A DNA stretch of 64,000 nucleotides from NCBI GenBank assembly GCA_017591395.1, contig WEDG01001318.1:38123-102122 (forward strand), read 5' to 3'. Shown here piece by piece: positions 1 through 64,000 of the stretch. Within the stretch, counting starts at the first letter, position 1; every line of letters starts with the position of its first letter. The position numbers were made by a program, and so were the translations under genes. The DNA is from Schistocephalus solidus (lineage: Eukaryota; Platyhelminthes; Cestoda; Diphyllobothriidea; Diphyllobothriidae). The notes beneath the pieces are model-generated. The model had not been told where the DNA came from. It did no database searches and saw only the letters and a list, made by a program, of their open reading frames with translations.

Positions 1-33
1 GAAGGCTCTGTCTACACCCGATTCAAATCCTCG

Positions 34-265
34 ACCAAGACATCTTAAAATCATCTTGGAAAACGAAGCACAGGCACAGCTCCTGCTTTAGAGAAAAGCA
101 ACTCTGGGGTCCGCATTCTGAAGTGTTTTTTCAACCGGAATATGGGCTGAAAGAGCAAATGAAAATGCGACAGCTAATAATAGAACTGGAAACACGAAAG
201 ACCAATGGCGAGACAAATCTCAAAATAAGGGATGGACAGATAGTTCAAGTGAAAAGAGTATTTCT
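34..265 (+). pseudogene. ORF1-like tail of the CR1-type LINE
   Basis: Two short frames joined by one frameshift near 90 read as an ORF1-type segment: PRHLKIILENEAQAQLLL at 34-87, then REKQLWG and further on the motif GETNLKIRDGQIV near 210-245. A charged helix followed by a 'GE-NL-IR-G-IV' motif is common just upstream of the endonuclease in CR1-like elements, where ORF1 proteins bind the element RNA. The assignment is from motif resemblance only. The frame ends where the endonuclease frame begins. Confidence 0.5.
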
Positions 266-930
266 TTGGCCGAAGGCAATCATCCTGACAACCCAACTGT
301 CCCGTTTCAGAAACCAAACACGTGCCCGCTTAAACTAATCGTCCTCAATGTCAGATCTCTGCTTAATAAGATGCCTTTGCTCCAGACTCTGGTTTTCATC
401 CACCGCCCGGACATTGTAATAGTTACAGAGACATGGGCAACACCCTGTGTATCCGACTCCGAACTCTCTATTCTATGCTACGCTTACATTCGGAATGATC
501 GACACGAGGGCCGTGGCGGAGGAAGCTGTATCTATGTTAGGCAACCACTCACATTTTTTCCATTGGACTATCGCCAATTTACCGCGGTAGAGGAGAGCTG
601 TTGGCTCCGAGTATTTCTAAATATAACTCTTTACTCGTTGGTAGTGTCTATCGCCCACCCAATGCCAGCGAGGATTACGATCTTTGTCTCTTGCTGGCAT
701 TTCACGCCGCAGCTGACTTAAATTTGAAGTACTGCTTGATTGCAGGTGACTTCAATATTCCTGAAGTTCACTGGTTTCCAACTTCCGGTCCTGCAAAGTT
801 CGAAGACCTACTTGAGGCCATAGATAAAGGCATGTGGGACCAGGTAGTTGATTTCCCACCCGAGGATCAAACATACTTGATTTTATTTTTTGTAGAGGTT
901 GTCAGCCATTGTCAGTGTCACCTTTAGATC
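266..930 (+). pseudogene. LINE endonuclease domain (EEP/APE type), frameshifted
   Basis: The endonuclease nicks target DNA to prime reverse transcription. The first frame (about 266-640) shows LNVRSLLNK, the metal-site ETW motif (TETWATP) and GRGGGSCIYVR. The second frame (about 601-880) carries YRPPNAS and GDFNIPEVHW. The closing catalytic SDH motif (GNSDHTIV) lies in a third frame at about 936-960, inside the following segment. Frameshifts near 625 and 890 separate these parts. The motif order is complete for the exonuclease-endonuclease-phosphatase fold, so the domain identity is firm although it cannot be translated intact. Confidence 0.8.
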
Positions 931-3136
931 CACTTGGGAATTCTGATCATACTATAGTTCTTTCTACACTAGAACTAGAGGCTTCTGAAACGTTTTCCAA
1001 AAAATATAGCTTTTTCCGTGATTTCAAAACAGCAAATATGAGGGAATTGCTAAAACACCTAAATTCCCACGACTGGACTATCTTCTTTGTATGTTCGGAT
1101 GTTAATGTTTGTACTGATAGTTTTTACAAAGTTTTCGGTCCACTCATTTCTCGTTTTGTTCCCCGTAAGAAAATAATTAATGTCAAGGATGAAGTCTACC
1201 TCCCTTTATCCTTCCGCCGTAGACTGCGTAGACTCTCCCGTCGTGTTCATCTACAAAACGATACCTCCATCCTGCCCTTGATCCAACAAATCTTTGAAGA
1301 GGCTAAGAGGCTGTCTGACGAAAAACGACAAGCCGATGAGGTTAACTTTGCCGAAAGCCCTTCGTTAAATGTTGCGAAGCTCTTTTCGCGCACAGTAAAA
1401 GCGCAGAGAAAAACGCAGCACCCTGTACTTCGAGATGCCTTAGGAAACCCTATACCTGACGCTAAGTTGACTGCTGATAGCTTCAATGCTTTCTTATCTA
1501 GAACGTTTAGTGAACATACTGTCACCCCCTTTCCTAACATCCGGGTTTGGACCGGTAACGTCCTAGAAACCATAACTGTTACCCTCTGGGACGTGACCGT
1601 AGCCATTCGGCGTTTTCGTCAATCTTACAGTCCAGGACCAGGTGGTGTCCCGGTCAGCGTTCTAAAGGCGGATGCAAACGATATATTTCCGTCCCTTCTG
1701 TATAAGATATTTAATCTGGCTCTTGAAAGTGGAACTTTTTCCTATTTTATGGAAGGAACCGCACATATTGCCTATTCCCAAACACGGCCGACCTACGTCA
1801 TTTGACGACTTTAGGCCAATAAATAAATTACCAGCAGTCTCGAAGATCTTTGAGACCTTGATCAGAGACAAGATGATGCGTCACCTAAGAGAGAATAACC
1901 TACTTAATGCGGCTCAGCATGGTTTTCTCGAAAAAAGGTCTTGTGAAACTTGCAAGCTCTCTTTCTTTGATCATGTGCTACAATCTAGAGACAGCGGTTT
2001 GCAAATAACACCGTTTACTTCGATTTTACTACGGCTTTTGATCGTGTTGACCATGATCTCCTACTGCTGAAACTTGCCTCCTTCGGCATAGGTAACAAGC
2101 TTCTGAACTTAATATTTTCCTATTTGAATGCTCGCGCACAACGGGTTAAAATTTCTGATGTTATCTCCAACCCCACGCATGTGAGGAGCGGAGTTATTCA
2201 GGGCAGCGTGCTCAGCCCGCTTCTATTTTGCCTCTTTGTCAACGATGTTCCTGATTGTTTTCAGTATGGTAGGCCCTTGATGTACGCTGACGATTTAAAA
2301 GTTGCCTATCTATATAAACCGATTGATCGCAACATCGTGCTTGAGCTCTTAAAAAAAAATCTTCAGGGCTTCGCTCAGTGGTGTCGCACATGGTGCCTTT
2401 AATTTCTTGGCAAAAATGCTCCGTTATGGTTATTGGCGGCAACCATCAGCCCCACCTAAGCATAGACGGTCACGATCTAAATGTGCCCGGAGTTATAAAG
2501 GATCTGGGCAAATCATATTCTATTAGTCTTAATATGTCAGAGCACTGCGCCCTGATTGTCTCGAAAGCACGCCAAACTACTGGGTTTATTCTCAGAAATT
2601 TTAAAACCGTCAACATTAGAATCAGGCCTAGTCTGGAATACTGCTCGTTTCTATTTAGCCTTCTGCACGCTAGTGAACGAAAGAAGATAGAATCAGTCCA
2701 ACACTTCTTTACAAAAAGATTTTTCTATTCAGAACACCAAAACCTGTCCTACCAACAATGCTGTGAGCTTACAAGCCTTGACCCGCTGTGGCTTCGCAGA
2801 TTACAGAAGGGACTATTTTTACTGTTTAATCTTCTAAACAGTCGTACATTTAACCCCCTTACATCTCTAAGGCACCTCGACCACTCTCGGTGCACCAGTC
2901 ATCGAGATGTATTTTTATTTCTTCCTTTGGCACGCACAGTTAGATACCGACAGTTTTTTTCGGTAAACGCTATAGCAATCTGGAATAAGTTACCTATAAG
3001 TATCAAAATTCAGCAAAGCTATGCCTTGTTTACGCGAACTGTCACTAGTTTTCTACATTCAGGACACATTCCAAAACTTTTGGTTGCTGACTCTGTGGAA
3101 GCTCTCTTTGGTTCTGATGGCGTTCACGGACTCTGA
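909..3136 (+). pseudogene. LINE reverse transcriptase and C-terminal domain, frameshifted
   Basis: The reverse transcriptase copies the element RNA into DNA at the nicked target. In order: the end of the endonuclease (GNSDHTIV), a linker to about 1,620, the fingers motif SPGPGGVPVSVLK (about 1,630-1,670), FRPINKLPAVSKIFE (1,810-1,855), a palm motif around 2,020-2,050, GVIQGSVLSPLLF (about 2,190-2,230), and the catalytic YADD box at 2,283-2,294. The C-terminal part carries RPSLEYCSFLFS and LRRLQKGL, typical of Jockey/CR1 elements, and ends at a stop near 3,136. Frame changes occur near 1,790, 2,010-2,050 and 2,390. Minus-strand frames here are shadows. Confidence 0.82.
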
Positions 3137-3480
3137 ATCCTGTGCCGAACTTCATGCTGAGGGCAATATTGCTGGCTCTGCAGACCTCAATCTGTTTATT
3201 TCTCAGTCGACAGCGAACAGCCGCTTGCCGACATAACTGCTGGTGCAGAATACCAGATCCGTAACATTGAATGGAGAAGTTCTTCACCGGGTACCTGCGT
3301 TAACGCGTCCCTGTCCAGAAGTTTAATTACTCAATAAGCTGCAGTTTTTTCTCCTGAAAACACCTGAAACAACGATCAGGAGTTGTTTTCACTGTCAGCT
3401 TGACCCTCTACTGTATATATTTTTTTAACCTTGTCTGTAAGCTGGCAATAAATATATAAAATAAAATACTGTATCGAATA

Positions 3481-4067
3481 TGGATAAAATTATTGTCATT
3501 GGCGACTTTAACGCCCACGTCGGGACAGATCACGCTGATTTGCAGGGAGTGCTGGGTCCCCACAGTCTCGGTAGCTGTAAAGATAACGGCCTCCTACTTC
3601 TGTGAACCTATATGTAACACTGTATACTGCTGAAAAACACCTTCCGCTTTCCCATGCGAGAGAAGGCTACGTAGATGAACCCTCGATCGTGGCGCTGGCA
3701 CCTGTTGGACTATATTCTCATCCGGAGGCGAGATAAACAGGACATGCTGGTGACAAAGGCGATCCCAGGTGCAAACGGATGGACGGATTACCGCCTCGTC
3801 ATCTCCAAGACGAGTCTTCGTCTTCATCAACGTATAAGATCCCGAGTTAAGCGACCGCCAGGTAAGTTGAATACTGTTTTGTTGAATGTGCTTACTCCTC
3901 ATCTCCATTTCCAAAACGAGTTCGCCAACCAACTAGCCAACCTCCCACTCGCCAACGCGGGCGCCTTCGGGGAGAACCACTGGCGCCAACTGAGGGACAC
4001 GGTTAAATCCACCGCCGTGCACGTCATCGACACCAGGACTGGTTCTATGAAAATGACTAAGTCATAA
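3481..4067 (+). pseudogene. LINE endonuclease C-terminal part, frameshifted
   Basis: From 3,481 the frame reads [16 protein letters not shown], then breaks near 3,600 and resumes about 3,655 as NPRSWRWHLLDYILIRRRDK, followed by GANGWTDYRLVISK. The GDFN and TDYRLVIS segments correspond to the catalytic GDFN and SDH positions of the EEP fold. A linker region follows to the stop at about 4,067. The N-terminal third of the domain is absent because of 5' truncation. Confidence 0.75.
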
Positions 4068-4179
4068 ACACTCTAGTCGCGAGAAGAACCAGTTGCACAA
4101 AACCTACGTCGACCGCCCTACCGCTGCAAACAAAAAAGCTTTCTAGCAAAATCACCGCCTTTTACAACAACGGCTGTGG

Positions 4180-5412
4180 GAGGTGCAGAACGCCCGGATG
4201 GCAATCAAGGCCGAGGAGCTTCAAGGGTACGCAGACCGCAAGCAATGGAAGAACTTCTTCACCGTCATCAAGACTGTCTACGGTCCGTCCGTCAAAGTAA
4301 CCTCCCTTTTTCTCAGTGCTGAAGGAACTACCCTGCTCTCTGCGAAGACGCAAATCCTGAAGCGCTAGGTGGAGCACATACAAAGTGTTCTAACCTGGCT
4401 CTCAACTTTCTTCGTCACCGCCATCGACCGAATACCTGAAGTGAAAACAACACCGACCTTGAACTCCTACCCTCTTTCCAGGAAAATATCAGGGCCGTGC
4501 AAACACTCCACCGGGTTAGCACCTGGATTAGACGCAATCCCTGCAGAGATTGGCAAAAATGGTGACCCCCAACTGACGAATCAGCTCACATCGCTCTTCA
4601 AGACGATGTGGCGCCAAGGACTGGTTTCTCAGAATTTCAAGGACGCCCCGATCGTCCACCTCTACAAGACGTAAGGGAAACCGCCAACTCTGCAAAAACC
4701 ACCGGTATATCTGGCTGCTCAACATCGCCGGGAAAATATTTGCCCGCATTTGCGTCAAGTGCCTCAACGGCAACCTGTAACAAGGACTCCGCCCGGAAAG
4801 CCAATGCGGTTTCCACCGCATTCCTGGCTTCACTGGCATCATCTTCGCAGCGCGCCAGCTTCAGGAGAATTGTCTGGAAATGTATATTCACCTCTTTTCT
4901 ACCTTCGTGGATCTGACAAAAGCCTTTGACACGGTGAATCATGAAAGACTGTGGAAGATCACGCAGAAATCCGGCTGTTTTGAGCAATTTACTCACATGG
5001 TGCGTCAACTCCACGATGACATGATGGTGCGCGTCATGGACAATGGAGCCGTCTTCGAGGTCTTCGCATTAATCAACAGAGTGAAGCAGGGCTACGTCCT
5101 CGGGCCTACCCTTCTCAGTTTTGTGTTATATGCCATGCTAATGGATTCCTACCATGACGAAATCCCCGGGATCCGCATCGCCTACCAGATGGATGGTCAA
5201 CTCCTCAATCAACGGTGTATGCACTCCCACTCACGTGTATCCACAGCTAATATCCACGAACTTCTCTTCGCTGACGACTTCGATCTCAATACAGCGACAG
5301 AAAGTGACATGCAAAGGAACATGGTCTTCTTCGCTGCCTCTTGTGACAACTTTGGAGTGCGCGTCAAAACGGAGAAAGTGGTGGTCATACATCAACTGCC
5401 ACCCAAAATCAC
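4180..5412 (+). pseudogene. LINE reverse transcriptase, frameshifted and cut at the 3' end
   Basis: Segments of the reverse transcriptase appear in order: VQNARMAIKAEELQGYADRK (about 4,180-4,240), the fingers around LAPGLDAIPAEI (about 4,515-4,550), MWRQGLVSQNFKDAPIVHLY (4,606-4,670), the palm FVDLTKAFDTVNHERLW (about 4,900-4,955), VKQGYVLGPTLLS (5,081-5,120) and LLFADDFDL (about 5,260-5,290). Frameshifts lie near 4,370, 4,670 and 4,870. The copy ends shortly after the FADD catalytic box, so the thumb and the C-terminal zinc fingers are missing. Confidence 0.8.
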
Positions 5413-5420
5413 TTACGGCA

Positions 5421-5518
5421 GTTCGACCGTCGTGGTTCGACGATGTCCACCGTATGCTCCACAGAAGGGTGGTGCAGGGACGGTGACTTGCGCGTGGATA
5501 AGTTTTAAGTGATAGTAG
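5421..5518 (+). repeat. Short dispersed repeat, copy 1
   Basis: About 100 bp beginning GTTCGACCGTCG and ending GTGATAGTAG. Its core has complementary blocks (GTCCACC with GGTGG, GTCC with GGGAC) that could fold into a hairpin. The same unit recurs at 13,348-13,446, 15,929-16,022 and about 30,445-30,545, with mirror copies in the right arm. It separates the truncated LINE from the 3' end of the next, minus-strand LINE. It could be a SINE, a MITE or a shared LINE 3' tail; I cannot decide. Confidence 0.65.
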
Positions 5519-5522
5519 CCTT

Positions 5523-8500
5523 GCGCTGCAGCGGTGTCATGACAGAGTCAAGAAGATCGGAGGCAGGAGAAGACGCAGGTGGCTGGCGTGGCCGGAGTCA
5601 CCCCTGAGCGTACCACCACACCTGGCTCGGATCCCATGAAGTGGGAGCCATTGCAGTCTGACTCTCAGTCCGCCAGTCACCCACCACACAAAACAAACAC
5701 TGGGCTATCCACCTGGTCCGAGTTATCCTGTCAGTTGGCAACCTTCGAAATGACAGATTTTTGCACATATTGACAGTTTCAAGCGCGTCAGGTTGTTTAT
5801 AGGGAGGAAAATGTGCTGAGTCGTCGACCTCACTCTCTCCCCAACCCACAATCCAACCACCATCAGAGCCGGTCAGTTGTCTGATGCGGAAGTGGATGCA
5901 GCTGCTGGTGACCTCGTCTACGTGTACCACGTACACGACCTGGCCCCCAAAACACAAGCACTAGGGTTTCACACAAAATGGGGTTGAACGGTTCACATCT
6001 CACATGCGTGTGATCACACATGGAACAGAGGAGTCACATGGAGGAAGAGCCGAGGATTATAATTGCCTCTTAATCAGCTGTGCAGACTGAGAGCACGTTT
6101 TTTGTGGTGTAACGTGTGATCATTTGAGGTATAGGGGCTGATGGGGAGCGATGTAGTGTTGTGGTATAGCTGTCGGTGTTCTACCGGAGGTTTTCATGGA
6201 GACGCATGTTACCTAATAGGCCCATGCGTTGCGGGAATGTGCGTGGGCAGTGCGTGTAGTTGAGTCGGGTGGGGCGGGTTGATGTTGGTGCTCCTGACAC
6301 TGTTTCGCCGGTCTCTGTTCGATGGATTCACAAGTGACCGATCAGGCCGATATGTGATCTGAATGTGCGGTGACAATGAGGACGAGATAGATCGGGAGAT
6401 GCTGAGTCTGGTGGGATCTGCTGCGAGTTCTGTTAGTCGAGCTTCTGGGAGGAATATGGGAAGTGTTTATGGGTGCGCAAGATGTGCTAGCATCGCGGTG
6501 GATTCCGTTTTGGTGGATGCGCATGTGACAGATCAGGCACATGCGATGAGTGAATGCACGTGGGCAGTGAGGGCATTGGAGGCGGCGGGCTCTGCTGTGT
6601 GTTTGGTGCTGTAGGCAATAGTTTGCCAGTCTATGTGACCGACCAGGCCAGTGTGTAAGGTAAATGTGTGATCGAAATGATAACAGGTTATTAACGAGTC
6701 CCCAGCGCTGGTACTGGAGGCGGTGGTAGTGGTATTGGAGGTAGCAGGTGGCAGGTAGTCGGAGGTGGCTAGTCAGGTGGTGGGAATGGGTCAAGTGGTG
6801 CTCGTCACCGTGATCAGCACAGGGGGTGGAGGAGGGAGGATGGTGTTGGTGATCGTGGGTGGCGGGGCACCGAGGAAGTTGTTAACAGTGCTTGGGGTGG
6901 TCATCGTCGTCATGGGGTCTGAGGCAGCGGTGGCAGAGGTTGATGTTATGGGATGAGTTCGATGATAGCTGACCAGGCCGATTCGCGCGCGGAATGTGCG
7001 TTGACAGCTTGGGCACGTTGGCAGGGCTTGGGCATTGACGGTGTTGATCCACGGTGCTTGTGACTTGCGATCCACCCGTTTGGCCTGAGCAGCGGCGATC
7101 CAGTTCACCTCATCGATTGCTGAACTAGTCTTCACGGATCTTCTCCATGTCGTTCTATTATGGGTGAGGTCCTCCCAGGTCACCGGGTTGATTTGCAGTT
7201 GCTTCAGAGATTTCTTCAAAGGGTTTTTGTAGCGTCGATTTGACCTCCCTGTCGGCGCGAAACCGTAGCGAAATCTCCGTAGAAAAGTCGTATTGGTAGT
7301 CTCTCGTCGTCCATTCTCAACAGTTGACCGCTCCCTCGCAGTTGCACTGGACTCAGCATGGCGTGGATGCTGAGGAGTCCAGTCCACTCCAGGACTTCCG
7401 TATCCGGGATCCTGTCTTGCCATCTCAGCTTCAGTATTCTGCATAGGTAGCTGATATAGAAGTGATTCAGCTTCCTGGCTTGACCTGAGTAGACGTTCCA
7501 GGTCTTCGCTCCATAAATGAGTGTCGTCAAGACGACGGCCTTTAACATCTCCACTTTGGTTTTCAATTTAATACAGTGGCGATTCCACACGGATGCCTGC
7601 GGTCGGCCGAAGGCCTGACTGGCTTTGAAGATCCGTTGAGCAACCTCAGCGTCGATTCTCGTGCTGCGTGACAGCGTGCTTCCCAGATAAGCAAAGGTTT
7701 CCACATTTTTGAGTTGAGCGCCGTTGACATTGATTCCGGGAGCATTGTATTTCGTGCTGGGCGGTGGTTTGTCATTGACCACCGTTTTGGCTGTACTGAT
7801 TGATAATCCAAAATTGGCGCAGCCTGCGGCGAAGAGGTTTATGCTCCTTTGCATGTCCACCTTCGTCACGTTGTTAAGGTCGAAGTCGTCCGCAAAGAGC
7901 AAGTCATGGACTGAAGTCGTAGACACAGGCGCTGGGGCCTGTATACGCCACATCTCCTGGAAGAGTGTTGTGAGTTATGCTACCAGCCGGGGCTCACCGT
8001 GTGGGATTGCATCCGATCCCGGTGCTTTCCCACTGGAAATCCGATGCACGGCCCGACGGATTTGTGGTAGGGAAGGCGGCAGGTCCAGGTCCTTGTTCGT
8101 GTCCACTTGAGGCAACCGGTCGATGGCAGCATACGAGATGGCTGATGAGCAATTTAGGACATTTCTGAATTATTTGGCCCAGCCCTTCAGAATTTGGGAT
8201 TTCTCTGTCAGCAGTGTTGTGCCGTCAGAGCTGAGCAGCGGTGCAGTCCCCTTGATACAGGGACCTTAGATGGCCTTGATGGCTTTGAAAAAGGTTTTCA
8301 TTTCATCGCGGTAAGCATACCCTTGGATTTCCTCAGCCTTTCCGATCATCCAGGCGTCCTACATCTCCCGCATCCGTTGCTGTAGAAGGCGGTGGCATCT
8401 CAAGTAGGCTGCTTTGGTGTCATCAGTTTGAAGGTCCATGTAGGCTTTGTGTAGTCCATTCTACTCCACGAGTAAAATGCTGATGTCGGCTTCACTGTCG

Positions 8501-9530
8501 TTAAACTAGTCCTGGTGTGGACGACGTACGCGTCCGAGGACTTCGAGGATGGTGGACTGGATGACGTTTCGCAGTTGACACCATCGTGTCTCCACGGTCG
8601 CGTTATCATCTGGAGCAAGCAGGTCCTCCAGGTTTTGGGTTATCTGGTTGCTCAAACAAAAACAGTGAGCAGGCAAATTCAACAAAAGACTATTTAACTT
8701 ACCTGGTTGTCGCTTACCTTGGGGTCTTCGTCGATGTTGAAGTCGGAGCCTCATCTTGGAGATGACGAGGCGGTGATCCGTCCAACCATCGGCATTGCGG
8801 ATTGCCTTGGTTACCAGTACGTTCTGTCGATCTCGCCTCCGGACGCGAACATAGTCCAGTAGCTGCCAGTGCCGCGACCGAGGGTGCATCCACGTGGCCT
8901 TCTCCCTTGTTGGAAGGCGGAAAAAGGGGTTGATCAGCAGGAGATGGTGTTCCGCACATGTTCGCAGAATAAGGCGGTCGGTATCGTTACAGCTACCTAG
9001 ACTGTGAGGACCCAGCTCTCCCTGCCAGGCAGCATGGTCTGTCCCGACGCGGGCGTTGAAGTCGACAAGGACAATTAACTTGTCCGCCTTTGGCACAGTT
9101 GTCAGGAGTGCATGCATGTCCTCGTAGAACTTGTCCTTCGCCGCATCAGAGCTCGTCACTGGGGGAGCGTAAACTCTAATGATTTTGGCGAACTTGTCAC
9201 CTCGAAAAGGCAAGCGGAGGCTCATCATACGATTGTTGATACCCTGTGGAAGACAGGGAAGACGTATTACGATGTATTTCCGGATGGCAAAGGCAACACC
9301 TGCGTCGCGTCGCTCTGCATTTTGCCGGTTGCTCCAGAAGAAGGTGTAGCCGGAACCCACCTCCCCAAGCTGACCCTGCTCAGACAATGGGGTCTCGCTC
9401 AGAGGCGCAATGTCAACCTTGTAGCGCGCCAGTTCCAGAGTGACTAGTGACTTCCCCGTTCCGGCCGGTTGCTCCTCGGATTGCCTAAAATGTAACCAAC
9501 ATTCCAGGCTGCTAGTGTGAGTGGACTCAT
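5523..9530 (-). mobile_element. Zinc-finger LINE, near full length but internally deleted
   Basis: Read on the minus strand this element has a start region at 9,530, endonuclease, deleted reverse transcriptase, zinc-finger tail, a stop at 6,181-6,183 and a 3' untranslated region down to about 5,523. Its 3' region shares a block (reads CATCAGACAACTGACCGGC on the minus strand near 5,865-5,885) with the 3' region of the LINE at 12,190-12,440, confirming one family. The internal deletion and frameshifts make it non-autonomous. Confidence 0.82.
6181..9530 (-). pseudogene. Endonuclease-reverse transcriptase-zinc finger protein of the LINE, broken
   Basis: The likely start is the ATG at 9,528-9,530, which opens [11 protein letters not shown], the usual N terminus of the endonuclease. 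A frameshift near 9,400 leads into the open stretch 9,387-8,506 with AYAPP-like ([12 protein letters not shown]), [15 protein letters not shown] and [17 protein letters not shown] motifs. Reverse-transcriptase fingers follow in broken frames down to about 7,960. There the sequence jumps from the MWR motif straight to [15 protein letters not shown] (ORF 7,953-7,216): the central palm motifs are deleted. The thumb and C-terminal domain ([36 protein letters not shown]) follow, then C2H2-type fingers CPSCQRTFRARIGL (about 7,020), CPHCPRAFTHRM (about 6,560) and a last degenerate finger before the stop at 6,181. Confidence 0.82.
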
Positions 9531-10094
9531 TCGAGCACCCCGGAGGGTATGGCGCGGGGGATGGGAACGTGGGTATAAATGCTTATTTGCGTTTTACGAC
9601 CACATATATTGCGATCTGCGAGCCGCAGCCAGCTGCGGAAGACGTAAGACCAAGCATTTGTTTAGGGCACCTTTTCTAGCCCCTTCCTCCCCGAGAAGGC
9701 AAGCAGTGCTGTCCCAGAATAGGACTGCTTGGACATCTCAGACGGCTGTCGAACTCAACTATGGGTCGCGGTTTGGTTTTTTTTAGTTGGATAGCAACCC
9801 GATTTAGCCTAGGCCGCCTACGGAGTTGCTCTCACCCCCATCGTAGGACCTTTTAAGAGGGGGGCAGGTGGGAAGTTCGGGTGTGGAGTTGCACATAGCA
9901 CCGCAGACCCTTACCTGGTTTAGCCTGCCGGTCGACAGGGTTGCCCGGGGTGTGGCCACTGGGAAGAGCCCAGCTACAAGGAGCCAGAAGTGAGAGTTGG
10001 GTACCAGTTAGAGGTGGTCATAGGAGCATTTACCACCTGTACGAAACAAATGTGTGGTGTTACCCCTAACTAGTATCCCCTACACCCGTCTCAA
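9531..10094 (-). other. Upstream (5') flank of the minus-strand LINE, no gene
   Basis: About 560 bp, locally GC-rich, lie between the start of the minus-strand LINE and the truncated plus-strand LINE. The stretch contains runs such as GAGGGGGGCAGG near 9,860 and no convincing coding frame. It is probably the 5' untranslated region of the minus-strand LINE, because it joins its start directly, but no second complete copy is available here for comparison. Confidence 0.4.
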
Positions 10095-11985
10095 TACCAC
10101 CTAAAACACTGATCGCATTATTTTTAACGGCTCTCAACTGAAATCCGTGGATACCTTCACCTATCTGAGCAGTAGCCTCTCGCGCAGCACCAAACTCGAT
10201 GATGAGATCACCCACAAGATCACCAAAGCCGGCCAAGCCTTTGGACGCATGCAGAACGTCGTTTGGAATCGCCACGGTCTACACCTAAGCACCAAACTCA
10301 AGATGTACAAAACTTTAAGTATGAATTTAAGACAGGCGTATACAGCAGAATTTATTGGTACAAAAAATTCATGACGGTTTATCAACTGCAACTCGTCTTT
10401 GCATAACACAGATAACGAATGGAAGTGAACCGCATTTTGTATTTACAGAAAATCAATACCCCTCCCCCAAATTATCTTTCCTCTGAAGTTTTAAGCTAAC
10501 GCGTTGAACTGATTATTCTTTACATTGTCCTCTGACACTAGCTGTTATGTATTGATTTTCTGTAAATCCAAACTGCGGTTCACTTCCATTCGTTATCTGT
10601 GTTATGCAAAGACGGGTTGCAGTTGATAAACCGTCATGAAATTTGTTGGAACCAATAAAACCTGCTGTATACGCCTGTTTTAAATGAACAAAGCTATCAT
10701 CTTGCGGACACTGCTCTATGGTGGAGATATGGACGATCCACCAAAAGCAGGTGAGGAAGTTTAAACCTTTCCGCCTCAGCTGCCTCACCAGCATACTGAA
10801 GCTGAGATGTCAAGACAGGTTCCCGGACACAGAATGGCTGGAACCAACAGGCATCTTGATCATCCACGACCAACTGAAAAAAATTGCAGCGGCCACCTTG
10901 TGCGGATGGAAGACGACCGACTACCCAAACGACTCTTCGATGGAGATTTTGCCTCGGGGTCTCGTCGACAAGGGGTCTAGTACGACGCTACAAGGGCAAT
11001 CTGAAATCTGCCTTGAAGCAATTGCAGATCAACCCGGAAAACCGGGAGTACCTCGCGCAGAACTAACCGGCCTGGAGGAGGACAGTGAAGACAGGAGCAG
11101 CAATCTATGAAATGAACCGGATCGCCACCGCCATGGATAAAAGGGCGGCACGAAATTCACCAGCACCTCGAATCAACACCACGAATGCCCAAGCCCTCAC
11201 AACATACCGCGTTGTCAACACCCTTTCCGCGTCCAAATTGGCGTGGTCGGACACCTTCGGACGCAGTGCAACAACAATCTGACAACTTAAACTTCTGCGT
11301 CAACTTCTCTAAAATCTCCTTTGGATTCCCCACGGTCATCCCTGGCACCAATTCCACCACAACCACCATCATAGCAACCTCATCCCAATACTCATCACCT
11401 GTTACCTCCATCACCGCCGTCGCAGTCACCACCACTGCCAGCGATGGCAATCTGGTCCTAAACTGTTGTCATTGTGACCAAATCTTCAACTTACGCATTG
11501 AGCTAGTCGGCCACTTGTAGATCCATCGCACAGAGCCTGTGAACCAGTGCCTGGAGCACCAATCCACAGCAGAAATCTTCACATCCACTGCCCTTACTGC
11601 CCTAACGCATTCACTAACCACATGGGCCTATTTCGGTCCGATCCGCATCCATGACAGCGGAATTCACCGCAATGTCAACAGCACTGATACCCAAAGTACA
11701 TCCTCCACTTATAACATTCTCACCGCCACTTCCACCCCCACTTCCACGAATGACAGCCCTCCAGCCACTCCCGATTTCTCCTGCCTATACTGCGCTCGCA
11801 ACTTCACCTCACGCATCAGCCTGGTCGGTCACCTGCGAAGCCATTAAACGGAGACTGGTAAACCAGTGTCTGTGGCTCCAACATACAGTCGCCACGCCTG
11901 CCTCCACGGCCCTCACTGCTCCTGCAAGTTCACACACCGCATGGGCCTCTTAAGTCACATGCACCTCCCCGATAACCTGCGGTAA
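10095..11985 (+). pseudogene. LINE reverse-transcriptase C terminus with zinc-finger tail, broken
   Basis: Before the MITE the frame reads [19 protein letters not shown] and [17 protein letters not shown] (10,147-10,316). After it the frame resumes with AIILRTLLYGG (about 10,690) and CLTSILKLRCQDRFPDTEWL (about 10,780-10,840). The finger region carries CCHCDQIFNLRIELVGHL (about 11,462-11,517; an in-frame stop follows at 11,518), a finger remnant at about 11,593-11,650, and CLYCARNFTSRISLVGHLRSH (about 11,782-11,844), then a last degenerate finger ending in DNLR and the stop at 11,983. The C-x2-C...H-x3-4-H spacing supports zinc binding, presumably nucleic-acid contact. Several frameshifts occur. 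Confidence 0.78.
10326..10683. mobile_element. 358-bp foldback MITE inserted in a LINE
   Basis: The insertion begins TTTAAGACAGGCGTATACAG and ends with its near-exact reverse complement (CCTGTTTTAA at the right edge). The inverted repeats are about 130 bp each (10,326-10,459 and 10,549-10,683) around a spacer of about 90 bp. ATGAA flanks both ends (10,321-10,325 and 10,684-10,688) and is the probable target-site duplication; a TGAA reading is equally possible. Removing it restores the order of the LINE protein (MYKT ... AIILRTLLYGG). It encodes nothing, so it would need a transposase in trans. Confidence 0.8.
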
Positions 11986-12445
11986 ACCACATCAGCGCAC
12001 ACTACCTCCACCAATACATACAAAACACCCTCACAATCATCATGTACCTGAGAATATCACGGTTTCCTACAAACCGTGGCTTGGAAGGCTGCCAATCTGA
12101 CGCTTACACAATACCAAGCCGTCGGCTTAGTATGTTGGCGTTGAGTGGCTGACCAGTGGACTGGGAGTCAGACGGTGATGGCTACTCCATATCCCCTGGT
12201 TTAGTGAATCCTGGTGTGTGCTTTATGGGGGCCAACCGGCCCGTCAGCCAATGCGCCCACTCCTACATCAGACAACTGACTGGCTCGGAAGGTAGTCTGA
12301 TTGAGGGGATCCAAGCTTCCCACTTTCTTATGCTGTTGTGTTCTAGTTTGGTGTTGAACCACAGTGCTTGGGCCTGCACCCTCTCCCATCTCCGGTCTCC
12401 TTGACTCTGTCTTGACACCGGGTTCAGGTGGGGGAGTGGAACAGA

Positions 12446-13347
12446 GAGTGCGGTAGGTGACGTGTTCACCAAGTACTCTTTCCTTGTTTATCTATTAACT
12501 GCGGCATTTTAGACAAAAATATCCTGTTTAAATTTTTATTTTCAGGTTGTCACTTAATATACAGTCGTATCATGCCTATTAAATTCTCAAGGACGTTTAT
12601 GAACCGGAAAAAAATCATATTGCTTAAGTTGCATGCCATCTTATTGATCCACCTTCGCTGTTGTGTTCTGATCGATGTTGACATAGTTCGGTACATGCCA
12701 GGGTTAGGAATAAATGAATAGACGGGCGTCATCTGAATAATGTAAGTGACGCATCACATGACTCGTTATTAAATGCGTTTCTATAATCTAAGCTATAGTA
12801 GACTGACTGAAAGTTATTCTTATTTCAGTTTTCTGGGCACTGCCATTTGATATGTATGGCACAATCTGGCAGCGGTCCATAAAACATAAAAAATTATGCA
12901 ACAATATATTGGCCTCAGTATCTAAAACTTAAAGGTAGATATCACATAGTCAATTAACTGTGTGCGCTTATCAGCCTGCAAGAAGCAAATAGAGCCCTTA
13001 TCCTTAATATTCCTGTGGTTCGGTAATTGGTAATAGCAAAGTTCGGCGTACACCAGTTTTTATGAGGTAAATACGCAAAGGTTTTTCTCGTTTAATTATC
13101 TTTGAAAGCAAAGTGGACACCAAAGTAGACGTCATTTTTGCTATTATCCGATCCGCATGGGTAACATACCAAGAAAACCTTGCATTCTACAGTGAATCTG
13201 GACTGTTGTCCTAAATATCGCACCAGAAGCATTATGTGCTATTGAGCCGCACTGCGTAAGAGTTGAAAAGGCCTAGAGCTGATAGGTTGATAGGTTCCAG
13301 CTTATGAGGAGGCATTCTGTTGAGATAAGGGTTAACTAATTGAAGTC
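12446..13347. other. Noncoding stretch, no gene seen
   Basis: AT-rich sequence downstream of the LINE 3' region. All open frames are short, carry no recognisable motif and are not preserved in the mirror copy at about 61,890-62,790. I see no repeat unit here that recurs elsewhere apart from the mirror. Confidence 0.5.
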
Positions 13348-13446
13348 AGTTCAACCGTCGTAGTCTGACGATGTCCACCATATGCTTCACGGAAGGGTGG
13401 TGAAGGGACGGTGACTTGTACGCAAATTATTTTTAGGTGATAGTAG
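13348..13446 (+). repeat. Short dispersed repeat, copy 2
   Basis: Same unit as 5,421-5,518, with TCTGACGATGTCCACC at 13,373-13,388, GGGTGGTGAAGGGACGGTGAC, and the end GTGATAGTAG. It appears to run on into ACTTTCACAGCATCTACCGC to about 13,470, a tail also present in the copy at 15,929. Its mirror is at 61,788-61,884. Confidence 0.65.
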
Positions 13447-15745
13447 ACTTTCACAGCATCTACCGCACTCTAGCTTCCCTTACCCTCCTGGACCTGGTGC
13501 CAAGATATACTCAAGTAGACCGGAGGTGGGGTTGGGCACAGATGAAGCCTCTCCCCCGGAGGGGGAGAGTGGGGGGGGGCGGAATGAGCCTGCGTGTTGA
13601 ACACCCAATGTTCGGCATTGGTTGCAGGACCGCATCTCAGAATAATAAACCCTGCTGCACCCTGATTTGGCCCCCATTTTGGCCCAGCACATATATCACG
13701 TGGTTATTTTAGGAGGCATCACTAACTGAAGTAATAGGAAGAAGATAGTTAATGCACTGTAACTAGTCTTCGACAGATGAATTTGCCTTGTCTATTTAAA
13801 AAAAATTAAAGTTTTGGGAGATGAAATCGTCGTGCGGATTCGAGAGGAGTCCAAGGCCTCATAGAATTAAAGACTCCTTTTCAAAAAAATGTTAACGCCT
13901 CTTAAAATGTCTGGAAACACAGATTATGGACCAATGAAGCGATCGCAAGTTGCTGTTTCACGTGCTTGTTTGTGAAAAGGCTTTGACAGCGTTCCACAAA
14001 GACGTTCAATTCTAAAACTATGCCTGATATGCATGAGAATACCTTTCGCAGAACTAGGGAAGAACATTTAAATTCTATTGGAAAAGACGAAACTCTACCA
14101 GTGACGGTTATCTCAGACTTTCCAGTTTTACATGCAATTACTGATGCAACTAACAGTCCTCCGTTCAAAGTTTTGCTTAGTATTCCTGGATCCTGTTGCC
14201 AGACCTACGTAGGATATGTGTTATTCTTACCATACCTGACCTACTTCTGATCTTATTTGCCTGAGATTTACCTCTCTCTCCACTAACAGATCAAGTATCC
14301 GATGCATACTACTACGGCCATACTTAGATTGCAACCGTTCAAACGTACTTACTCGAGTCCATGAATCTTTGGCACCGTCTCATCTTCATGTACTTCGGTC
14401 TACGGGCCGAGGAAAAAGCATATGACCGAAATTTAACATTGTCGTAAGGACATAATGGGAGCTTCCTCTTCCTCTCATGAGCATTTCGAATTCCTGACGC
14501 GGTTAATATTTATATTAAGATAGCTTAACTTTAACGCCGGAAGTATTGTTTCACTTAATTGATTTCACGCTTTAAATAAAGCGGTTACTATCCATCTCTA
14601 ACGGTCTCTTCTTCACTTTGGCATCCTAGGTTATCATACCAATCTTCATGACATGTTATCAATAGAAATCTATGCCTGTCTCTCAACCAAAGCAACAAAT
14701 AGCCTTTTCCTAAACGATCATAAATTAAATAAGTGCTTGAAAAACACAACTTTTGCTAACATATTTAACAGCTTTTTTTGTCCATTTTAGTAGTCTACAC
14801 CCGTTGGCATGCTAAAATAATTTGGTTCATTCTTTTCCCGAAAGTGACATGTATAATGAAAAGCGACAGGTATTTTGGCCTAGAATTGCATCCTTATCTA
14901 ATTTAATTAAGTACTAGCTAAAAAATCTTAAATTAAAAGGCATATCCTGGTTATAAAAAGTTCGAATGTGTACTTGTAGCAAGTTGTATTGAACTTCGTC
15001 TGAAGTGTTTTTGAATAAAACGAGAAAATACCTGTCGTAGAGCCCCCAAAAATGGTTTTAATAAGTTTATGTTGAGAGAAGCATTCCGTAGTCTGAACTC
15101 GATGATCAAACTGCACGTATGTAAAGGTAGGATTATTTTTGTCATGTTACGCTGAACAACAGATTGTGTCAGCATATAGACTCTCCAGTTCAACCGATTT
15201 CCTTCAAAAACGCATCCTTCCCTAAATACGTCATATTAAACCCTCATTCGAATGACTCTTTAAGTGCAATGTTTTATCAGCTAAATTTACAAGTATTATA
15301 ACTAAAACGGATTGTTATTGTATTGTATCAAACTGGGTTAAAGGGAAACACCGAATTACTGCACTCTGAGTTAGATGATGAGGGCAGACTGCGGAAAGTA
15401 ACAAATCTGGGAAGAGCCCGGTCTGTAATGAGCGCTATACTGAGCATCTCACATAACTTGATTTATCTAAATACACAGGAGTTTTAATTAACCCCATTGC
15501 CATATATGTACTAACCGGAGGAGAATTTATCGAAAATAAATGTATGCTCACAGACAAGTTGCAGAAGCCGTCTGTGGGATTTTCTGTAGATGTGAGTATT
15601 CACACTGCTTAACTATGTCCCCAGCATTTGTATGCTGATGGTTGACCAGTCAAATGTCGGTTGTTTGTGAACCAGCAGTGCCGCCTAAAAGGATCGCGTG
15701 GCAGATGCGCTGTACCACTACGGGGGCCAGATCGGGGCATGGCAG
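13447..15745. other. Noncoding stretch, no gene seen
   Basis: About 2.3 kb of mainly AT-rich DNA with a G-run near 13,572-13,580 (shortened in the mirror copy near 61,670). Frames such as 14,020-14,250 are short, lack family motifs and are disrupted in the mirror copy, so I do not call them genes. Confidence 0.5.
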
Positions 15746-15830
15746 GCGCTTCCATCAAAATTGCGCTTCCATCAAAATTGCGCTTCCATCAAAATTGCGC
15801 TTCCATCAAAATTGCGCTTCCATCAAAATT
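15746..15830 (+). repeat. Tandem repeat, 5 copies of a 17-bp unit
   Basis: The unit GCGCTTCCATCAAAATT is repeated five times without change (85 bp). The mirror array at about 59,399-59,482 also has five units, but two of them have lost three bases and one has gained bases. The open frame reading through it is a by-product of the repeat. Confidence 0.9.
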
Positions 15831-15928
15831 GCCGAACAGGTAGGGGGGCGTGGTAGAACGCGTAGGTGCAGGGTCACACCATGGCACACCATGGAGGGAA
15901 GATAGAGTGCAGTAGATGCAGTGAAAGT

Positions 15929-16022
15929 CTACTATTCCTTAAAACTAATTTGCTTACAAGTCACCGTCCCTGCACCACCCTTCCGTGAAGCATATGGCGG
16001 ACCACATCGCATACGACGGTGA
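15929..16022 (-). repeat. Short dispersed repeat, copy 3
   Basis: Minus-strand copy of the unit at 5,421-5,518: on the minus strand it shows CCATATGCTTCACGGAAGGG, GGTGCAGGGACGGTGACTTG and an A/T-rich end. It has its own short palindrome at the left edge (GACGGTGAAACCGTC, about 16,013-16,028). The mirror copy lies at 59,199-59,301. Confidence 0.65.
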
Positions 16023-16030
16023 AACCGTCG

Positions 16031-17454
16031 GTTAACCAGTCAAACTCAAAGTCTATTAAAGTCAGATTTTATGGTTCAGTTAATCCTGTTTGACATAACT
16101 GCCTAAAATATAATTTCCTTGGCAGTCTTGGGAAAGCCGGCTGGGTTGCTTTTATTAAAATGATCCTAGGTGACATTTTAAAGAAGCATTTACGATCTTT
16201 TACGCCCGGAATGACGGCAGATTCCAAGCCATCGATATAGGAGAGTAGAAAACACGTTTTGCACACGTGAGAGTTCATAATGCAGGAAGTGCAAGGTAGA
16301 ATTAACGAAAGGATTCATTTTCGCAGATTATAGAGCATAAATGCCTCGGTTATTTAACTATCAGTCATTTAAGGCAATTTTAAATTTTTGTTCAGTTACC
16401 GACTCAGGTTAGACCTTAAAGCCGTTACAAGTGTAATCTGACTGTGGCAAGTGTTCGCAGCCGCATGGACAAGCATAATGCATGCAAACGCTAATTTGGC
16501 TTAAATAAGCCTTTTTTAATCTCCGATACGCAAGTAAGCACTAACTTTTTCTGCTTATTCAAAATATATACTTCAATCCTCATTTTCTCCACCTCCAAAT
16601 TCAGCCGTTTACAAAACAAAATAGGAAATCGGCGTACTCCAATCAGAGTCTCAAAATTAGACTGCCAGTGGACATCCAGAATAGAATCGCATTGTCAGTT
16701 CTTTTTCATTGTAGGTGGCTTTTTATCACATCATCTCTGGTAAGTTTTTGAGAGCCCTGCACACAGGAAGTTCGATTATTCTAAAATGAGAATTATCATA
16801 TGTTAAGAGTTGTTAGATTCCAAGCATGTTACTAACGTACAGTAAATTCTTTCTCTATATTGTCCACAAATTCTGGAAGGAAGTTATAATTGTACGCCAT
16901 TAAAAAAACTGCAGAAAGAATGCGGACTATCCTGTCAAAATGTGCGAACTATAAAAGTTACGTTAGTCTCAACTGTATTTTTTGAGCACAAGGCTTGAGG
17001 TGTACCCAAAAGCAGTTGGTATTGAGAATACAATAAACACAAGGTTATGAAAAGTTACTCGATAGAAAAAAATCCCAGCTGAGGCATAAAATTTCTCTGT
17101 GTGGATCGAAATTAAGCCTTGACCTCGGAAGCTTTCAGGTCAGTTTAAAAGTCTACTTAGTCTCTTGGCAGCAAATGTGTTCGATAATGAAGCACAGAAA
17201 AGAAATAAGAGGTTATTGCTTCAACTCATAGACGTCTTTGTCTTATACCAATCGAGATGCTGGTTCGAAAAAAACACCAAATGATGAATCGAACAGTTAA
17301 GTTGAAAGCTGCTTAAGCGTGAGAGTTAGGGGTCAAATTAGGGTTCTTATTGGTACTTGCTTCACCTCGTGATGCCATTGGTCCTAGTATGTGAAACAGT
17401 GGAAGCATTTGACGGTACACGGTACACGCCGCTCTTTGATATACAGTTCTAATT
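16031..17454. other. Region upstream of the kelch gene, no gene seen
   Basis: About 1.4 kb before the first kelch exon. It is AT-rich, with no open frame carrying recognisable motifs. It should contain the promoter and 5' untranslated region of the kelch gene, but I cannot point to a specific site. Confidence 0.45.
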
Positions 17455-17601
17455 ATGACGAAAAGTGATCTTTCCACCTGGAAGTCAAACATGGCAAAAG
17501 ATGACACTAAAATTTTCGATGATGAGTTCCCTTTGTATAAAAGCTGCTCTGCCATGGAGGAGATGTGGCAAAAAAATGAGGCCAATGATGTCAAAATAGA
17601 G
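17455..17601 (+). CDS. Kelch-like gene exon 1 (start of BTB)
   Basis: Exactly 49 codons from ATG at 17,455, opening MTKSDLSTWKSN and ending EANDVKIE, followed by the donor GTAAGC at 17,602. The closing residues match the first BTB beta strand ('DV-I-V'). A second ATG twelve codons in (MAKDD) could also be the start; I chose the first because no stop separates them. The mirror exon is 57,624-57,768. Confidence 0.65.
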
Positions 17602-20600
17602 GTAAGCTGAGCTCATTCTCAAAGCTAATTTATGGTACGCAACTGCTTAGTTATTTGATGGTGAAAACATGAATGCCCATAGGCTTGTACTGGCTGCTCG
17701 CGTGCCACATATACGGAAAAGGATAAACCAGAAGAAAGGAGAATCTGCATTAATTTTTCAGTGGAAAGCAGTTCCAAAATGGTAAATTCATCTTGAGGGC
17801 TACGAGTGTCCATCTCCTAGTGTTGCAGAATGTCTGCTCTGTTACCTGTACACTGGAAGATTGGTGATTTCTGAAAGCAATGTCAATGGTATCCTTGTAT
17901 ATATATATATATATATTGCTGAATCGGGCCGGGAATTCTTAGAGGCCATTCATTCTGATGACTCGTGCATTAATCGGCCCATCGAATTTGATGCCGTGTA
18001 CAATAATCTCAAGGACAAGTGGAAAAGGCGGTAGCAAGTCATATTTAGATGTTCATCAACAATGACACCTATTGGCAGGACTGATACAGCAATATCGATT
18101 TTCTGACATGTTTTAAATTTTAACTGTTTATTGCACATTTTCCACTAAGTCTGACGACGACCTGGGGAACCAGCGTCGTAAAAATTTACATAATAAAGTT
18201 ACTCATTGTTTCCCCGAATAACTTCTTTTACTTCACCGATCTGGTTAAGGAACACGTATGTTCCGTTGTGCCTTGCAGCTCACTTTAGAGCCCTCGCGGG
18301 CAGTCGCATTGCAACTTCAGGTATATGTTGATAGTTGAAACCGACAGACATAGGGAGACTGAATGGTCATTTCGGCTTATTAGCCGTCATCAGGCAGTCA
18401 TACCCAATCACAGGTGTGCATATAAGTAAAGAAGAAGAGGGTCCTTTACTAGCCATAATAATGGTTTTATTCGTCTGAGCTTTTCGACCCTGGCTGGAGT
18501 CCGTCGTCAGAGATAAAAGCGGCAACAGAAACCAGCAACAGTTATCGGGTGCAAGGCCAATTAGACACCAGTGACGCCAGTCCAGAGGTGACTGTCGCAG
18601 GGCTCCGCATACCGGTGCTAACTCGATAAATCAATTGACTGAGTTCTCATCGGAGGTCCAGGCTTCAATCAATTCTCGGCTTGTCTTGCTTCTGGTGTGG
18701 GCGATTATCTTTGTGGCTGCGAAGTTAAACTCATGACCGGTTTTGATGGGTGCGGGCAGCCAGCTTGTGATAACCCTTCACGCCGGCTCACAGTCAGCTT
18801 ATGCTTGTGTATGCGCGATCCAAGCATACGCATAGTCTGTCATTTGAAGTTACGGGAACAGTATTGGTCTCAGATCATAACATCGCAATCTTTTGACGGA
18901 TTATTTTATAGCTACCTAGAGGGCTGTCTTTTCTTCGGCTTTTCAATTTGCATAAGAAATTCTCCGGTTCCGCCTCTGCTGCATGAATATAAGCTTCGGA
19001 AAGAATGAACTGCTCGAGAAGATGGCCACCTAAACAACGACATTCAGTCAATACAGACGTTGTCATCGGCTGAGGTTGCATTTTCCTGTTTTGTGCTACA
19101 GGAGGCCGCATTTTGCTTATCGGGGGTTTAATGGGGAAAAAAAGAATCGAAAGACACCGCGTCTAGGATAGACGAACTGGACGCTCGCACCGGCCTCTGG
19201 AAACCCCTCGCGCCGATGAAAACCCCACGGGCCTACGGACATACGGCGACTGCTTTTAACCTTGGAGGCCGAAAAAGAGCGGTGAGGTAGTTGTCGTGTG
19301 GTGGCGAAGACGATAAACTGTTCAATGTATCTCCTCTTGCGAGCTCTACGACCCACGGGAAAACCGGTGAGTTTTTGATAGAGTGTGATCTCTTTAACTG
19401 AGAGCACAGTGATTTGCCAATCTCATAAAAAAAGTTAAATAAAATGTTAAAAATGTCTTTCAGCTTCAGCAGGATTATTAAAAGGGAAATTGTAATATTT
19501 ACGCGTTTTGAGCATGAGTGCAAGATCTTGCAGACATACCAGGATGCCGGCTTTGTGCTTAACGTCTTTCGTCCCTCCTGAAACGCCTCACTTGAACAAA
19601 AAGACTGCTTATTTAGGGTGGATTTTTCAAAAGCTTTACTGATGCCCCTTCCAAATTCAAAATAAATTTTAAAGAAAGAATGATGAACATATTCGTTTTT
19701 GTACTTATTGATAAAAATCACGTCTTCTTCAATTTTTATCTTGAAGAATTGTTATCTTTTGGTCCCAACAATTTTATAATAGTGAAACTTTTAAAAATGT
19801 ACAATGGCCATTAAAATCTCACAGCAAATGCTCGTTTAGTAATGCCCCCTTTGTTAAGCATACGTTGTAGCCCATATTCATTGCAAAAATTCTACGAGCA
19901 CTACATGTTGTCTCTTACTCACATACATAAATGCATGATACCCTTAAATGGGAGACATATTGCTAGCAAATTGAAAACGCTAAACGCAAATGCAACATAT
20001 AGCGGGTTCAAAAATGTTCGGAATTTGAAATGTAAAACCTAAACATGCCCTTCCCTCTGGAGGATAAAATTTGACGAAGACGTGATTGGGTGGATACAAG
20101 CGAAAAATGCGAATCCCATGAAAAATTGAGAAGAAGTAGATGCGGTCGTTGGGACAATGTATTCGCCTGACGTTTCGGATTCAACTTGAACCCACCATCA
20201 GAGACATTACTATCAGTATTTACCATTATCTCTGAGGATGGGTCTATTTGGAACTGGAAAAAGTCAGGTGCAGACAAAGCTCTTATCGCAGCGATCGCAT
20301 CTACTTCATCTATCATAAAAATGTATAGATGCACTCTACCTAAGCAGTCATATGGAGTGAGGGTTTTCAGCAGGTCAAACGAACTTCTTTTGTTCAAAAT
20401 TTGGCCTCCTTATGTGTCTGTGATATCTTTGGGATTATGTTCCATGTTCCGGTTCCCTTGATAATCAGTCATAGTGCGAAAATGCACTTTTATTACCGTT
20501 TACATGAGATCGGTTACTGACCGTTCGGGAGGTTTAAAGTAATCAAAGGCAGCCAGACGTTACTGATTCTTTTATCTTCCTAGTATAAGCTGCGGTCCTG

Positions 20601-21848
20601 CCTGGTACATGAAAGAAAGGCAGCTGTGGGGCGGCTGCCGCAGCCCTGCCGGACGGATCGTCTCTTCGCGCGGTGGCGGTGGTAGGAAGGGCAGTGAGAA
20701 TTCGGTGCGGAATACTGCCGCCTGACCAATTGGAACAAAATCGGTAAGCACCTGGCGCCTCCTCCTTCTGGCGCGTGAGGCCCTACCAATGATAACTCCG
20801 CGTTGGTGCAACCAGTGGAGAAGATACGAGCACGCGGCTGTCGCTTTTCGCAAACCGGTATTTTTGTGGCTGGTGGGATGGGCCCGATGAACAAGAATTG
20901 CAAATCTTCGCGATTACGCGAAAAGCAGGAGGTGGCCCGGTCAGTGGACTCCGTCTCGATGCTCCCCAACACCAGACGAACAGGTTGCAGTCTGGCCTCC
21001 CTTCTCGTTCACAGAAACAGACTTTTTGCACTCGGTGGGAGATGGTATAGTGAAACATTCCTGTTAGTTTCACTTTGTGGCTTTGTTGTATTTAAGAAAA
21101 GCTGAATTGCCACCTTATCCAATTAGGGCAGAAATCTGCAGCCAATGATGAATAATGATTTTAAAATTGGAGTTCAGTGTGCCCTTTGTTTTGTGTAAAA
21201 TTGGTTCACCTTCCAGGTGTGACAGTTGCGCTACCAAATTTGAGGGATTTTATATAACTTTCCGCTTTGTAATCTGTTTGAAAGGTTTACCTTTTCTCCG
21301 GACGCAAAGTGCATTCCCTAGCTCATGAAATGTCAACGATATTCTGAAGTGTGCTTTCCATTCGGACAAATTACACTCAGTAGGGTTGCGGTAATACTCG
21401 ATTATCATGACGCTTAATTCGCATGTTATTTCAGTCACTGTAGAATGTTGGCGTTTGGAATTGGGCATTTAATAACAACGGAAAAGTATATTCTGCGAAA
21501 ATGTCTCACTTAAGTAGTGTGCAGTTTTCTATTGATGCCCTGTCTCATTAAATTATTGTGTGCACTTTGTTGCAAATTACGCATTTTAATGCACTTTGTT
21601 ATTTATAGTCGTTTTCTTTCAACTGAAGAAACCCTATTCGTGTTCTTTCAGAGATGAACGAACAAGTGATTTTTCCTCCACATGACGATGTGGTTAGGGT
21701 TGGAACATCGTCGGAGGAGTTTTACCCGAGTGGTAAGGAGGGCGCAACTGATGATGATTTTACAACTTGGCACTGGCTGGAAATTAGCATCACCAGCGTG
21801 AGCGATCGACCTGATCAGCTGGCTGCCGTCATCAATTTCCTGATATAG
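17455..21848 (+). CDS. BTB-kelch protein gene, left-arm copy (multi-exon)
   Basis: Kelch-like proteins use an N-terminal BTB domain for dimerisation and, in many members, cullin-3 binding; their kelch propeller binds partners or ubiquitin-ligase substrates. Recognisable exons are 17,455-17,601, 17,651-17,781, 17,821-17,888 (BTB), 19,102-19,366 and about 20,590-21,044 (kelch blades) and 21,652-21,848 (C terminus, TAG stop). Splice sites are GT...AG and phases fit: exon 3 ends in phase 1 and the first kelch exon starts in phase 1; the kelch exons join through a split arginine codon. The end of BTB and a BACK domain are not visible; their exons may lie unseen in 17,889-19,101, an intron that now holds a Penelope end and a SINE-like repeat. 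Indels in the kelch exons break this copy; the right-arm copy fills most of them in. Confidence 0.75.
17651..17781 (+). CDS. Kelch-like gene exon 2 (BTB core)
   Basis: Preceded by the acceptor CTGCTTAG and followed by the donor GTAAAT. It begins LFDGENMNAHRLVLAARVPH. The AHRLVLAARVPHIRK motif is the signature helix of BTB domains ('AHR-VLAA-SPYF'). It ends in phase 2. The intron before it is only 49 bp, a size common in flatworm genes. Confidence 0.75.
17821..17888 (+). CDS. Kelch-like gene exon 3 (BTB, YLYTGRL motif)
   Basis: Acceptor CATCTCCTAG, donor GTATCC. After completing a split codon it reads VAECLLCYLYTGRLVISESN. The Y-YTG-L-IS--NV pattern is the most conserved BTB stretch, which fixes the frame. 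The intron before it is 39 bp. The mirror exon (57,334-57,403) has one extra base that shifts the frame, so the left copy is the better reading here. Confidence 0.75.
17898..17917. repeat. TA microsatellite
   Basis: A run of about ten TA dinucleotides just after the exon 3 donor; its mirror is at about 57,306-57,325. It forms the left border of the Penelope-derived fragment. Confidence 0.85.
17925..18210 (+). mobile_element. Penelope-like element 3' fragment inside a kelch intron
   Basis: The frame EFLEAIHSDDSCINRPIEFD at about 17,936-17,995 and VYNNLKDKWKRR to the stop near 18,033 is the C-terminal end of a GIY-YIG-bearing Penelope protein; the same text occurs at 35,779-35,845 and 36,090-36,212. 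The following 3' region (TCTGACGACGACCTGG near 18,150) matches the 3' region at 36,315. The copy is 5' truncated, which is usual for reverse-transcribed insertions. Confidence 0.75.
18148..18206 (+). ncRNA. Possible hammerhead ribozyme remnant in the Penelope 3' end
   Basis: The hammerhead box CTGACGA (consensus CUGANGA) lies at 18,151-18,157, followed by a hairpin CTGG-GGAA-CCAG extended by GAC/GTC, then an A-rich box (GTAAAA here, TTGAAAA in the mirror copy at 57,044-57,049), then TTTA...TAAA pairing and GTT. Penelope-like elements are known to carry hammerhead ribozymes in their terminal repeats. The strict GAAA box is damaged in this copy and the closing stem is short, so this is a candidate only. 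Confidence 0.35.
18340..18640. repeat. SINE-like repeat in a kelch intron
   Basis: Two blocks known from elsewhere in the window: GGCTTATTAGCCGTCATCAG...CAGTCATACCC (18,376-18,415), which resembles on the opposite strand the body of the tRNA-headed repeat at 24,064, and TTTATTCGTCTGAGCTTT...CACCAGTGACGCCAGTCC (18,466-18,592), which resembles 24,424-24,556. No tRNA-like head is seen here, so it is a headless or rearranged member. Confidence 0.5.
19102..19366 (+). CDS. Kelch-like gene exon with first kelch blades (frameshifted here)
   Basis: Acceptor TTGTGCTACAG at 19,091-19,101 and donor GTGAGT at 19,367. The mirror copy (55,855-56,122) is open throughout and reads GGRILLIGGFNG, LDARTGLWKPLAPM, RAYGHTATAFN, VVVVCGGEDD and SCELYDPREN, clear kelch blades with GG and Y-W spacing. 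This left copy differs by a two-base gain in an A run near 19,140 and several losses (near 19,130, 19,275, 19,305, 19,330) that break the frame. Confidence 0.78.
20130..20312. repeat. Foldback pair of a dispersed module
   Basis: Two copies of one module face each other: AGAAGTAGATGCGGTCG...CCTGACGTTTCGGATTC...CCACCATCAGAGACAT (20,132-20,213) and its reverse form ending GCGATCGCATCTACTTCATC (20,227-20,310), about 13 bp apart. Single copies of the same module occur near 23,120-23,205, 26,375-26,400 and 27,010-27,090. The pair is consistent with a small foldback element in a kelch intron. Its mirror is at about 54,905-55,105. Confidence 0.6.
20590..21044 (+). CDS. Kelch-like gene exon with further kelch blades (frameshifted here)
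   Basis: The acceptor is TATAAG just before 20,590 (TATAG in the mirror), chosen because it is in phase with the previous exon and joins into ELYDPREN-R-WWPLPDMKERR, a continuous kelch blade. The mirror exon 54,192-54,629 shows GAAAAALPDGRLFVFGGG, RYEHAAVAFRNRIFVAGG and LSLLVHRNRLFALGG. The donor GTATAG follows here, GTATGT in the mirror. Several indels break this left copy. Confidence 0.75.
21652..21848 (+). CDS. Kelch-like gene terminal exon
   Basis: Acceptor TGTTCTTTCAG at 21,641-21,651. In phase with the preceding exon it reads EMNEQVIFPPHDDVVRVG, SSEEFYPSGKEG and TWHWLEISITSVSDRPDQLA, ending at TAG 21,846-21,848. The stretch is acidic and looks like the last strand and tail of the propeller. 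The frame is uninterrupted; the mirror exon begins near 53,580 and ends at 53,387. Confidence 0.65.
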
Positions 21849-24063
21849 GACCCCTTGTGTCCTTTGGATACAGCGTTAGCGCTTGTAGATAAAAATGAGT
21901 TAAACCCATGTGAGCAGCCATTTCAGCAGTGGGACTCAACCAAGCTCTACGGCGTGCTTTTCCGCACAGAGGTGGTAGGGAGTAAGTACACGATATAGTA
22001 CCGAATTTAATGATGATAGGTAATGCTCCACATGCGCCTATGTTATTTCCGAAATCGACTTATGCGCAAAATATTATGAAGGAAGCCAATGGCTGAAGGT
22101 GCAAAAATAAAGAGGAGAGGCGGAAAAGAACAGTAAAACACTCGAGAAGGGTGGGCTGCTACGTTTTGAAGGTTTTGCGCAAACGTTACCCGATCTGATG
22201 CTCAAACACACTGAACAGACTGAGGGATCTCTAGAAATAAACTAATAGCCAGCAGTAGTCGACTGAAGGCGCGCGCAATAACGCAACACGCGTTGAATAT
22301 TCTGGCTTCTATTTAGCAATCACCTTCTTCGTGTAAATGTACAGCATTAACAGTGATCTATTGGTGCACGAAGAGCATTATTGGAAGCATTGTACATTTT
22401 CCAGCGTAATAGCAACTTAACGACTAGAATTCAAGCAAGTCGTGCCAGGAACCCATGTGCACCTGGTTGATGGCAGTGGTGGAGAACAGACTCATGTGCT
22501 GGGTGTACATCGCTGAAAGCCCGCTCGAAGTAACTCAAACCCAGTCTACGTGGCATGCTGTGCATTTGGTTCGCGATAGACAAAACATCGTGATGCCTGA
22601 ACGGTCCGACATGGTGTCATGACGTCAGCCATTAGGCATCTTCATCGTGTCGCTTTACCAGTCAGAGCTTTTCGTCTGCGATGAAAACCTTAGCATCCAG
22701 CGATAACGAACAGCATGTCTCAAACCAACCATCTGTTCCTTTGAAATCCAATAGAATCATAGAGTCTACCCAAAGGATGAAGGCCCAAATCGGAAATATG
22801 CCCGTTCCGATGAGGACTTGATTAAACCGTAGCCATGGCAATCTCGAGATCTCCTTGTCCTTGTTGGCACTTTAATCTGGCTCCGCTACAAATCATTACG
22901 TCTAATCAGAAAACAGAGGAGATCACGCGATTTTATCTTGTCGAAAACTATAAAACCAGAGGATGCTGCTCCGGATGAAGATGCAGACGAAACGGAAGCT
23001 GACACATTTGGAAAAGTTGACACTGGTGTAAAGCATATTCACAGTTATTCTGCATGTAATTAATAACGTAAAAGTTCAAAACGTACGTCAGAGACGCACT
23101 GCTACGCGATGCTGCCGTTTGGATTATGGTTCGAGTTTGAATTCCGAAAACGTCAGATGAATAAAAGCTCTTGTTTCAGCGATTGCATCTAGCATCTTCC
23201 ATGAAAATGATGTCCACCTGAGGCGTGCGATGCGGGCTTCGAGCGCGGTTACAGAGGGAAGCTCATTAAGGAAGCAATGGCAGGCTCGGGCTCTGATGCG
23301 TGTCAGCGAGAGGACGGTCATACCAGACAGGACTCGTCTTATACGACGCAAGACCTGAGGTACGCCTGGCAGTGAGCCATGGCATGACATTGAAACGTAA
23401 GTAAATAAGTGCGTGGCACCACGCCTTCAGGTGCAGCATGCGTCAGCAGCGCGCTAGTGCGGAGAAAAACCTCACTGGTGCGGCACTGAGGTCTGGCTTT
23501 ACGGCACATCAACCCCATCCAGATGTCTGATTCGGACTAGACATTCCAGCCGCAAGCCAGCTCAGACTTGATTCACAGCCCTGACCCCAGTGCGTCACAG
23601 CCAGGCCATTGCGCGTGTCAAGGGTACAAATGCTCGCGCTGCAGCAGGTTCGTCCAATCGCGCGCGCCATGCACCGACGCCACACGTTCCGCGATCACGC
23701 TGACATCATGGACACTGACTTGGAGCATCCCGTACTCTCGGACTATTGATCAAGCTCCGGATCAGGTCAGCACACTTTCGTCTTTCTTTCATTAAAGCGC
23801 CTCGCAAGACTCTTCCGGCGGATGCGGGATGCTGGATCCTCCCTGCCAGGCGAACAATACATTACCGATCGTGAAGCAACTGTCAGATCGGCTAATATAT
23901 GCAGGTCTTCGGACAACTTCTTACAAACCAATCCTTTGTCCGTTCTTTTCGCTGACGAATGCTTACCGGTCTGTCGGTAAATGACCACTGCGTCCTGCGG
24001 CTCGCCTTTGAGGGTCAAGGCTCGCCAGCAGCCGTCCAGTTTAGCAAAGACATATCACTCAAT
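21849..24063. other. Region downstream of the kelch gene, no gene seen
   Basis: Contains the 3' flank of the kelch gene and scattered repeat pieces: a block near 22,790-22,880 that resembles on the opposite strand the repeat at 52,375-52,450, and a minus-strand CTGACGTTTTCGG module at 23,115-23,205. Open frames here are short and not conserved in the mirror. Confidence 0.45.
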
Positions 24064-24620
24064 GCCCGTAGCTCAATGGTTAGAGCTTTGGACTTTCTGA
24101 TCAAAAGTTCGCGGGTTCGGAGTCTCAGGCGATGCACTGCTCGGGCTTTTGGTGGCGACTCACGATTTATAGCTACGAGCAAGGACCGGTCAGCCTTAGT
24201 TTCCCATTCTTTTTCGGCAGCATCGATAAGCTTTCAGTCTGTGCCCTTAACTACGTAGTAACATCGCAAGCCGAACTGCAAACACCAGATAGAACTCTTT
24301 ATACTCTGCCAGCTGCGCACGAAATGGCTGAGGGCTCCTGTGCTGGAGTTGGCTTATTAATGACGAAGATCGCAATAGCCGACAAGATTAAGAAGAAGGT
24401 TGTTCGTTCACCGGAATCATGGCTTTATGCGTCTGAGCTTTCAAAACTCTAATACTGGAGTCCGTGCGTCAGGAGACAAAACAAACATAAAACGCAGTAA
24501 CAGACTTTATAGGAGGGGCAGGGGCCAACCAAACACCAGTGGTGCCAGTCCGGAGTGTGAGTACGCAGGTCCCTGTATGCAGGCGCCAGTTCTCATAAGC
24601 CGATCGATCAATGCAAATTT
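24064..24620 (+). repeat. tRNA-derived SINE-like repeat
   Basis: The head GCCCGTAGCTCAATGGTTAG...GGGTTCG (24,064-24,130) has a tRNA-like A box (TAGCTCAATGG) and B box (GGTTCGAGCCT in the mirror, one inserted G here), the internal promoter of RNA polymerase III. A non-tRNA body follows, with TTTATGCGTCTGAGCTTTC (24,421-24,440) and CACCAGTGGTGCCAGTCC (24,535-24,553), blocks shared with 18,466-18,592. The mirror copy is about 50,600-51,153. Confidence 0.7.
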
Positions 24621-25534
24621 AGGTCACACTCCGTGAGGTGTAGCAAGCGTTTGAGCATAGGTCAATAGTTCATTTACCCGAAAAATGCGTGCTTTACCGA
24701 CAAAATGCGACATTAACTTCACGCGAAGGCGAGTAAAGTAATTTTCTACAACCTTCAGGCTTTTACTGGCATTTCGCGACTTTCTGGTAGCAATACACGC
24801 ATGAGGGATGATACGACCGTCGGATACAGCAATATCTTCCAGTTGACTGGAGTGAAGGGGTTTCTGAGTGCATGCAAATTTTAGGTGGGAAGATGACATT
24901 TAAATTTGACACCACCACGCACTCAGGAACTCTCGATAAACCGCATACAAATACACAGTTTCACGCGCCTCCTCGAGAATGATCCATAACATTTTATCTT
25001 AATAAGCGTCTCTTTTAAAAGCAACATACTTATTTAGGAGACCTTTTTAAGTTTTAATTTTCCTGCAATGCAATAGGACATTATGCAGAAACATTTGAGA
25101 CAAAATCCAGTTGCGCATTGTTCTCACAAGTCAAATAGTTCTGCGGGCTGTTCCTGTGTTGCTTTGCACGCTCTGGCGGCTGATATGTTGCCACTAGTGG
25201 TATCAAACTCAACGCCAAGAGTTAACTTGACTCGAACGTCCGTCTCACTCTCTTACATTTCTTGCCGAAAAGTAATTTACATAAAACCGATTCAATGTCC
25301 AGGTTGATTAAATCATATGTTTACCGAGTCCTGAAAATCCATATTTCTCGAATGAGTATCTGTAGGCTTACTAATCTGGTACATGGTATGGATGTGACTT
25401 ATATGAGCACCTCAATCCGAGCTGGTCTCAGGTATGCTCTGCTTACAGACATATAGGTGGCCTTGCAGTAAATTTCTGGGAAGCGTCAAATATTCCCGCG
25501 GTTTACTGCCTATCATAAAACCAAACCGTGGCGT
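24621..25534. other. Noncoding stretch, no gene seen
   Basis: Repeat-like AT-rich DNA. The minus-strand frame 24,899-24,624 contains KSLKVVENYF, also readable in the mirror, but the flanking frame is not kept and no family is recognised. Confidence 0.4.
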
Positions 25535-25690
25535 TAGTATTAACCCTAACCCTACCCTTAACCTAAACCCCGCAGTCAATGGTTGAACCAAAACAGTAAC
25601 ACTAAATAGACACTCTGAACCTAACGATAACTGTGACTGTAACCGGACCCTAAATCTAAACTCACACCTTTAACCCGCAAAACCTAAGTC
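25535..25690. repeat. Degenerate telomere-like tract
   Basis: TTAACCCTAACCCTACCC at 25,540-25,557 followed by CTTAACCTAAACCCC and further degenerate AACC/CTAA words to about 25,690. This resembles decayed (TTAGGG)n, the usual flatworm telomere repeat, lying inside the arm. The mirror tract at about 49,590-49,740 reads GGGTAGGGTTAGGGTTAA. Confidence 0.7.
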
Positions 25691-26440
25691 TCTCAGTATG
25701 GCTGCAAAGCCGCGTAAATTGGCGGCGGCTACATTGCTTCCCGATTATGCGGCCTTAAAAGTTCTCCTTACCACCGGCTTCACCTACACATTTTAGTTTT
25801 GGAAATAATGGATGTTCTGCTGGTAAATCCATCCTTCTTATTCATCCAGGAATAGACGTACAGAGGTTTTCTAACCCACCCGCACGGATCAGATTTCGCC
25901 AGCCGTCAGCTTATTAGATTTGGGGAATGCCTCATAAAGATGTGACTCAATGTGCAAAATAGTGATTACACGTGAATAGGGCATGACAACGACAGAACAA
26001 GGGAGCACCATTAGCCGACATGAACAAGGGAGACAACGACAGATTAGGCCCTCCAGCAGAAGTAGATGCGTTCGAACAAGAACTTTATGCCTGATATTTC
26101 CAATTTTCTTCTCGGTTTCAGTCAGACCCGCAGAAACATCAAACGAGTAACCTTCCACGTGTCCAGTGATGGTACATCTCTGAAATGCGCACTACACTTC
26201 GTCTGTTTTCGGTTTGACCTAAACGCTCCCATATGACAGATGTCCGGGGTACGGTATCCAGGACCAGGCTCTTCCTCATTCACCAATGGTCGCTCGGTGG
26301 TGGTTCTTGTATAGTCCATCTTAAACGATCTTAAAGACGGTAGCAATTAGCGAACCGCAACCCGCAACCGTCCTCGTTGATGGGTTCGGGAGAGAATCCG
26401 AAACGCTGCGGCCAATGAACAATCATGTTCCAATGATCAA
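25691..26440. other. Repeat-rich noncoding stretch
   Basis: Holds diverged copies of the AGTAGATGCG / TTTC-GTTTCAG module near 26,060-26,125 and a minus-strand copy near 26,375-26,400. No coding frame is convincing. Confidence 0.4.
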
Positions 26441-26487
26441 TTTCTTCTTCTTCTTCTTCTTTCTTCTTCTTCTTCTTTCCTTTCTTC
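26441..26487. repeat. TTC microsatellite
   Basis: An interrupted (TTC)n run of about 47 bp. In the mirror (48,820-48,870) the tract is an uninterrupted (GAA)n run of about the same length, so the interruptions differ between the arms. Confidence 0.9.
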
Positions 26488-26639
26488 TGACTGGCCCCAA
26501 TTTTTCGGAAAGAAAAAGGCTAGCAGCAATGATCACTTTGTGGTTTATTTTCTGGCAAGCAGCCGCTGCTGGCATAACCGCAGTCTGAAATCGGAGTCAT
26601 TTACTCACCGAATGTTCTAGGCAAGTTGTTCGCTAAATC

Positions 26640-27100
26640 CGAACGCATATTCCGCTGCTATTATCCATGCGCAATATTCCACCGAGCAAGGTTCAAGTAA
26701 TTTCTTTCCTTGGATGCAGGACAGAATGTGGGCCTCCTGCCGCAGCTCTCGAGCTTCAGTCACTTCCCGCAGGTGGTCCACACACAGCGCTGCCGGCTTA
26801 TTCGACATCTAGCCTGTCTCCGACGGCTGAGGCCCTGCGGCGCCCGCAAAGGTCGCATTATTTATACTACCCTTTCGCAATCCATCGTGGATCCGGGCAA
26901 ACAGTAGCACGCGTTGGCATAATATGGGCAAAGAGTGTCGACCCAGGCGAATTGCAAACGGGAATTTGCTTGATGTTAGTGACCCGTGAATGCAATGAAA
27001 GCAGTTGAGGAAGAGTAGAGGCAGCGACCGTTCTGGAACAAGATTTCTATTTGCTCTGACGTTTCGGTCTATCTTCGAACCCAGCATCGAGCATTGCAGC
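26640..27100. other. Conserved noncoding repeat block
   Basis: GC-richer block around GGACAGAATGTGGGCCTCCT (26,719) and GGCTGAGGCCCTGCGGCG (26,825), followed by a copy of the GTAGAGGC...CTGACGTTTCGG module at 27,015-27,090. Frames through it are short and differ between the arms. I consider it a dispersed repeat rather than a gene, without a family name. Confidence 0.35.
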
Positions 27101-27259
27101 ACTGACAAGGGTAACTGGATCACAGCGTACATTTGCCACGCCACACAACTTGCCTGTTGTAAGTAAGGTAGCAACCTCCGAATTACTTCTCATCAACCTT
27201 TATTTGGTGCGATTACATCTTGATCGCGCGCCGAGTCGCTTAATCACCATGGTTTCTAA

Positions 27260-28009
27260 TCACTGTGTTGGATCCTGGCGGTGGTGACTGGCCTTTGAGC
27301 GCCTCGACTTAAACTGGATGTGGTTTTTAACGCGCATCCCGAGTGGGCAATTATCATGCCTAGGCTGCCAAAACATCGAATACAGGGATCGCCATGACAT
27401 TTGCAGATAGTAAAAGACTGGGAGTTTCAGAAAGGCACACCTGCAGTTCGCGTGGTCAGTCGTCATTTCTTTGAAGCAAGAATTGCGGTACCCTGGCACT
27501 GATCGTAAAGGTGTAGCATGCGCGGCTAATGAGCCAGGGATCCGGGAGAACTGACCGCCATTTTTCCTTACATCAGTAGCTGCATATTCAGTCATCCGCG
27601 CCCAGAGAGAGTGAAGTCTTCCAGTTTTCTCCGATCGTTGTGGTCTGTCACTTACAGTGCAATAATATCGGGTAAACCAAGTCAGATCGTCACCGTTGAC
27701 TCGATTTTCGCGCTGGTCACAGCTCACATTGCTTAGACGCCTGATAGTACTTGCTCTGGACTTCTGTGCATAATTCCAACTCCAAAATGATGTGAGAGCG
27801 TGATTGACGGCTTTCAAAACCGATCTCAACATAATGTGAGGCCGTATACCGAATGTTCCTCGTCTCGCTTTTACGCATCCATTGGGTCCATAAGGTTGCG
27901 CAAGTAGCCGTTCTCCGGTCCTCAGCACCCGTCGTGAGAGATTATTGCGCTTTGAAAACCTTTGTCTCCCGACTCCACTGAAATGTGTCTCAACATGCCG
28001 ATATTGCAT
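27260..28009 (-). other. Unassigned 249-codon open frame
   Basis: The longest uninterrupted frame of the left arm after the LINEs. The translation has no motif I recognise, is rich in arginine and serine, and shows no signal peptide or membrane segment. In the mirror region (47,360-47,970, + strand) the frame is broken many times, which argues against a constrained protein. It directly follows, on the same strand, the tRNA-like head at 28,290-28,197, so it is more likely part of a long SINE-type repeat. Confidence 0.25.
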
Positions 28010-28196
28010 TCTTACGCAACCGTGTGTATGTGCGCGGCTGGTTGCTTATCAAAGCCTCAGAACTTACGGTAGTATACGGTTTCGGCTCAGGATGGCTTGG
28101 AAGATGGTTATTAATACCGCCAGGGCAGCTGGCTGTGGATTGTCAGGCTAAAGGCAGGCGATCTTTAAATGTTCGTCGCCCAATTCTTTGAGAGAG

Positions 28197-28290
28197 TCCT
28201 GGGGGCCTCCCGTGGACGGTGAACCACGGTGCAGCATGGGTATGCTAGTATGGCCAACGCTCTAACAACCCAAGTACTAAAAATTCTCCA
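28197..28290 (-). repeat. Degenerate tRNA-like sequence (SINE head), left-arm copy
   Basis: On the minus strand this corresponds to the clearer copy at 47,072-47,152, but it has lost the recognisable B box (CGTGGTTCACCGTCC instead of TTGGTTCAAATCCC). The body that follows on the minus strand is the same repeat as after 47,152. Confidence 0.45.
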
Positions 28291-30444
28291 CCGGGATAAG
28301 GAGCGTAATCACAGTTGGGTCAAGTTCAGCATCACCGACAGTCACTGCTAGTGAAATCCACCAATTCATCATATAATCAGCTGTCTGCCTAGCAAGATAT
28401 TTCCGCAATTTGTTGATTTCTGCCTAGGGCGTAGAGAGCTCCACACAAAAGAACCTTCACAAATTTAAAAAGTTTCGTATTGATAGGGAACGGCAGATAA
28501 GAGTAAATCCTTTTGTGCTGCCTTTATCGTTTTAGGCTTTCGAAAAGCCTAGAGCTGCACGTTTGCCAAACATAAACTCTGACAAATGAAAAACAGCCGA
28601 TTTTAACTTAGCGGCATTGATAAGTACCAGCGAATGAAAGAAAGCATCATACCAGTAATTTTAAAAGACGGGAGAGCTGTAGTAGTGTTTCTCATTAACG
28701 CTACCATCTTAAACGGAGGACACTAATGCGCAAGTTTATTCATATATATGGCCTTAAATTACTGACCAGTAATCCACTTCTTGTCAGCAAATGATATCAG
28801 TAAAGACGGATTCTAGGTTTACTAGCTCACCTCTAGCAAGGCATATTCTCTGCCTTGACTTCAGTGCGGGAAGTTCTGCCAAATGTTATTTTAAGCGACG
28901 GATATGAAGCTCTGCTGAAATGTCCCAAATTCCCAGTGTAAACAAAGAACGTACCCTTTCGGTGATTTCCAGAAGAATGGACATTGAAGCCACCCGCAAA
29001 TCGGCAATCCACAAAAATTCATTCCTTTTGCCAGATCGGCTCTTGTAGCAGATGTAATGAGCCTGGCCGCATACGGGTGGTGCCTGCTCCATCTCGCTGG
29101 CACAACGTCCTTCAAAGTCTGCACCTTTAACCGCAGTACGCATACAGTTTGCAGAGGATTGCTCGGGCCGTCACCGTATCCGTGCTGCTGCTGCCTCGAC
29201 AGGAATGCGTTAGGCTTTGACATACCTGATCCTCATCTTTTCCCGCATCTCACGAGAGACCGCAGGGAAATGCGTTGATATATGACCCTCGACCCTCCAG
29301 TCTCTGAACGTTGAGTATCTTGTTTTCGGTCCGTGGAACGATCCTTCGCAGCGTCTTCATCTTATTGCAACATGTAAAATAATACAATAATAATGTCTCG
29401 TCAGAGCGACAACAAAGCGATTGACGGAAATGGTCATGTCAGGATGTTTAAAGCAGTGCTCATTCGGAAATAGTTTTCTTATAAGGTTTGGCAAAACAAA
29501 ATCATAAAAATCGAAACTGAATTTGGAACAAAAATAATGAAACGTTATTGCAGCTTTAAAATGGTAAAGCGAATTAATGATCGATTCATATTAGCCAAGA
29601 TATCAAAAATGCAGTCCATGGAAAGTTGGTATAACCCAACGTTCTATGGGTTATTTTTCTTTCCTTTGTAATCTATAAGTATAAAGCCAGAAAATTTGTC
29701 TATATATACCAATCGATTTAATGATTTTCAATCGTTTATTTTTATCCCTGATTGGCGGGCTTTTGAAATTGAGCCACCATCTTTCTGATCTCCATCTTAT
29801 GTAACCTCTTATGTGTACGCCGATTGGCCTAATTCACTCATTATATACTTGAATACCTATTTTGTTTATTCTGAAATACAAAAATGAGTTCATCAGCGGA
29901 CGACGCTGGCACTATGCTGAAAGCTTTTGGAATTTTTACTTTCAAAAATAAGGCGTAGCTCCTCTGATTTATTTCAGACTGGGTGTGCTGACCACAGGCG
30001 ACCCAAAAATAAAAACGGGTAGATCAAAAGTCCAGTTTAAAAGCCAATAGGCAAAACGTTTCACAAGCCCGAAGAAAACAGTAACGCTTTATCACCTCGA
30101 GATCATTGGGTCACTTTGCGGATCCGACTGGTAATTTCACATCTCATTTTCGGGATGCTTGAAATTTTACTGCCTTGATTGAGCGCTTAAACACAGAATC
30201 TAAGCGACTTTATTCGGCGTGATCTGTAATAATGACTCTAACTTGTTAGATAGTACTGGCTCGATAACTAATCATCTCATATAAAATGATCATTTCACTT
30301 TTTAGCAGCGCGCAGAGATCTACCCTCAGCTGTACGTCCGTTTCTATTTGATTCAGTTCCTACGTGGGCTGCGTTAGAGCAGACCGACGGCGCTCCCATA
30401 AAAACGCTAAAACAGGCGTAAAACCTCATGCCACGTCAATGCTA
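28291..30444. other. Noncoding stretch, no gene supported
   Basis: AT-rich DNA. A minus-strand frame at 29,223-28,891 looks exon-like but is broken and unlike in the mirror (46,150-46,450), so I leave it uncalled. Confidence 0.4.
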
Positions 30445-30545
30445 TTCTTTATAGACAAAATAAATAATCCACTGCAAGTCATTTTCACCGAAACACCATG
30501 CCGTGGAGTACACGGTGGACCCCGTCAGACTATGAAGATTATGAT
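30445..30545 (-). repeat. Short dispersed repeat, copy 4
   Basis: Minus-strand reading gives CATAGTCTGACGGGGTCCAC, TACTCCACGGCATGGTG and GAAAATGACTTGCAGTGG. It is the most diverged of the four independent loci. The mirror copy is 44,817-44,915. Confidence 0.55.
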
Positions 30546-30564
30546 AGTGCGAGGAGCCCTATGG

Positions 30565-30965
30565 CACTATTTCTGTGCGTATCCTGCAACACCAGGTTCT
30601 TGCAGATACCCCTGCTGTGACAAAGGAGATTGCCGCAGCGCTGACGCAGCTGAAGTGATACACGCATTTGTTTTACTGTGCTGAAGATGTCTGAAAATCT
30701 TACACTTACTTTCTTTGATTGACATTTCTACTCACGCCATCACCTCGTGGCTAAAATGGTTCCGCATACGGATTTGACATGGCGTAACAGAGCCCAGATA
30801 ATCACTTTATTCGTTGATGACAGGCACCCGGAAAATTCTAAATTTTGTGATTCCTTTTAACAGAGTTCTGCCATATCGCATCACCTGGGCCACAGCTGCG
30901 TTCATTTTCAGAAAATAATTCACATCGATGTGGTCTTCAACGAAATTTATATTTTGCGTCATCAG
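30565..30965 (-). repeat. Copy B of a local inverted repeat, truncated
   Basis: On the minus strand this matches 33,435-33,841 (copy A) with many differences (I estimate near 88 percent by eye). A frame 31,121-30,807 reads HIDVNYFLKMNAAVAQVMRY through the unit, but copy A breaks it, so coding is unproven. The right-arm counterpart (44,163-44,801) is longer and much closer to copy A. Confidence 0.6.
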
Positions 30966-31559
30966 ACCCCAAAAACTTACAACTTTCTTTTTCGAATAGC
31001 AGTTGTCTTCAGATAAGCGGGGATTACATAATGTCGGAGAAAAAGGTTTAAGATACAGACACATTCCATGTTCTGAAAACCTTTTAACATCATCGACTTT
31101 TGGTGGCAGTGAGGTTCGCAAAAAGTCCTTCAGAAATTCTAAAAGAACGTGAGCTTATTTTTCTCCACCCGCCTATTTTTAAAACACTGGTTCAGCTCTC
31201 TAAGATGGCTGTCAGGCAACCCTATCTTTGATATAGAGTCCAAACAGAGAAACATAGTGGGAATAGAGTTGCTAACTTTTAAGATTAGCTCACACTTAAC
31301 TTTTATGTCATAAAACATGCAGCGGACCCTATCAGAATCCTTTGTTCTCAGCAGAAGCTTGTCTCAATAACTGATTCGACATGTCTCAATACACCCGGTT
31401 GCCAGACTGTCGGGGTTATCGTCCGGATTCGGTTGATGGACACCGCGTGGGATTACTCGAGTATTTTTAAATTTTTGCCCTATTAACCTCTTCAGTATTG
31501 TAACTGTGATTTCAAACACAGGCAACCTTAACAGTCATGTTGACCTGGACGTCCACTCA
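30966..31559. other. Noncoding stretch, no gene seen
   Basis: Contains the point (about 30,950) where the right arm carries about 930 bp not present here. No recognised family. Confidence 0.4.
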
Positions 31560-31855
31560 ATGGTTTGCGCGCACGCCTCAATGACCAATACTTACGTTCA
31601 AAACCAACGATTACTAATCCAGTTCCGACCGCCCGCAGGCACTCGCGATTCACTCGTACCTCTCTCCAACGCAAGAAGCTCCACTCTGGTAATGCTTTGC
31701 GCGTGGGAATTGAGCATACTACGCTTAAGACACTGAGGGCTGACACTAGCATCACAATTTTACCAGCAGACAAAAGAACGTTCCACACTTGTGCCGGAAT
31801 ATGTACCCTGAATGGCTTTCTGAGTAGATGCAAAGAGGCTGCAACGAAGTGAATA
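31560..31855 (+). pseudogene. Penelope-like element fragment, N-terminal part of the reverse transcriptase
   Basis: The frame 31,565-31,852 reads ARLNDQYLRSKPTITNPVPT and, further on, EHTTLKTLRADTSITILPADK. The 'L-ADTSI-ILPADKG' motif opens the conserved reverse-transcriptase region of Penelope-like elements. It differs from the PLE at 37,100 (KDIIILPTDKGG), so it belongs to another lineage. Only this fragment remains; the sequence ends without the catalytic part. Confidence 0.65.
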
Positions 31856-32690
31856 TCGGAAGTAGGAGAAGGCACTCGGTTTTTCCGGTGTGAACGGAGT
31901 CAGGGAAATCATGAGGAGGCCCGTGCCGGTTTCAGGAGCTGCAGGATGAGTGTGAGCTACCTTCAAAGGGTCGATTTAAAACAACCTCGGTGCGATCGTC
32001 TTGGGTGATTCTGAACTGCTTGATTGCGCATGATTTGAATCGACAGGATTCATCATAGAGATAAAATTGCCACACTCCCTCACTGGTCCCAACTTCAACA
32101 GCTCTCCTTTATCAGATCTCCGAATCAGGACTCAACAACAGGACTGGAGAAGTGTGCATCAATATATTCACCATTTGTGAACGTCTGAGTTCAGACTGAG
32201 ATTTACCCAATTGGACAAAATCCCTTGCTTGTTTGATATGTTGACTGGATTTCCGGTCTCATCTGACTAGTTTGCTAAACCTCCAGTACTATCGGAAACA
32301 CGTGAGCATACAAAAGGCTTGTGGGCTGATCGGTAATGCAGCGTTCTAACACGCCCTTTTTCAGTTTAGTGATATGATTTGATCTTGTGGCTTTACTTCC
32401 TATATAATTATCATTTGCAGCTTGAGTTCTTATGTGACCCTAGCTGTTACGACCTTCTGGCCCGGTTCCGTATGCGAAGAGAAGAGAAGTGGGACGCCAG
32501 TTGGAGGAAAGTGTATTCTGTACATAATTATCGGAGAAGGGGTAGGAAAAAGATGCCGACCGGACACAGGTACGGAGACTCATGAAGAGTTTTGCTCAGA
32601 TTACATACAACCATCGGACTCAGTTCCACTTTGAGAAGAAGTGGAAAGGCCATTAGGGTGGCGTTTTTTCCGCAAAGAAACGCCGTCGTA
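31856..32690. other. Noncoding stretch, no gene seen
   Basis: No recognised motif. A short frame 32,379-32,585 is charged and unlike any family I know; its mirror (42,088-41,840, minus) keeps part of the text, which reflects the duplication and not selection. Confidence 0.4.
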
Positions 32691-32691
32691 G

Positions 32692-33081
32692 TCATAGCAC
32701 CCGACGCGCGGCAAGCGCTGTGCCTGCGTGCGCGTCTGTCCGCTGGGGTGATGAGTGGCGAGTGAATGAGAAAAACGTCCTATGAGAGTTAATCACTGGT
32801 CCATTGATCAGTGAATGGGGGTGAAGTTTGCTGGCTCGCGTGATTGGCTGACCCCAGAGGCTGTGTAATGATGCTGTTGGGTCGCTTTGAAAACCGTGAT
32901 CATGTGAGAGAAGTGAAAGCCGCCACACCAAGCCCGCCCCCATCCCCTCCCTAGATCCAGCTTGGTAAACCAAGTGCGGCCCTAGCAGGCGGTATCGGTG
33001 TATATCCAGAGCTGCATTCAGACCGGCTGCGAAATCATACCCAGATGCAAGCATTGCCGGTGGATATCTTGAAGGCAACAT
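32692..33081 (-). other. Unassigned open frame in a repeat-like block
   Basis: The minus-strand frame opens MLPSRYPPAMLASGYDFAAG and runs 129 codons; the mirror starts at 41,351 (+) but shifts frame after about 60 codons. No domain is recognised. I treat it as a repeat-derived frame of unknown nature. Confidence 0.25.
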
Positions 33082-33208
33082 TTAGCGCGCCCCATTCATA
33101 GCAATCCACTGGGTGGTGAACACCGTCTGAATGAAGATGCTCAACTTCGTGATTACTTCTACTTAACCCGAAATGTTTTTGATTTCATAATACAGAAACA
33201 AACCCCTG

Positions 33209-33841
33209 GAGACGGGTACACAGAGTTTCATCTTGTGGAATATTGCGGAGCAAGCCACAAGGCCTACTGCCTTAACTGCAGAAAGGAAATTCGGATTAAT
33301 AAGACTGCCTTTCTTAAGGGACGCAAAAGTTAGCTGGTAAGACGACGTCCGATGACAGTTATCACGAGTGCTTACCCCCGCAGTGAACTTGCGCCATTTC
33401 TTCGCCAACTCTCCCTCATGCGCTTGAAGTTAGAGACCGACTTTCGTTGAAGGCCACATCGATGTGAATTATTTCTGCAAAATGAACGCCAGCTTTGTGG
33501 CCAGCTGATGCGATATGGCAGAACTCTGTTAGAAGGGAATCACAAATTTAGAATTTCCAGGTGCCTGTCATCCAACGAATAAAAGTAATTATCTGGGCTA
33601 TTTACGCCATTCAAATCCGAAGGAACCATTTAGCCACGAGGTGATAGCGTGAGTAGAAATGTCAATCAAAATTGTGTGTAAGATTCCAGACATCTTCAGC
33701 ACAGTAAAACAAAACGCGTTGTATCACTTCAACTGCGTCAGCGCTGCCAGCGTCTCCTTTGTCACAGCGAGGTATCTGCAAGCCTGAGTGTTGCAGGATA
33801 CCACACAAAGTAGTGCCTAATAGGGCGATTGCAGTGACCTG
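33209..33841 (+). repeat. Copy A of a local inverted repeat
   Basis: About 630 bp that recurs inverted at 30,565-30,965 (truncated) and, in the right arm, at 40,589-41,226 (mirror of A) and 44,163-44,801 (full copy B, same orientation as A). A frame in it reads EYCGASHKAYCLNCRKEIRI with a C-x2-C pair, then stops; I cannot assign it to a family. Confidence 0.7.
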
Positions 33842-34584
33842 ACAAGTGTTTATTACCTCCAATTATCGGATGGTAAACTTAAACACAAAGACAGAAATTT
33901 GCCTGTAGTGGAGCCTAGACCTCTCTCTTTGGTTGTTTAAACGCCGTACTGATCAATGAAACGGTGCTTAGTTTCACTCTTCACAGTCTAATAAGGTTAA
34001 GGCGTCCAATTGCGACAAAATGTTGTGATTTTATGCGAAAGTCACAGGAAGCTAGCTATATTCTCAAAATGACGCCGGTAAATCGACAAATGCAGGTATA
34101 GAACTGCGTCTTACCTAGGCTATGTCCGGTAATTACAAATCATATAGAAATTTTAAGCAGGCTTTGCCATGGATTTACGGTGATGGAAAATAGTATAAAT
34201 AAGCAATTTTTCAAATCCAGAAAATTTTTTAGGTTGCATATGAAAATTTGGCTGCCAACTTTTTGCAATGCTGCTGTCTCCATCAGTCATAATACGGTGA
34301 AAACCCTTCACTGTACTTACAACAGCCTCACAGTTTTTAAATGTTTCCTTCTATGAAAATGCTATTGAGCATGAGCTTCCCTGGTACAGTTTCATGAGAG
34401 AAAATATTCACTAAGAAAACTATATCTGCTCTTAAGCGTTCGAGGAAGTTATTTCGTCTACTTATCCACAGGAACTAGAGTTCTTGCCTCAGTTGGCTTC
34501 ATTAAGCATATGAAGCATCGTGCTGACCGATAGTATCGTTAATAGATGTACACAATTATAAGATTTTAAAGCGGTTTTTCCATA
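33842..34584. other. Noncoding stretch before the Penelope element
   Basis: AT-rich, nearly identical to its mirror (39,440-40,588), except that the right arm carries about 414 extra bases at the point corresponding to 34,257. It may be the 5' part of the Penelope insertion, but no coding text is readable. Confidence 0.4.
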
Positions 34585-35350
34585 AATTAAATCCATTGAC
34601 AAAGGATCGGGAAACATCTGTTGACAACTCTGGAGAGTTTCTGGACAAAATTACAAAGTACTCAACGTTGCGGCAGATTAAATAATGCTATCTTTCGAAG
34701 TTGTTTCTCCCTGCACGTCTATAACTTCAGATTTGGCTAGGCAATACACAAAAGAATTACACCGTCCCTATGGCATGGATGTTCCTACATCTGTCGAACT
34801 TGAACTCTTGGACTCATGTCTAGAAACGAAGTTTTCATTCTCACAAGAGTTCTATCAACAGCGAAAGGGAGCTCCTATGGGCTCACCCATCTCTGGCTTC
34901 CTAGTGGAAGTAACGATGCAAAAATTAGAAGCTACTGCCCTACCACTGGTTACCCCCAAGTTATGGGTACGCTACATTGATGACACGCTTTTCATCGTTA
35001 AAAGGGACCGACTGGAAACACTGCACGGTATTTTAAATTCGACGATACCTGAAATCACCTTTACGCTCAAAAAGAAATTGACAACCAACTATCTTTCTTG
35101 ACGTCCTCGTACAGCGAAAGACAAACGGAACCTTTCAAAAATCAGTTTAACGCAAAAAAAACTAATGCATAAGTTATCCTACATCACGAGAGCAACTACC
35201 TTGTCGCTCACAAACGAAAGACAGTCAAAACCCTCATCAATCAAGCAAAAACCCACTGTTCTACCAACGAATTTTACCGAATTGAACTTACTTATCTGTT
35301 TAAACTGTTCTCTAGCAACGTTCACCCTAGAGGTTTTGTGCATCGATGCA
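34585..35350 (+). pseudogene. Penelope reverse transcriptase, broken
   Basis: Penelope reverse transcriptases are related to telomerase and prime at nicked or exposed DNA ends. Before a frameshift near 34,680 it reads TSVDNSGEFLDKI; then 34,685-35,101 gives MLSFEVVSPCTSIT, the motif QRKGAPMGSPISGFL (about 34,859-34,905) and the catalytic box WVRYIDDTLFIVKRD (about 34,965-35,010). The family's PMGSPISG and Y-DDT-V motifs are intact. Frameshifts near 35,085 and 35,160 break the thumb. Confidence 0.85.
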
Positions 35351-35845
35351 TAAGACGTCAGAAATTAAAATAAAAGGGTAGGTTACTAGATTTGTCACGA
35401 TCACGCGCCCAAACTAAAAAACCAGCGATCACTTCCATACATTAAGAACGTGTTTGACTTCGTTGAAAGACACCTGAGGAAGCACCAAATTAACGTGGCG
35501 AACAAACCAACGACTACACTTCCACCCAGCTCATACACTCTAAGGATAGGGTTGGATATTCAAATAAATAGTCGTTGACAAGATCCCATGTAGCAGTTGC
35601 AGGGTGGTGTATTGCGGCTAAAAAGGAAAATTGAAAGTAACAAGCTTGCAAGGACACCAGTTGGCTGTAAAGACACGAAACTACTAGTCTCAAAGTGCCA
35701 TGCATATACTAGAAACTGAGCGCCAATTTTCATAGGTCAGAGCTTGCATTCTTAGCTTCTGCTCATCCAAGAAAGACTGGGAATTCTTGGAGGCCATTCA
35801 CTTCGATGACTCGTGTATAAATCGGCACATCGAATTGGATGCCAT
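34585..35845 (+). mobile_element. Penelope-like element 1, left-arm copy
   Basis: The order is reverse-transcriptase palm, thumb region in broken frames, then the extreme C terminus of the GIY-YIG endonuclease (EFLEAIHFDDSCINRHIELD near 35,779-35,840). The N-terminal half is missing. It is followed without a gap by a piece of a second Penelope element. The mirror copy is 38,180-39,440. Confidence 0.8.
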
Positions 35846-35881
35846 AATTTTGGCGCCCAATTAGAACTACTTGGTTCCTTT

Positions 35882-36214
35882 TCCTTCGATTTCTCTCTCC
35901 CATGTGAAGCATGTGATGCCGTGTATCTTGGCCAGACAGGAAAATTCGCCTCTGCACGCATCTATGAACATCAGTTAGCAGCAAAGGGGCGGGACCATCT
36001 GTCCCGTGTAGCTATACTTACCCTAGACATCGGGCGCACCTTCACTTGAGATAAAACTCGGATGGTCGCCGCCTGTCCATTCAAGAATGCTCGAGAGTTC
36101 CTCGAGGCGATGCACGCAGATGAGTCATGCATCAACGGTCTTATGGAGTTGGATGTGGCGTACAGAAATCTCAAGGAGAAGTGGAAGATACGAGAACCAA
36201 TCAGGACAGGCTGA
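35882..36214 (+). pseudogene. GIY-YIG endonuclease domain of a Penelope-like element
   Basis: The frame reads DFSLPCEACDAVYLGQTGK (about 35,888-35,944), where the C-x2-C pair and the 'VYLGQTGK' segment are the Penelope form of the GIY-YIG motif, then ASARIYEHQLAAKGRDHLSR with the conserved arginine and EH pair. A stop at 36,047 and a frameshift separate this from CPFKNAREFLEAMHADESC and VAYRNLKEKWKIREP, ending at TGA 36,212-36,214. The domain nicks target DNA for element insertion. Domain identity is secure; the copy is inactive. Confidence 0.8.
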
Positions 36215-36309
36215 TACACTCGGCGGCGCTCAATGGCCCAAATGTCACGCCATGATACAATTTTCGCGCAGTTACAATGATAACTGTTTTTGCCACATTT
36301 TCTACCCGC

Positions 36310-36368
36310 TTGCGACTGACGACGATCCGGAGAACCATTGTTGAAGATTTACGCAATAAAGCTCCTTT
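36310..36368 (+). ncRNA. Possible hammerhead ribozyme remnant, Penelope element 2
   Basis: CTGACGA at 36,316-36,322 is followed by a weak hairpin (CCGG-AGAA-CC), GAAGA at 36,343-36,347 and TTTA...TAAA. Positions correspond to the better candidate at 18,148. The GAAA box is GAAG here and the stem is poor, so this copy is probably decayed if it was a ribozyme. Confidence 0.25.
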
Positions 36369-36407
36369 ACCCATAGCACGTACGTAACTTCAACTTTATT
36401 TCCTGGG

Positions 36408-38110
36408 ATGCCTACTTTCCATTACTTATGTATTAATTATGAATGCAATGTCTTGCTCCAAGCCAGACGGTGGGAAAAATGTGCAATTTGCGAAATTCTA
36501 ACGCGAGAACAGTTAGCATTTCTACAAAGATGCCGGAACAAACAGATTTTACCGAAGTTTGTACACGTGAAACCAGCCATTAAGTCTACCCTCGGATACC
36601 AAATTGCGACCATTTACGGGCGAAGCATGCTTGGTGCTTTCATAACTGATACCCATCTCCGACTCCAAAAATTATAACTTTCTCAGGAGCGGTACATGGA
36701 GATTTGCCAAGAACAGCTTCCTTCACAAATATTTAAATCCCTAAACGACACGATTGCACGCGTTTCAGAACGCGAACGATAGAAGAAGAGGACTGTTTTA
36801 AACAGAAAATGGTTTCACACTTCACAAACCAACCGACACAAACCAAAAGTGTTCAAAAGAACGTAGTAAATCTGTATTCGAGAATCCTCACGACAACGGA
36901 AGACAGTGTGCTTTCCAAAGGTCTGAAGTACAATCTGCCTCAAACTATTTGGGTTTTCTTGCAAGCTTGGAATCCATCATATCGACTGCGAACCTCACAG
37001 AAGACGAACGGTTAACTATCCGAAATAGTACCATTCAAGCCTTAAAAGACCGGAAACATTTTTCAGTACTATTACATGACAAGAGGAAAGCGGTAAAGGG
37101 TCCTAAAACTGACAAGGACATTATCATTCTCCCCACAGACAAAGGAGGCTCGATTGCGGTTTTGAGCAAAACGAACTACAATGAGAAGATGCTGTTATTT
37201 GTTAGAAGATGGATCCACCTACAAACCACTCTCTGCGGACCCTACAAAGAAACAGAATTCATTTATTGAATGATGGCCTGCCTAAAGTCCACAAAACTGA
37301 AGCTCCACTGCGAGAGATAGTCTCATTACTCAATGCGCCTAAATACAAAATTTCAAGTGTTTATTCCAAAAGCTTCATCCGCTTACGAGGAATTGTGGAA
37401 CCTCAATTGAGAATTCAACGGAGTTTCTATAGCAATTAAAAGAAACCACAATCTCCACAGACGAAATAATGGTCTCCATCGATGCCGTTTTCCTCTTCAC
37501 GCCTATACTGTTAGCCCTAGCAAAACAATACACAGAGGAACTTCTGTTGTCCCACGAAACGGATGTTCCAGTAGCGGCCGTACTCAAACTCATGGACCTA
37601 TGTTTAGAAACGTACTTTTCCTTCGACTGAAAATGCTAAAGGCAACTGAAAGGAGCTCCAGTGTGGTCACCCATCTCTGGTTTTCCCGCCGAAATCACAA
37701 TGCAGAAACTCGAGGCCACTGCTCTTCCGGTTGTTAATCCTGAATTCTGGTTGAATTTTGTAGACGACACATTTGTTGTCGTTAAAATCGACCGACTGGA
37801 AATGCTCCGTAACACCATCAACTCCACAATTCCGGGACTTCAATTCACACAATAAATTACCATTCCTGGATGTTCTCGTGCAAAGAAAGACCGACGGAAC
37901 ACTATGCAAATCGGTTTATTGAAAGGAAACGTATACCGAAGTCATTCTACCTTATGAGAGCAATCAGCCCATCGCTCACAAACGGAGTACTGTTAGCAGT
38001 CTGCTCAGTCGAGCAAATACGCATTGCTCCAACGAAGAAGGCTATCGAATTGAACTGAATTATTTGTGTGAGTTATTTTTGCAGAACGGGTACCCTAACA
38101 ATTTTGTAGG
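36408..38110 (+). pseudogene. Penelope protein (N-terminal domain and reverse transcriptase), broken
   Basis: An N-terminal frame of 89 codons (36,408-36,677) opens MPTFHYLCINYECN. After breaks, LESIISTANLTEDERLTIRN (about 36,965-37,025) and DKDIIILPTDKGGSIAVL (37,110-37,163) match the Penelope N-terminal reverse-transcriptase region. LPKVHKTEAPLREIVS (37,276-37,325) is the fingers motif. VWSPISGFPAEITMQKLEAT (37,661-37,720) and NFVDDTFVVVK (about 37,753-37,785) are the GSPISG and catalytic DD motifs. The thumb text YRIELNYLCELFLQNGYPN ends near 38,100. Confidence 0.82.
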
Positions 38111-38120
38111 CCGATGCTTG
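36408..38120 (+). mobile_element. Penelope-like element 3, N-terminal half and reverse transcriptase
   Basis: It begins right after the 3' region of element 2 and runs through the N-terminal domain and the reverse transcriptase to about 38,120. The palindrome fold-back point at 38,133/38,134 cuts it before its endonuclease. Most of it lies in the spacer and so is present only once in the window. Many frameshifts are present. Confidence 0.8.
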
Positions 38121-38179
38121 AGAGGACATACATCGAAGGAAAAGGAACCAAGTAGTTCTAATTGGGCGCCAAAATTATG

Positions 38180-39440
38180 GCATCCAATTCGATGTGCCGA
38201 TTTATACACGAGTCATCGAAGTGAATGGCCTCCAAGAATTCCCAGTCTTTCTTGGATGAGCAGAAGCTAAGAATGCAAGCTCTGACCTATGCAAATTGGC
38301 GTTCAGTTTCTAGTATATGCATGGCACTTTGAGACTAGTAGTTTCGTGTCTTTACAGCCAACTGGTGTCCTTGCAAGCTTGTTACTTTCAATTTTCCTTT
38401 TTAGCCGCAATACACCACCCTGCAACTGCTACATGGGATCTTGTAAACGACTATTTATTTGAATATCCAACCCTATCCTTAGAGTGTATGAGCTGGGTGG
38501 AAGTGTAGTCGTTGGTTTGTTCGCCACGTTAATTTGGTGCTTCCTCAGGTGTCTTTTCAACGAGGTCAAACACGTTCTTAATGTATGGAAGTGATCGCTG
38601 GTTTTTAAGTTTGGGCGCGTGATCGCGACAAATCTAGTAACTTACCCTTTTCTTTTAATTCCTGACGTCTTATGCATCGATGCACAAAACCTCTAGGGTA
38701 AACGTTGCTAGAGAACAGTTTAAACAGATAAGTAAGTTCAATTCGGTAAAATTCGTTGGTAGAACAGTGGGTTTTTGCTTGATTGATGAGGGTTTTGACA
38801 GTCTTTCGTTTGTGAGCGACAAGGTAGTTGCTCTCGTGATGTAGGATAACTTATGCATTAGTTTTTTTGCGTTAAACTGATTTTTGAAAGGTTTCGTTTG
38901 TCTGTCGCTTTACGAGGACGTCAAGAAAAGATAGTTGGTTGTCAATTTCTTTTTCGAGCGTAAAGGTGATTTCAGGTATCGTCGAATTTAAAATACTGTG
39001 CAGTGTTTCCAGTCGGTCCCTTTTAACGATGAAAAGCGTGTCATCAATGTCGCGTACCCATAACTTGGGGGTAACCAGTGGTAGGGCAGTAGCTTCTAAA
39101 TTTTGCATCGTTACTTCCACTAGGAAGCCAGAGATGGGTGAGCCCATAGGAGCTCCCTTTCGCTGTTGATAGAACTCTTGCGAGAATGAAAACTTCGTTT
39201 CTAGACATGCGTCCAAGAGTTCAAGTACGACAGATGTAGGAACATCCATGCCATAGGGACGGTGTAATTCTTTTGTGTATTGCCTAGCCAAATCTGAAGT
39301 TATAGACGTGCAGGGAGAAACAACTTCGAAAGATAGCATTATTTAATCTGCCGCAACGTTGAGTACTTGTAATTTGTCCAGAAACTCTCCAGAGTTGTCA
39401 ACAGATGTTTCCCGATCCTTTGTCAATGGATTTAATTTAT
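38180..39440 (-). mobile_element. Penelope-like element 1, right-arm mirror copy
   Basis: Mirror of 34,585-35,845. The reverse-transcriptase frame 39,339-38,872 keeps PMGSPISG and the DDT box (VRDIDDTLFIVKRD, where the left copy has VRYIDDT) and is longer than the left one, continuing into EKEIDNQLSFLDVLVKRQTN. The few differences from the left copy are single bases, several of them indels. Confidence 0.85.
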
Positions 39441-39769
39441 GGAAAAACCACTTTAAAATCTTATAATTGTGTACATCTATTAACGATACTATCGGTCAGC
39501 ACGATGCTTCATATGCTAAATGAAGCCAACTGAGGCAAGAACTCTAGTTCCTGTGGATAAGTAGACGAAATAACTTCCTCGAACGCTTGAGACCAGATAT
39601 AGTTTTCTTAGTGAATATTTTCTCTCATGAAATGGTACCAGGGAAGCTCATGCTCAATAGCATTTCATAGAAGGAAACATTTAAAAACTGTGAGGCTGTT
39701 GTAAGTACAGTGAAGGGTTTTCACCGTATTATGACTGATGGAGACAGCAGCATTGCAAAAAGTTGGCTT

Positions 39770-40184
39770 CGTAAATTTTAACATATATCTTAGTGCTCAT
39801 TTGAGTCTCATGGAAGTGGTCAAGAATCTGGTTGGTTGCTGAGTCTCTGGCCCCAAAGCTAACATTAGCGATAATGCCCCTTCGAGCAAAAATCTCTTAA
39901 AGTCGTCGTTGAGCAGAATCTTTTGAGACGGATCAACAAGGAGAGCAGTTGGTATTTAGACCGGCAGAGATATAGAGAGGTTTAGTCCTTACTCTCAGGA
40001 GAACAGTAGTTAGGACAAATTATGATTAAAATTAAAATTTTACAATGAAGGGGATATCGGTTTCCTCGCATAACTGGAGAAGGTAGCTATGCTATATAAG
40101 AGACAAAGCCTCTGGCGCACGGCTGGAGGACCGGCGGTTTTCCATTCCCTATCTGTAATCCGTTTCGGGTGATTTGCAGCCAAA
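39770..40184. other. 414-bp block present only in the right arm
   Basis: The left arm joins TTTGGCTGCC directly to AACTTTTTGC near 34,257, whereas here about 414 bp lie between the matching sequences. The block holds CTATATAAGAG near 40,093, which could be a TATA box, and no coding frame. TTGGC and TTTGC at its edges resemble an imperfect 5-bp duplication, so an insertion is as possible as a deletion in the left arm. Confidence 0.7.
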
Positions 40185-40588
40185 TTTTCATATGCAACCT
40201 AAAAAATTTTCCGGATTTGAAAAATTGCTTATTTATACTATTTTCCATCACCGTAAATCCATGGCAAAGCCTGCTTAAAATTTCTATATGATTTGTAATT
40301 ACCGGACATAGCCTAGGTAGGACGCAGTTCTATACCTGCATTTGTCGATTTACCGGCGTCATTTGAGAATATAGCTAGCTTCCTGTGACTTTCTCATAAA
40401 ATCACAACATTTTGTCGCAATTGGACGCCTTAACCTTATTAGACTGTGAAGAGTGAAACTAAGCACCGTTTCATTGATCAGTACGGCGTTTAAACAACCA
40501 AAGAGAGAGGTCTAGGCTCCACTACAGGCAAATTTCTGTCTTGGTGTTTAAGTTTACCATCCGATAATTGGAGGTAATAAACACTTGT

Positions 40589-41226
40589 CAGGTCACTGCA
40601 ATCGCCCTATTAGGCACTACTTTGTGTGGTATCCTGCAACACTCAGGCTTGCAGATACCTCGCTGTGACAAAGGAGACGTTGGCAGCGCTGACGCAGTTG
40701 AAGTGATACAACGCGTTTTGTTTTACTGTGCTGAAGATGTCTGAAATCTTACACACAATTTTGATTGACATTTCTACTAACGCTATCACCTCGTGGCTAA
40801 ATGGTTCCTTCGGATTTGAATGGCGTAAATAGCCCAGATAATTACTTTTATTCGTTGGATGACAGGCACCTGGAAATTCTAAATTTGTGATTCCCTTCTA
40901 ACAGAGTTCTGCCATATCGCATCAGCTGGCCACAAAGCTGGCGTTCATTTTGCAGAAATAATTCACATCGATGTGGCCTTCAACGAAAATCGGTCTCTAA
41001 CTTCCAAGCGCATGAGGGGAGAGTTGGCGAAGAAATGGCGCAAGTTCACTGCGGGGGTAAGCACTCGTGATAACTGTCATCGGACGTCGTCTTACCAGCT
41101 AACTTTTTGCGTCCCTTAAGAAAGGCAGTCTTATTAATCCGAATTTCCTTTCTGCAGTTAAGGCAGTAGGCCTTGTGGCTTGCTCCGCAATATTCCACAA
41201 GATGAAGCTCTGTGCACCCGTCTCCA
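40589..41226 (-). repeat. Copy A of the local inverted repeat, right-arm mirror
   Basis: Mirror of 33,209-33,841, nearly identical. It shares with copy B at 44,163 the variant GGTGCACAGAGC where the left copy A has GGTACACAGAGT. Confidence 0.75.
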
Positions 41227-42570
41227 GGGGTTTGTTTCTGTATTATGAAATCAAAAACATTCGGGTTAAGTAGAAGTAATCACGAAGTTGAGCATCTTCA
41301 TTCAGACGGTGTTCACCACCCAGTGGATTGCTATGAATGGGGCGCACTAAATGTTGCCTTCAAGATATCCACCGGCAATGCTTGCGTCTGGGTATGATTT
41401 CGCAGCCGGTCTGAGTGCAGCTCTGGATATAAACCGATACCGCCTGCTAGGGCCGCACTTGGTTTACCAAACTGGATCTAGGGAGGGGATGGGGGCGGGC
41501 TTGGTGTGGCGGCTTTCACTTCTTCACATGATCACGGTTTTCAAAGCGACCCAACAGCATTCATACAGCCTCTGGGTCAGCCAATCACGAACACCAGCAA
41601 ACTTCACCCCATTCACTGATCAATGGACCAGTGATTAACTCTCATAGGACGTTTTCTCATTCACTCGCCACTCATCACCCCAGCGGACAGACGCGCACGC
41701 AGGCTCAGTGCTTGCCGCGCGTCGGGTGCTATGACCACCACGGCGTTTCTTTGCGGAAAACGCCACCCCTAATGGCCTTTTCCACTTCTTCTCAAAGTGG
41801 AACTGAGTCCGATGGTTGTATTAATCTGAGCAAAACTCTTCATAGGTCTCCGTACCTGTGTCCGGTCGGCATCTTTTTCCTACCCCTTCTCCGATAATTA
41901 TGTACAGAATACACTATCCTCCCAACTGGCGTCCCACTTCTCTTCTCTTCGCATACGGAACCGGGCCAGAAGGTCGTAACAGCTAGGGTCACATAAGAAC
42001 TCAAGCTGCAATGATAATTATATAGGAAGTAAAGCCACAGATCAAATCCTATCACTAAACTGAAAAAGGGCGTGTTAGAACGCTGCATTACCGATCAGCC
42101 CACAAGCCTTTTGTATGCTCACGTGTTTCCGATAGGACTGGAGGTTTAGCAAACTAGTCAGATGAACCGGAAATCCAGTCAACATATCAAACAAGCAAGG
42201 GATTTGTCCAATTGGTAAAATCTCAGTCTGAACTTAGACGTTCACAAATGGTAGAATATATTGATGCACACTTCTCCAGTCCTTGTTGTTGAGTCCTGAT
42301 TCGGAGATCTGATAAAGGAGAGCTGTTGAAGGTGGGACCAGTGAGGAGTGTGGCAATTTTATCTCTATGACGAATCCTGTCGATTCAAATCATGCGCAAT
42401 CAAGCAGTTCAAAATCACCCAAGACGATCGCACCGAGGTTGTTTAAATCGACCCTTTGAAGGTAGCTCACACTCATCCTGCAGCTCCTGAAACCGGCACG
42501 GGCCTCCTGTGATTTCCCCGACTCCGTTCACACCGGAAAACCGAGTGCCTTCTCCTACTTCCGATATTCA
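41227..42570. other. Mirror of 31,860-33,208, no gene seen
   Basis: Includes the frame from 41,351 (+) that repeats MLPSRYPPAMLASGYDFAAG and then shifts frame. No additional feature is seen. Confidence 0.5.
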
Positions 42571-42574
42571 CTTC

Positions 42575-42865
42575 GGTGCCGTAGCCTCTTTGCATCTACT
42601 CAAAGCCATTCAGCACATATTCCGGCACAAGTGTGGAACGTTCTTTGTCTGCTGGTAAAATTGTGATGCTAGTGTCAGCCCTCAGTGTCTTAAGCGTAGT
42701 ATGCTCAATTCCACGCGCAAGCATTACCAGAGTGGAGCTTCTTTGCGTTGGAGAGCGAGGATACGAGTGAATCCGCGTGCCTGCGGGCGGTCGGAACTGG
42801 ATTAGTAATCGTTGGTTTTGAACGTAAGTATTGGTCATTGAGGCGTGCGCGCAAACCATTAGTGG
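42575..42865 (-). pseudogene. Penelope reverse-transcriptase fragment, right-arm mirror
   Basis: Minus-strand mirror of 31,560-31,855 with IEHTTLKTLRADTSITILPA in frame and a different frameshift upstream. Same interpretation as the left copy. Confidence 0.65.
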
Positions 42866-43474
42866 ACGTCCAGGTCAACATGACTGTTAAGGTTGACTGT
42901 GTTTGAAATCACAGTTACAATACTGAAGAGGTTAATAGGGCAAAATTTAAAAATACTCGAGTAATCCCACGCGGTGTCCATCAACCGAATCCGGACGATA
43001 ACCCCGACAGTCTGGCAACCGGGTATTGAGACATGTCGAATCAGTTATTGGGACAAGCTTTGCCGAGACCAAAGGATTCTGATAGGGTCCGCTGCATGTT
43101 TTTATGACATAAAAAGTTAAGTGTGAGCTAATCTTAAAAGTTAGCAACTCATTCCCACTATGTTTCTCTGTTTGGACTCTATATCAAAGATAGGTTGCCT
43201 GACAGCCATCTTAGAGGTAGCTGAACCAGTGTTTAAAATAGGCAGGTGGAGAAAAAATAAGCTCACGTTCTTTTTTAAATTTCTGAAGGACTTTTGCGAA
43301 CTCCCTGCCACCAAAACTGATGATGTTAAAAGGTTTCAGAACATGGAATGTGTCTGTATCTTAAACCTTTTTTTCTCCGACATTATGTAATCCCCGCTTA
43401 TCTGAAGACAACTGCTATTCGAAAAAAGAAAGTTGTAAGTTTTTGGGGTCTGATGACGACAAAATATAAATTTT

Positions 43475-44405
43475 ATTTTTTCTTTTAATAACAATTTATG
43501 GATAATTTCGAATAAATGGAAATAGAAAAGCTTATGAGATGGAAGGGCACAAGAGGAATCGTGAACTACGATGTTTTCTGGCATGGAGATTTTCTTCCTA
43601 CCTGACACAAAGCTTACTTGTAATCAATAGCTAGAATCCACCGTGAAAAGTGGCTAAAGGTAAGAAATATGAAATATATTTAAAATTTACTACAACAGAA
43701 TGAAAACCAACGACCCTGTAGAGGGAGGGGTCGGTTGATGGCAGCAAGCAATCGCTTGGCAAACTTTCATGATTAGTGCATGCTGGTCATAATGACCTCT
43801 GCAATGTCCTTAGGTTATGTGCAGTCCCCAGACAAAACATAGCACCAGAACTTATCAATGCAATAGACTTAAGTACTTAAAAGTCAACAAAACTTAAACC
43901 AAAATGTTTTCAATCGCATACTGCAGAACCGAACCCGATGTTTCAGTGGTGGATCTCTGGGCAGCAACTAACTGAACCTAAATGCGACACTCAAGTGCTT
44001 GTTCGATCACTGTGGGTGCTGCATATGGTACTGGGCGTTTTGGGCGGAAAACAGGTTTGGCATTTTGCCGCCCACAGATACCGACTATCACCTTGGTGCA
44101 ATAACTAAGACCATCTTAAAAATGAGGGGAATTTCATCTCCAGCAGCTGCAGAACATACGTCGTGGAGACGGGTGCACAGAGCTTCATCTTGTGGAATAT
44201 TGCGGAGCAAGCCACAAGGCCTACTGCCTTAACTGCAGAAAGGAAATTCGGATTTATAAGACTGCCTTTCTTAAGGGACGCAAAAAGTTAGCTGGTAAGA
44301 CGACGTCCGATGACAGTTATCACGAGTGCTTACCCCCGCAGTGAACTTGCGCCATTTCTTCGCCAACTCTCCCCTCATGCGCTTGGAAGGTAGAGACCGA
44401 CTTTC
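43475..44405. other. About 930-bp block present only in the right arm
   Basis: Flanked by text that is contiguous in the left arm (ATATAAATTT joined to CGTTGAAGACC near 30,950). Its first part (43,475-44,160) is AT-rich and unlike anything else in the window; its last part (44,163-44,405) is the start of copy B of the local repeat. No gene is visible. Confidence 0.7.
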
Positions 44406-44801
44406 GTTGAAGGCCACATCGATGTGAATTATTTCTGCAAAATGAACGCCAGCTTTGTGGCCAGCTGATGCGATATGGCAGAACTCTGTTAAAAGGGAAT
44501 CACAAATTTAGAATTTCCAGATGCCTGTCATCCAACGAATAAAAGTAATTATCTGGGCTATTTACGCCATTCAAATCCGAAGGAACCATTCAGCCACGAG
44601 GTGATAGCGTGAGTAGAAATGTCAATCAAAATTGTGTGTAAGATTCCAGACATCTTCAGCACAGTAAAACAAAACGCGTTGTATCACTTCAACTGCGTCA
44701 GCGCTGCCAACGTCTCCTTTGTCACAGCGAGGTATCCGCAAGCCTGAGTGTTGCAGGATTCCACACAAAGTAGTGCCTAATAGGGCGATTGCAGTGACCT
44801 G
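44163..44801 (+). repeat. Full-length copy B of the local inverted repeat
   Basis: Direct-orientation match to left copy A (33,209-33,841) with only a handful of differences over the last 400 bp, far closer than to its own mirror at 30,565-30,965. With 40,589-41,226 it forms an inverted pair about 2.9 kb apart inside the right arm. Confidence 0.75.
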
Positions 44802-44816
44802 TGACTCCTCGCATTT

Positions 44817-44915
44817 CAATCGTCATAGTCTGACGAGGTCCACCGTGTACTCCACAGCATGGTGTTGCAGTGAAAATGACTTGCACGTGGATTATTTTTG
44901 TGCTATAAAAGAATA
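44817..44915 (+). repeat. Short dispersed repeat, mirror of copy 4
   Basis: CATAGTCTGACGAGGTCCAC, TACTCCACAGCATGGTG and GAAAATGACTTGCACGTGG in order. It follows copy B of the local repeat almost directly, as in the left arm. Confidence 0.6.
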
Positions 44916-45019
44916 GCATTGACGTGGCGTGAGTTTCCCCCGCCTGTTTAGCGTTTTTATGGGAGCGCCGTGTTGGTCCAGCGCACCTAACACGCGGCCC
45001 ATTTAGGAGCAAATCCAAA

Positions 45020-47071
45020 TAGAAACGGACATGCAGCTGAGGGTAGATCTCTGCCTTTGACTGCTAAAAAATCGAAATGATCATTTATATGAAAAAAAAG
45101 ATGATTAGTTATCAGCCAGTACTATCTAACAAGTTAAAGTCGTGTACGATCCACCTGAATAAAAGTCGCTTAGATTCTGTGTTTAAGCACTCAATCAAGG
45201 CAGTAAATTTCAAGCATCCCCGAAAATGAAGGTGAAATTACCAGTCGGATCCGCAAAGTGACCCAATGATCTCGGGTGATAAGCCATTACTGTTTCTTCG
45301 GGCTTGTAAAAACGTTTTGCCTATTGGCTTTTAAATGGACTTTAATCTACCGTTTTTATTTTTGGGTCCTAGCCTGTGGTCGGCACACCCAGTCTGAAGC
45401 AAATCAGAGAGAGAGAGAGCTACGCCTTATTTTGAAAGTAAAATTCCAAAAACTTTCAGCAAAAATAGTGCCAGCGTCGTCCGCTGATGAACTCATTTTT
45501 TGTATTTCGAATAAACAAAATAGTGTTAAAATTCAAGTATATAATGGGTGAATTAGGCCAATCGACGTACACATAAGAGGATTCACATAAGAATGGAGAT
45601 CAGAAAAGATGGTGGCTCAATTTCAAAAGCCCGCCAATCAAGGATAAATAAACGATTGAAAATCATTAAATCATTGGTATATGAAAAAAACAAATTTTCT
45701 GGCTTTATACTTATAGATTACAAAGGAAAGAAAATAACCCATAGAACGTTGGGTGTATAACTTTCCATGGACTGCATTTTTTGATATCTTGGCTAATATG
45801 AATCGATCATTAATTCGCTTTACCATTTAAAGCTGCAATAACGTTTCTAACATTATTTTTGTTCAAATTCAGTTTCGATTTTATGATTTTGTTTACTTAA
45901 ACCTTATAAGAAAACTATTTCCGAATGAGCACTGCTTAAACATCCTTGACATTTATTTCGTCAATCACCCCTTTGTTGGTCTAACGAAGACATTATTCTT
46001 GTATTATTTAACATGTTGCAATAGATGAAGACCATTTTCGAAGGATCGTTCCCACGGATAAACAAGATACCAGCGTTCCAGAGACGGAGGGTCCGAGGGT
46101 CATATATCAACATTTCCCTGAGGTCTCGTGAATGGGGAAAAGGTGGGATCGAAAATTGTAATCAAACCTTACTTTTCGGGTCGAAGAGAGCAACACGGAT
46201 ACGGTGACCGGAGCAATCCTGCAAAACTGTATGCGTACTGCAGTTAAGTGCAGACTTGAGACGTTGTGCCAGCAAGATGGAGCAACCACCCGTATGGCCG
46301 AAGGCTCATTACATCTGCTAAGGCCGATCTGGCAAAAGGAATAATTTTGTGGATTGCCGATTGCAATTGGCTTCAATGTCCATTCTTGTTGACATCACCG
46401 AAAATTTTTGTTTCTTGGGGGTTTACTGGGGAATTTGGGACATGCCAGTAGAGAGGTTCATATCCATTAACTTAAAAATAACATTTGGCAAGAACTTCAC
46501 GCACTGAAGTCAGGCAGAATAGGCCTTGCTAGGGTGACTGGCAAACCTAGAATCCGTCTTTGCGATATCATTTGCTGACAGAAGTAGATTTTTTTGTCAG
46601 TAATTTAGGCCATAAAAAATATGAATAAACTTCGCAAATTAATTTTTTCCGTTTAAGATGGTAGCGTTAATGATTAACAACACTATAAAGCTCTCCAAAT
46701 GTTTTTAAAATTCTGGTCTGATGCTTTCTTTCATTCGCTACTTATCAGTAACACTTTAATTCAAATCGGCTGTTTTTACATTTTTTTCTGAGTTTTATTT
46801 TGAAAACGTACAGCTCTAGGCTTTTCGAAGCCTAAAACATTAAGGCAACAAAAGGATTTACTCTTATCTGCCGTTCACAATCATGTGAAACTTTTAAATT
46901 TGTGGAGGTTCTTATGTCGAACTCTACCGCCTAGGCAAATCAACAAATTTACGAAATCTTGCTTGAGCAGACAACTGATTATATGAGAATTGGTGGATTT
47001 CCTGCGTGACTGTCGACTGGGTGGGTAACTTGACCCAACTGTGATTACACTCACTTATCCCGGTGGAGAAT
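45020..47071. other. Noncoding stretch, mirror of about 28,291-30,340
   Basis: AT-rich. Frames such as 45,276-45,551 are short and not preserved in the left arm. No gene is supported. Confidence 0.45.
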
Positions 47072-47152
47072 TTTAGCTCAGGTTGTTAGAGCGTTGGCTA
47101 TACTAAAGCCTTACCCATGCTGCCATTGGTTCAAATCCCACTGAGGCCCCCA
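47072..47152 (+). repeat. tRNA-like SINE head, right-arm copy
   Basis: TTTAGCTCAGGTTGTTAGAG carries an A box (TAGCTCAGGTTG) and TTGGTTCAAATCCCACTGAG (47,126-47,145) a clear B box (GGTTCAAATCCC). The spacing of about 45 bp is that of a tRNA gene. The downstream body is repeat-like, and the ends do not pair into a good acceptor stem, so a SINE head or tRNA pseudogene fits better than a functional tRNA. Confidence 0.55.
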
Positions 47153-48819
47153 GGTTTCTCAAAATTGGGCAAACGAACATTTAAGATAGCCTGCTAAACT
47201 ACAATCCACAGCCAGCTGCCCTAGAAATATTATTAACCATCTTCCAAGCCATCTATGAGCCCGACAAATATACCGTAAGTTCTGAGCTTTGATAGTAACC
47301 ATCCAATCCACCACACATATACACAGTTGCGTAAGAATGCAATATCGGCATGTTGAGACACATTTCAGTGAATCAGGAGACAAGGTTTTCGAAGCGCAAT
47401 ATCTCTGACAGGTGCTGAGACCGAACGGCTACTTGCGCAACCTTATGGACCCAATGGATGCGTAAACGAGACGAGGAACCAGTTCTTGCCGGCCTCACAT
47501 TATGTTGAATCGTTTTGAAAGCCGTCAATCACGCTCTCACATCATTTGGAGTTGGAATTATGCACAAGTCAGAGCAAACTATCAGGCGCTAAGCAATGTG
47601 ACCGAAACACCAAGTAAGTCAACAGTAAACGTCTGACTTAGTTTACCCGATATTGTGCACTAGTGACAATACAACTACGTCGGAGAAACTGGAAGACTAC
47701 TCTGGGCGCGGATGACTGAATATGCAGCTACAGTAAGGAAAAATGACGTCAGTTCTCGGATCCTGGCTCATTCAACCGCACCCTGCTACACCTTTACGAT
47801 CAATGAGGCCGCAATTCTTGCTAGAAATGACGACCACGCGAACTGCGAATTGTGCATTTTCTGGCTCCCAGTCTTTTATCAAGTGTCATGGCGATCCCCC
47901 CCATATTCCGTGTTTTGGCTGCCTAGGCATGATAATTGCCCACTCAGGATGCCGTTAAAAAAACCACATCCAGTTTAAGTCTAGGCCACTCAAAAGGCCC
48001 AGTGATCACCACGCCAAGGATCAACAAAAGTGATGAAACCATGGTGATTAGCGACTCGGCTGCGGGCGATCAAGATGTAATCGCACCAAATAAGGTTGAT
48101 CAGAAATTAATTCGGAAGTTGCTACTTATAACAGGCAAGTTGTGGCATGGCAAATGTACCCTTGTGTGTCCAGTACCCTTGTCGATGACTGTCTCCGATG
48201 CTGGGTTCGAATGAAAAACCGAAACGTCAGACAAATAGAAATCTTGTTCAAACGGTCGCGCCTCTTTCTTCTCAACTGCTTCGTGAAATTCACGTTTTCA
48301 CTAGCATCAGCAATTCCAGTTTAATTCGCCTGGGTCGCTTCTCTTCCCATATTATTGCTTGCGTGCTACTGTTTGCCGGATCACGATGGATTGCAGAAGG
48401 GTATATAAATAATGCGACCTTTCCTTGGGGCCTCAAGTGAGGGCCGTCGGAAGCAGGCTAGATGTGGAATAGAGCCGGCAGATTGGGTAAATTAGCTAAC
48501 ATTACATTTAAATCGGTAACTGACTTTGCAGCACTGTGTGGGGCCACCTGCGAGGAGTATTGACTGAAGCTCGAAGGCAGAACGGCAGGAGGCCCACATT
48601 CTGTCCTGCATCAAGGACAAATTAGCGAACCTTACTCTGGTGAATACTCCCCATGGATAATAGCAACGGAATATGCGTTCAGTTTGTGAACACTTTGCCT
48701 AGAACGCTCGGTGAGTAAATGACTCAGGTTCAGACTGCAGTTATGTAGCAGCTGCTTGCAGAAAATAAACCACAAGTGATCATTGCTATAGCCTTTTTCT
48801 TCGAAAAATTGCGGCCAGT
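47153..48819. other. Repeat-rich stretch, mirror of about 26,490-28,195
   Basis: Body of the tRNA-headed repeat and a copy of the CCGAAACGTCAG module (48,217-48,228). No gene is seen. Confidence 0.4.
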
Positions 48820-48870
48820 GAAGAAGAAGAAGAAGAAGAAGAAGAAGAAGAAGAAGAAGAAGAAGAAGAG
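48820..48870. repeat. GAA microsatellite
   Basis: An uninterrupted (GAA)n run of about 50 bp, mirror of the interrupted TTC run at 26,441. Confidence 0.9.
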
Positions 48871-49589
48871 GTGATCACCGGAACATGGTGTTCATTGGCC
48901 TGACGTTTCGGATTCTCTCCCGAACCCATCAACAGAGACAGTTGCAGGTTGCAGTTCATAATTGCTTTCTTTTAAATCTTTAAGATGAGACTATAAGTCT
49001 ACCGAGCGACCATTGGTGAATTAAGGAAGAAAACCTTCCTGGTCCTATTTTATTTGGACATCTGTCATATGAGGCGTTTAGGTCTAACCGAAAACAGACG
49101 AGTATAAGTACGCATTTCAGAAGAAAAATATGCAATCACTGGAACATGAAGGTTACTGGTTGGATGTTTCAGATTCTGACTGAAACCGAAGGAAAAATCG
49201 GGAACATCAAAGCCAATAAAATTCTTGTTCGAACGATTGCATCTTCTTCTGCTGAATGCTAATCTGTCGTTGTCTCCCTTGTTTATACTAAATTATTCAT
49301 ATTCATCTCATCTTCGCATTGAGTCACATCTTTATGAGCAATTCCCAAATCTAATAGCTGAACGTATGAAAATCTTTTTGATAAAATCGGTGGGTTAGAA
49401 AACCTCTGTACGTCTATTCTGGATGAATAGAAGGATAGTTTACCAACTGAACATCCATTATTTCCAAAACTCAAAATGTGTAAATTGCAAAAACCGGTGG
49501 TAAGGAGAACTTTTTAAGGCCGCATAATCAGGAAACAGAATATTAACCGCCACCAATTTACGCGGCTTTGCGGCTCCATTCTGAGGAGT

Positions 49590-49740
49590 AGCTTAGGTTT
49601 GGGTTAAAGCTGTGAGTTTAGATTTAGGGTCCGGTTAAGGTCACAGTTATCGTTAGGTTCAGGTGTCTATTTAGTGTTACGGTTTTGGTTCGTATTGACT
49701 GCGGGGTTTAGGTTAAGGGTAGGGTTAGGGTTAATACTAA
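49590..49740. repeat. Degenerate telomere-like tract, mirror
   Basis: GGTTTAGGTTAAGGGTAGGG at about 49,705-49,724 with TTAGGGTTAA following, plus degenerate TTAGG words back to 49,590. Mirror of 25,535-25,690. Confidence 0.7.
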
Positions 49741-50599
49741 CGCCACGGTTTAGTTTTATGATAGGCATAAGCCATGGGAATATTTACGCTTCCCAAAATT
49801 TACTGCAAGGCCACCTAGCTTAAGGAGACGGGGGCATACCTAGGACCAGCTCCTGATTAGGTGCTCATATAAGTCATCCATACCATACAGATTAGTAAGC
49901 CCTTTTAGATACTCCATTCGAAAATATTTTTGGAAAAAAATTTTCAGGACTCATTTAAAACATGATTTAATCAACCTGAATTTTGAATCGGTTTATATAA
50001 TTTTTCGGCAAAATAAAGAGTGAACTGGACGTTCAGTCAAGTTACTTTCTTGGCATTGAATTTTGGTACCACTATTGGCAACATATCAACCGCCGAGCAT
50101 TTTTAAAAGCAACACAGGAACTGGCCAGAACTATTTGACTTGTAATTGGTGCAAACGCTGGTTGTCTCAAATGTTTCTGCATAATGCTAGTACGTTGGGA
50201 AAATTAAAACTTAAAAGGTCTCTAATAAGTATATTTTTTTAAAAAGACACTTATTAGATAAAATGTTATGGATCTCGAGGAAGGCACGTGAAACTGTTTA
50301 TTTGTATGCAGTTTATCGAGAGTTCTAATTTAGCATTGGCAGATGATTATTCAAATTTAAATGTCTTCCACCCTAAAAATTTGCATGTCTTTCAGAAACC
50401 CTTCACTCCATTCAACTGGAAGATATTGCTTATCCGACGGTCGTATCATCCTCATGCGTGTGTACTGAAAGTCGCAATGCGAAGTAAAAGCCTGAAGGTT
50501 GTAGAAAATTACTTCTCGCCTTCCTTGAAGTAATGTCGCATTTTGTCGTGGCACGCATTTTCAGGTAAATGAACTATTGACCTTCTTAAATACTTGCTA

Positions 50600-51153
50600 C
50601 CTCACGGAGGGGAGTGACCTAAATTTGCATTGACCGATCGACTTATAGAACTGGCGCCTGCATACAGGACCTGCGTACTCACCTCCGGACTGGCACCACT
50701 GGTGTTTGGTTGGCCCCTGCCCCCTCCCCCTATAAATGTTACTCGTTTATGTTGTTTTATCTCTGACGCTGGACTCCAGTAAGAGTTTGAAAGCTCAGAC
50801 GCATAAAGCCATGATTCCGGTGAACGAACAACCTTCTTCTTAATCTTGTCCGGCTATTGCGATCTTCGTCATTAATAAGCCAACTACAGCACAGGAGCCC
50901 CTCAGCCATTTCATGCAGCTGGCAGTATAAGAGTTCTATCTAGTGCAGTTCGGCTTGCGATGTTACTACGTAGACATAAAGGGCACAGACAGCTTATCGA
51001 TGCCGAAAAAGATAGGGGAAACTAGAATGACCGGTCCTTGCTCATTAGCTATAATCAGCCAGTCATACCAAAACCCAGGCAGTGCATCACCTGAGGCTCG
51101 AACCCGCGAACTTTTGATCAGAAGTCCAAAGCTCTAACCATTGAGCTACGGGC
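50600..51153 (-). repeat. tRNA-derived SINE-like repeat, mirror copy
   Basis: On the minus strand the head 51,153-51,089 reads GCCCGTAGCTCAATGGTTAG and, at the end, GGGTTCGAGCCTCAGGTG: intact A and B boxes, better than in the left copy. The body then shows GGTTTTGGTATGACTGGCTG, and farther on CACCAGTGGTGCCAGTCC. Confidence 0.72.
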
Positions 51154-53386
51154 ATTGGTGATATGTCTTTGCTAAACTGGGCGGTTGCTGACAGGCCTTG
51201 AGAGTGACCCTCAAGGCAGAGCAGGACGATTGAATTCATTTACCGACCGGTAAGCATTCGTCAACGAAAGAACGGACAAAGTTGGTTGTAAGAAGTTGTC
51301 CGAGGCCTGCATATATTAGCCGATCGCTGAGTTCTTCCTACGTCAGTAATGTATTGTTCGCCTATTGTGAGGAGGATCAGCATCCCGCATCCGCCGGAGA
51401 AGTCTTGCGAGGCGCTGTGAAAGAGGGCGAAGTGTGACCTGATCCCGCGGAGCTTGAATCCCAATAGTCCGAGTACAGGATGCCGGCTCCAAACAGGCAG
51501 TCAGTGTCCATGTTGTATTAGTCAGAACCGCGAGTTGTCGTGCTTTGGGTACAAAATTTGGACGAACCTTCACAGAGGCAAGCATTTAATACCACTTGAC
51601 CTCGCATAATATTCGGCTGTAACACTGAGTCAGGGCTGTGAATCAAGTCTTTTTAAGCTGACCTTGCAGCTTGGAATTTAATAGTCGAATAAGACATCTG
51701 GATGAGGTTTAAAGGGGATTGTGGTAAAGGCAGATTCTCAATTGCCACCCATTAGTTTTTTTGAGGTTTTCTCCTTTAGCACTTTACTTTCGGTATGCTA
51801 CCTGAAAGTAGTGGTGGCAAACACTTATTTACTTACGTTTCAATGTCGCCATGTCACACTGCCGACCTCAGGTCTTGGGGCAAATTATAAGACAGTCTGT
51901 CTGGTTGACCGTAGTCCTCTCAACTTTGACACGCATCAGGCCCGAGAGCCTGCTTACTTCGCAGCCAAACTTCCCTCTAGACATTTCCGCTATCAGCCAC
52001 TCATAGACGCCTCGGGTGGACATCATTTATTGAGAAGAAGTAGATGCAATCGCTGAAACAAGAGCTTTATTCATCTGACGTTTCAGATTCCAACTCGAAC
52101 CCATAATCAAACACAGCATCCGTATCTGATGCTGTCTCTGACCGTTTATTTTTGAACTTTTAAGTTATTAATTATATGCAGAGAAAAAAGTGAATAACTG
52201 TTAATATGCTTTACACCAAATTTATCAACTTTTCCAAATGTGTTTAATTCTTTCATCTTTTTTGCTCTTCATCCGAAGTGGCAAACATCTGTAGTTTTTA
52301 TGTTGCAAATAAAATCACTGCGTGTCTCTCCTATGTTGCTCTGATTAGACGTAATTTTAGCGGAGCCAGAATTAAAGTGCCAACAAGGACAAGGGAGACT
52401 GGAATTGCCATTTCTGATTTATTAGTTATCATCAGACAGGCATATTTCACCCCGATTTTTTTTAATCCTTGAGATTTGACTCTGTGTTCTATTGGTTAAA
52501 AGATGTGTTGGTTGAGAGATGTGTTCGTTATCCCTTTGGATGCTAGAATTTTCATCGCAACCGACTCTCGATTGAGCCCCAATGCAAAACGATACGAGAA
52601 GATGCCTAATGCAATCAGCGAGCACCATTACACCATCGAAGCGGGACCGTTCAGGCTCACGATGTTTGTCTATGTCACGAACCAATGTAGCAACCCTTTA
52701 CTTTAGAATTTTGATTACGCCTGAGTGAGCCTAAGCAATGGCCTACATAGCAGCACATTAAGTCTGTTCTCCACCCTGCCATCAACCAGGGCTGTCGAGT
52801 TCTAGCACGACTTACTTAATTCTGAATTTCGTTAAGTTCGTGCGCTGAAGCCCAGAAGCGTAATGCTTCCAATAATGCTCTTCGTACGCAATATGTCTCA
52901 CCATTAATGCTGTACATTTACACGAAGAAGGTGATTGCTAAATAAACCAGAATATTCAACGTGTTGCGTTATTGCGCGCCTTCAGTCGACGTTCTGCTGG
53001 CTATTAGTTAGCTAAGTCTTTCCCCTCAGTCTGTTCAGTGTGTTTGAGCATCAGATCGGGTAACGTTTGCGCAAAACCTTCAAACGACAGCGCCCCACCC
53101 TTCTCAGTGTTTTACTGTTCTTTTCCGCCTCCTCTTTATTTTGCAACTAAGCCATTAGCTTCCTTCATATTTTGCGCATAAGTCGATTTCAAATAACATG
53201 GGCATAGACATTACCTATCATCATTAAATTCTGGTACTATGTCAGTGTGCTTACTCCTACCCGTCCACCTCTGTGCGGAAAACCACCCAGGTAGAACCTT
53301 AGTTGAGTCCCAATTTTTTAAATGCTGCTCACATGGTTTAACTCATTTTATTTTACAAGCGCTAACTGTCAAGAGCAAAAGGGGTC
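51154..53386. other. Mirror of 21,849-24,063, no gene seen
   Basis: Includes a minus-oriented SINE-like piece at 52,375-52,450 (ACAAGGGAGACTGGAATTGC...) and a CTGACGTTTCAGATTCC module at 52,077-52,093. No gene is supported. Confidence 0.45.
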
Positions 53387-56300
53387 CTATATCAGAATTG
53401 GATGACGGCAGCCAACATAATTAGATCGATGTTCGCTGGTGATGCTTGTTCCAGCCAGTGCCAAGTTGTAAAATCATCATCAGTTGCGCCCTCCTTTTTC
53501 CCTTTTTCAGGTAAAAACTCCTCGACGATGTTCCAACCTAACCACATCGTCATGTGGAGGAAAAATAAAAAAAAACATTTCGTTCATCTCTGAAAGAACA
53601 CGAATAGGGTTTCTTCAGTTGAAAAGGAAACGACTATAAATAACAAAGTGCATTAAAATGCGTAATTTGCAACAAGAATTGCACACAATAATTTAATGAG
53701 ACCACGGAACATCAATAAGAAAACTGCACACTACTTAAGTAGACATTTTCGCAGAATATACTTTTTTTCCGTTGTTATTAAATACTAATTCCAAACGCCA
53801 ACATTCTACAGTGACTGAAATAACATGCGATTAAGCGTCATGATAATCAGTATTGCAACCCTACTGAGGTAATTTGTCCGAATGGAAAGCACACTTCAGA
53901 ATATCGTTGACATTTCATGAGCTAGGGAATGCACTTTACGTCGGAGAAAGGTAAACCTTTCAAACAGATTACAAGCGGAAAGTTATATAAATCCCTCCAA
54001 ATTTGGTAGCGTTTTTTAACTGTCACACCTGGGAAGGTGAACCAATTTTCAAAACAAGGGCACACTGAACTCAATTTAAAAAATCATTATTCATCATTGG
54101 CTGCAGATTTCTTTCCTAATTGAATAAGGTAGCAATTCAGTTTTCTTAAATAACAAGCTACAAGTGAAACTAACAGGAATGTTACACATACCATCTCCAC
54201 CGAGTGCAAAAAGTCTGTTTCTGTGAACGAGAAGGGAGAGGCCCGAACGCAGCCTGTTCATCTGGTGTTGGGGGAGCATCAGACGAGTCCACTGACCAGA
54301 CACCTCCTGCTTTTCGTATCCCGGAGGGCAGAAGATTTGCAATTCTTGTTTCTCGGGCCATCCACCAGCCACAAAAATACGGTTGCGAAAAGCGACAGCC
54401 GCGTGCTCGTATCTTCTCCACTGGTTGCACCAGGTCATTGGTAGGGCCTCACGCCAGAAGGAGGAGGCGCCAGGTGCCCCGCGATTTGTTCCAATTGGTC
54501 AGGCGGCAGTATTCCACCGAATTCTCACTGCCCTTCCTACCACCGCCAAAAACGAAGAGACGTCCGTCCGGCAGGGCTGCGGCAGCCGCCCCACAGCGCC
54601 TTTCTTTCATGTCAGGCAGGGGCCACCAGCTATACTAGGGAAGATAAAAAGGAATCAGTAACGTCTGGCTGCCTTTGATTACTTTAAACCTCCCGAACAG
54701 TCAGTAACCGATCTCATGTAACGGTAATAAAAGTGCATTTCGCACTATGACTGATTATCAAAGGGGAACCGGAACATGGAACATAATCCCAAGATATCAC
54801 AGACACATAAGGAGGCCAAATTTTGAACAAAAGTTCGTTTGACCTGCTGAAAACCTCACTCCATAAAAATGACTGCTTAGGTAGAGTGCATTTTTTCTAT
54901 ACATTTTTATGATAGATGAAGTAGATGCGATCGCTGGGATAAGAGCTTTGTCTGCCTGACTTTTTGGATTCCAAATAGAACCCATCCTCAGAGATAATAG
55001 TAAATACTGATAATGTCTCTGATGGTGGGTTCAAGTTGAAATCCGAAACGTCAGGCGAATAAAGCTATTGTCCCAGCGACCGCATCTACTTCTTCTCAAT
55101 TTTTTCATGGGATTCGCATTTTCGCTTGTATCAGCAATCACGTCTTCGTCAAATTTTATCCTCAGAGGAAGGGCATGTTTAGGTTTTACATTTTTTTCAA
55201 ATTCCCGAACATTTTTGAACCCGCTATATCATTGCATTTGCGTTTAGCGTTTTCAATTTGCTAGCAATATGTCTCCCATTTAAGGAGTATCATGCATTTA
55301 TGTATGTGAGTAAGAAGACAACATGTAGTGCTCGTAGAATTTTGCAATGAATATGGGCTACAACGTATACTTAACAAGGGGCATTACTAAACGAGCATTT
55401 GCTATGAGATTTTAATGGCCATTGTACATTTTTAAAAGTTTTCACTATTATAAAATTGTTGGGACCAAAAGATAACAATTCTTCAAGATAAAAAATTGAA
55501 GAAGACGTGATTTTTTATCCAATAAGTACAAAAACGAATATGTTCATCATTCTTTCTTTAAAATTTATTTGAATTTGGAAGGGCATCGTAAAGCTTTTGA
55601 AAAATCCACCCTAAATAAGCAGTCTTTTTGTTCAAGTGAGGCGTTTCAGGAGGACGAAAAGACGTTAGCTGCAAAGCCGGCATCCTGGTATGTCTGCAAG
55701 ATCTTGCACTCATGCTCAAAACGCGTAAATATTACAATTTCCCTTTAATAATCCTGCTGAAGCTGAAAGACATTTTAACATTTTATTTAACTTTTTATGA
55801 GATTGGCAAATCACTGTGCTCTCAGTTAAGAGATCACACTCTATCAAAACTCACCGGTTTTCCCGTGGGTCGTAGAGCTCGCAAGAGGAGAGTACATTGA
55901 ACAGTTTATCGTCTTCGCCACCACACACGACAACTACCTCACCGCTCTCTTTTCGGCCTCCAAGGTTAAAAGCAGTCGCCGTATGTCCGTAGGCCCGTGG
56001 GGTTTTCATCGGCGCGAGGGGTTTCCAGAGGCCGGTGCGAGCGTCCAGTTCGTCTATCCTAGACGCGGTGTCTTTCGATTCTTTTTCCCCATTAAACCCC
56101 CCGATAAGCAAAATGCGGCCTCCTGTAGCACAAAAAACAGGAAAATGCAACCTCAGCCGATGACAACGTCTGTATTGACTGAATGTCGTTGTTTAGGTGG
56201 CCATCTTCTCGAGCAGTTCATTCTTTCCGAAGCTTATATTCATGCAGCAGAGGCGGAACCGGAGAATTTCTTATGCAAATTGAAAAGCCGAAGAAAAAGA

Positions 56301-57768
56301 CAGCCCTCTAGGTAGCTATAAAATAATCCGTCAAAAATTGCGATGTTATGATCTGAGACCAATACTGTTCCCGTAACTTCAAATGACAGACTATGCGTAT
56401 GCTTGGATCGCGCATACACAAGCATAAGCTGACTGTGAGCCTGCGTGAAGGGTTATCACAAGCGGCTGCCCACACCCATAAAACCGGTCATGAGTTTAAC
56501 TTCGCAGCCACAAAGATAATCGCCCACACCAGAAGCAAGACAAGCCGAGAATTGATTGAAGCCTGGACCTCCGATGAGAACTCAGTCAATTGATTTATCG
56601 AGTTGGCACCGGGTATACAGAGCCCTACACAGTCACCTCTGGACTGGCGTCACTGGTGTCTAATTGGCCTTGCACCCGATAACTGTTGCTGGTTTCTGTT
56701 GCCGCTTTTATCTCTGACGACGGACTCCAGCCAGAGGTCGAAAGCTCAGACGAATAAAACCATTATTATGGCTAGTAAAGGACCCTCTTCTTCTTTACTT
56801 ATATGCACACCTGTGATTGGGTATGACTGCCTGATGACGGCTAATAAGCCAGAAATGACCATTCCGGTCTCCCTTGTCTTTGTCGGTTCCAACTTATCAA
56901 CATATACCTGAAGTTGCAATGCGACTGCCCGCGAGGGCTCTAAAGTGAGCTGCAAGGCACAACGGAACATACGTGTTCCTTAACCAGATCGGTAAAGTAA
57001 AGAAGTTATTCGGGAAACAATGAGTAACTTTATTATGTAAATTTTCAACGCTGGTTCCCCAGGTCGTCGTCAGACTTGTGGAAAATGTGCAAAAACAGTT
57101 AAAATTTAAAAAATGTCGGAAAATCGATATTGCTGAATCAGTCCTGCCAATAGGTGTCATTGTTGATGAACATCTAAATACGATTGGCTATCGCCTTTTC
57201 CACTTGTCCTTGAGATTATTGTACACGGCATCAAATTCGATGGGCCGATTAATGCACGAGTCATCAGAATGAATGGCCTCTAAGAATTCCCGGCCCGATT
57301 CAGCAATATATATATATATATATACAAGGATACCATTGACATTGCTTTTCAGAAATCACCAATCTTCCAGTGTACAGGTAACAGAGCAGACATTCTGGCA
57401 ACACTAGGAGATGGACACTCGTAGCCCTCAAGATGATTCTACTCATTTTGGAACTGCTTTCCACTGAAAAATTAATGCAGATTCTCCTTTCTTCTGGTTT
57501 ATCCTTTTCCGTATATGTGGCACGCGAGCAGCCAGTACAAGCCTATGGGCATTCATGTTTTCACCATCAAATAACTAAGCAGTTGCGTACCATAAATTAG
57601 CTTTGAGAATGAGCTCAGCTTACCTCTATTTTGACATCATTGGCCTCTATTTTTGCCACATCTCTCCATGGCAGAGCAGCTTTTATACAAAGGGAACTCA
57701 TCATCGAAAATTTTAGTGTCATCTTTTGCCATGTTTGACTTCCAGGTGGAAAGATCACTTTTCGTCAT
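53387..57768 (-). CDS. BTB-kelch protein gene, right-arm copy (multi-exon)
   Basis: Minus-strand mirror of the gene at 17,455-21,848. Exons: 57,624-57,768, 57,444-57,574, 57,334-57,403 (BTB), 55,855-56,122 and 54,192-54,629 (kelch blades), and a last exon ending at the stop 53,387-53,389. The first kelch exon is fully open here, and the second shows RYEHAAVAFRNRIFVAGG and LVHRNRLFALGG with a proper GTATGT donor. In contrast the BTB exons are worse than on the left: the exon 2 donor is altered (GAGTAG) and exon 3 has an extra base. Each arm thus carries its own errors, as expected of one locus read twice. If the palindrome is an artefact, this is not a second gene. Confidence 0.75.
54192..54629 (-). 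CDS. Second kelch-blade exon
   Basis: Begins in phase with the previous exon to read WWPLPDMKERRCGAAAAALP, then DGRLFVFGGGRKGSENSVEY. A one- or two-base error near 54,460 breaks the frame before TWCNQWRRYEHAAVAFRNR. It continues VSGQWTRLMLPQHQMNRLRS and LFALGGDG. About three blades are covered. Confidence 0.78.
54905..55105. repeat. Foldback module pair, mirror
   Basis: Mirror of 20,130-20,312: GAAGTAGATGCGATCGCTGG at 54,917-54,936 and CCGAAACGTCAGGCG near 55,042-55,056 ending GACCGCATCTACTTCTTC. Confidence 0.6.
55855..56122 (-). CDS. Kelch-blade exon, intact reading
   Basis: Open from acceptor to donor. It includes GGRILLIGGFNGEKESKDT, IDELDARTGLWKPLAPM, RAYGHTATAFNLGGRKE and EVVVVCGGEDDKLFNV, ending SSCELYDPREN before GTGAG. 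The double-glycine strand ends and the aromatic spacing mark one complete and one partial kelch blade. It is the best single piece of evidence for the gene family. Confidence 0.85.
57010..57295 (-). mobile_element. Penelope 3' fragment in the kelch intron, mirror
   Basis: Mirror of 17,925-18,210. The possible ribozyme core is better here: on the minus strand CTGACGA (57,073-57,067), hairpin CTGG-GGAA-CCAG, then TTGAAAA with a GAAA box at 57,047-57,044, and the TTTA/TAAA pair. Confidence 0.72.
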
Positions 57769-59198
57769 AATTAGAACTGTATATCAAAGAGCGGCGTGTA
57801 CCGTGTACCGTCAAATGCTTCCACTGTTTCATCACATATCTAGGACCAATGCACCGAGGTGAAGCAAGTAACAAGAACCCTAATTTGACCCCTAACTCTC
57901 ACGCTTAAGCAGCTTTCAACTTAACCGTTCGATTCATCATTTGGTGTTTTTTTCGAACCAGCATCTTGATTGGTATAAGACAAAGACGTCTATGAGTTGA
58001 AGCAATAACCTCTTATTTCTTTTCTGTGCTTCATTATCGAACACATTTGCTGCCAAGAGACTAAGTAGACTTTTAAACTGACGTGAAAGCTTCCGAGGTC
58101 AAGGCTTAATTTCGATCCACACAGAGAAATTTTATGCCTCAGCTGGGATTTTTTTCTATCGAGTAACTTTTCATAACCTTGTGTTTATTGTATTCTCAAT
58201 ACCAACTGCTTTTGGGTACACCTCAAGCCTTGTGCTCAAAAAATACAGTTGAGACTAACGTAACTTTTATAGTTCGCACATTTTGACAGGATAGTCCGTA
58301 TTCTTTCTGCAGTTTTTTTAATGGCGTACAATTATAACTTTCTTCCAGAATTTGTGGACAATATAGAGAAAGAATTTACTGTACGTTAGTAATATGCTTG
58401 AATCTAACAACTCTTAACATATGATAATTCTCATTTTAGAATAATCGAACTTCCTGTGTGCAGGACTCTCAAAAACTTACCAGAGATGATGTGATAAAAA
58501 GCCACCTACAATGAAAAAGAACTGACAATGCGATTCTATTCTGGATGTCCACTGGCAGTCTAATTTTGAGACTCTGATTGGAGTACGCCGATTTCCTATT
58601 TTGTTTTTGTAAACGGCTGAATTTGGAGGTGGAGAAAATGAGGATTGAAGTATATATTTTGAATAAGCAGAAAAGTTAGTGCTTACTTGCGTATCGGAGA
58701 TTAAAAAGGCTTATTGGCCTAAATCAGCGTTTGCATGCATTATGCTTTGTCCACGCGGTCGCGAACACTTGCCACAGTCAGATTACACTTGTAACGGCTT
58801 TAAGGTCTAACCTGAGTCGGTAACTGAACAAAAATTTAAAAATTGCCTTTAAATGACTGGATAGTTAAATAACCGAGGCATTTATGCCTATAATCTGCGA
58901 AAAATGAATCCTTTCGTTAATTTACCTTGCACTTCCTGCATTATGAACTCTCACGTGTGCAAAACGTGTTTTTCTACTCTCCTATATCGATGGCTTGAAT
59001 CTGCCGTCATTCCGGGCGTAAAGATCGTAAATGCTTCTTTAAAATGTCACCTAGGATCATTTTTAATAAAAGCAACCCAGCCGGCTTTTCCCAAGACTGC
59101 CAAGCGAAATTATATTTTAGGCAGTTATGTCAAAACCTAGGATTAACGGAACCATAAAAATCTGGACTTTAATAGACTTTGAGTTTGACTGGTTAACT
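57769..59198. other. Mirror of 16,023-17,454, no gene seen
   Basis: Presumed upstream region of the right-arm kelch copy. No coding frame is convincing. Confidence 0.45.
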
Positions 59199-59301
59199 GA
59201 CGGTTTCACCGTCGTATGCGATGTGGTCCGCCATATGCTTCACGGAAGGGTGGTGCAGGGACGCGTGACTTGTAAGCAAATTAGTTTTTAAGGAATAGTA
59301 G
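59199..59301 (+). repeat. Short dispersed repeat, mirror of copy 3
   Basis: ACGGTTTCACCGTCGTATGC at the start, CCATATGCTTCACGGAAGGG and GGTGCAGGGACGCGTGAC in the core. Confidence 0.65.
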
Positions 59302-59398
59302 ACTTTCACTGCATCTACTGCACTCTATCTTCCCTCCATGGTGTGCCATGGTGTGACCCTGCACCTACGCGTTCTACCACGCCCCCTACCTGTTCGGC

Positions 59399-59482
59399 AA
59401 TTTTGATGGAAGCGCACTTTGATGGAAGCGCAATTTTTGATGGAAGCGCACTTTGATGGAAGCGCAATTTTGATGGAAGCGC
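59399..59482 (-). repeat. Tandem repeat, mirror array with indels
   Basis: Five units of the 17-bp repeat of 15,746-15,830, but with GCGCACTTTGATGG (three bases lost) twice and GCGCAATTTTTGATGG (bases gained) once. Confidence 0.88.
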
Positions 59483-61787
59483 CTGCCATGCCCCCGATCT
59501 GGCCCCTCGTAGTGGTACAGCGCATCTGCCACGCGATCCTTTTAGGCGGCACTGCTGGTTCACAAACAACCGACATTTGACTGGTCAACCATCAGCATAC
59601 AAATGCTGGGGACATAGTTAAGCAGTGTGAATACTCACATCTACAGAAAATCCCACAGACGGCTTCTGCAACTTGTCTGTGAGCATACATTTATTTTCGA
59701 TAAATTCTCCTCCGGTTTGAGTACATATATGGCAATGGGGTTAATTAAAACTCCTGTGTATTTAGATAACCGCTATGTGAGATGCTCAGTATAGCGCTCA
59801 TTACAGACCGGGCTCTTCCCAGATTTGTTATTTCCGCAGTCTGCCTCATCATCTAACTCAGAGTGCAGTCATCTGGTGTTTCTTTAACCCAGTTTGATTT
59901 GATCAATATCAATAACAATCCGTTTTAGTTATAATACTTGTAAATTTTAGCTGATAAAAACATTGCACTTAAAGAGTCATTCGGAATGAGGGTTTAATAT
60001 GACGTATTTAGGAAGCGATGCTTTTTGAAGGAAATCGGTTGAACTGGAGAGTCTATATGCTGACACAATCTGTTGTTCAGCGTAACATGACAAAAATAAT
60101 CCACCTTTACATACGCAGTTTGATCATCGAGTCCAGACTACGAATGCTTCTCAACATAAACTTATTAAAACCATTTTGGGGGCTCTACGATGCATTTTCG
60201 CTTTTATTCAAAAACACTCAGACGAAGTTCAATACAACTTGCTACAAGTACACATTCGAACTTTTTATAACAAGGATATGCCTTTTAATCTTTAAGATTT
60301 TTAGCTAGTACTCTAATTAAATTAGATACGATGCAATTCTAGGCCAAAAATACCTGTCGCTTTCATTATACATGTCACTTTTCGGGAAAAGAATGAACCA
60401 AATTATTTTAGCATGCCAACGGGTGTAGACTACTAAAATGGACAAAAAAAGCTGTTAAATATGTTAGCAAAAGTTGTGTTTTTCAAGCACTTAATTAATT
60501 TATGATCGTTTAGGAAAAGGCTATTTGTTGCTTTGGTTGAGAGACAGGCATAGATTTCTATTGATAACATGTCATGAAGATTGGTATGATAACCCAGGAT
60601 GCCAAAGTGAAGAAGAGACCGTTAGAGATGGATAGTAACCGCTTTATTTAAAGCGTGAAATCAATTAAGTGAAAACAATACTTCCGGCGTTAAAGTTAAG
60701 CTTATCTTTAATATAAAATATTAACCGCGTCAGGAATTCGAAATGCTCATGAGGAAGAGGAGCTCCCCATTATGTCCTTACGACAATGTTAAATTTCGGT
60801 CATATAAGCTTTTTCCTCGGCCCGTAGACCGAACTACATGAAGATGAGACGGTGCAAAGATTCATGGACTCGAGTAAGTACGTTTGAACGGTTGCAATCT
60901 AAGTATGGCCGTAGTAGTATGCATCGGATACTTGATCTGTTAGTGGAGAGAGAGGTAAATCTCAGGCAAATAAGATCAGAAGTAGGTCAGGTATGGTAAG
61001 AATAACACATATCCTACGTAGGTCTGGCAACAGGATCCAGGAATACTACAAAGCAAAACTGAACGGAGGACTGTTAGTTGCATCAGTAATTGCATGTAAA
61101 ACTGGAAAGTCTGAGCTAACCGCCACTGGTAGAGTTTCGTCTGTCTTTCCACTAGAATTTAAATGTTCTTCCCTAGTTCTGCGAAAAGGTATTCTCATGG
61201 CATACTCGTCAGGCATAGCTCTTTAGAATTGAACGTCTTTGTGGAACGCTGTCAAAAGCCTTTTCACAAAACAAGCACGTGAACAGCAAACTTGCGATCG
61301 CTTCCATTGGTCCATAATCTGTGTTTCCAGACATTTTCGAAGAGGCGTTAACATTTTTCGAGTAGCGAGTCTTTAATTCTATGAGGCCTGGACTCCTCTC
61401 GAATCCGCACGACGATTTCCATCTCCCAAAACTTTAATAAATAGACAAGGCAAATTCATCTGTCGAAGACCAGTTACAGTGCATTAACCATCTTCTCTTC
61501 CTATTACTCTGCTAGTGATGCCTCCTAAAATAAATCCCACGTGATATATGTGCTGGGCCAAAATGGGGCCAAATCAGGGTGCAGCAGGGTTTATTATTCT
61601 GAGATGCGGTCCCGCAACCAATGCCGAACATTGGGTGTTCAACACTGCAGGCTCATTCCGCCTCTCACTCTCTCGGGAGAGGTCATCTGTGCCTCCAACC
61701 TCACTCTCCGGAATCTCATCTGGAGTACAGTCTTGGCACCAGGGTCCAGGAGGGTAAGGGAAGCTGAGTGCGGTAGATGCTGTGAAA
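59483..61787. other. Mirror of 13,447-15,745, no gene seen
   Basis: AT-rich. The frames 60,018-60,308 and 60,993-61,226 carry no motif and differ from the left arm. Confidence 0.45.
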
Positions 61788-61884
61788 GTCTACTATCACG
61801 TCCGCCCACCGTGCTACAAGTCACCGTCCCTTCCACCACCTTCCGTGAAGCATATGGTGGACATCGTCAGACTACGACGGTTGA
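61788..61884 (-). repeat. Short dispersed repeat, mirror of copy 2
   Basis: Minus-strand reading of the same unit, with GTAGTCTGACGATGTCCACC at the right edge. Confidence 0.65.
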
Positions 61885-63279
61885 ACTGACTCTCAATTAG
61901 TTAACTTTATCCTCGACAGAATGCCTCCCTCATAAGCTGAACCTATCAACCTATCAGCTCTAGGCCTTTTCTCAACTCTACGCAGTGCGGCCTAATGGAC
62001 ACATAATGCACGTTTGGTGCGATATTTGTGGACAACAGTCCAGATTCACTGTAGAATGCAAGGTTTTCTTGGTATGTTACCTCATGCGGATCGGATAATA
62101 GCAAAAATGACGTCCACTTTGGTGTCCACTTTGGCTTTCAAAGATAATTCAAACGAGAAAAACTCTTTGCGCATTTACTCTCATAAAAACTGGTGTACGC
62201 CGAACTTGCTATTACCAATTACCGAACCACAGGAATGCTGCGATAAGGGCTCTATTTGCGTATCTTTGCAGGCTGATAAGCACGTTAATTGACTATGTGA
62301 TATCTACCTTAAGTTTTAGATACTGAGGCCAATATATATGTTGTGACATATCTTTTATGTTTTATGGACCGCTGCCAGTAGATTGTGCCATACATTAACA
62401 AAATGGCAGCGCCCAGAAAAACTGAAATAAGAATAACTTTCAGTCAGTCTACTATAGCTAGATTATAGAAACGCATTTAATAACGAGTCATGTGGATGCG
62501 TCACTACATTATTCCAGATGACGCCCGTCTATTCATTTGTTCCTAACCCTGCGCATGTACTCGAACTATGTCAACATCGATCAGAACACAACAGCGAAGG
62601 TGGATCAATAAGATGGCATGCAACTTGCTAAGCATGGATCCGGTTCATAAACGTCCTTGAGAATTTAATAGGCATGATACGGTATATTAATGACAACCTG
62701 AAAATAAAAATTTAAACAGGATATTTTTGTCTAAAATGCCGCAGTTAATAGATACAAACAAGGAAAGAGTACTTTCTGGTGAACACGTCACCTACGCGAC
62801 TTCTGACTCCACTCCCCACCTGAACCCGGTGTCACAAGACAGAGTCAAGGAGACCGGAGATGGGAGAGGGTGCAGGCCCAAGCACCGTGGTTCAACACCA
62901 AACCAGGAACACAACAGCATAAGAAAGTGGGAAGCTTTGATCCTCAATCAGACTACCTTCCGAGCCAGTCAGTTGTCTCGATGTAGGAGTGGGCGCGATT
63001 GGCTGACGGAAGCCGGTTGGCCCCCATGTTAGCACACACCATTGTGATTCACTCAAACCAGGGATATGGAGTAGCCATCACCGTCTCGACTCCGCAGTCC
63101 ACTGGTCAGCCACTCAACGCCAACATACTCAAGCCGACGGTCTTCTGGTATTGTGTCAGCGTCAGGATTGGCAGCTCTCCAAGCCACGGTTTGTGGTGGA
63201 AACCGTGATATTCCCGGGTACATGATGATTGTGAGGGTGTTTTGTATGTATTGGTGGAGGTAGTGTGCGCTGATGTGGT
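61885..63279. other. Mirror of 11,986-13,347, LINE 3' region and noncoding DNA
   Basis: The part 62,780-63,279 is the LINE 3' region (GACAACTGACTGG-type block, here CAGTTGTCTCGATGTAGGAG near 62,971). The rest shows no gene. Confidence 0.5.
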
Positions 63280-63970
63280 TTACCGCAGGTTATCGAGGTG
63301 CATGTGACTTTGAGGCCCATGCGGTGTGTGAACTTGCAGGAGCAGGAGGGCCGTGGAGGCAGGCGTGGCGACTGTATGTTGGAGCCACAGACACCGGTTT
63401 ACCAGTCTCCGTTTAATGGCTTCGCAGGTGACCGACCAGGCTGATGCGCGGGAGGTGAAGTTGGTGAGCGCAGGCAGGAGAAATCGGGAGTGGTTGAGGG
63501 CTGTCATTCGTGGAAGCGGAGGTGGAAGTGGCGGTGAGAATGTTATAAGTGAGTGATGTACTTTGGGTATCAGTGCTGTTGACATTGCGGTGAATTCCGC
63601 TGTCATTGATGCGGATCGGACCGAATAGGCCCATGTGGTTAGTGAATGCGTTAGGGCAGTAAGGGCAGTGGATGTGAAGATTTCTGCTGTGGATTGGTGC
63701 TCCAGGCACTGGTTCACAGGCTCTGTGCGATGGATCTACAAGTGGCCGACTAGCTCAATGCGTAAGTTGAAGATTTGGTCACAATGACAACAGTTTAGAT
63801 AGATTGCCATCGCTGGCAGTGGTAGGACTGCGACGGCGGTGATGGAGGTAACAGGTGATGAGTAGATGAGGTTGCTATGATGGTGAAGGTGGTGGAATTG
63901 GTGCCAGGGATGACCGTGGGGAATCCAAAGGAGATTTTAGAGAAGTTGACGCAGAAGTTTAAGTTGTCAG
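63280..63970 (-). pseudogene. LINE zinc-finger tail, right-arm mirror
   Basis: Minus-strand mirror of 11,279-11,985. The frame 63,717-63,280 is longer than its left counterpart and ends DNLR at the same stop. Fingers such as ...FTSRISLVGHLRSH (63,413 end) are readable in the other frames. The copy breaks off at 63,970 where adapter-like sequence starts. Confidence 0.8.
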
Positions 63971-64000
63971 AGCAATACGTAACTGAACGAAGTAACGGAA
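63971..64000 (+). other. Oxford Nanopore adapter remnant (non-biological)
   Basis: AGCAATACGTAACTGAACGA at 63,971-63,990 continues AGT and then AACGGAA. From 63,972 the first 22 bases equal, as I remember it, the bottom strand of the Nanopore Y ligation adapter (GCAATACGTAACTGAACGA and AGT), and the A before it fits A-tailed ligation. This is vector-type contamination at the end of the read and contig. Confidence 0.93.

Follow-up and report, generated by a model that had tools for sequence, protein, structure and literature searches.

At an inverted repeat an assembly graph can be mis-joined, whereupon the assembly turns around a single-copy spacer and unique sequence is repeated on the return. 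Two arms around a spacer are also the arrangement of natural inverted duplications and palindromes, for example those described for Y chromosomes, and palindromes arise as well after whole-genome amplification, according to PMC6218980. Fold-back artefacts of long reads run along the forward strand and then along its reverse complement, and they disturb assemblies (PMC12870357, PMC6218980). As an ONT artefact, fold-back reads whose two segments lie about 2 kb apart are documented in PMC12870357, which estimates the share of fold-back reads among ONT genomic reads at about 0.55-0.6% and gives turn points within 200 bp as the fold-back default of Breakinator. Our literature search for a Ligula/Schistocephalus nanopore genome found no paper.

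The window analysed here, a stretch of 64,000 bases of Schistocephalus solidus DNA, spans positions 38,123-102,122 of contig C1102 (102,122 bp), which ends with base 64,000 of the window. Self-BLASTN and a chained alignment over the 64-kb window confirmed what a sequence-only reading had claimed, namely that a left arm (24.6 kb) returns in reverse complement as a right arm (25.8 kb), with a spacer between them (Table 1). The chained alignment of the arms holds 22,835 matches, 601 mismatches and numerous small indels. The mirrored blocks are collinear along the whole arms, and this preserved order indicates a mirror far beyond chance; chance repeats are rejected as its source on the self-BLASTN result. 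Within the contig, the second segment maps back onto the first in the opposite orientation, as in a fold-back. The mirror stops where the contig stops, at a read end. A search of the assembly (603.7 Mb, 8,019 contigs) with positions 17,000-20,000 returned 63 matches; among the 40 of 8,096 first-look candidates that were scored, the unique parts were covered only by the two arms in C1102, and the remaining matches were repeat.

Compared with the described systems, the locus resembles a mis-join at an inverted repeat in its turn, its single-copy spacer and its repeated unique sequence, and its inner 5 kb is a putative inverted repeat. It differs from fold-back artefacts in being a contig consensus, not a single read, in its inner clean substitutions and large indels, and in having no adapter in the middle. 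Between the arms lie 2,241 bp that may or may not continue the locus, against the 200 bp of the Breakinator default. Unlike natural palindromes, the arms have diverged unevenly, and the evidence for them is the assembled contig.

Table 1. Features of the mirrored locus (positions in the window)
Feature	Position	Strand	Basis or remark
Left arm	11,279-35,890	+	self-BLASTN, chained alignment
Right arm, the left arm in reverse complement	38,132-63,971	-	self-BLASTN, chained alignment
Self-BLASTN block	11,278-25,952 vs 63,971-49,317		89.8% identity
Self-BLASTN block	26,790-30,945 vs 48,481-44,402		83.4% identity
Self-BLASTN block	30,943-34,258 vs 43,473-40,173		96.5% identity
Self-BLASTN block	34,254-35,890 vs 39,767-38,132		98.0% identity
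Kelch exon, open in right arm	55,854-56,192	-	left counterpart 19,034-19,367
Inner left arm	30,943-35,890	+	mostly clean substitutions vs partner
Inner right arm	38,132-43,473	-	partner of 30,943-35,890
410-bp piece, right arm only	39,766-40,175	-	chained alignment
931-bp piece, right arm only	43,474-44,404	-	chained alignment; 241 bp of 931 are repeat X
Repeat X, clean full copy, right arm	44,164-44,801	+	
Repeat X, noisy and truncated copy, left arm	30,556-30,945	-	
Repeat X pair, left arm	33,207-33,841 and 30,556-30,945		
Repeat X pair, right arm	40,589-41,226 and 44,164-44,801		
Presumed Penelope-like RT, left arm	34,682-35,147	+	vs P0121; frame shift near 35,070-35,097
Presumed Penelope-like RT, right arm	38,803-39,339	-	vs P0121; 179 aa without frame shift, two in-frame stops
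Spacer, one copy	35,891-38,131	+	2,241 bp; part of presumed Penelope-like element

The arms carry genes and repeats of several kinds. Of two Kelch exons, Pfam recognised both in the right arm (about 56.0-56.1 kb and 54.4 kb) and neither in the left. The left counterpart of the exon that is open in the right arm differs from it by six indel events and no substitution. The earlier claim that each arm has private indels in its exons is supported. TTC/GAA arrays and 17-bp arrays are present in both arms; the 17-bp minisatellite is perfect at 15,746-15,832 in the left arm and degraded at 59,397-59,482 in the right. Positions 17,927-18,234 hold a dispersed repeat, about 305 bp long, of which many copies lie elsewhere. 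Searches for Rfam families and tRNA genes gave no match, and a 102-aa segment from the right arm, searched as protein, yielded one candidate, which was not accepted. Outside the mirror, dense LINE copies in both orientations occupy window positions 1-11,278 and C1102 positions 9,466-48,174; they are related to proteins of Schistocephalus and Spirometra. The nearest proteins to a retroelement ORF of this left flank come from Schistocephalus, Spirometra and Sparganum (among the best 120 of 1,628 matches), which points to a diphyllobothriid tapeworm as the most likely source. A short-period tandem array lies at C1102 24,657-24,980, outside the window.

The identity of the arms is very uneven. Near the centre the differences are clean substitutions and farther out they become indel noise, a gradient absent from the earlier reading. 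A substitution was counted as clean only at positions with eight matched columns on each side. By this count clean substitutions occupy 41 of 3,215 positions (1.28%) in the inner part (30,943-35,886) and 17 of 3,854 (0.44%) at 14,000-20,000, which was picked for comparison as the least noisy outer stretch (Fisher p 1.6e-4); over 11,279-22,000 the count is 29 of 5,568 (0.52%). Clean substitutions are also frequent in the noisy stretch 22,000-30,943 (29/1,062, 2.7%), and we read these as noise that is inseparable from divergence; if they were divergence, they would speak against an assembly that turned around. The two kinds of difference are distinct in their makeup: 34,256-35,893 has 24 mismatches, 19 of them isolated, beside 10 small gap events, and 22,000-30,943 has 406 mismatches, 29 of them isolated, beside 798 small gap events. 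At 11-20 kb the arms differ chiefly by small indels, and this outer stretch is compatible with read errors alone between two segments of one molecule. In the inner 5 kb the differences go beyond read errors, with clean isolated substitutions on both arms and indels of 410 and 931 bp, and there the earlier description of the arms as two noisy readings of one locus fails. Clean divergence is confined to this inner part.

At the tested spots the noise changes sides along the mirror. Over the outer 0.95 kb, comparison with 18 LINE copies of this genome shows the right arm to be the noisier in all 18 cases, extra-base and missing-base events both being more frequent there (pooled, 17.9 extra-base and 23.2 missing-base events per kb on the right, 7.4 and 11.2 on the left). 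These figures come from pairwise alignments; a MAFFT alignment, the columns of which are apparently misregistered, gave the same direction. Between 19 and 31 kb the left arm is the noisier one at the three places for which there was a reference, two Kelch exons and repeat X. One noisy arm paired with one clean arm is ruled out because different arms are worse at different tested places, and neither arm is simply "the read". The supposed noisy right arm shows 82 extra versus 51 missing base events at 11.3-14.3 kb and the supposed noisy left arm 572 versus 368 at 20.3-32.3 kb; the insertion bias of the noisy arm is thus the same at both stretches. Judged against six repeat copies, both arms have small faults at 17.9-18.2 kb, indicating that the alternation is not clean everywhere. 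Noise that swaps sides would be expected if the reads of one locus were split between two copies in the contig.

As judged from sequence, the inner 5-kb arms look like two genuinely different copies, alleles or paralogues. Six substitutions between the inner left and inner right copies of repeat X, polarised by eye with a third copy, are private to the left arm in three cases and to the right arm in three. In the reverse transcriptase (RT), a comparison by eye assigns five amino-acid changes to the right arm alone, the Y of YxDD among them. The left arm has one or two changes of its own and has also lost two single bases. The right copy of repeat X at 44,164-44,801 is clean against two other copies. 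Repeat X itself forms an inverted pair within each arm, the members about 2.3-3 kb apart. No target-site duplication was seen at the edges of the 410-bp piece.

The RT elements of the spacer and the inner arms are, we presume, Penelope-like. Their comparison with the cestode RT-like protein P0121 (Pfam RVT_1) gave E values of 9e-61 and 4e-71; RVT_1 scored 20.1 bits on 38,875-39,342, below the Pfam cut-off of 29.6. The spacer opens with a stretch near 35,893-36,214 that we take to be GIY-YIG-like from a motif read by eye, and it continues into an RT (37,469-38,078) that matches related cestode proteins and ends near 38,078-38,131. These pieces belong to another presumed Penelope-like copy, and their order suggests a head-to-tail array. 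Across the left spacer edge, 34,682-38,131 holds two different Penelope-like copies head to tail, and the edge lies just after the first. A short stretch, ATCGAAGG, is common to both spacer edges; since it belongs to the mirror, it is indistinguishable from microhomology.

At the outer end, positions 63,971-63,994 on the minus strand match 24 of 24 bases of what we take to be the ONT ligation adapter, as the sequence-only reading had noticed. The match begins where the mirror ends and stops 6 bp before the contig end. No other strong adapter match occurs in the window, and the spacer has none; a strand follow-on read, composed of template, adapter and complement, is ruled out by the missing adapter between the strands. 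We surveyed the terminal 300 bp on both sides of every 400th contig, 20 other contigs in all; one of the 40 ends was all N. Among the 39 readable ends, one carried a near-complete adapter within 4 bp of the end, and three more had partial matches near the end with scores, uncorrected for chance, of 11-12 of 28; a further score of 10 lay away from the contig end. The near-complete case is contig C1000, whose last 300 bases end in the adapter. That another contig end carries one indicates that the adapter marks an untrimmed read end only and is weak evidence. Its use as the decisive argument for a fold-back over a true duplication is therefore rejected, and an adapter at a contig end alone does not prove a fold-back read.

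Taking all artefact readings together, the mirror is very probably a product of the assembly, in line with the judgement of the earlier reading, which also stands as to the mirror, the adapter and the private exon indels; it does not stand for one-locus readings in the inner 5 kb or for the adapter as decider. On the pattern of differences we consider it probable, with room for doubt, that the assembly turned around and wrote one locus twice, with two different inner copies. The assembler would have walked one tapeworm locus up to the presumed Penelope-like element, turned there and retraced the locus on its other strand as far as the untrimmed nanopore adapter of the last read. The reads of the locus would have been divided between the two contig copies, leaving each copy poorly corrected where the other is good. 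The turn may stem from a fold-back read that linked two alleles, or from a real inverted repeat, small in size, at which the assembler went wrong; by analogy with the documented fold-back reads whose segments lie about 2 kb apart, such a read may have made it. The turn-around gives no account of the 931-bp difference lying in L (left arm).

The sequence-only reading had instead seen a single molecule: one read of about 53 kb, from a hairpin or fold-back, whose arms both report the same molecule and allele. The mirror in full order, the read end at its outer edge, the private indels of each arm and the frequency of fold-back reads among ONT genomic reads, with one example separated by about 2 kb in the account of PMC12870357, all fit such a read. 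We nevertheless consider it unlikely, given the significant excess of clean substitutions in the inner part, the few small gap events beside the mismatches at 34,256-35,893, inner changes private to both arms, the two large indels and the spacer free of adapter. Less likely again is a true inverted duplication, about 25 kb long and centred on the presumed Penelope-like element, that was correctly assembled and poorly corrected. The inner clean divergence and the two large indels do resemble those of two real copies, and multi-mapping reads drawn to inverted repeats could spoil correction. A single duplication event would leave similar divergence along the arms, whereas the clean divergence here is 1.28% inside and 0.44% at 14-20 kb, although gene conversion could blur this test; the mirror also ends exactly at the contig end, and the noise changes sides. 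A genuine inverted repeat around the element, with arms of 5 kb or more and perhaps of 25 kb, about 1.3% diverged and with two large indels, is a tentative possibility that we hold to be rather doubtful. Such a repeat, if present, could in turn give rise to fold-back copies, either in the cell or during library preparation.

The type of difference along the arms, clean substitutions as against indel noise, separates readings of one locus from separate copies. The mirror is most likely not a real feature of the genome. Left in place, it would cause the Kelch gene and its neighbours to be counted twice and would invent a 52-kb palindrome in the genome of the parasite.
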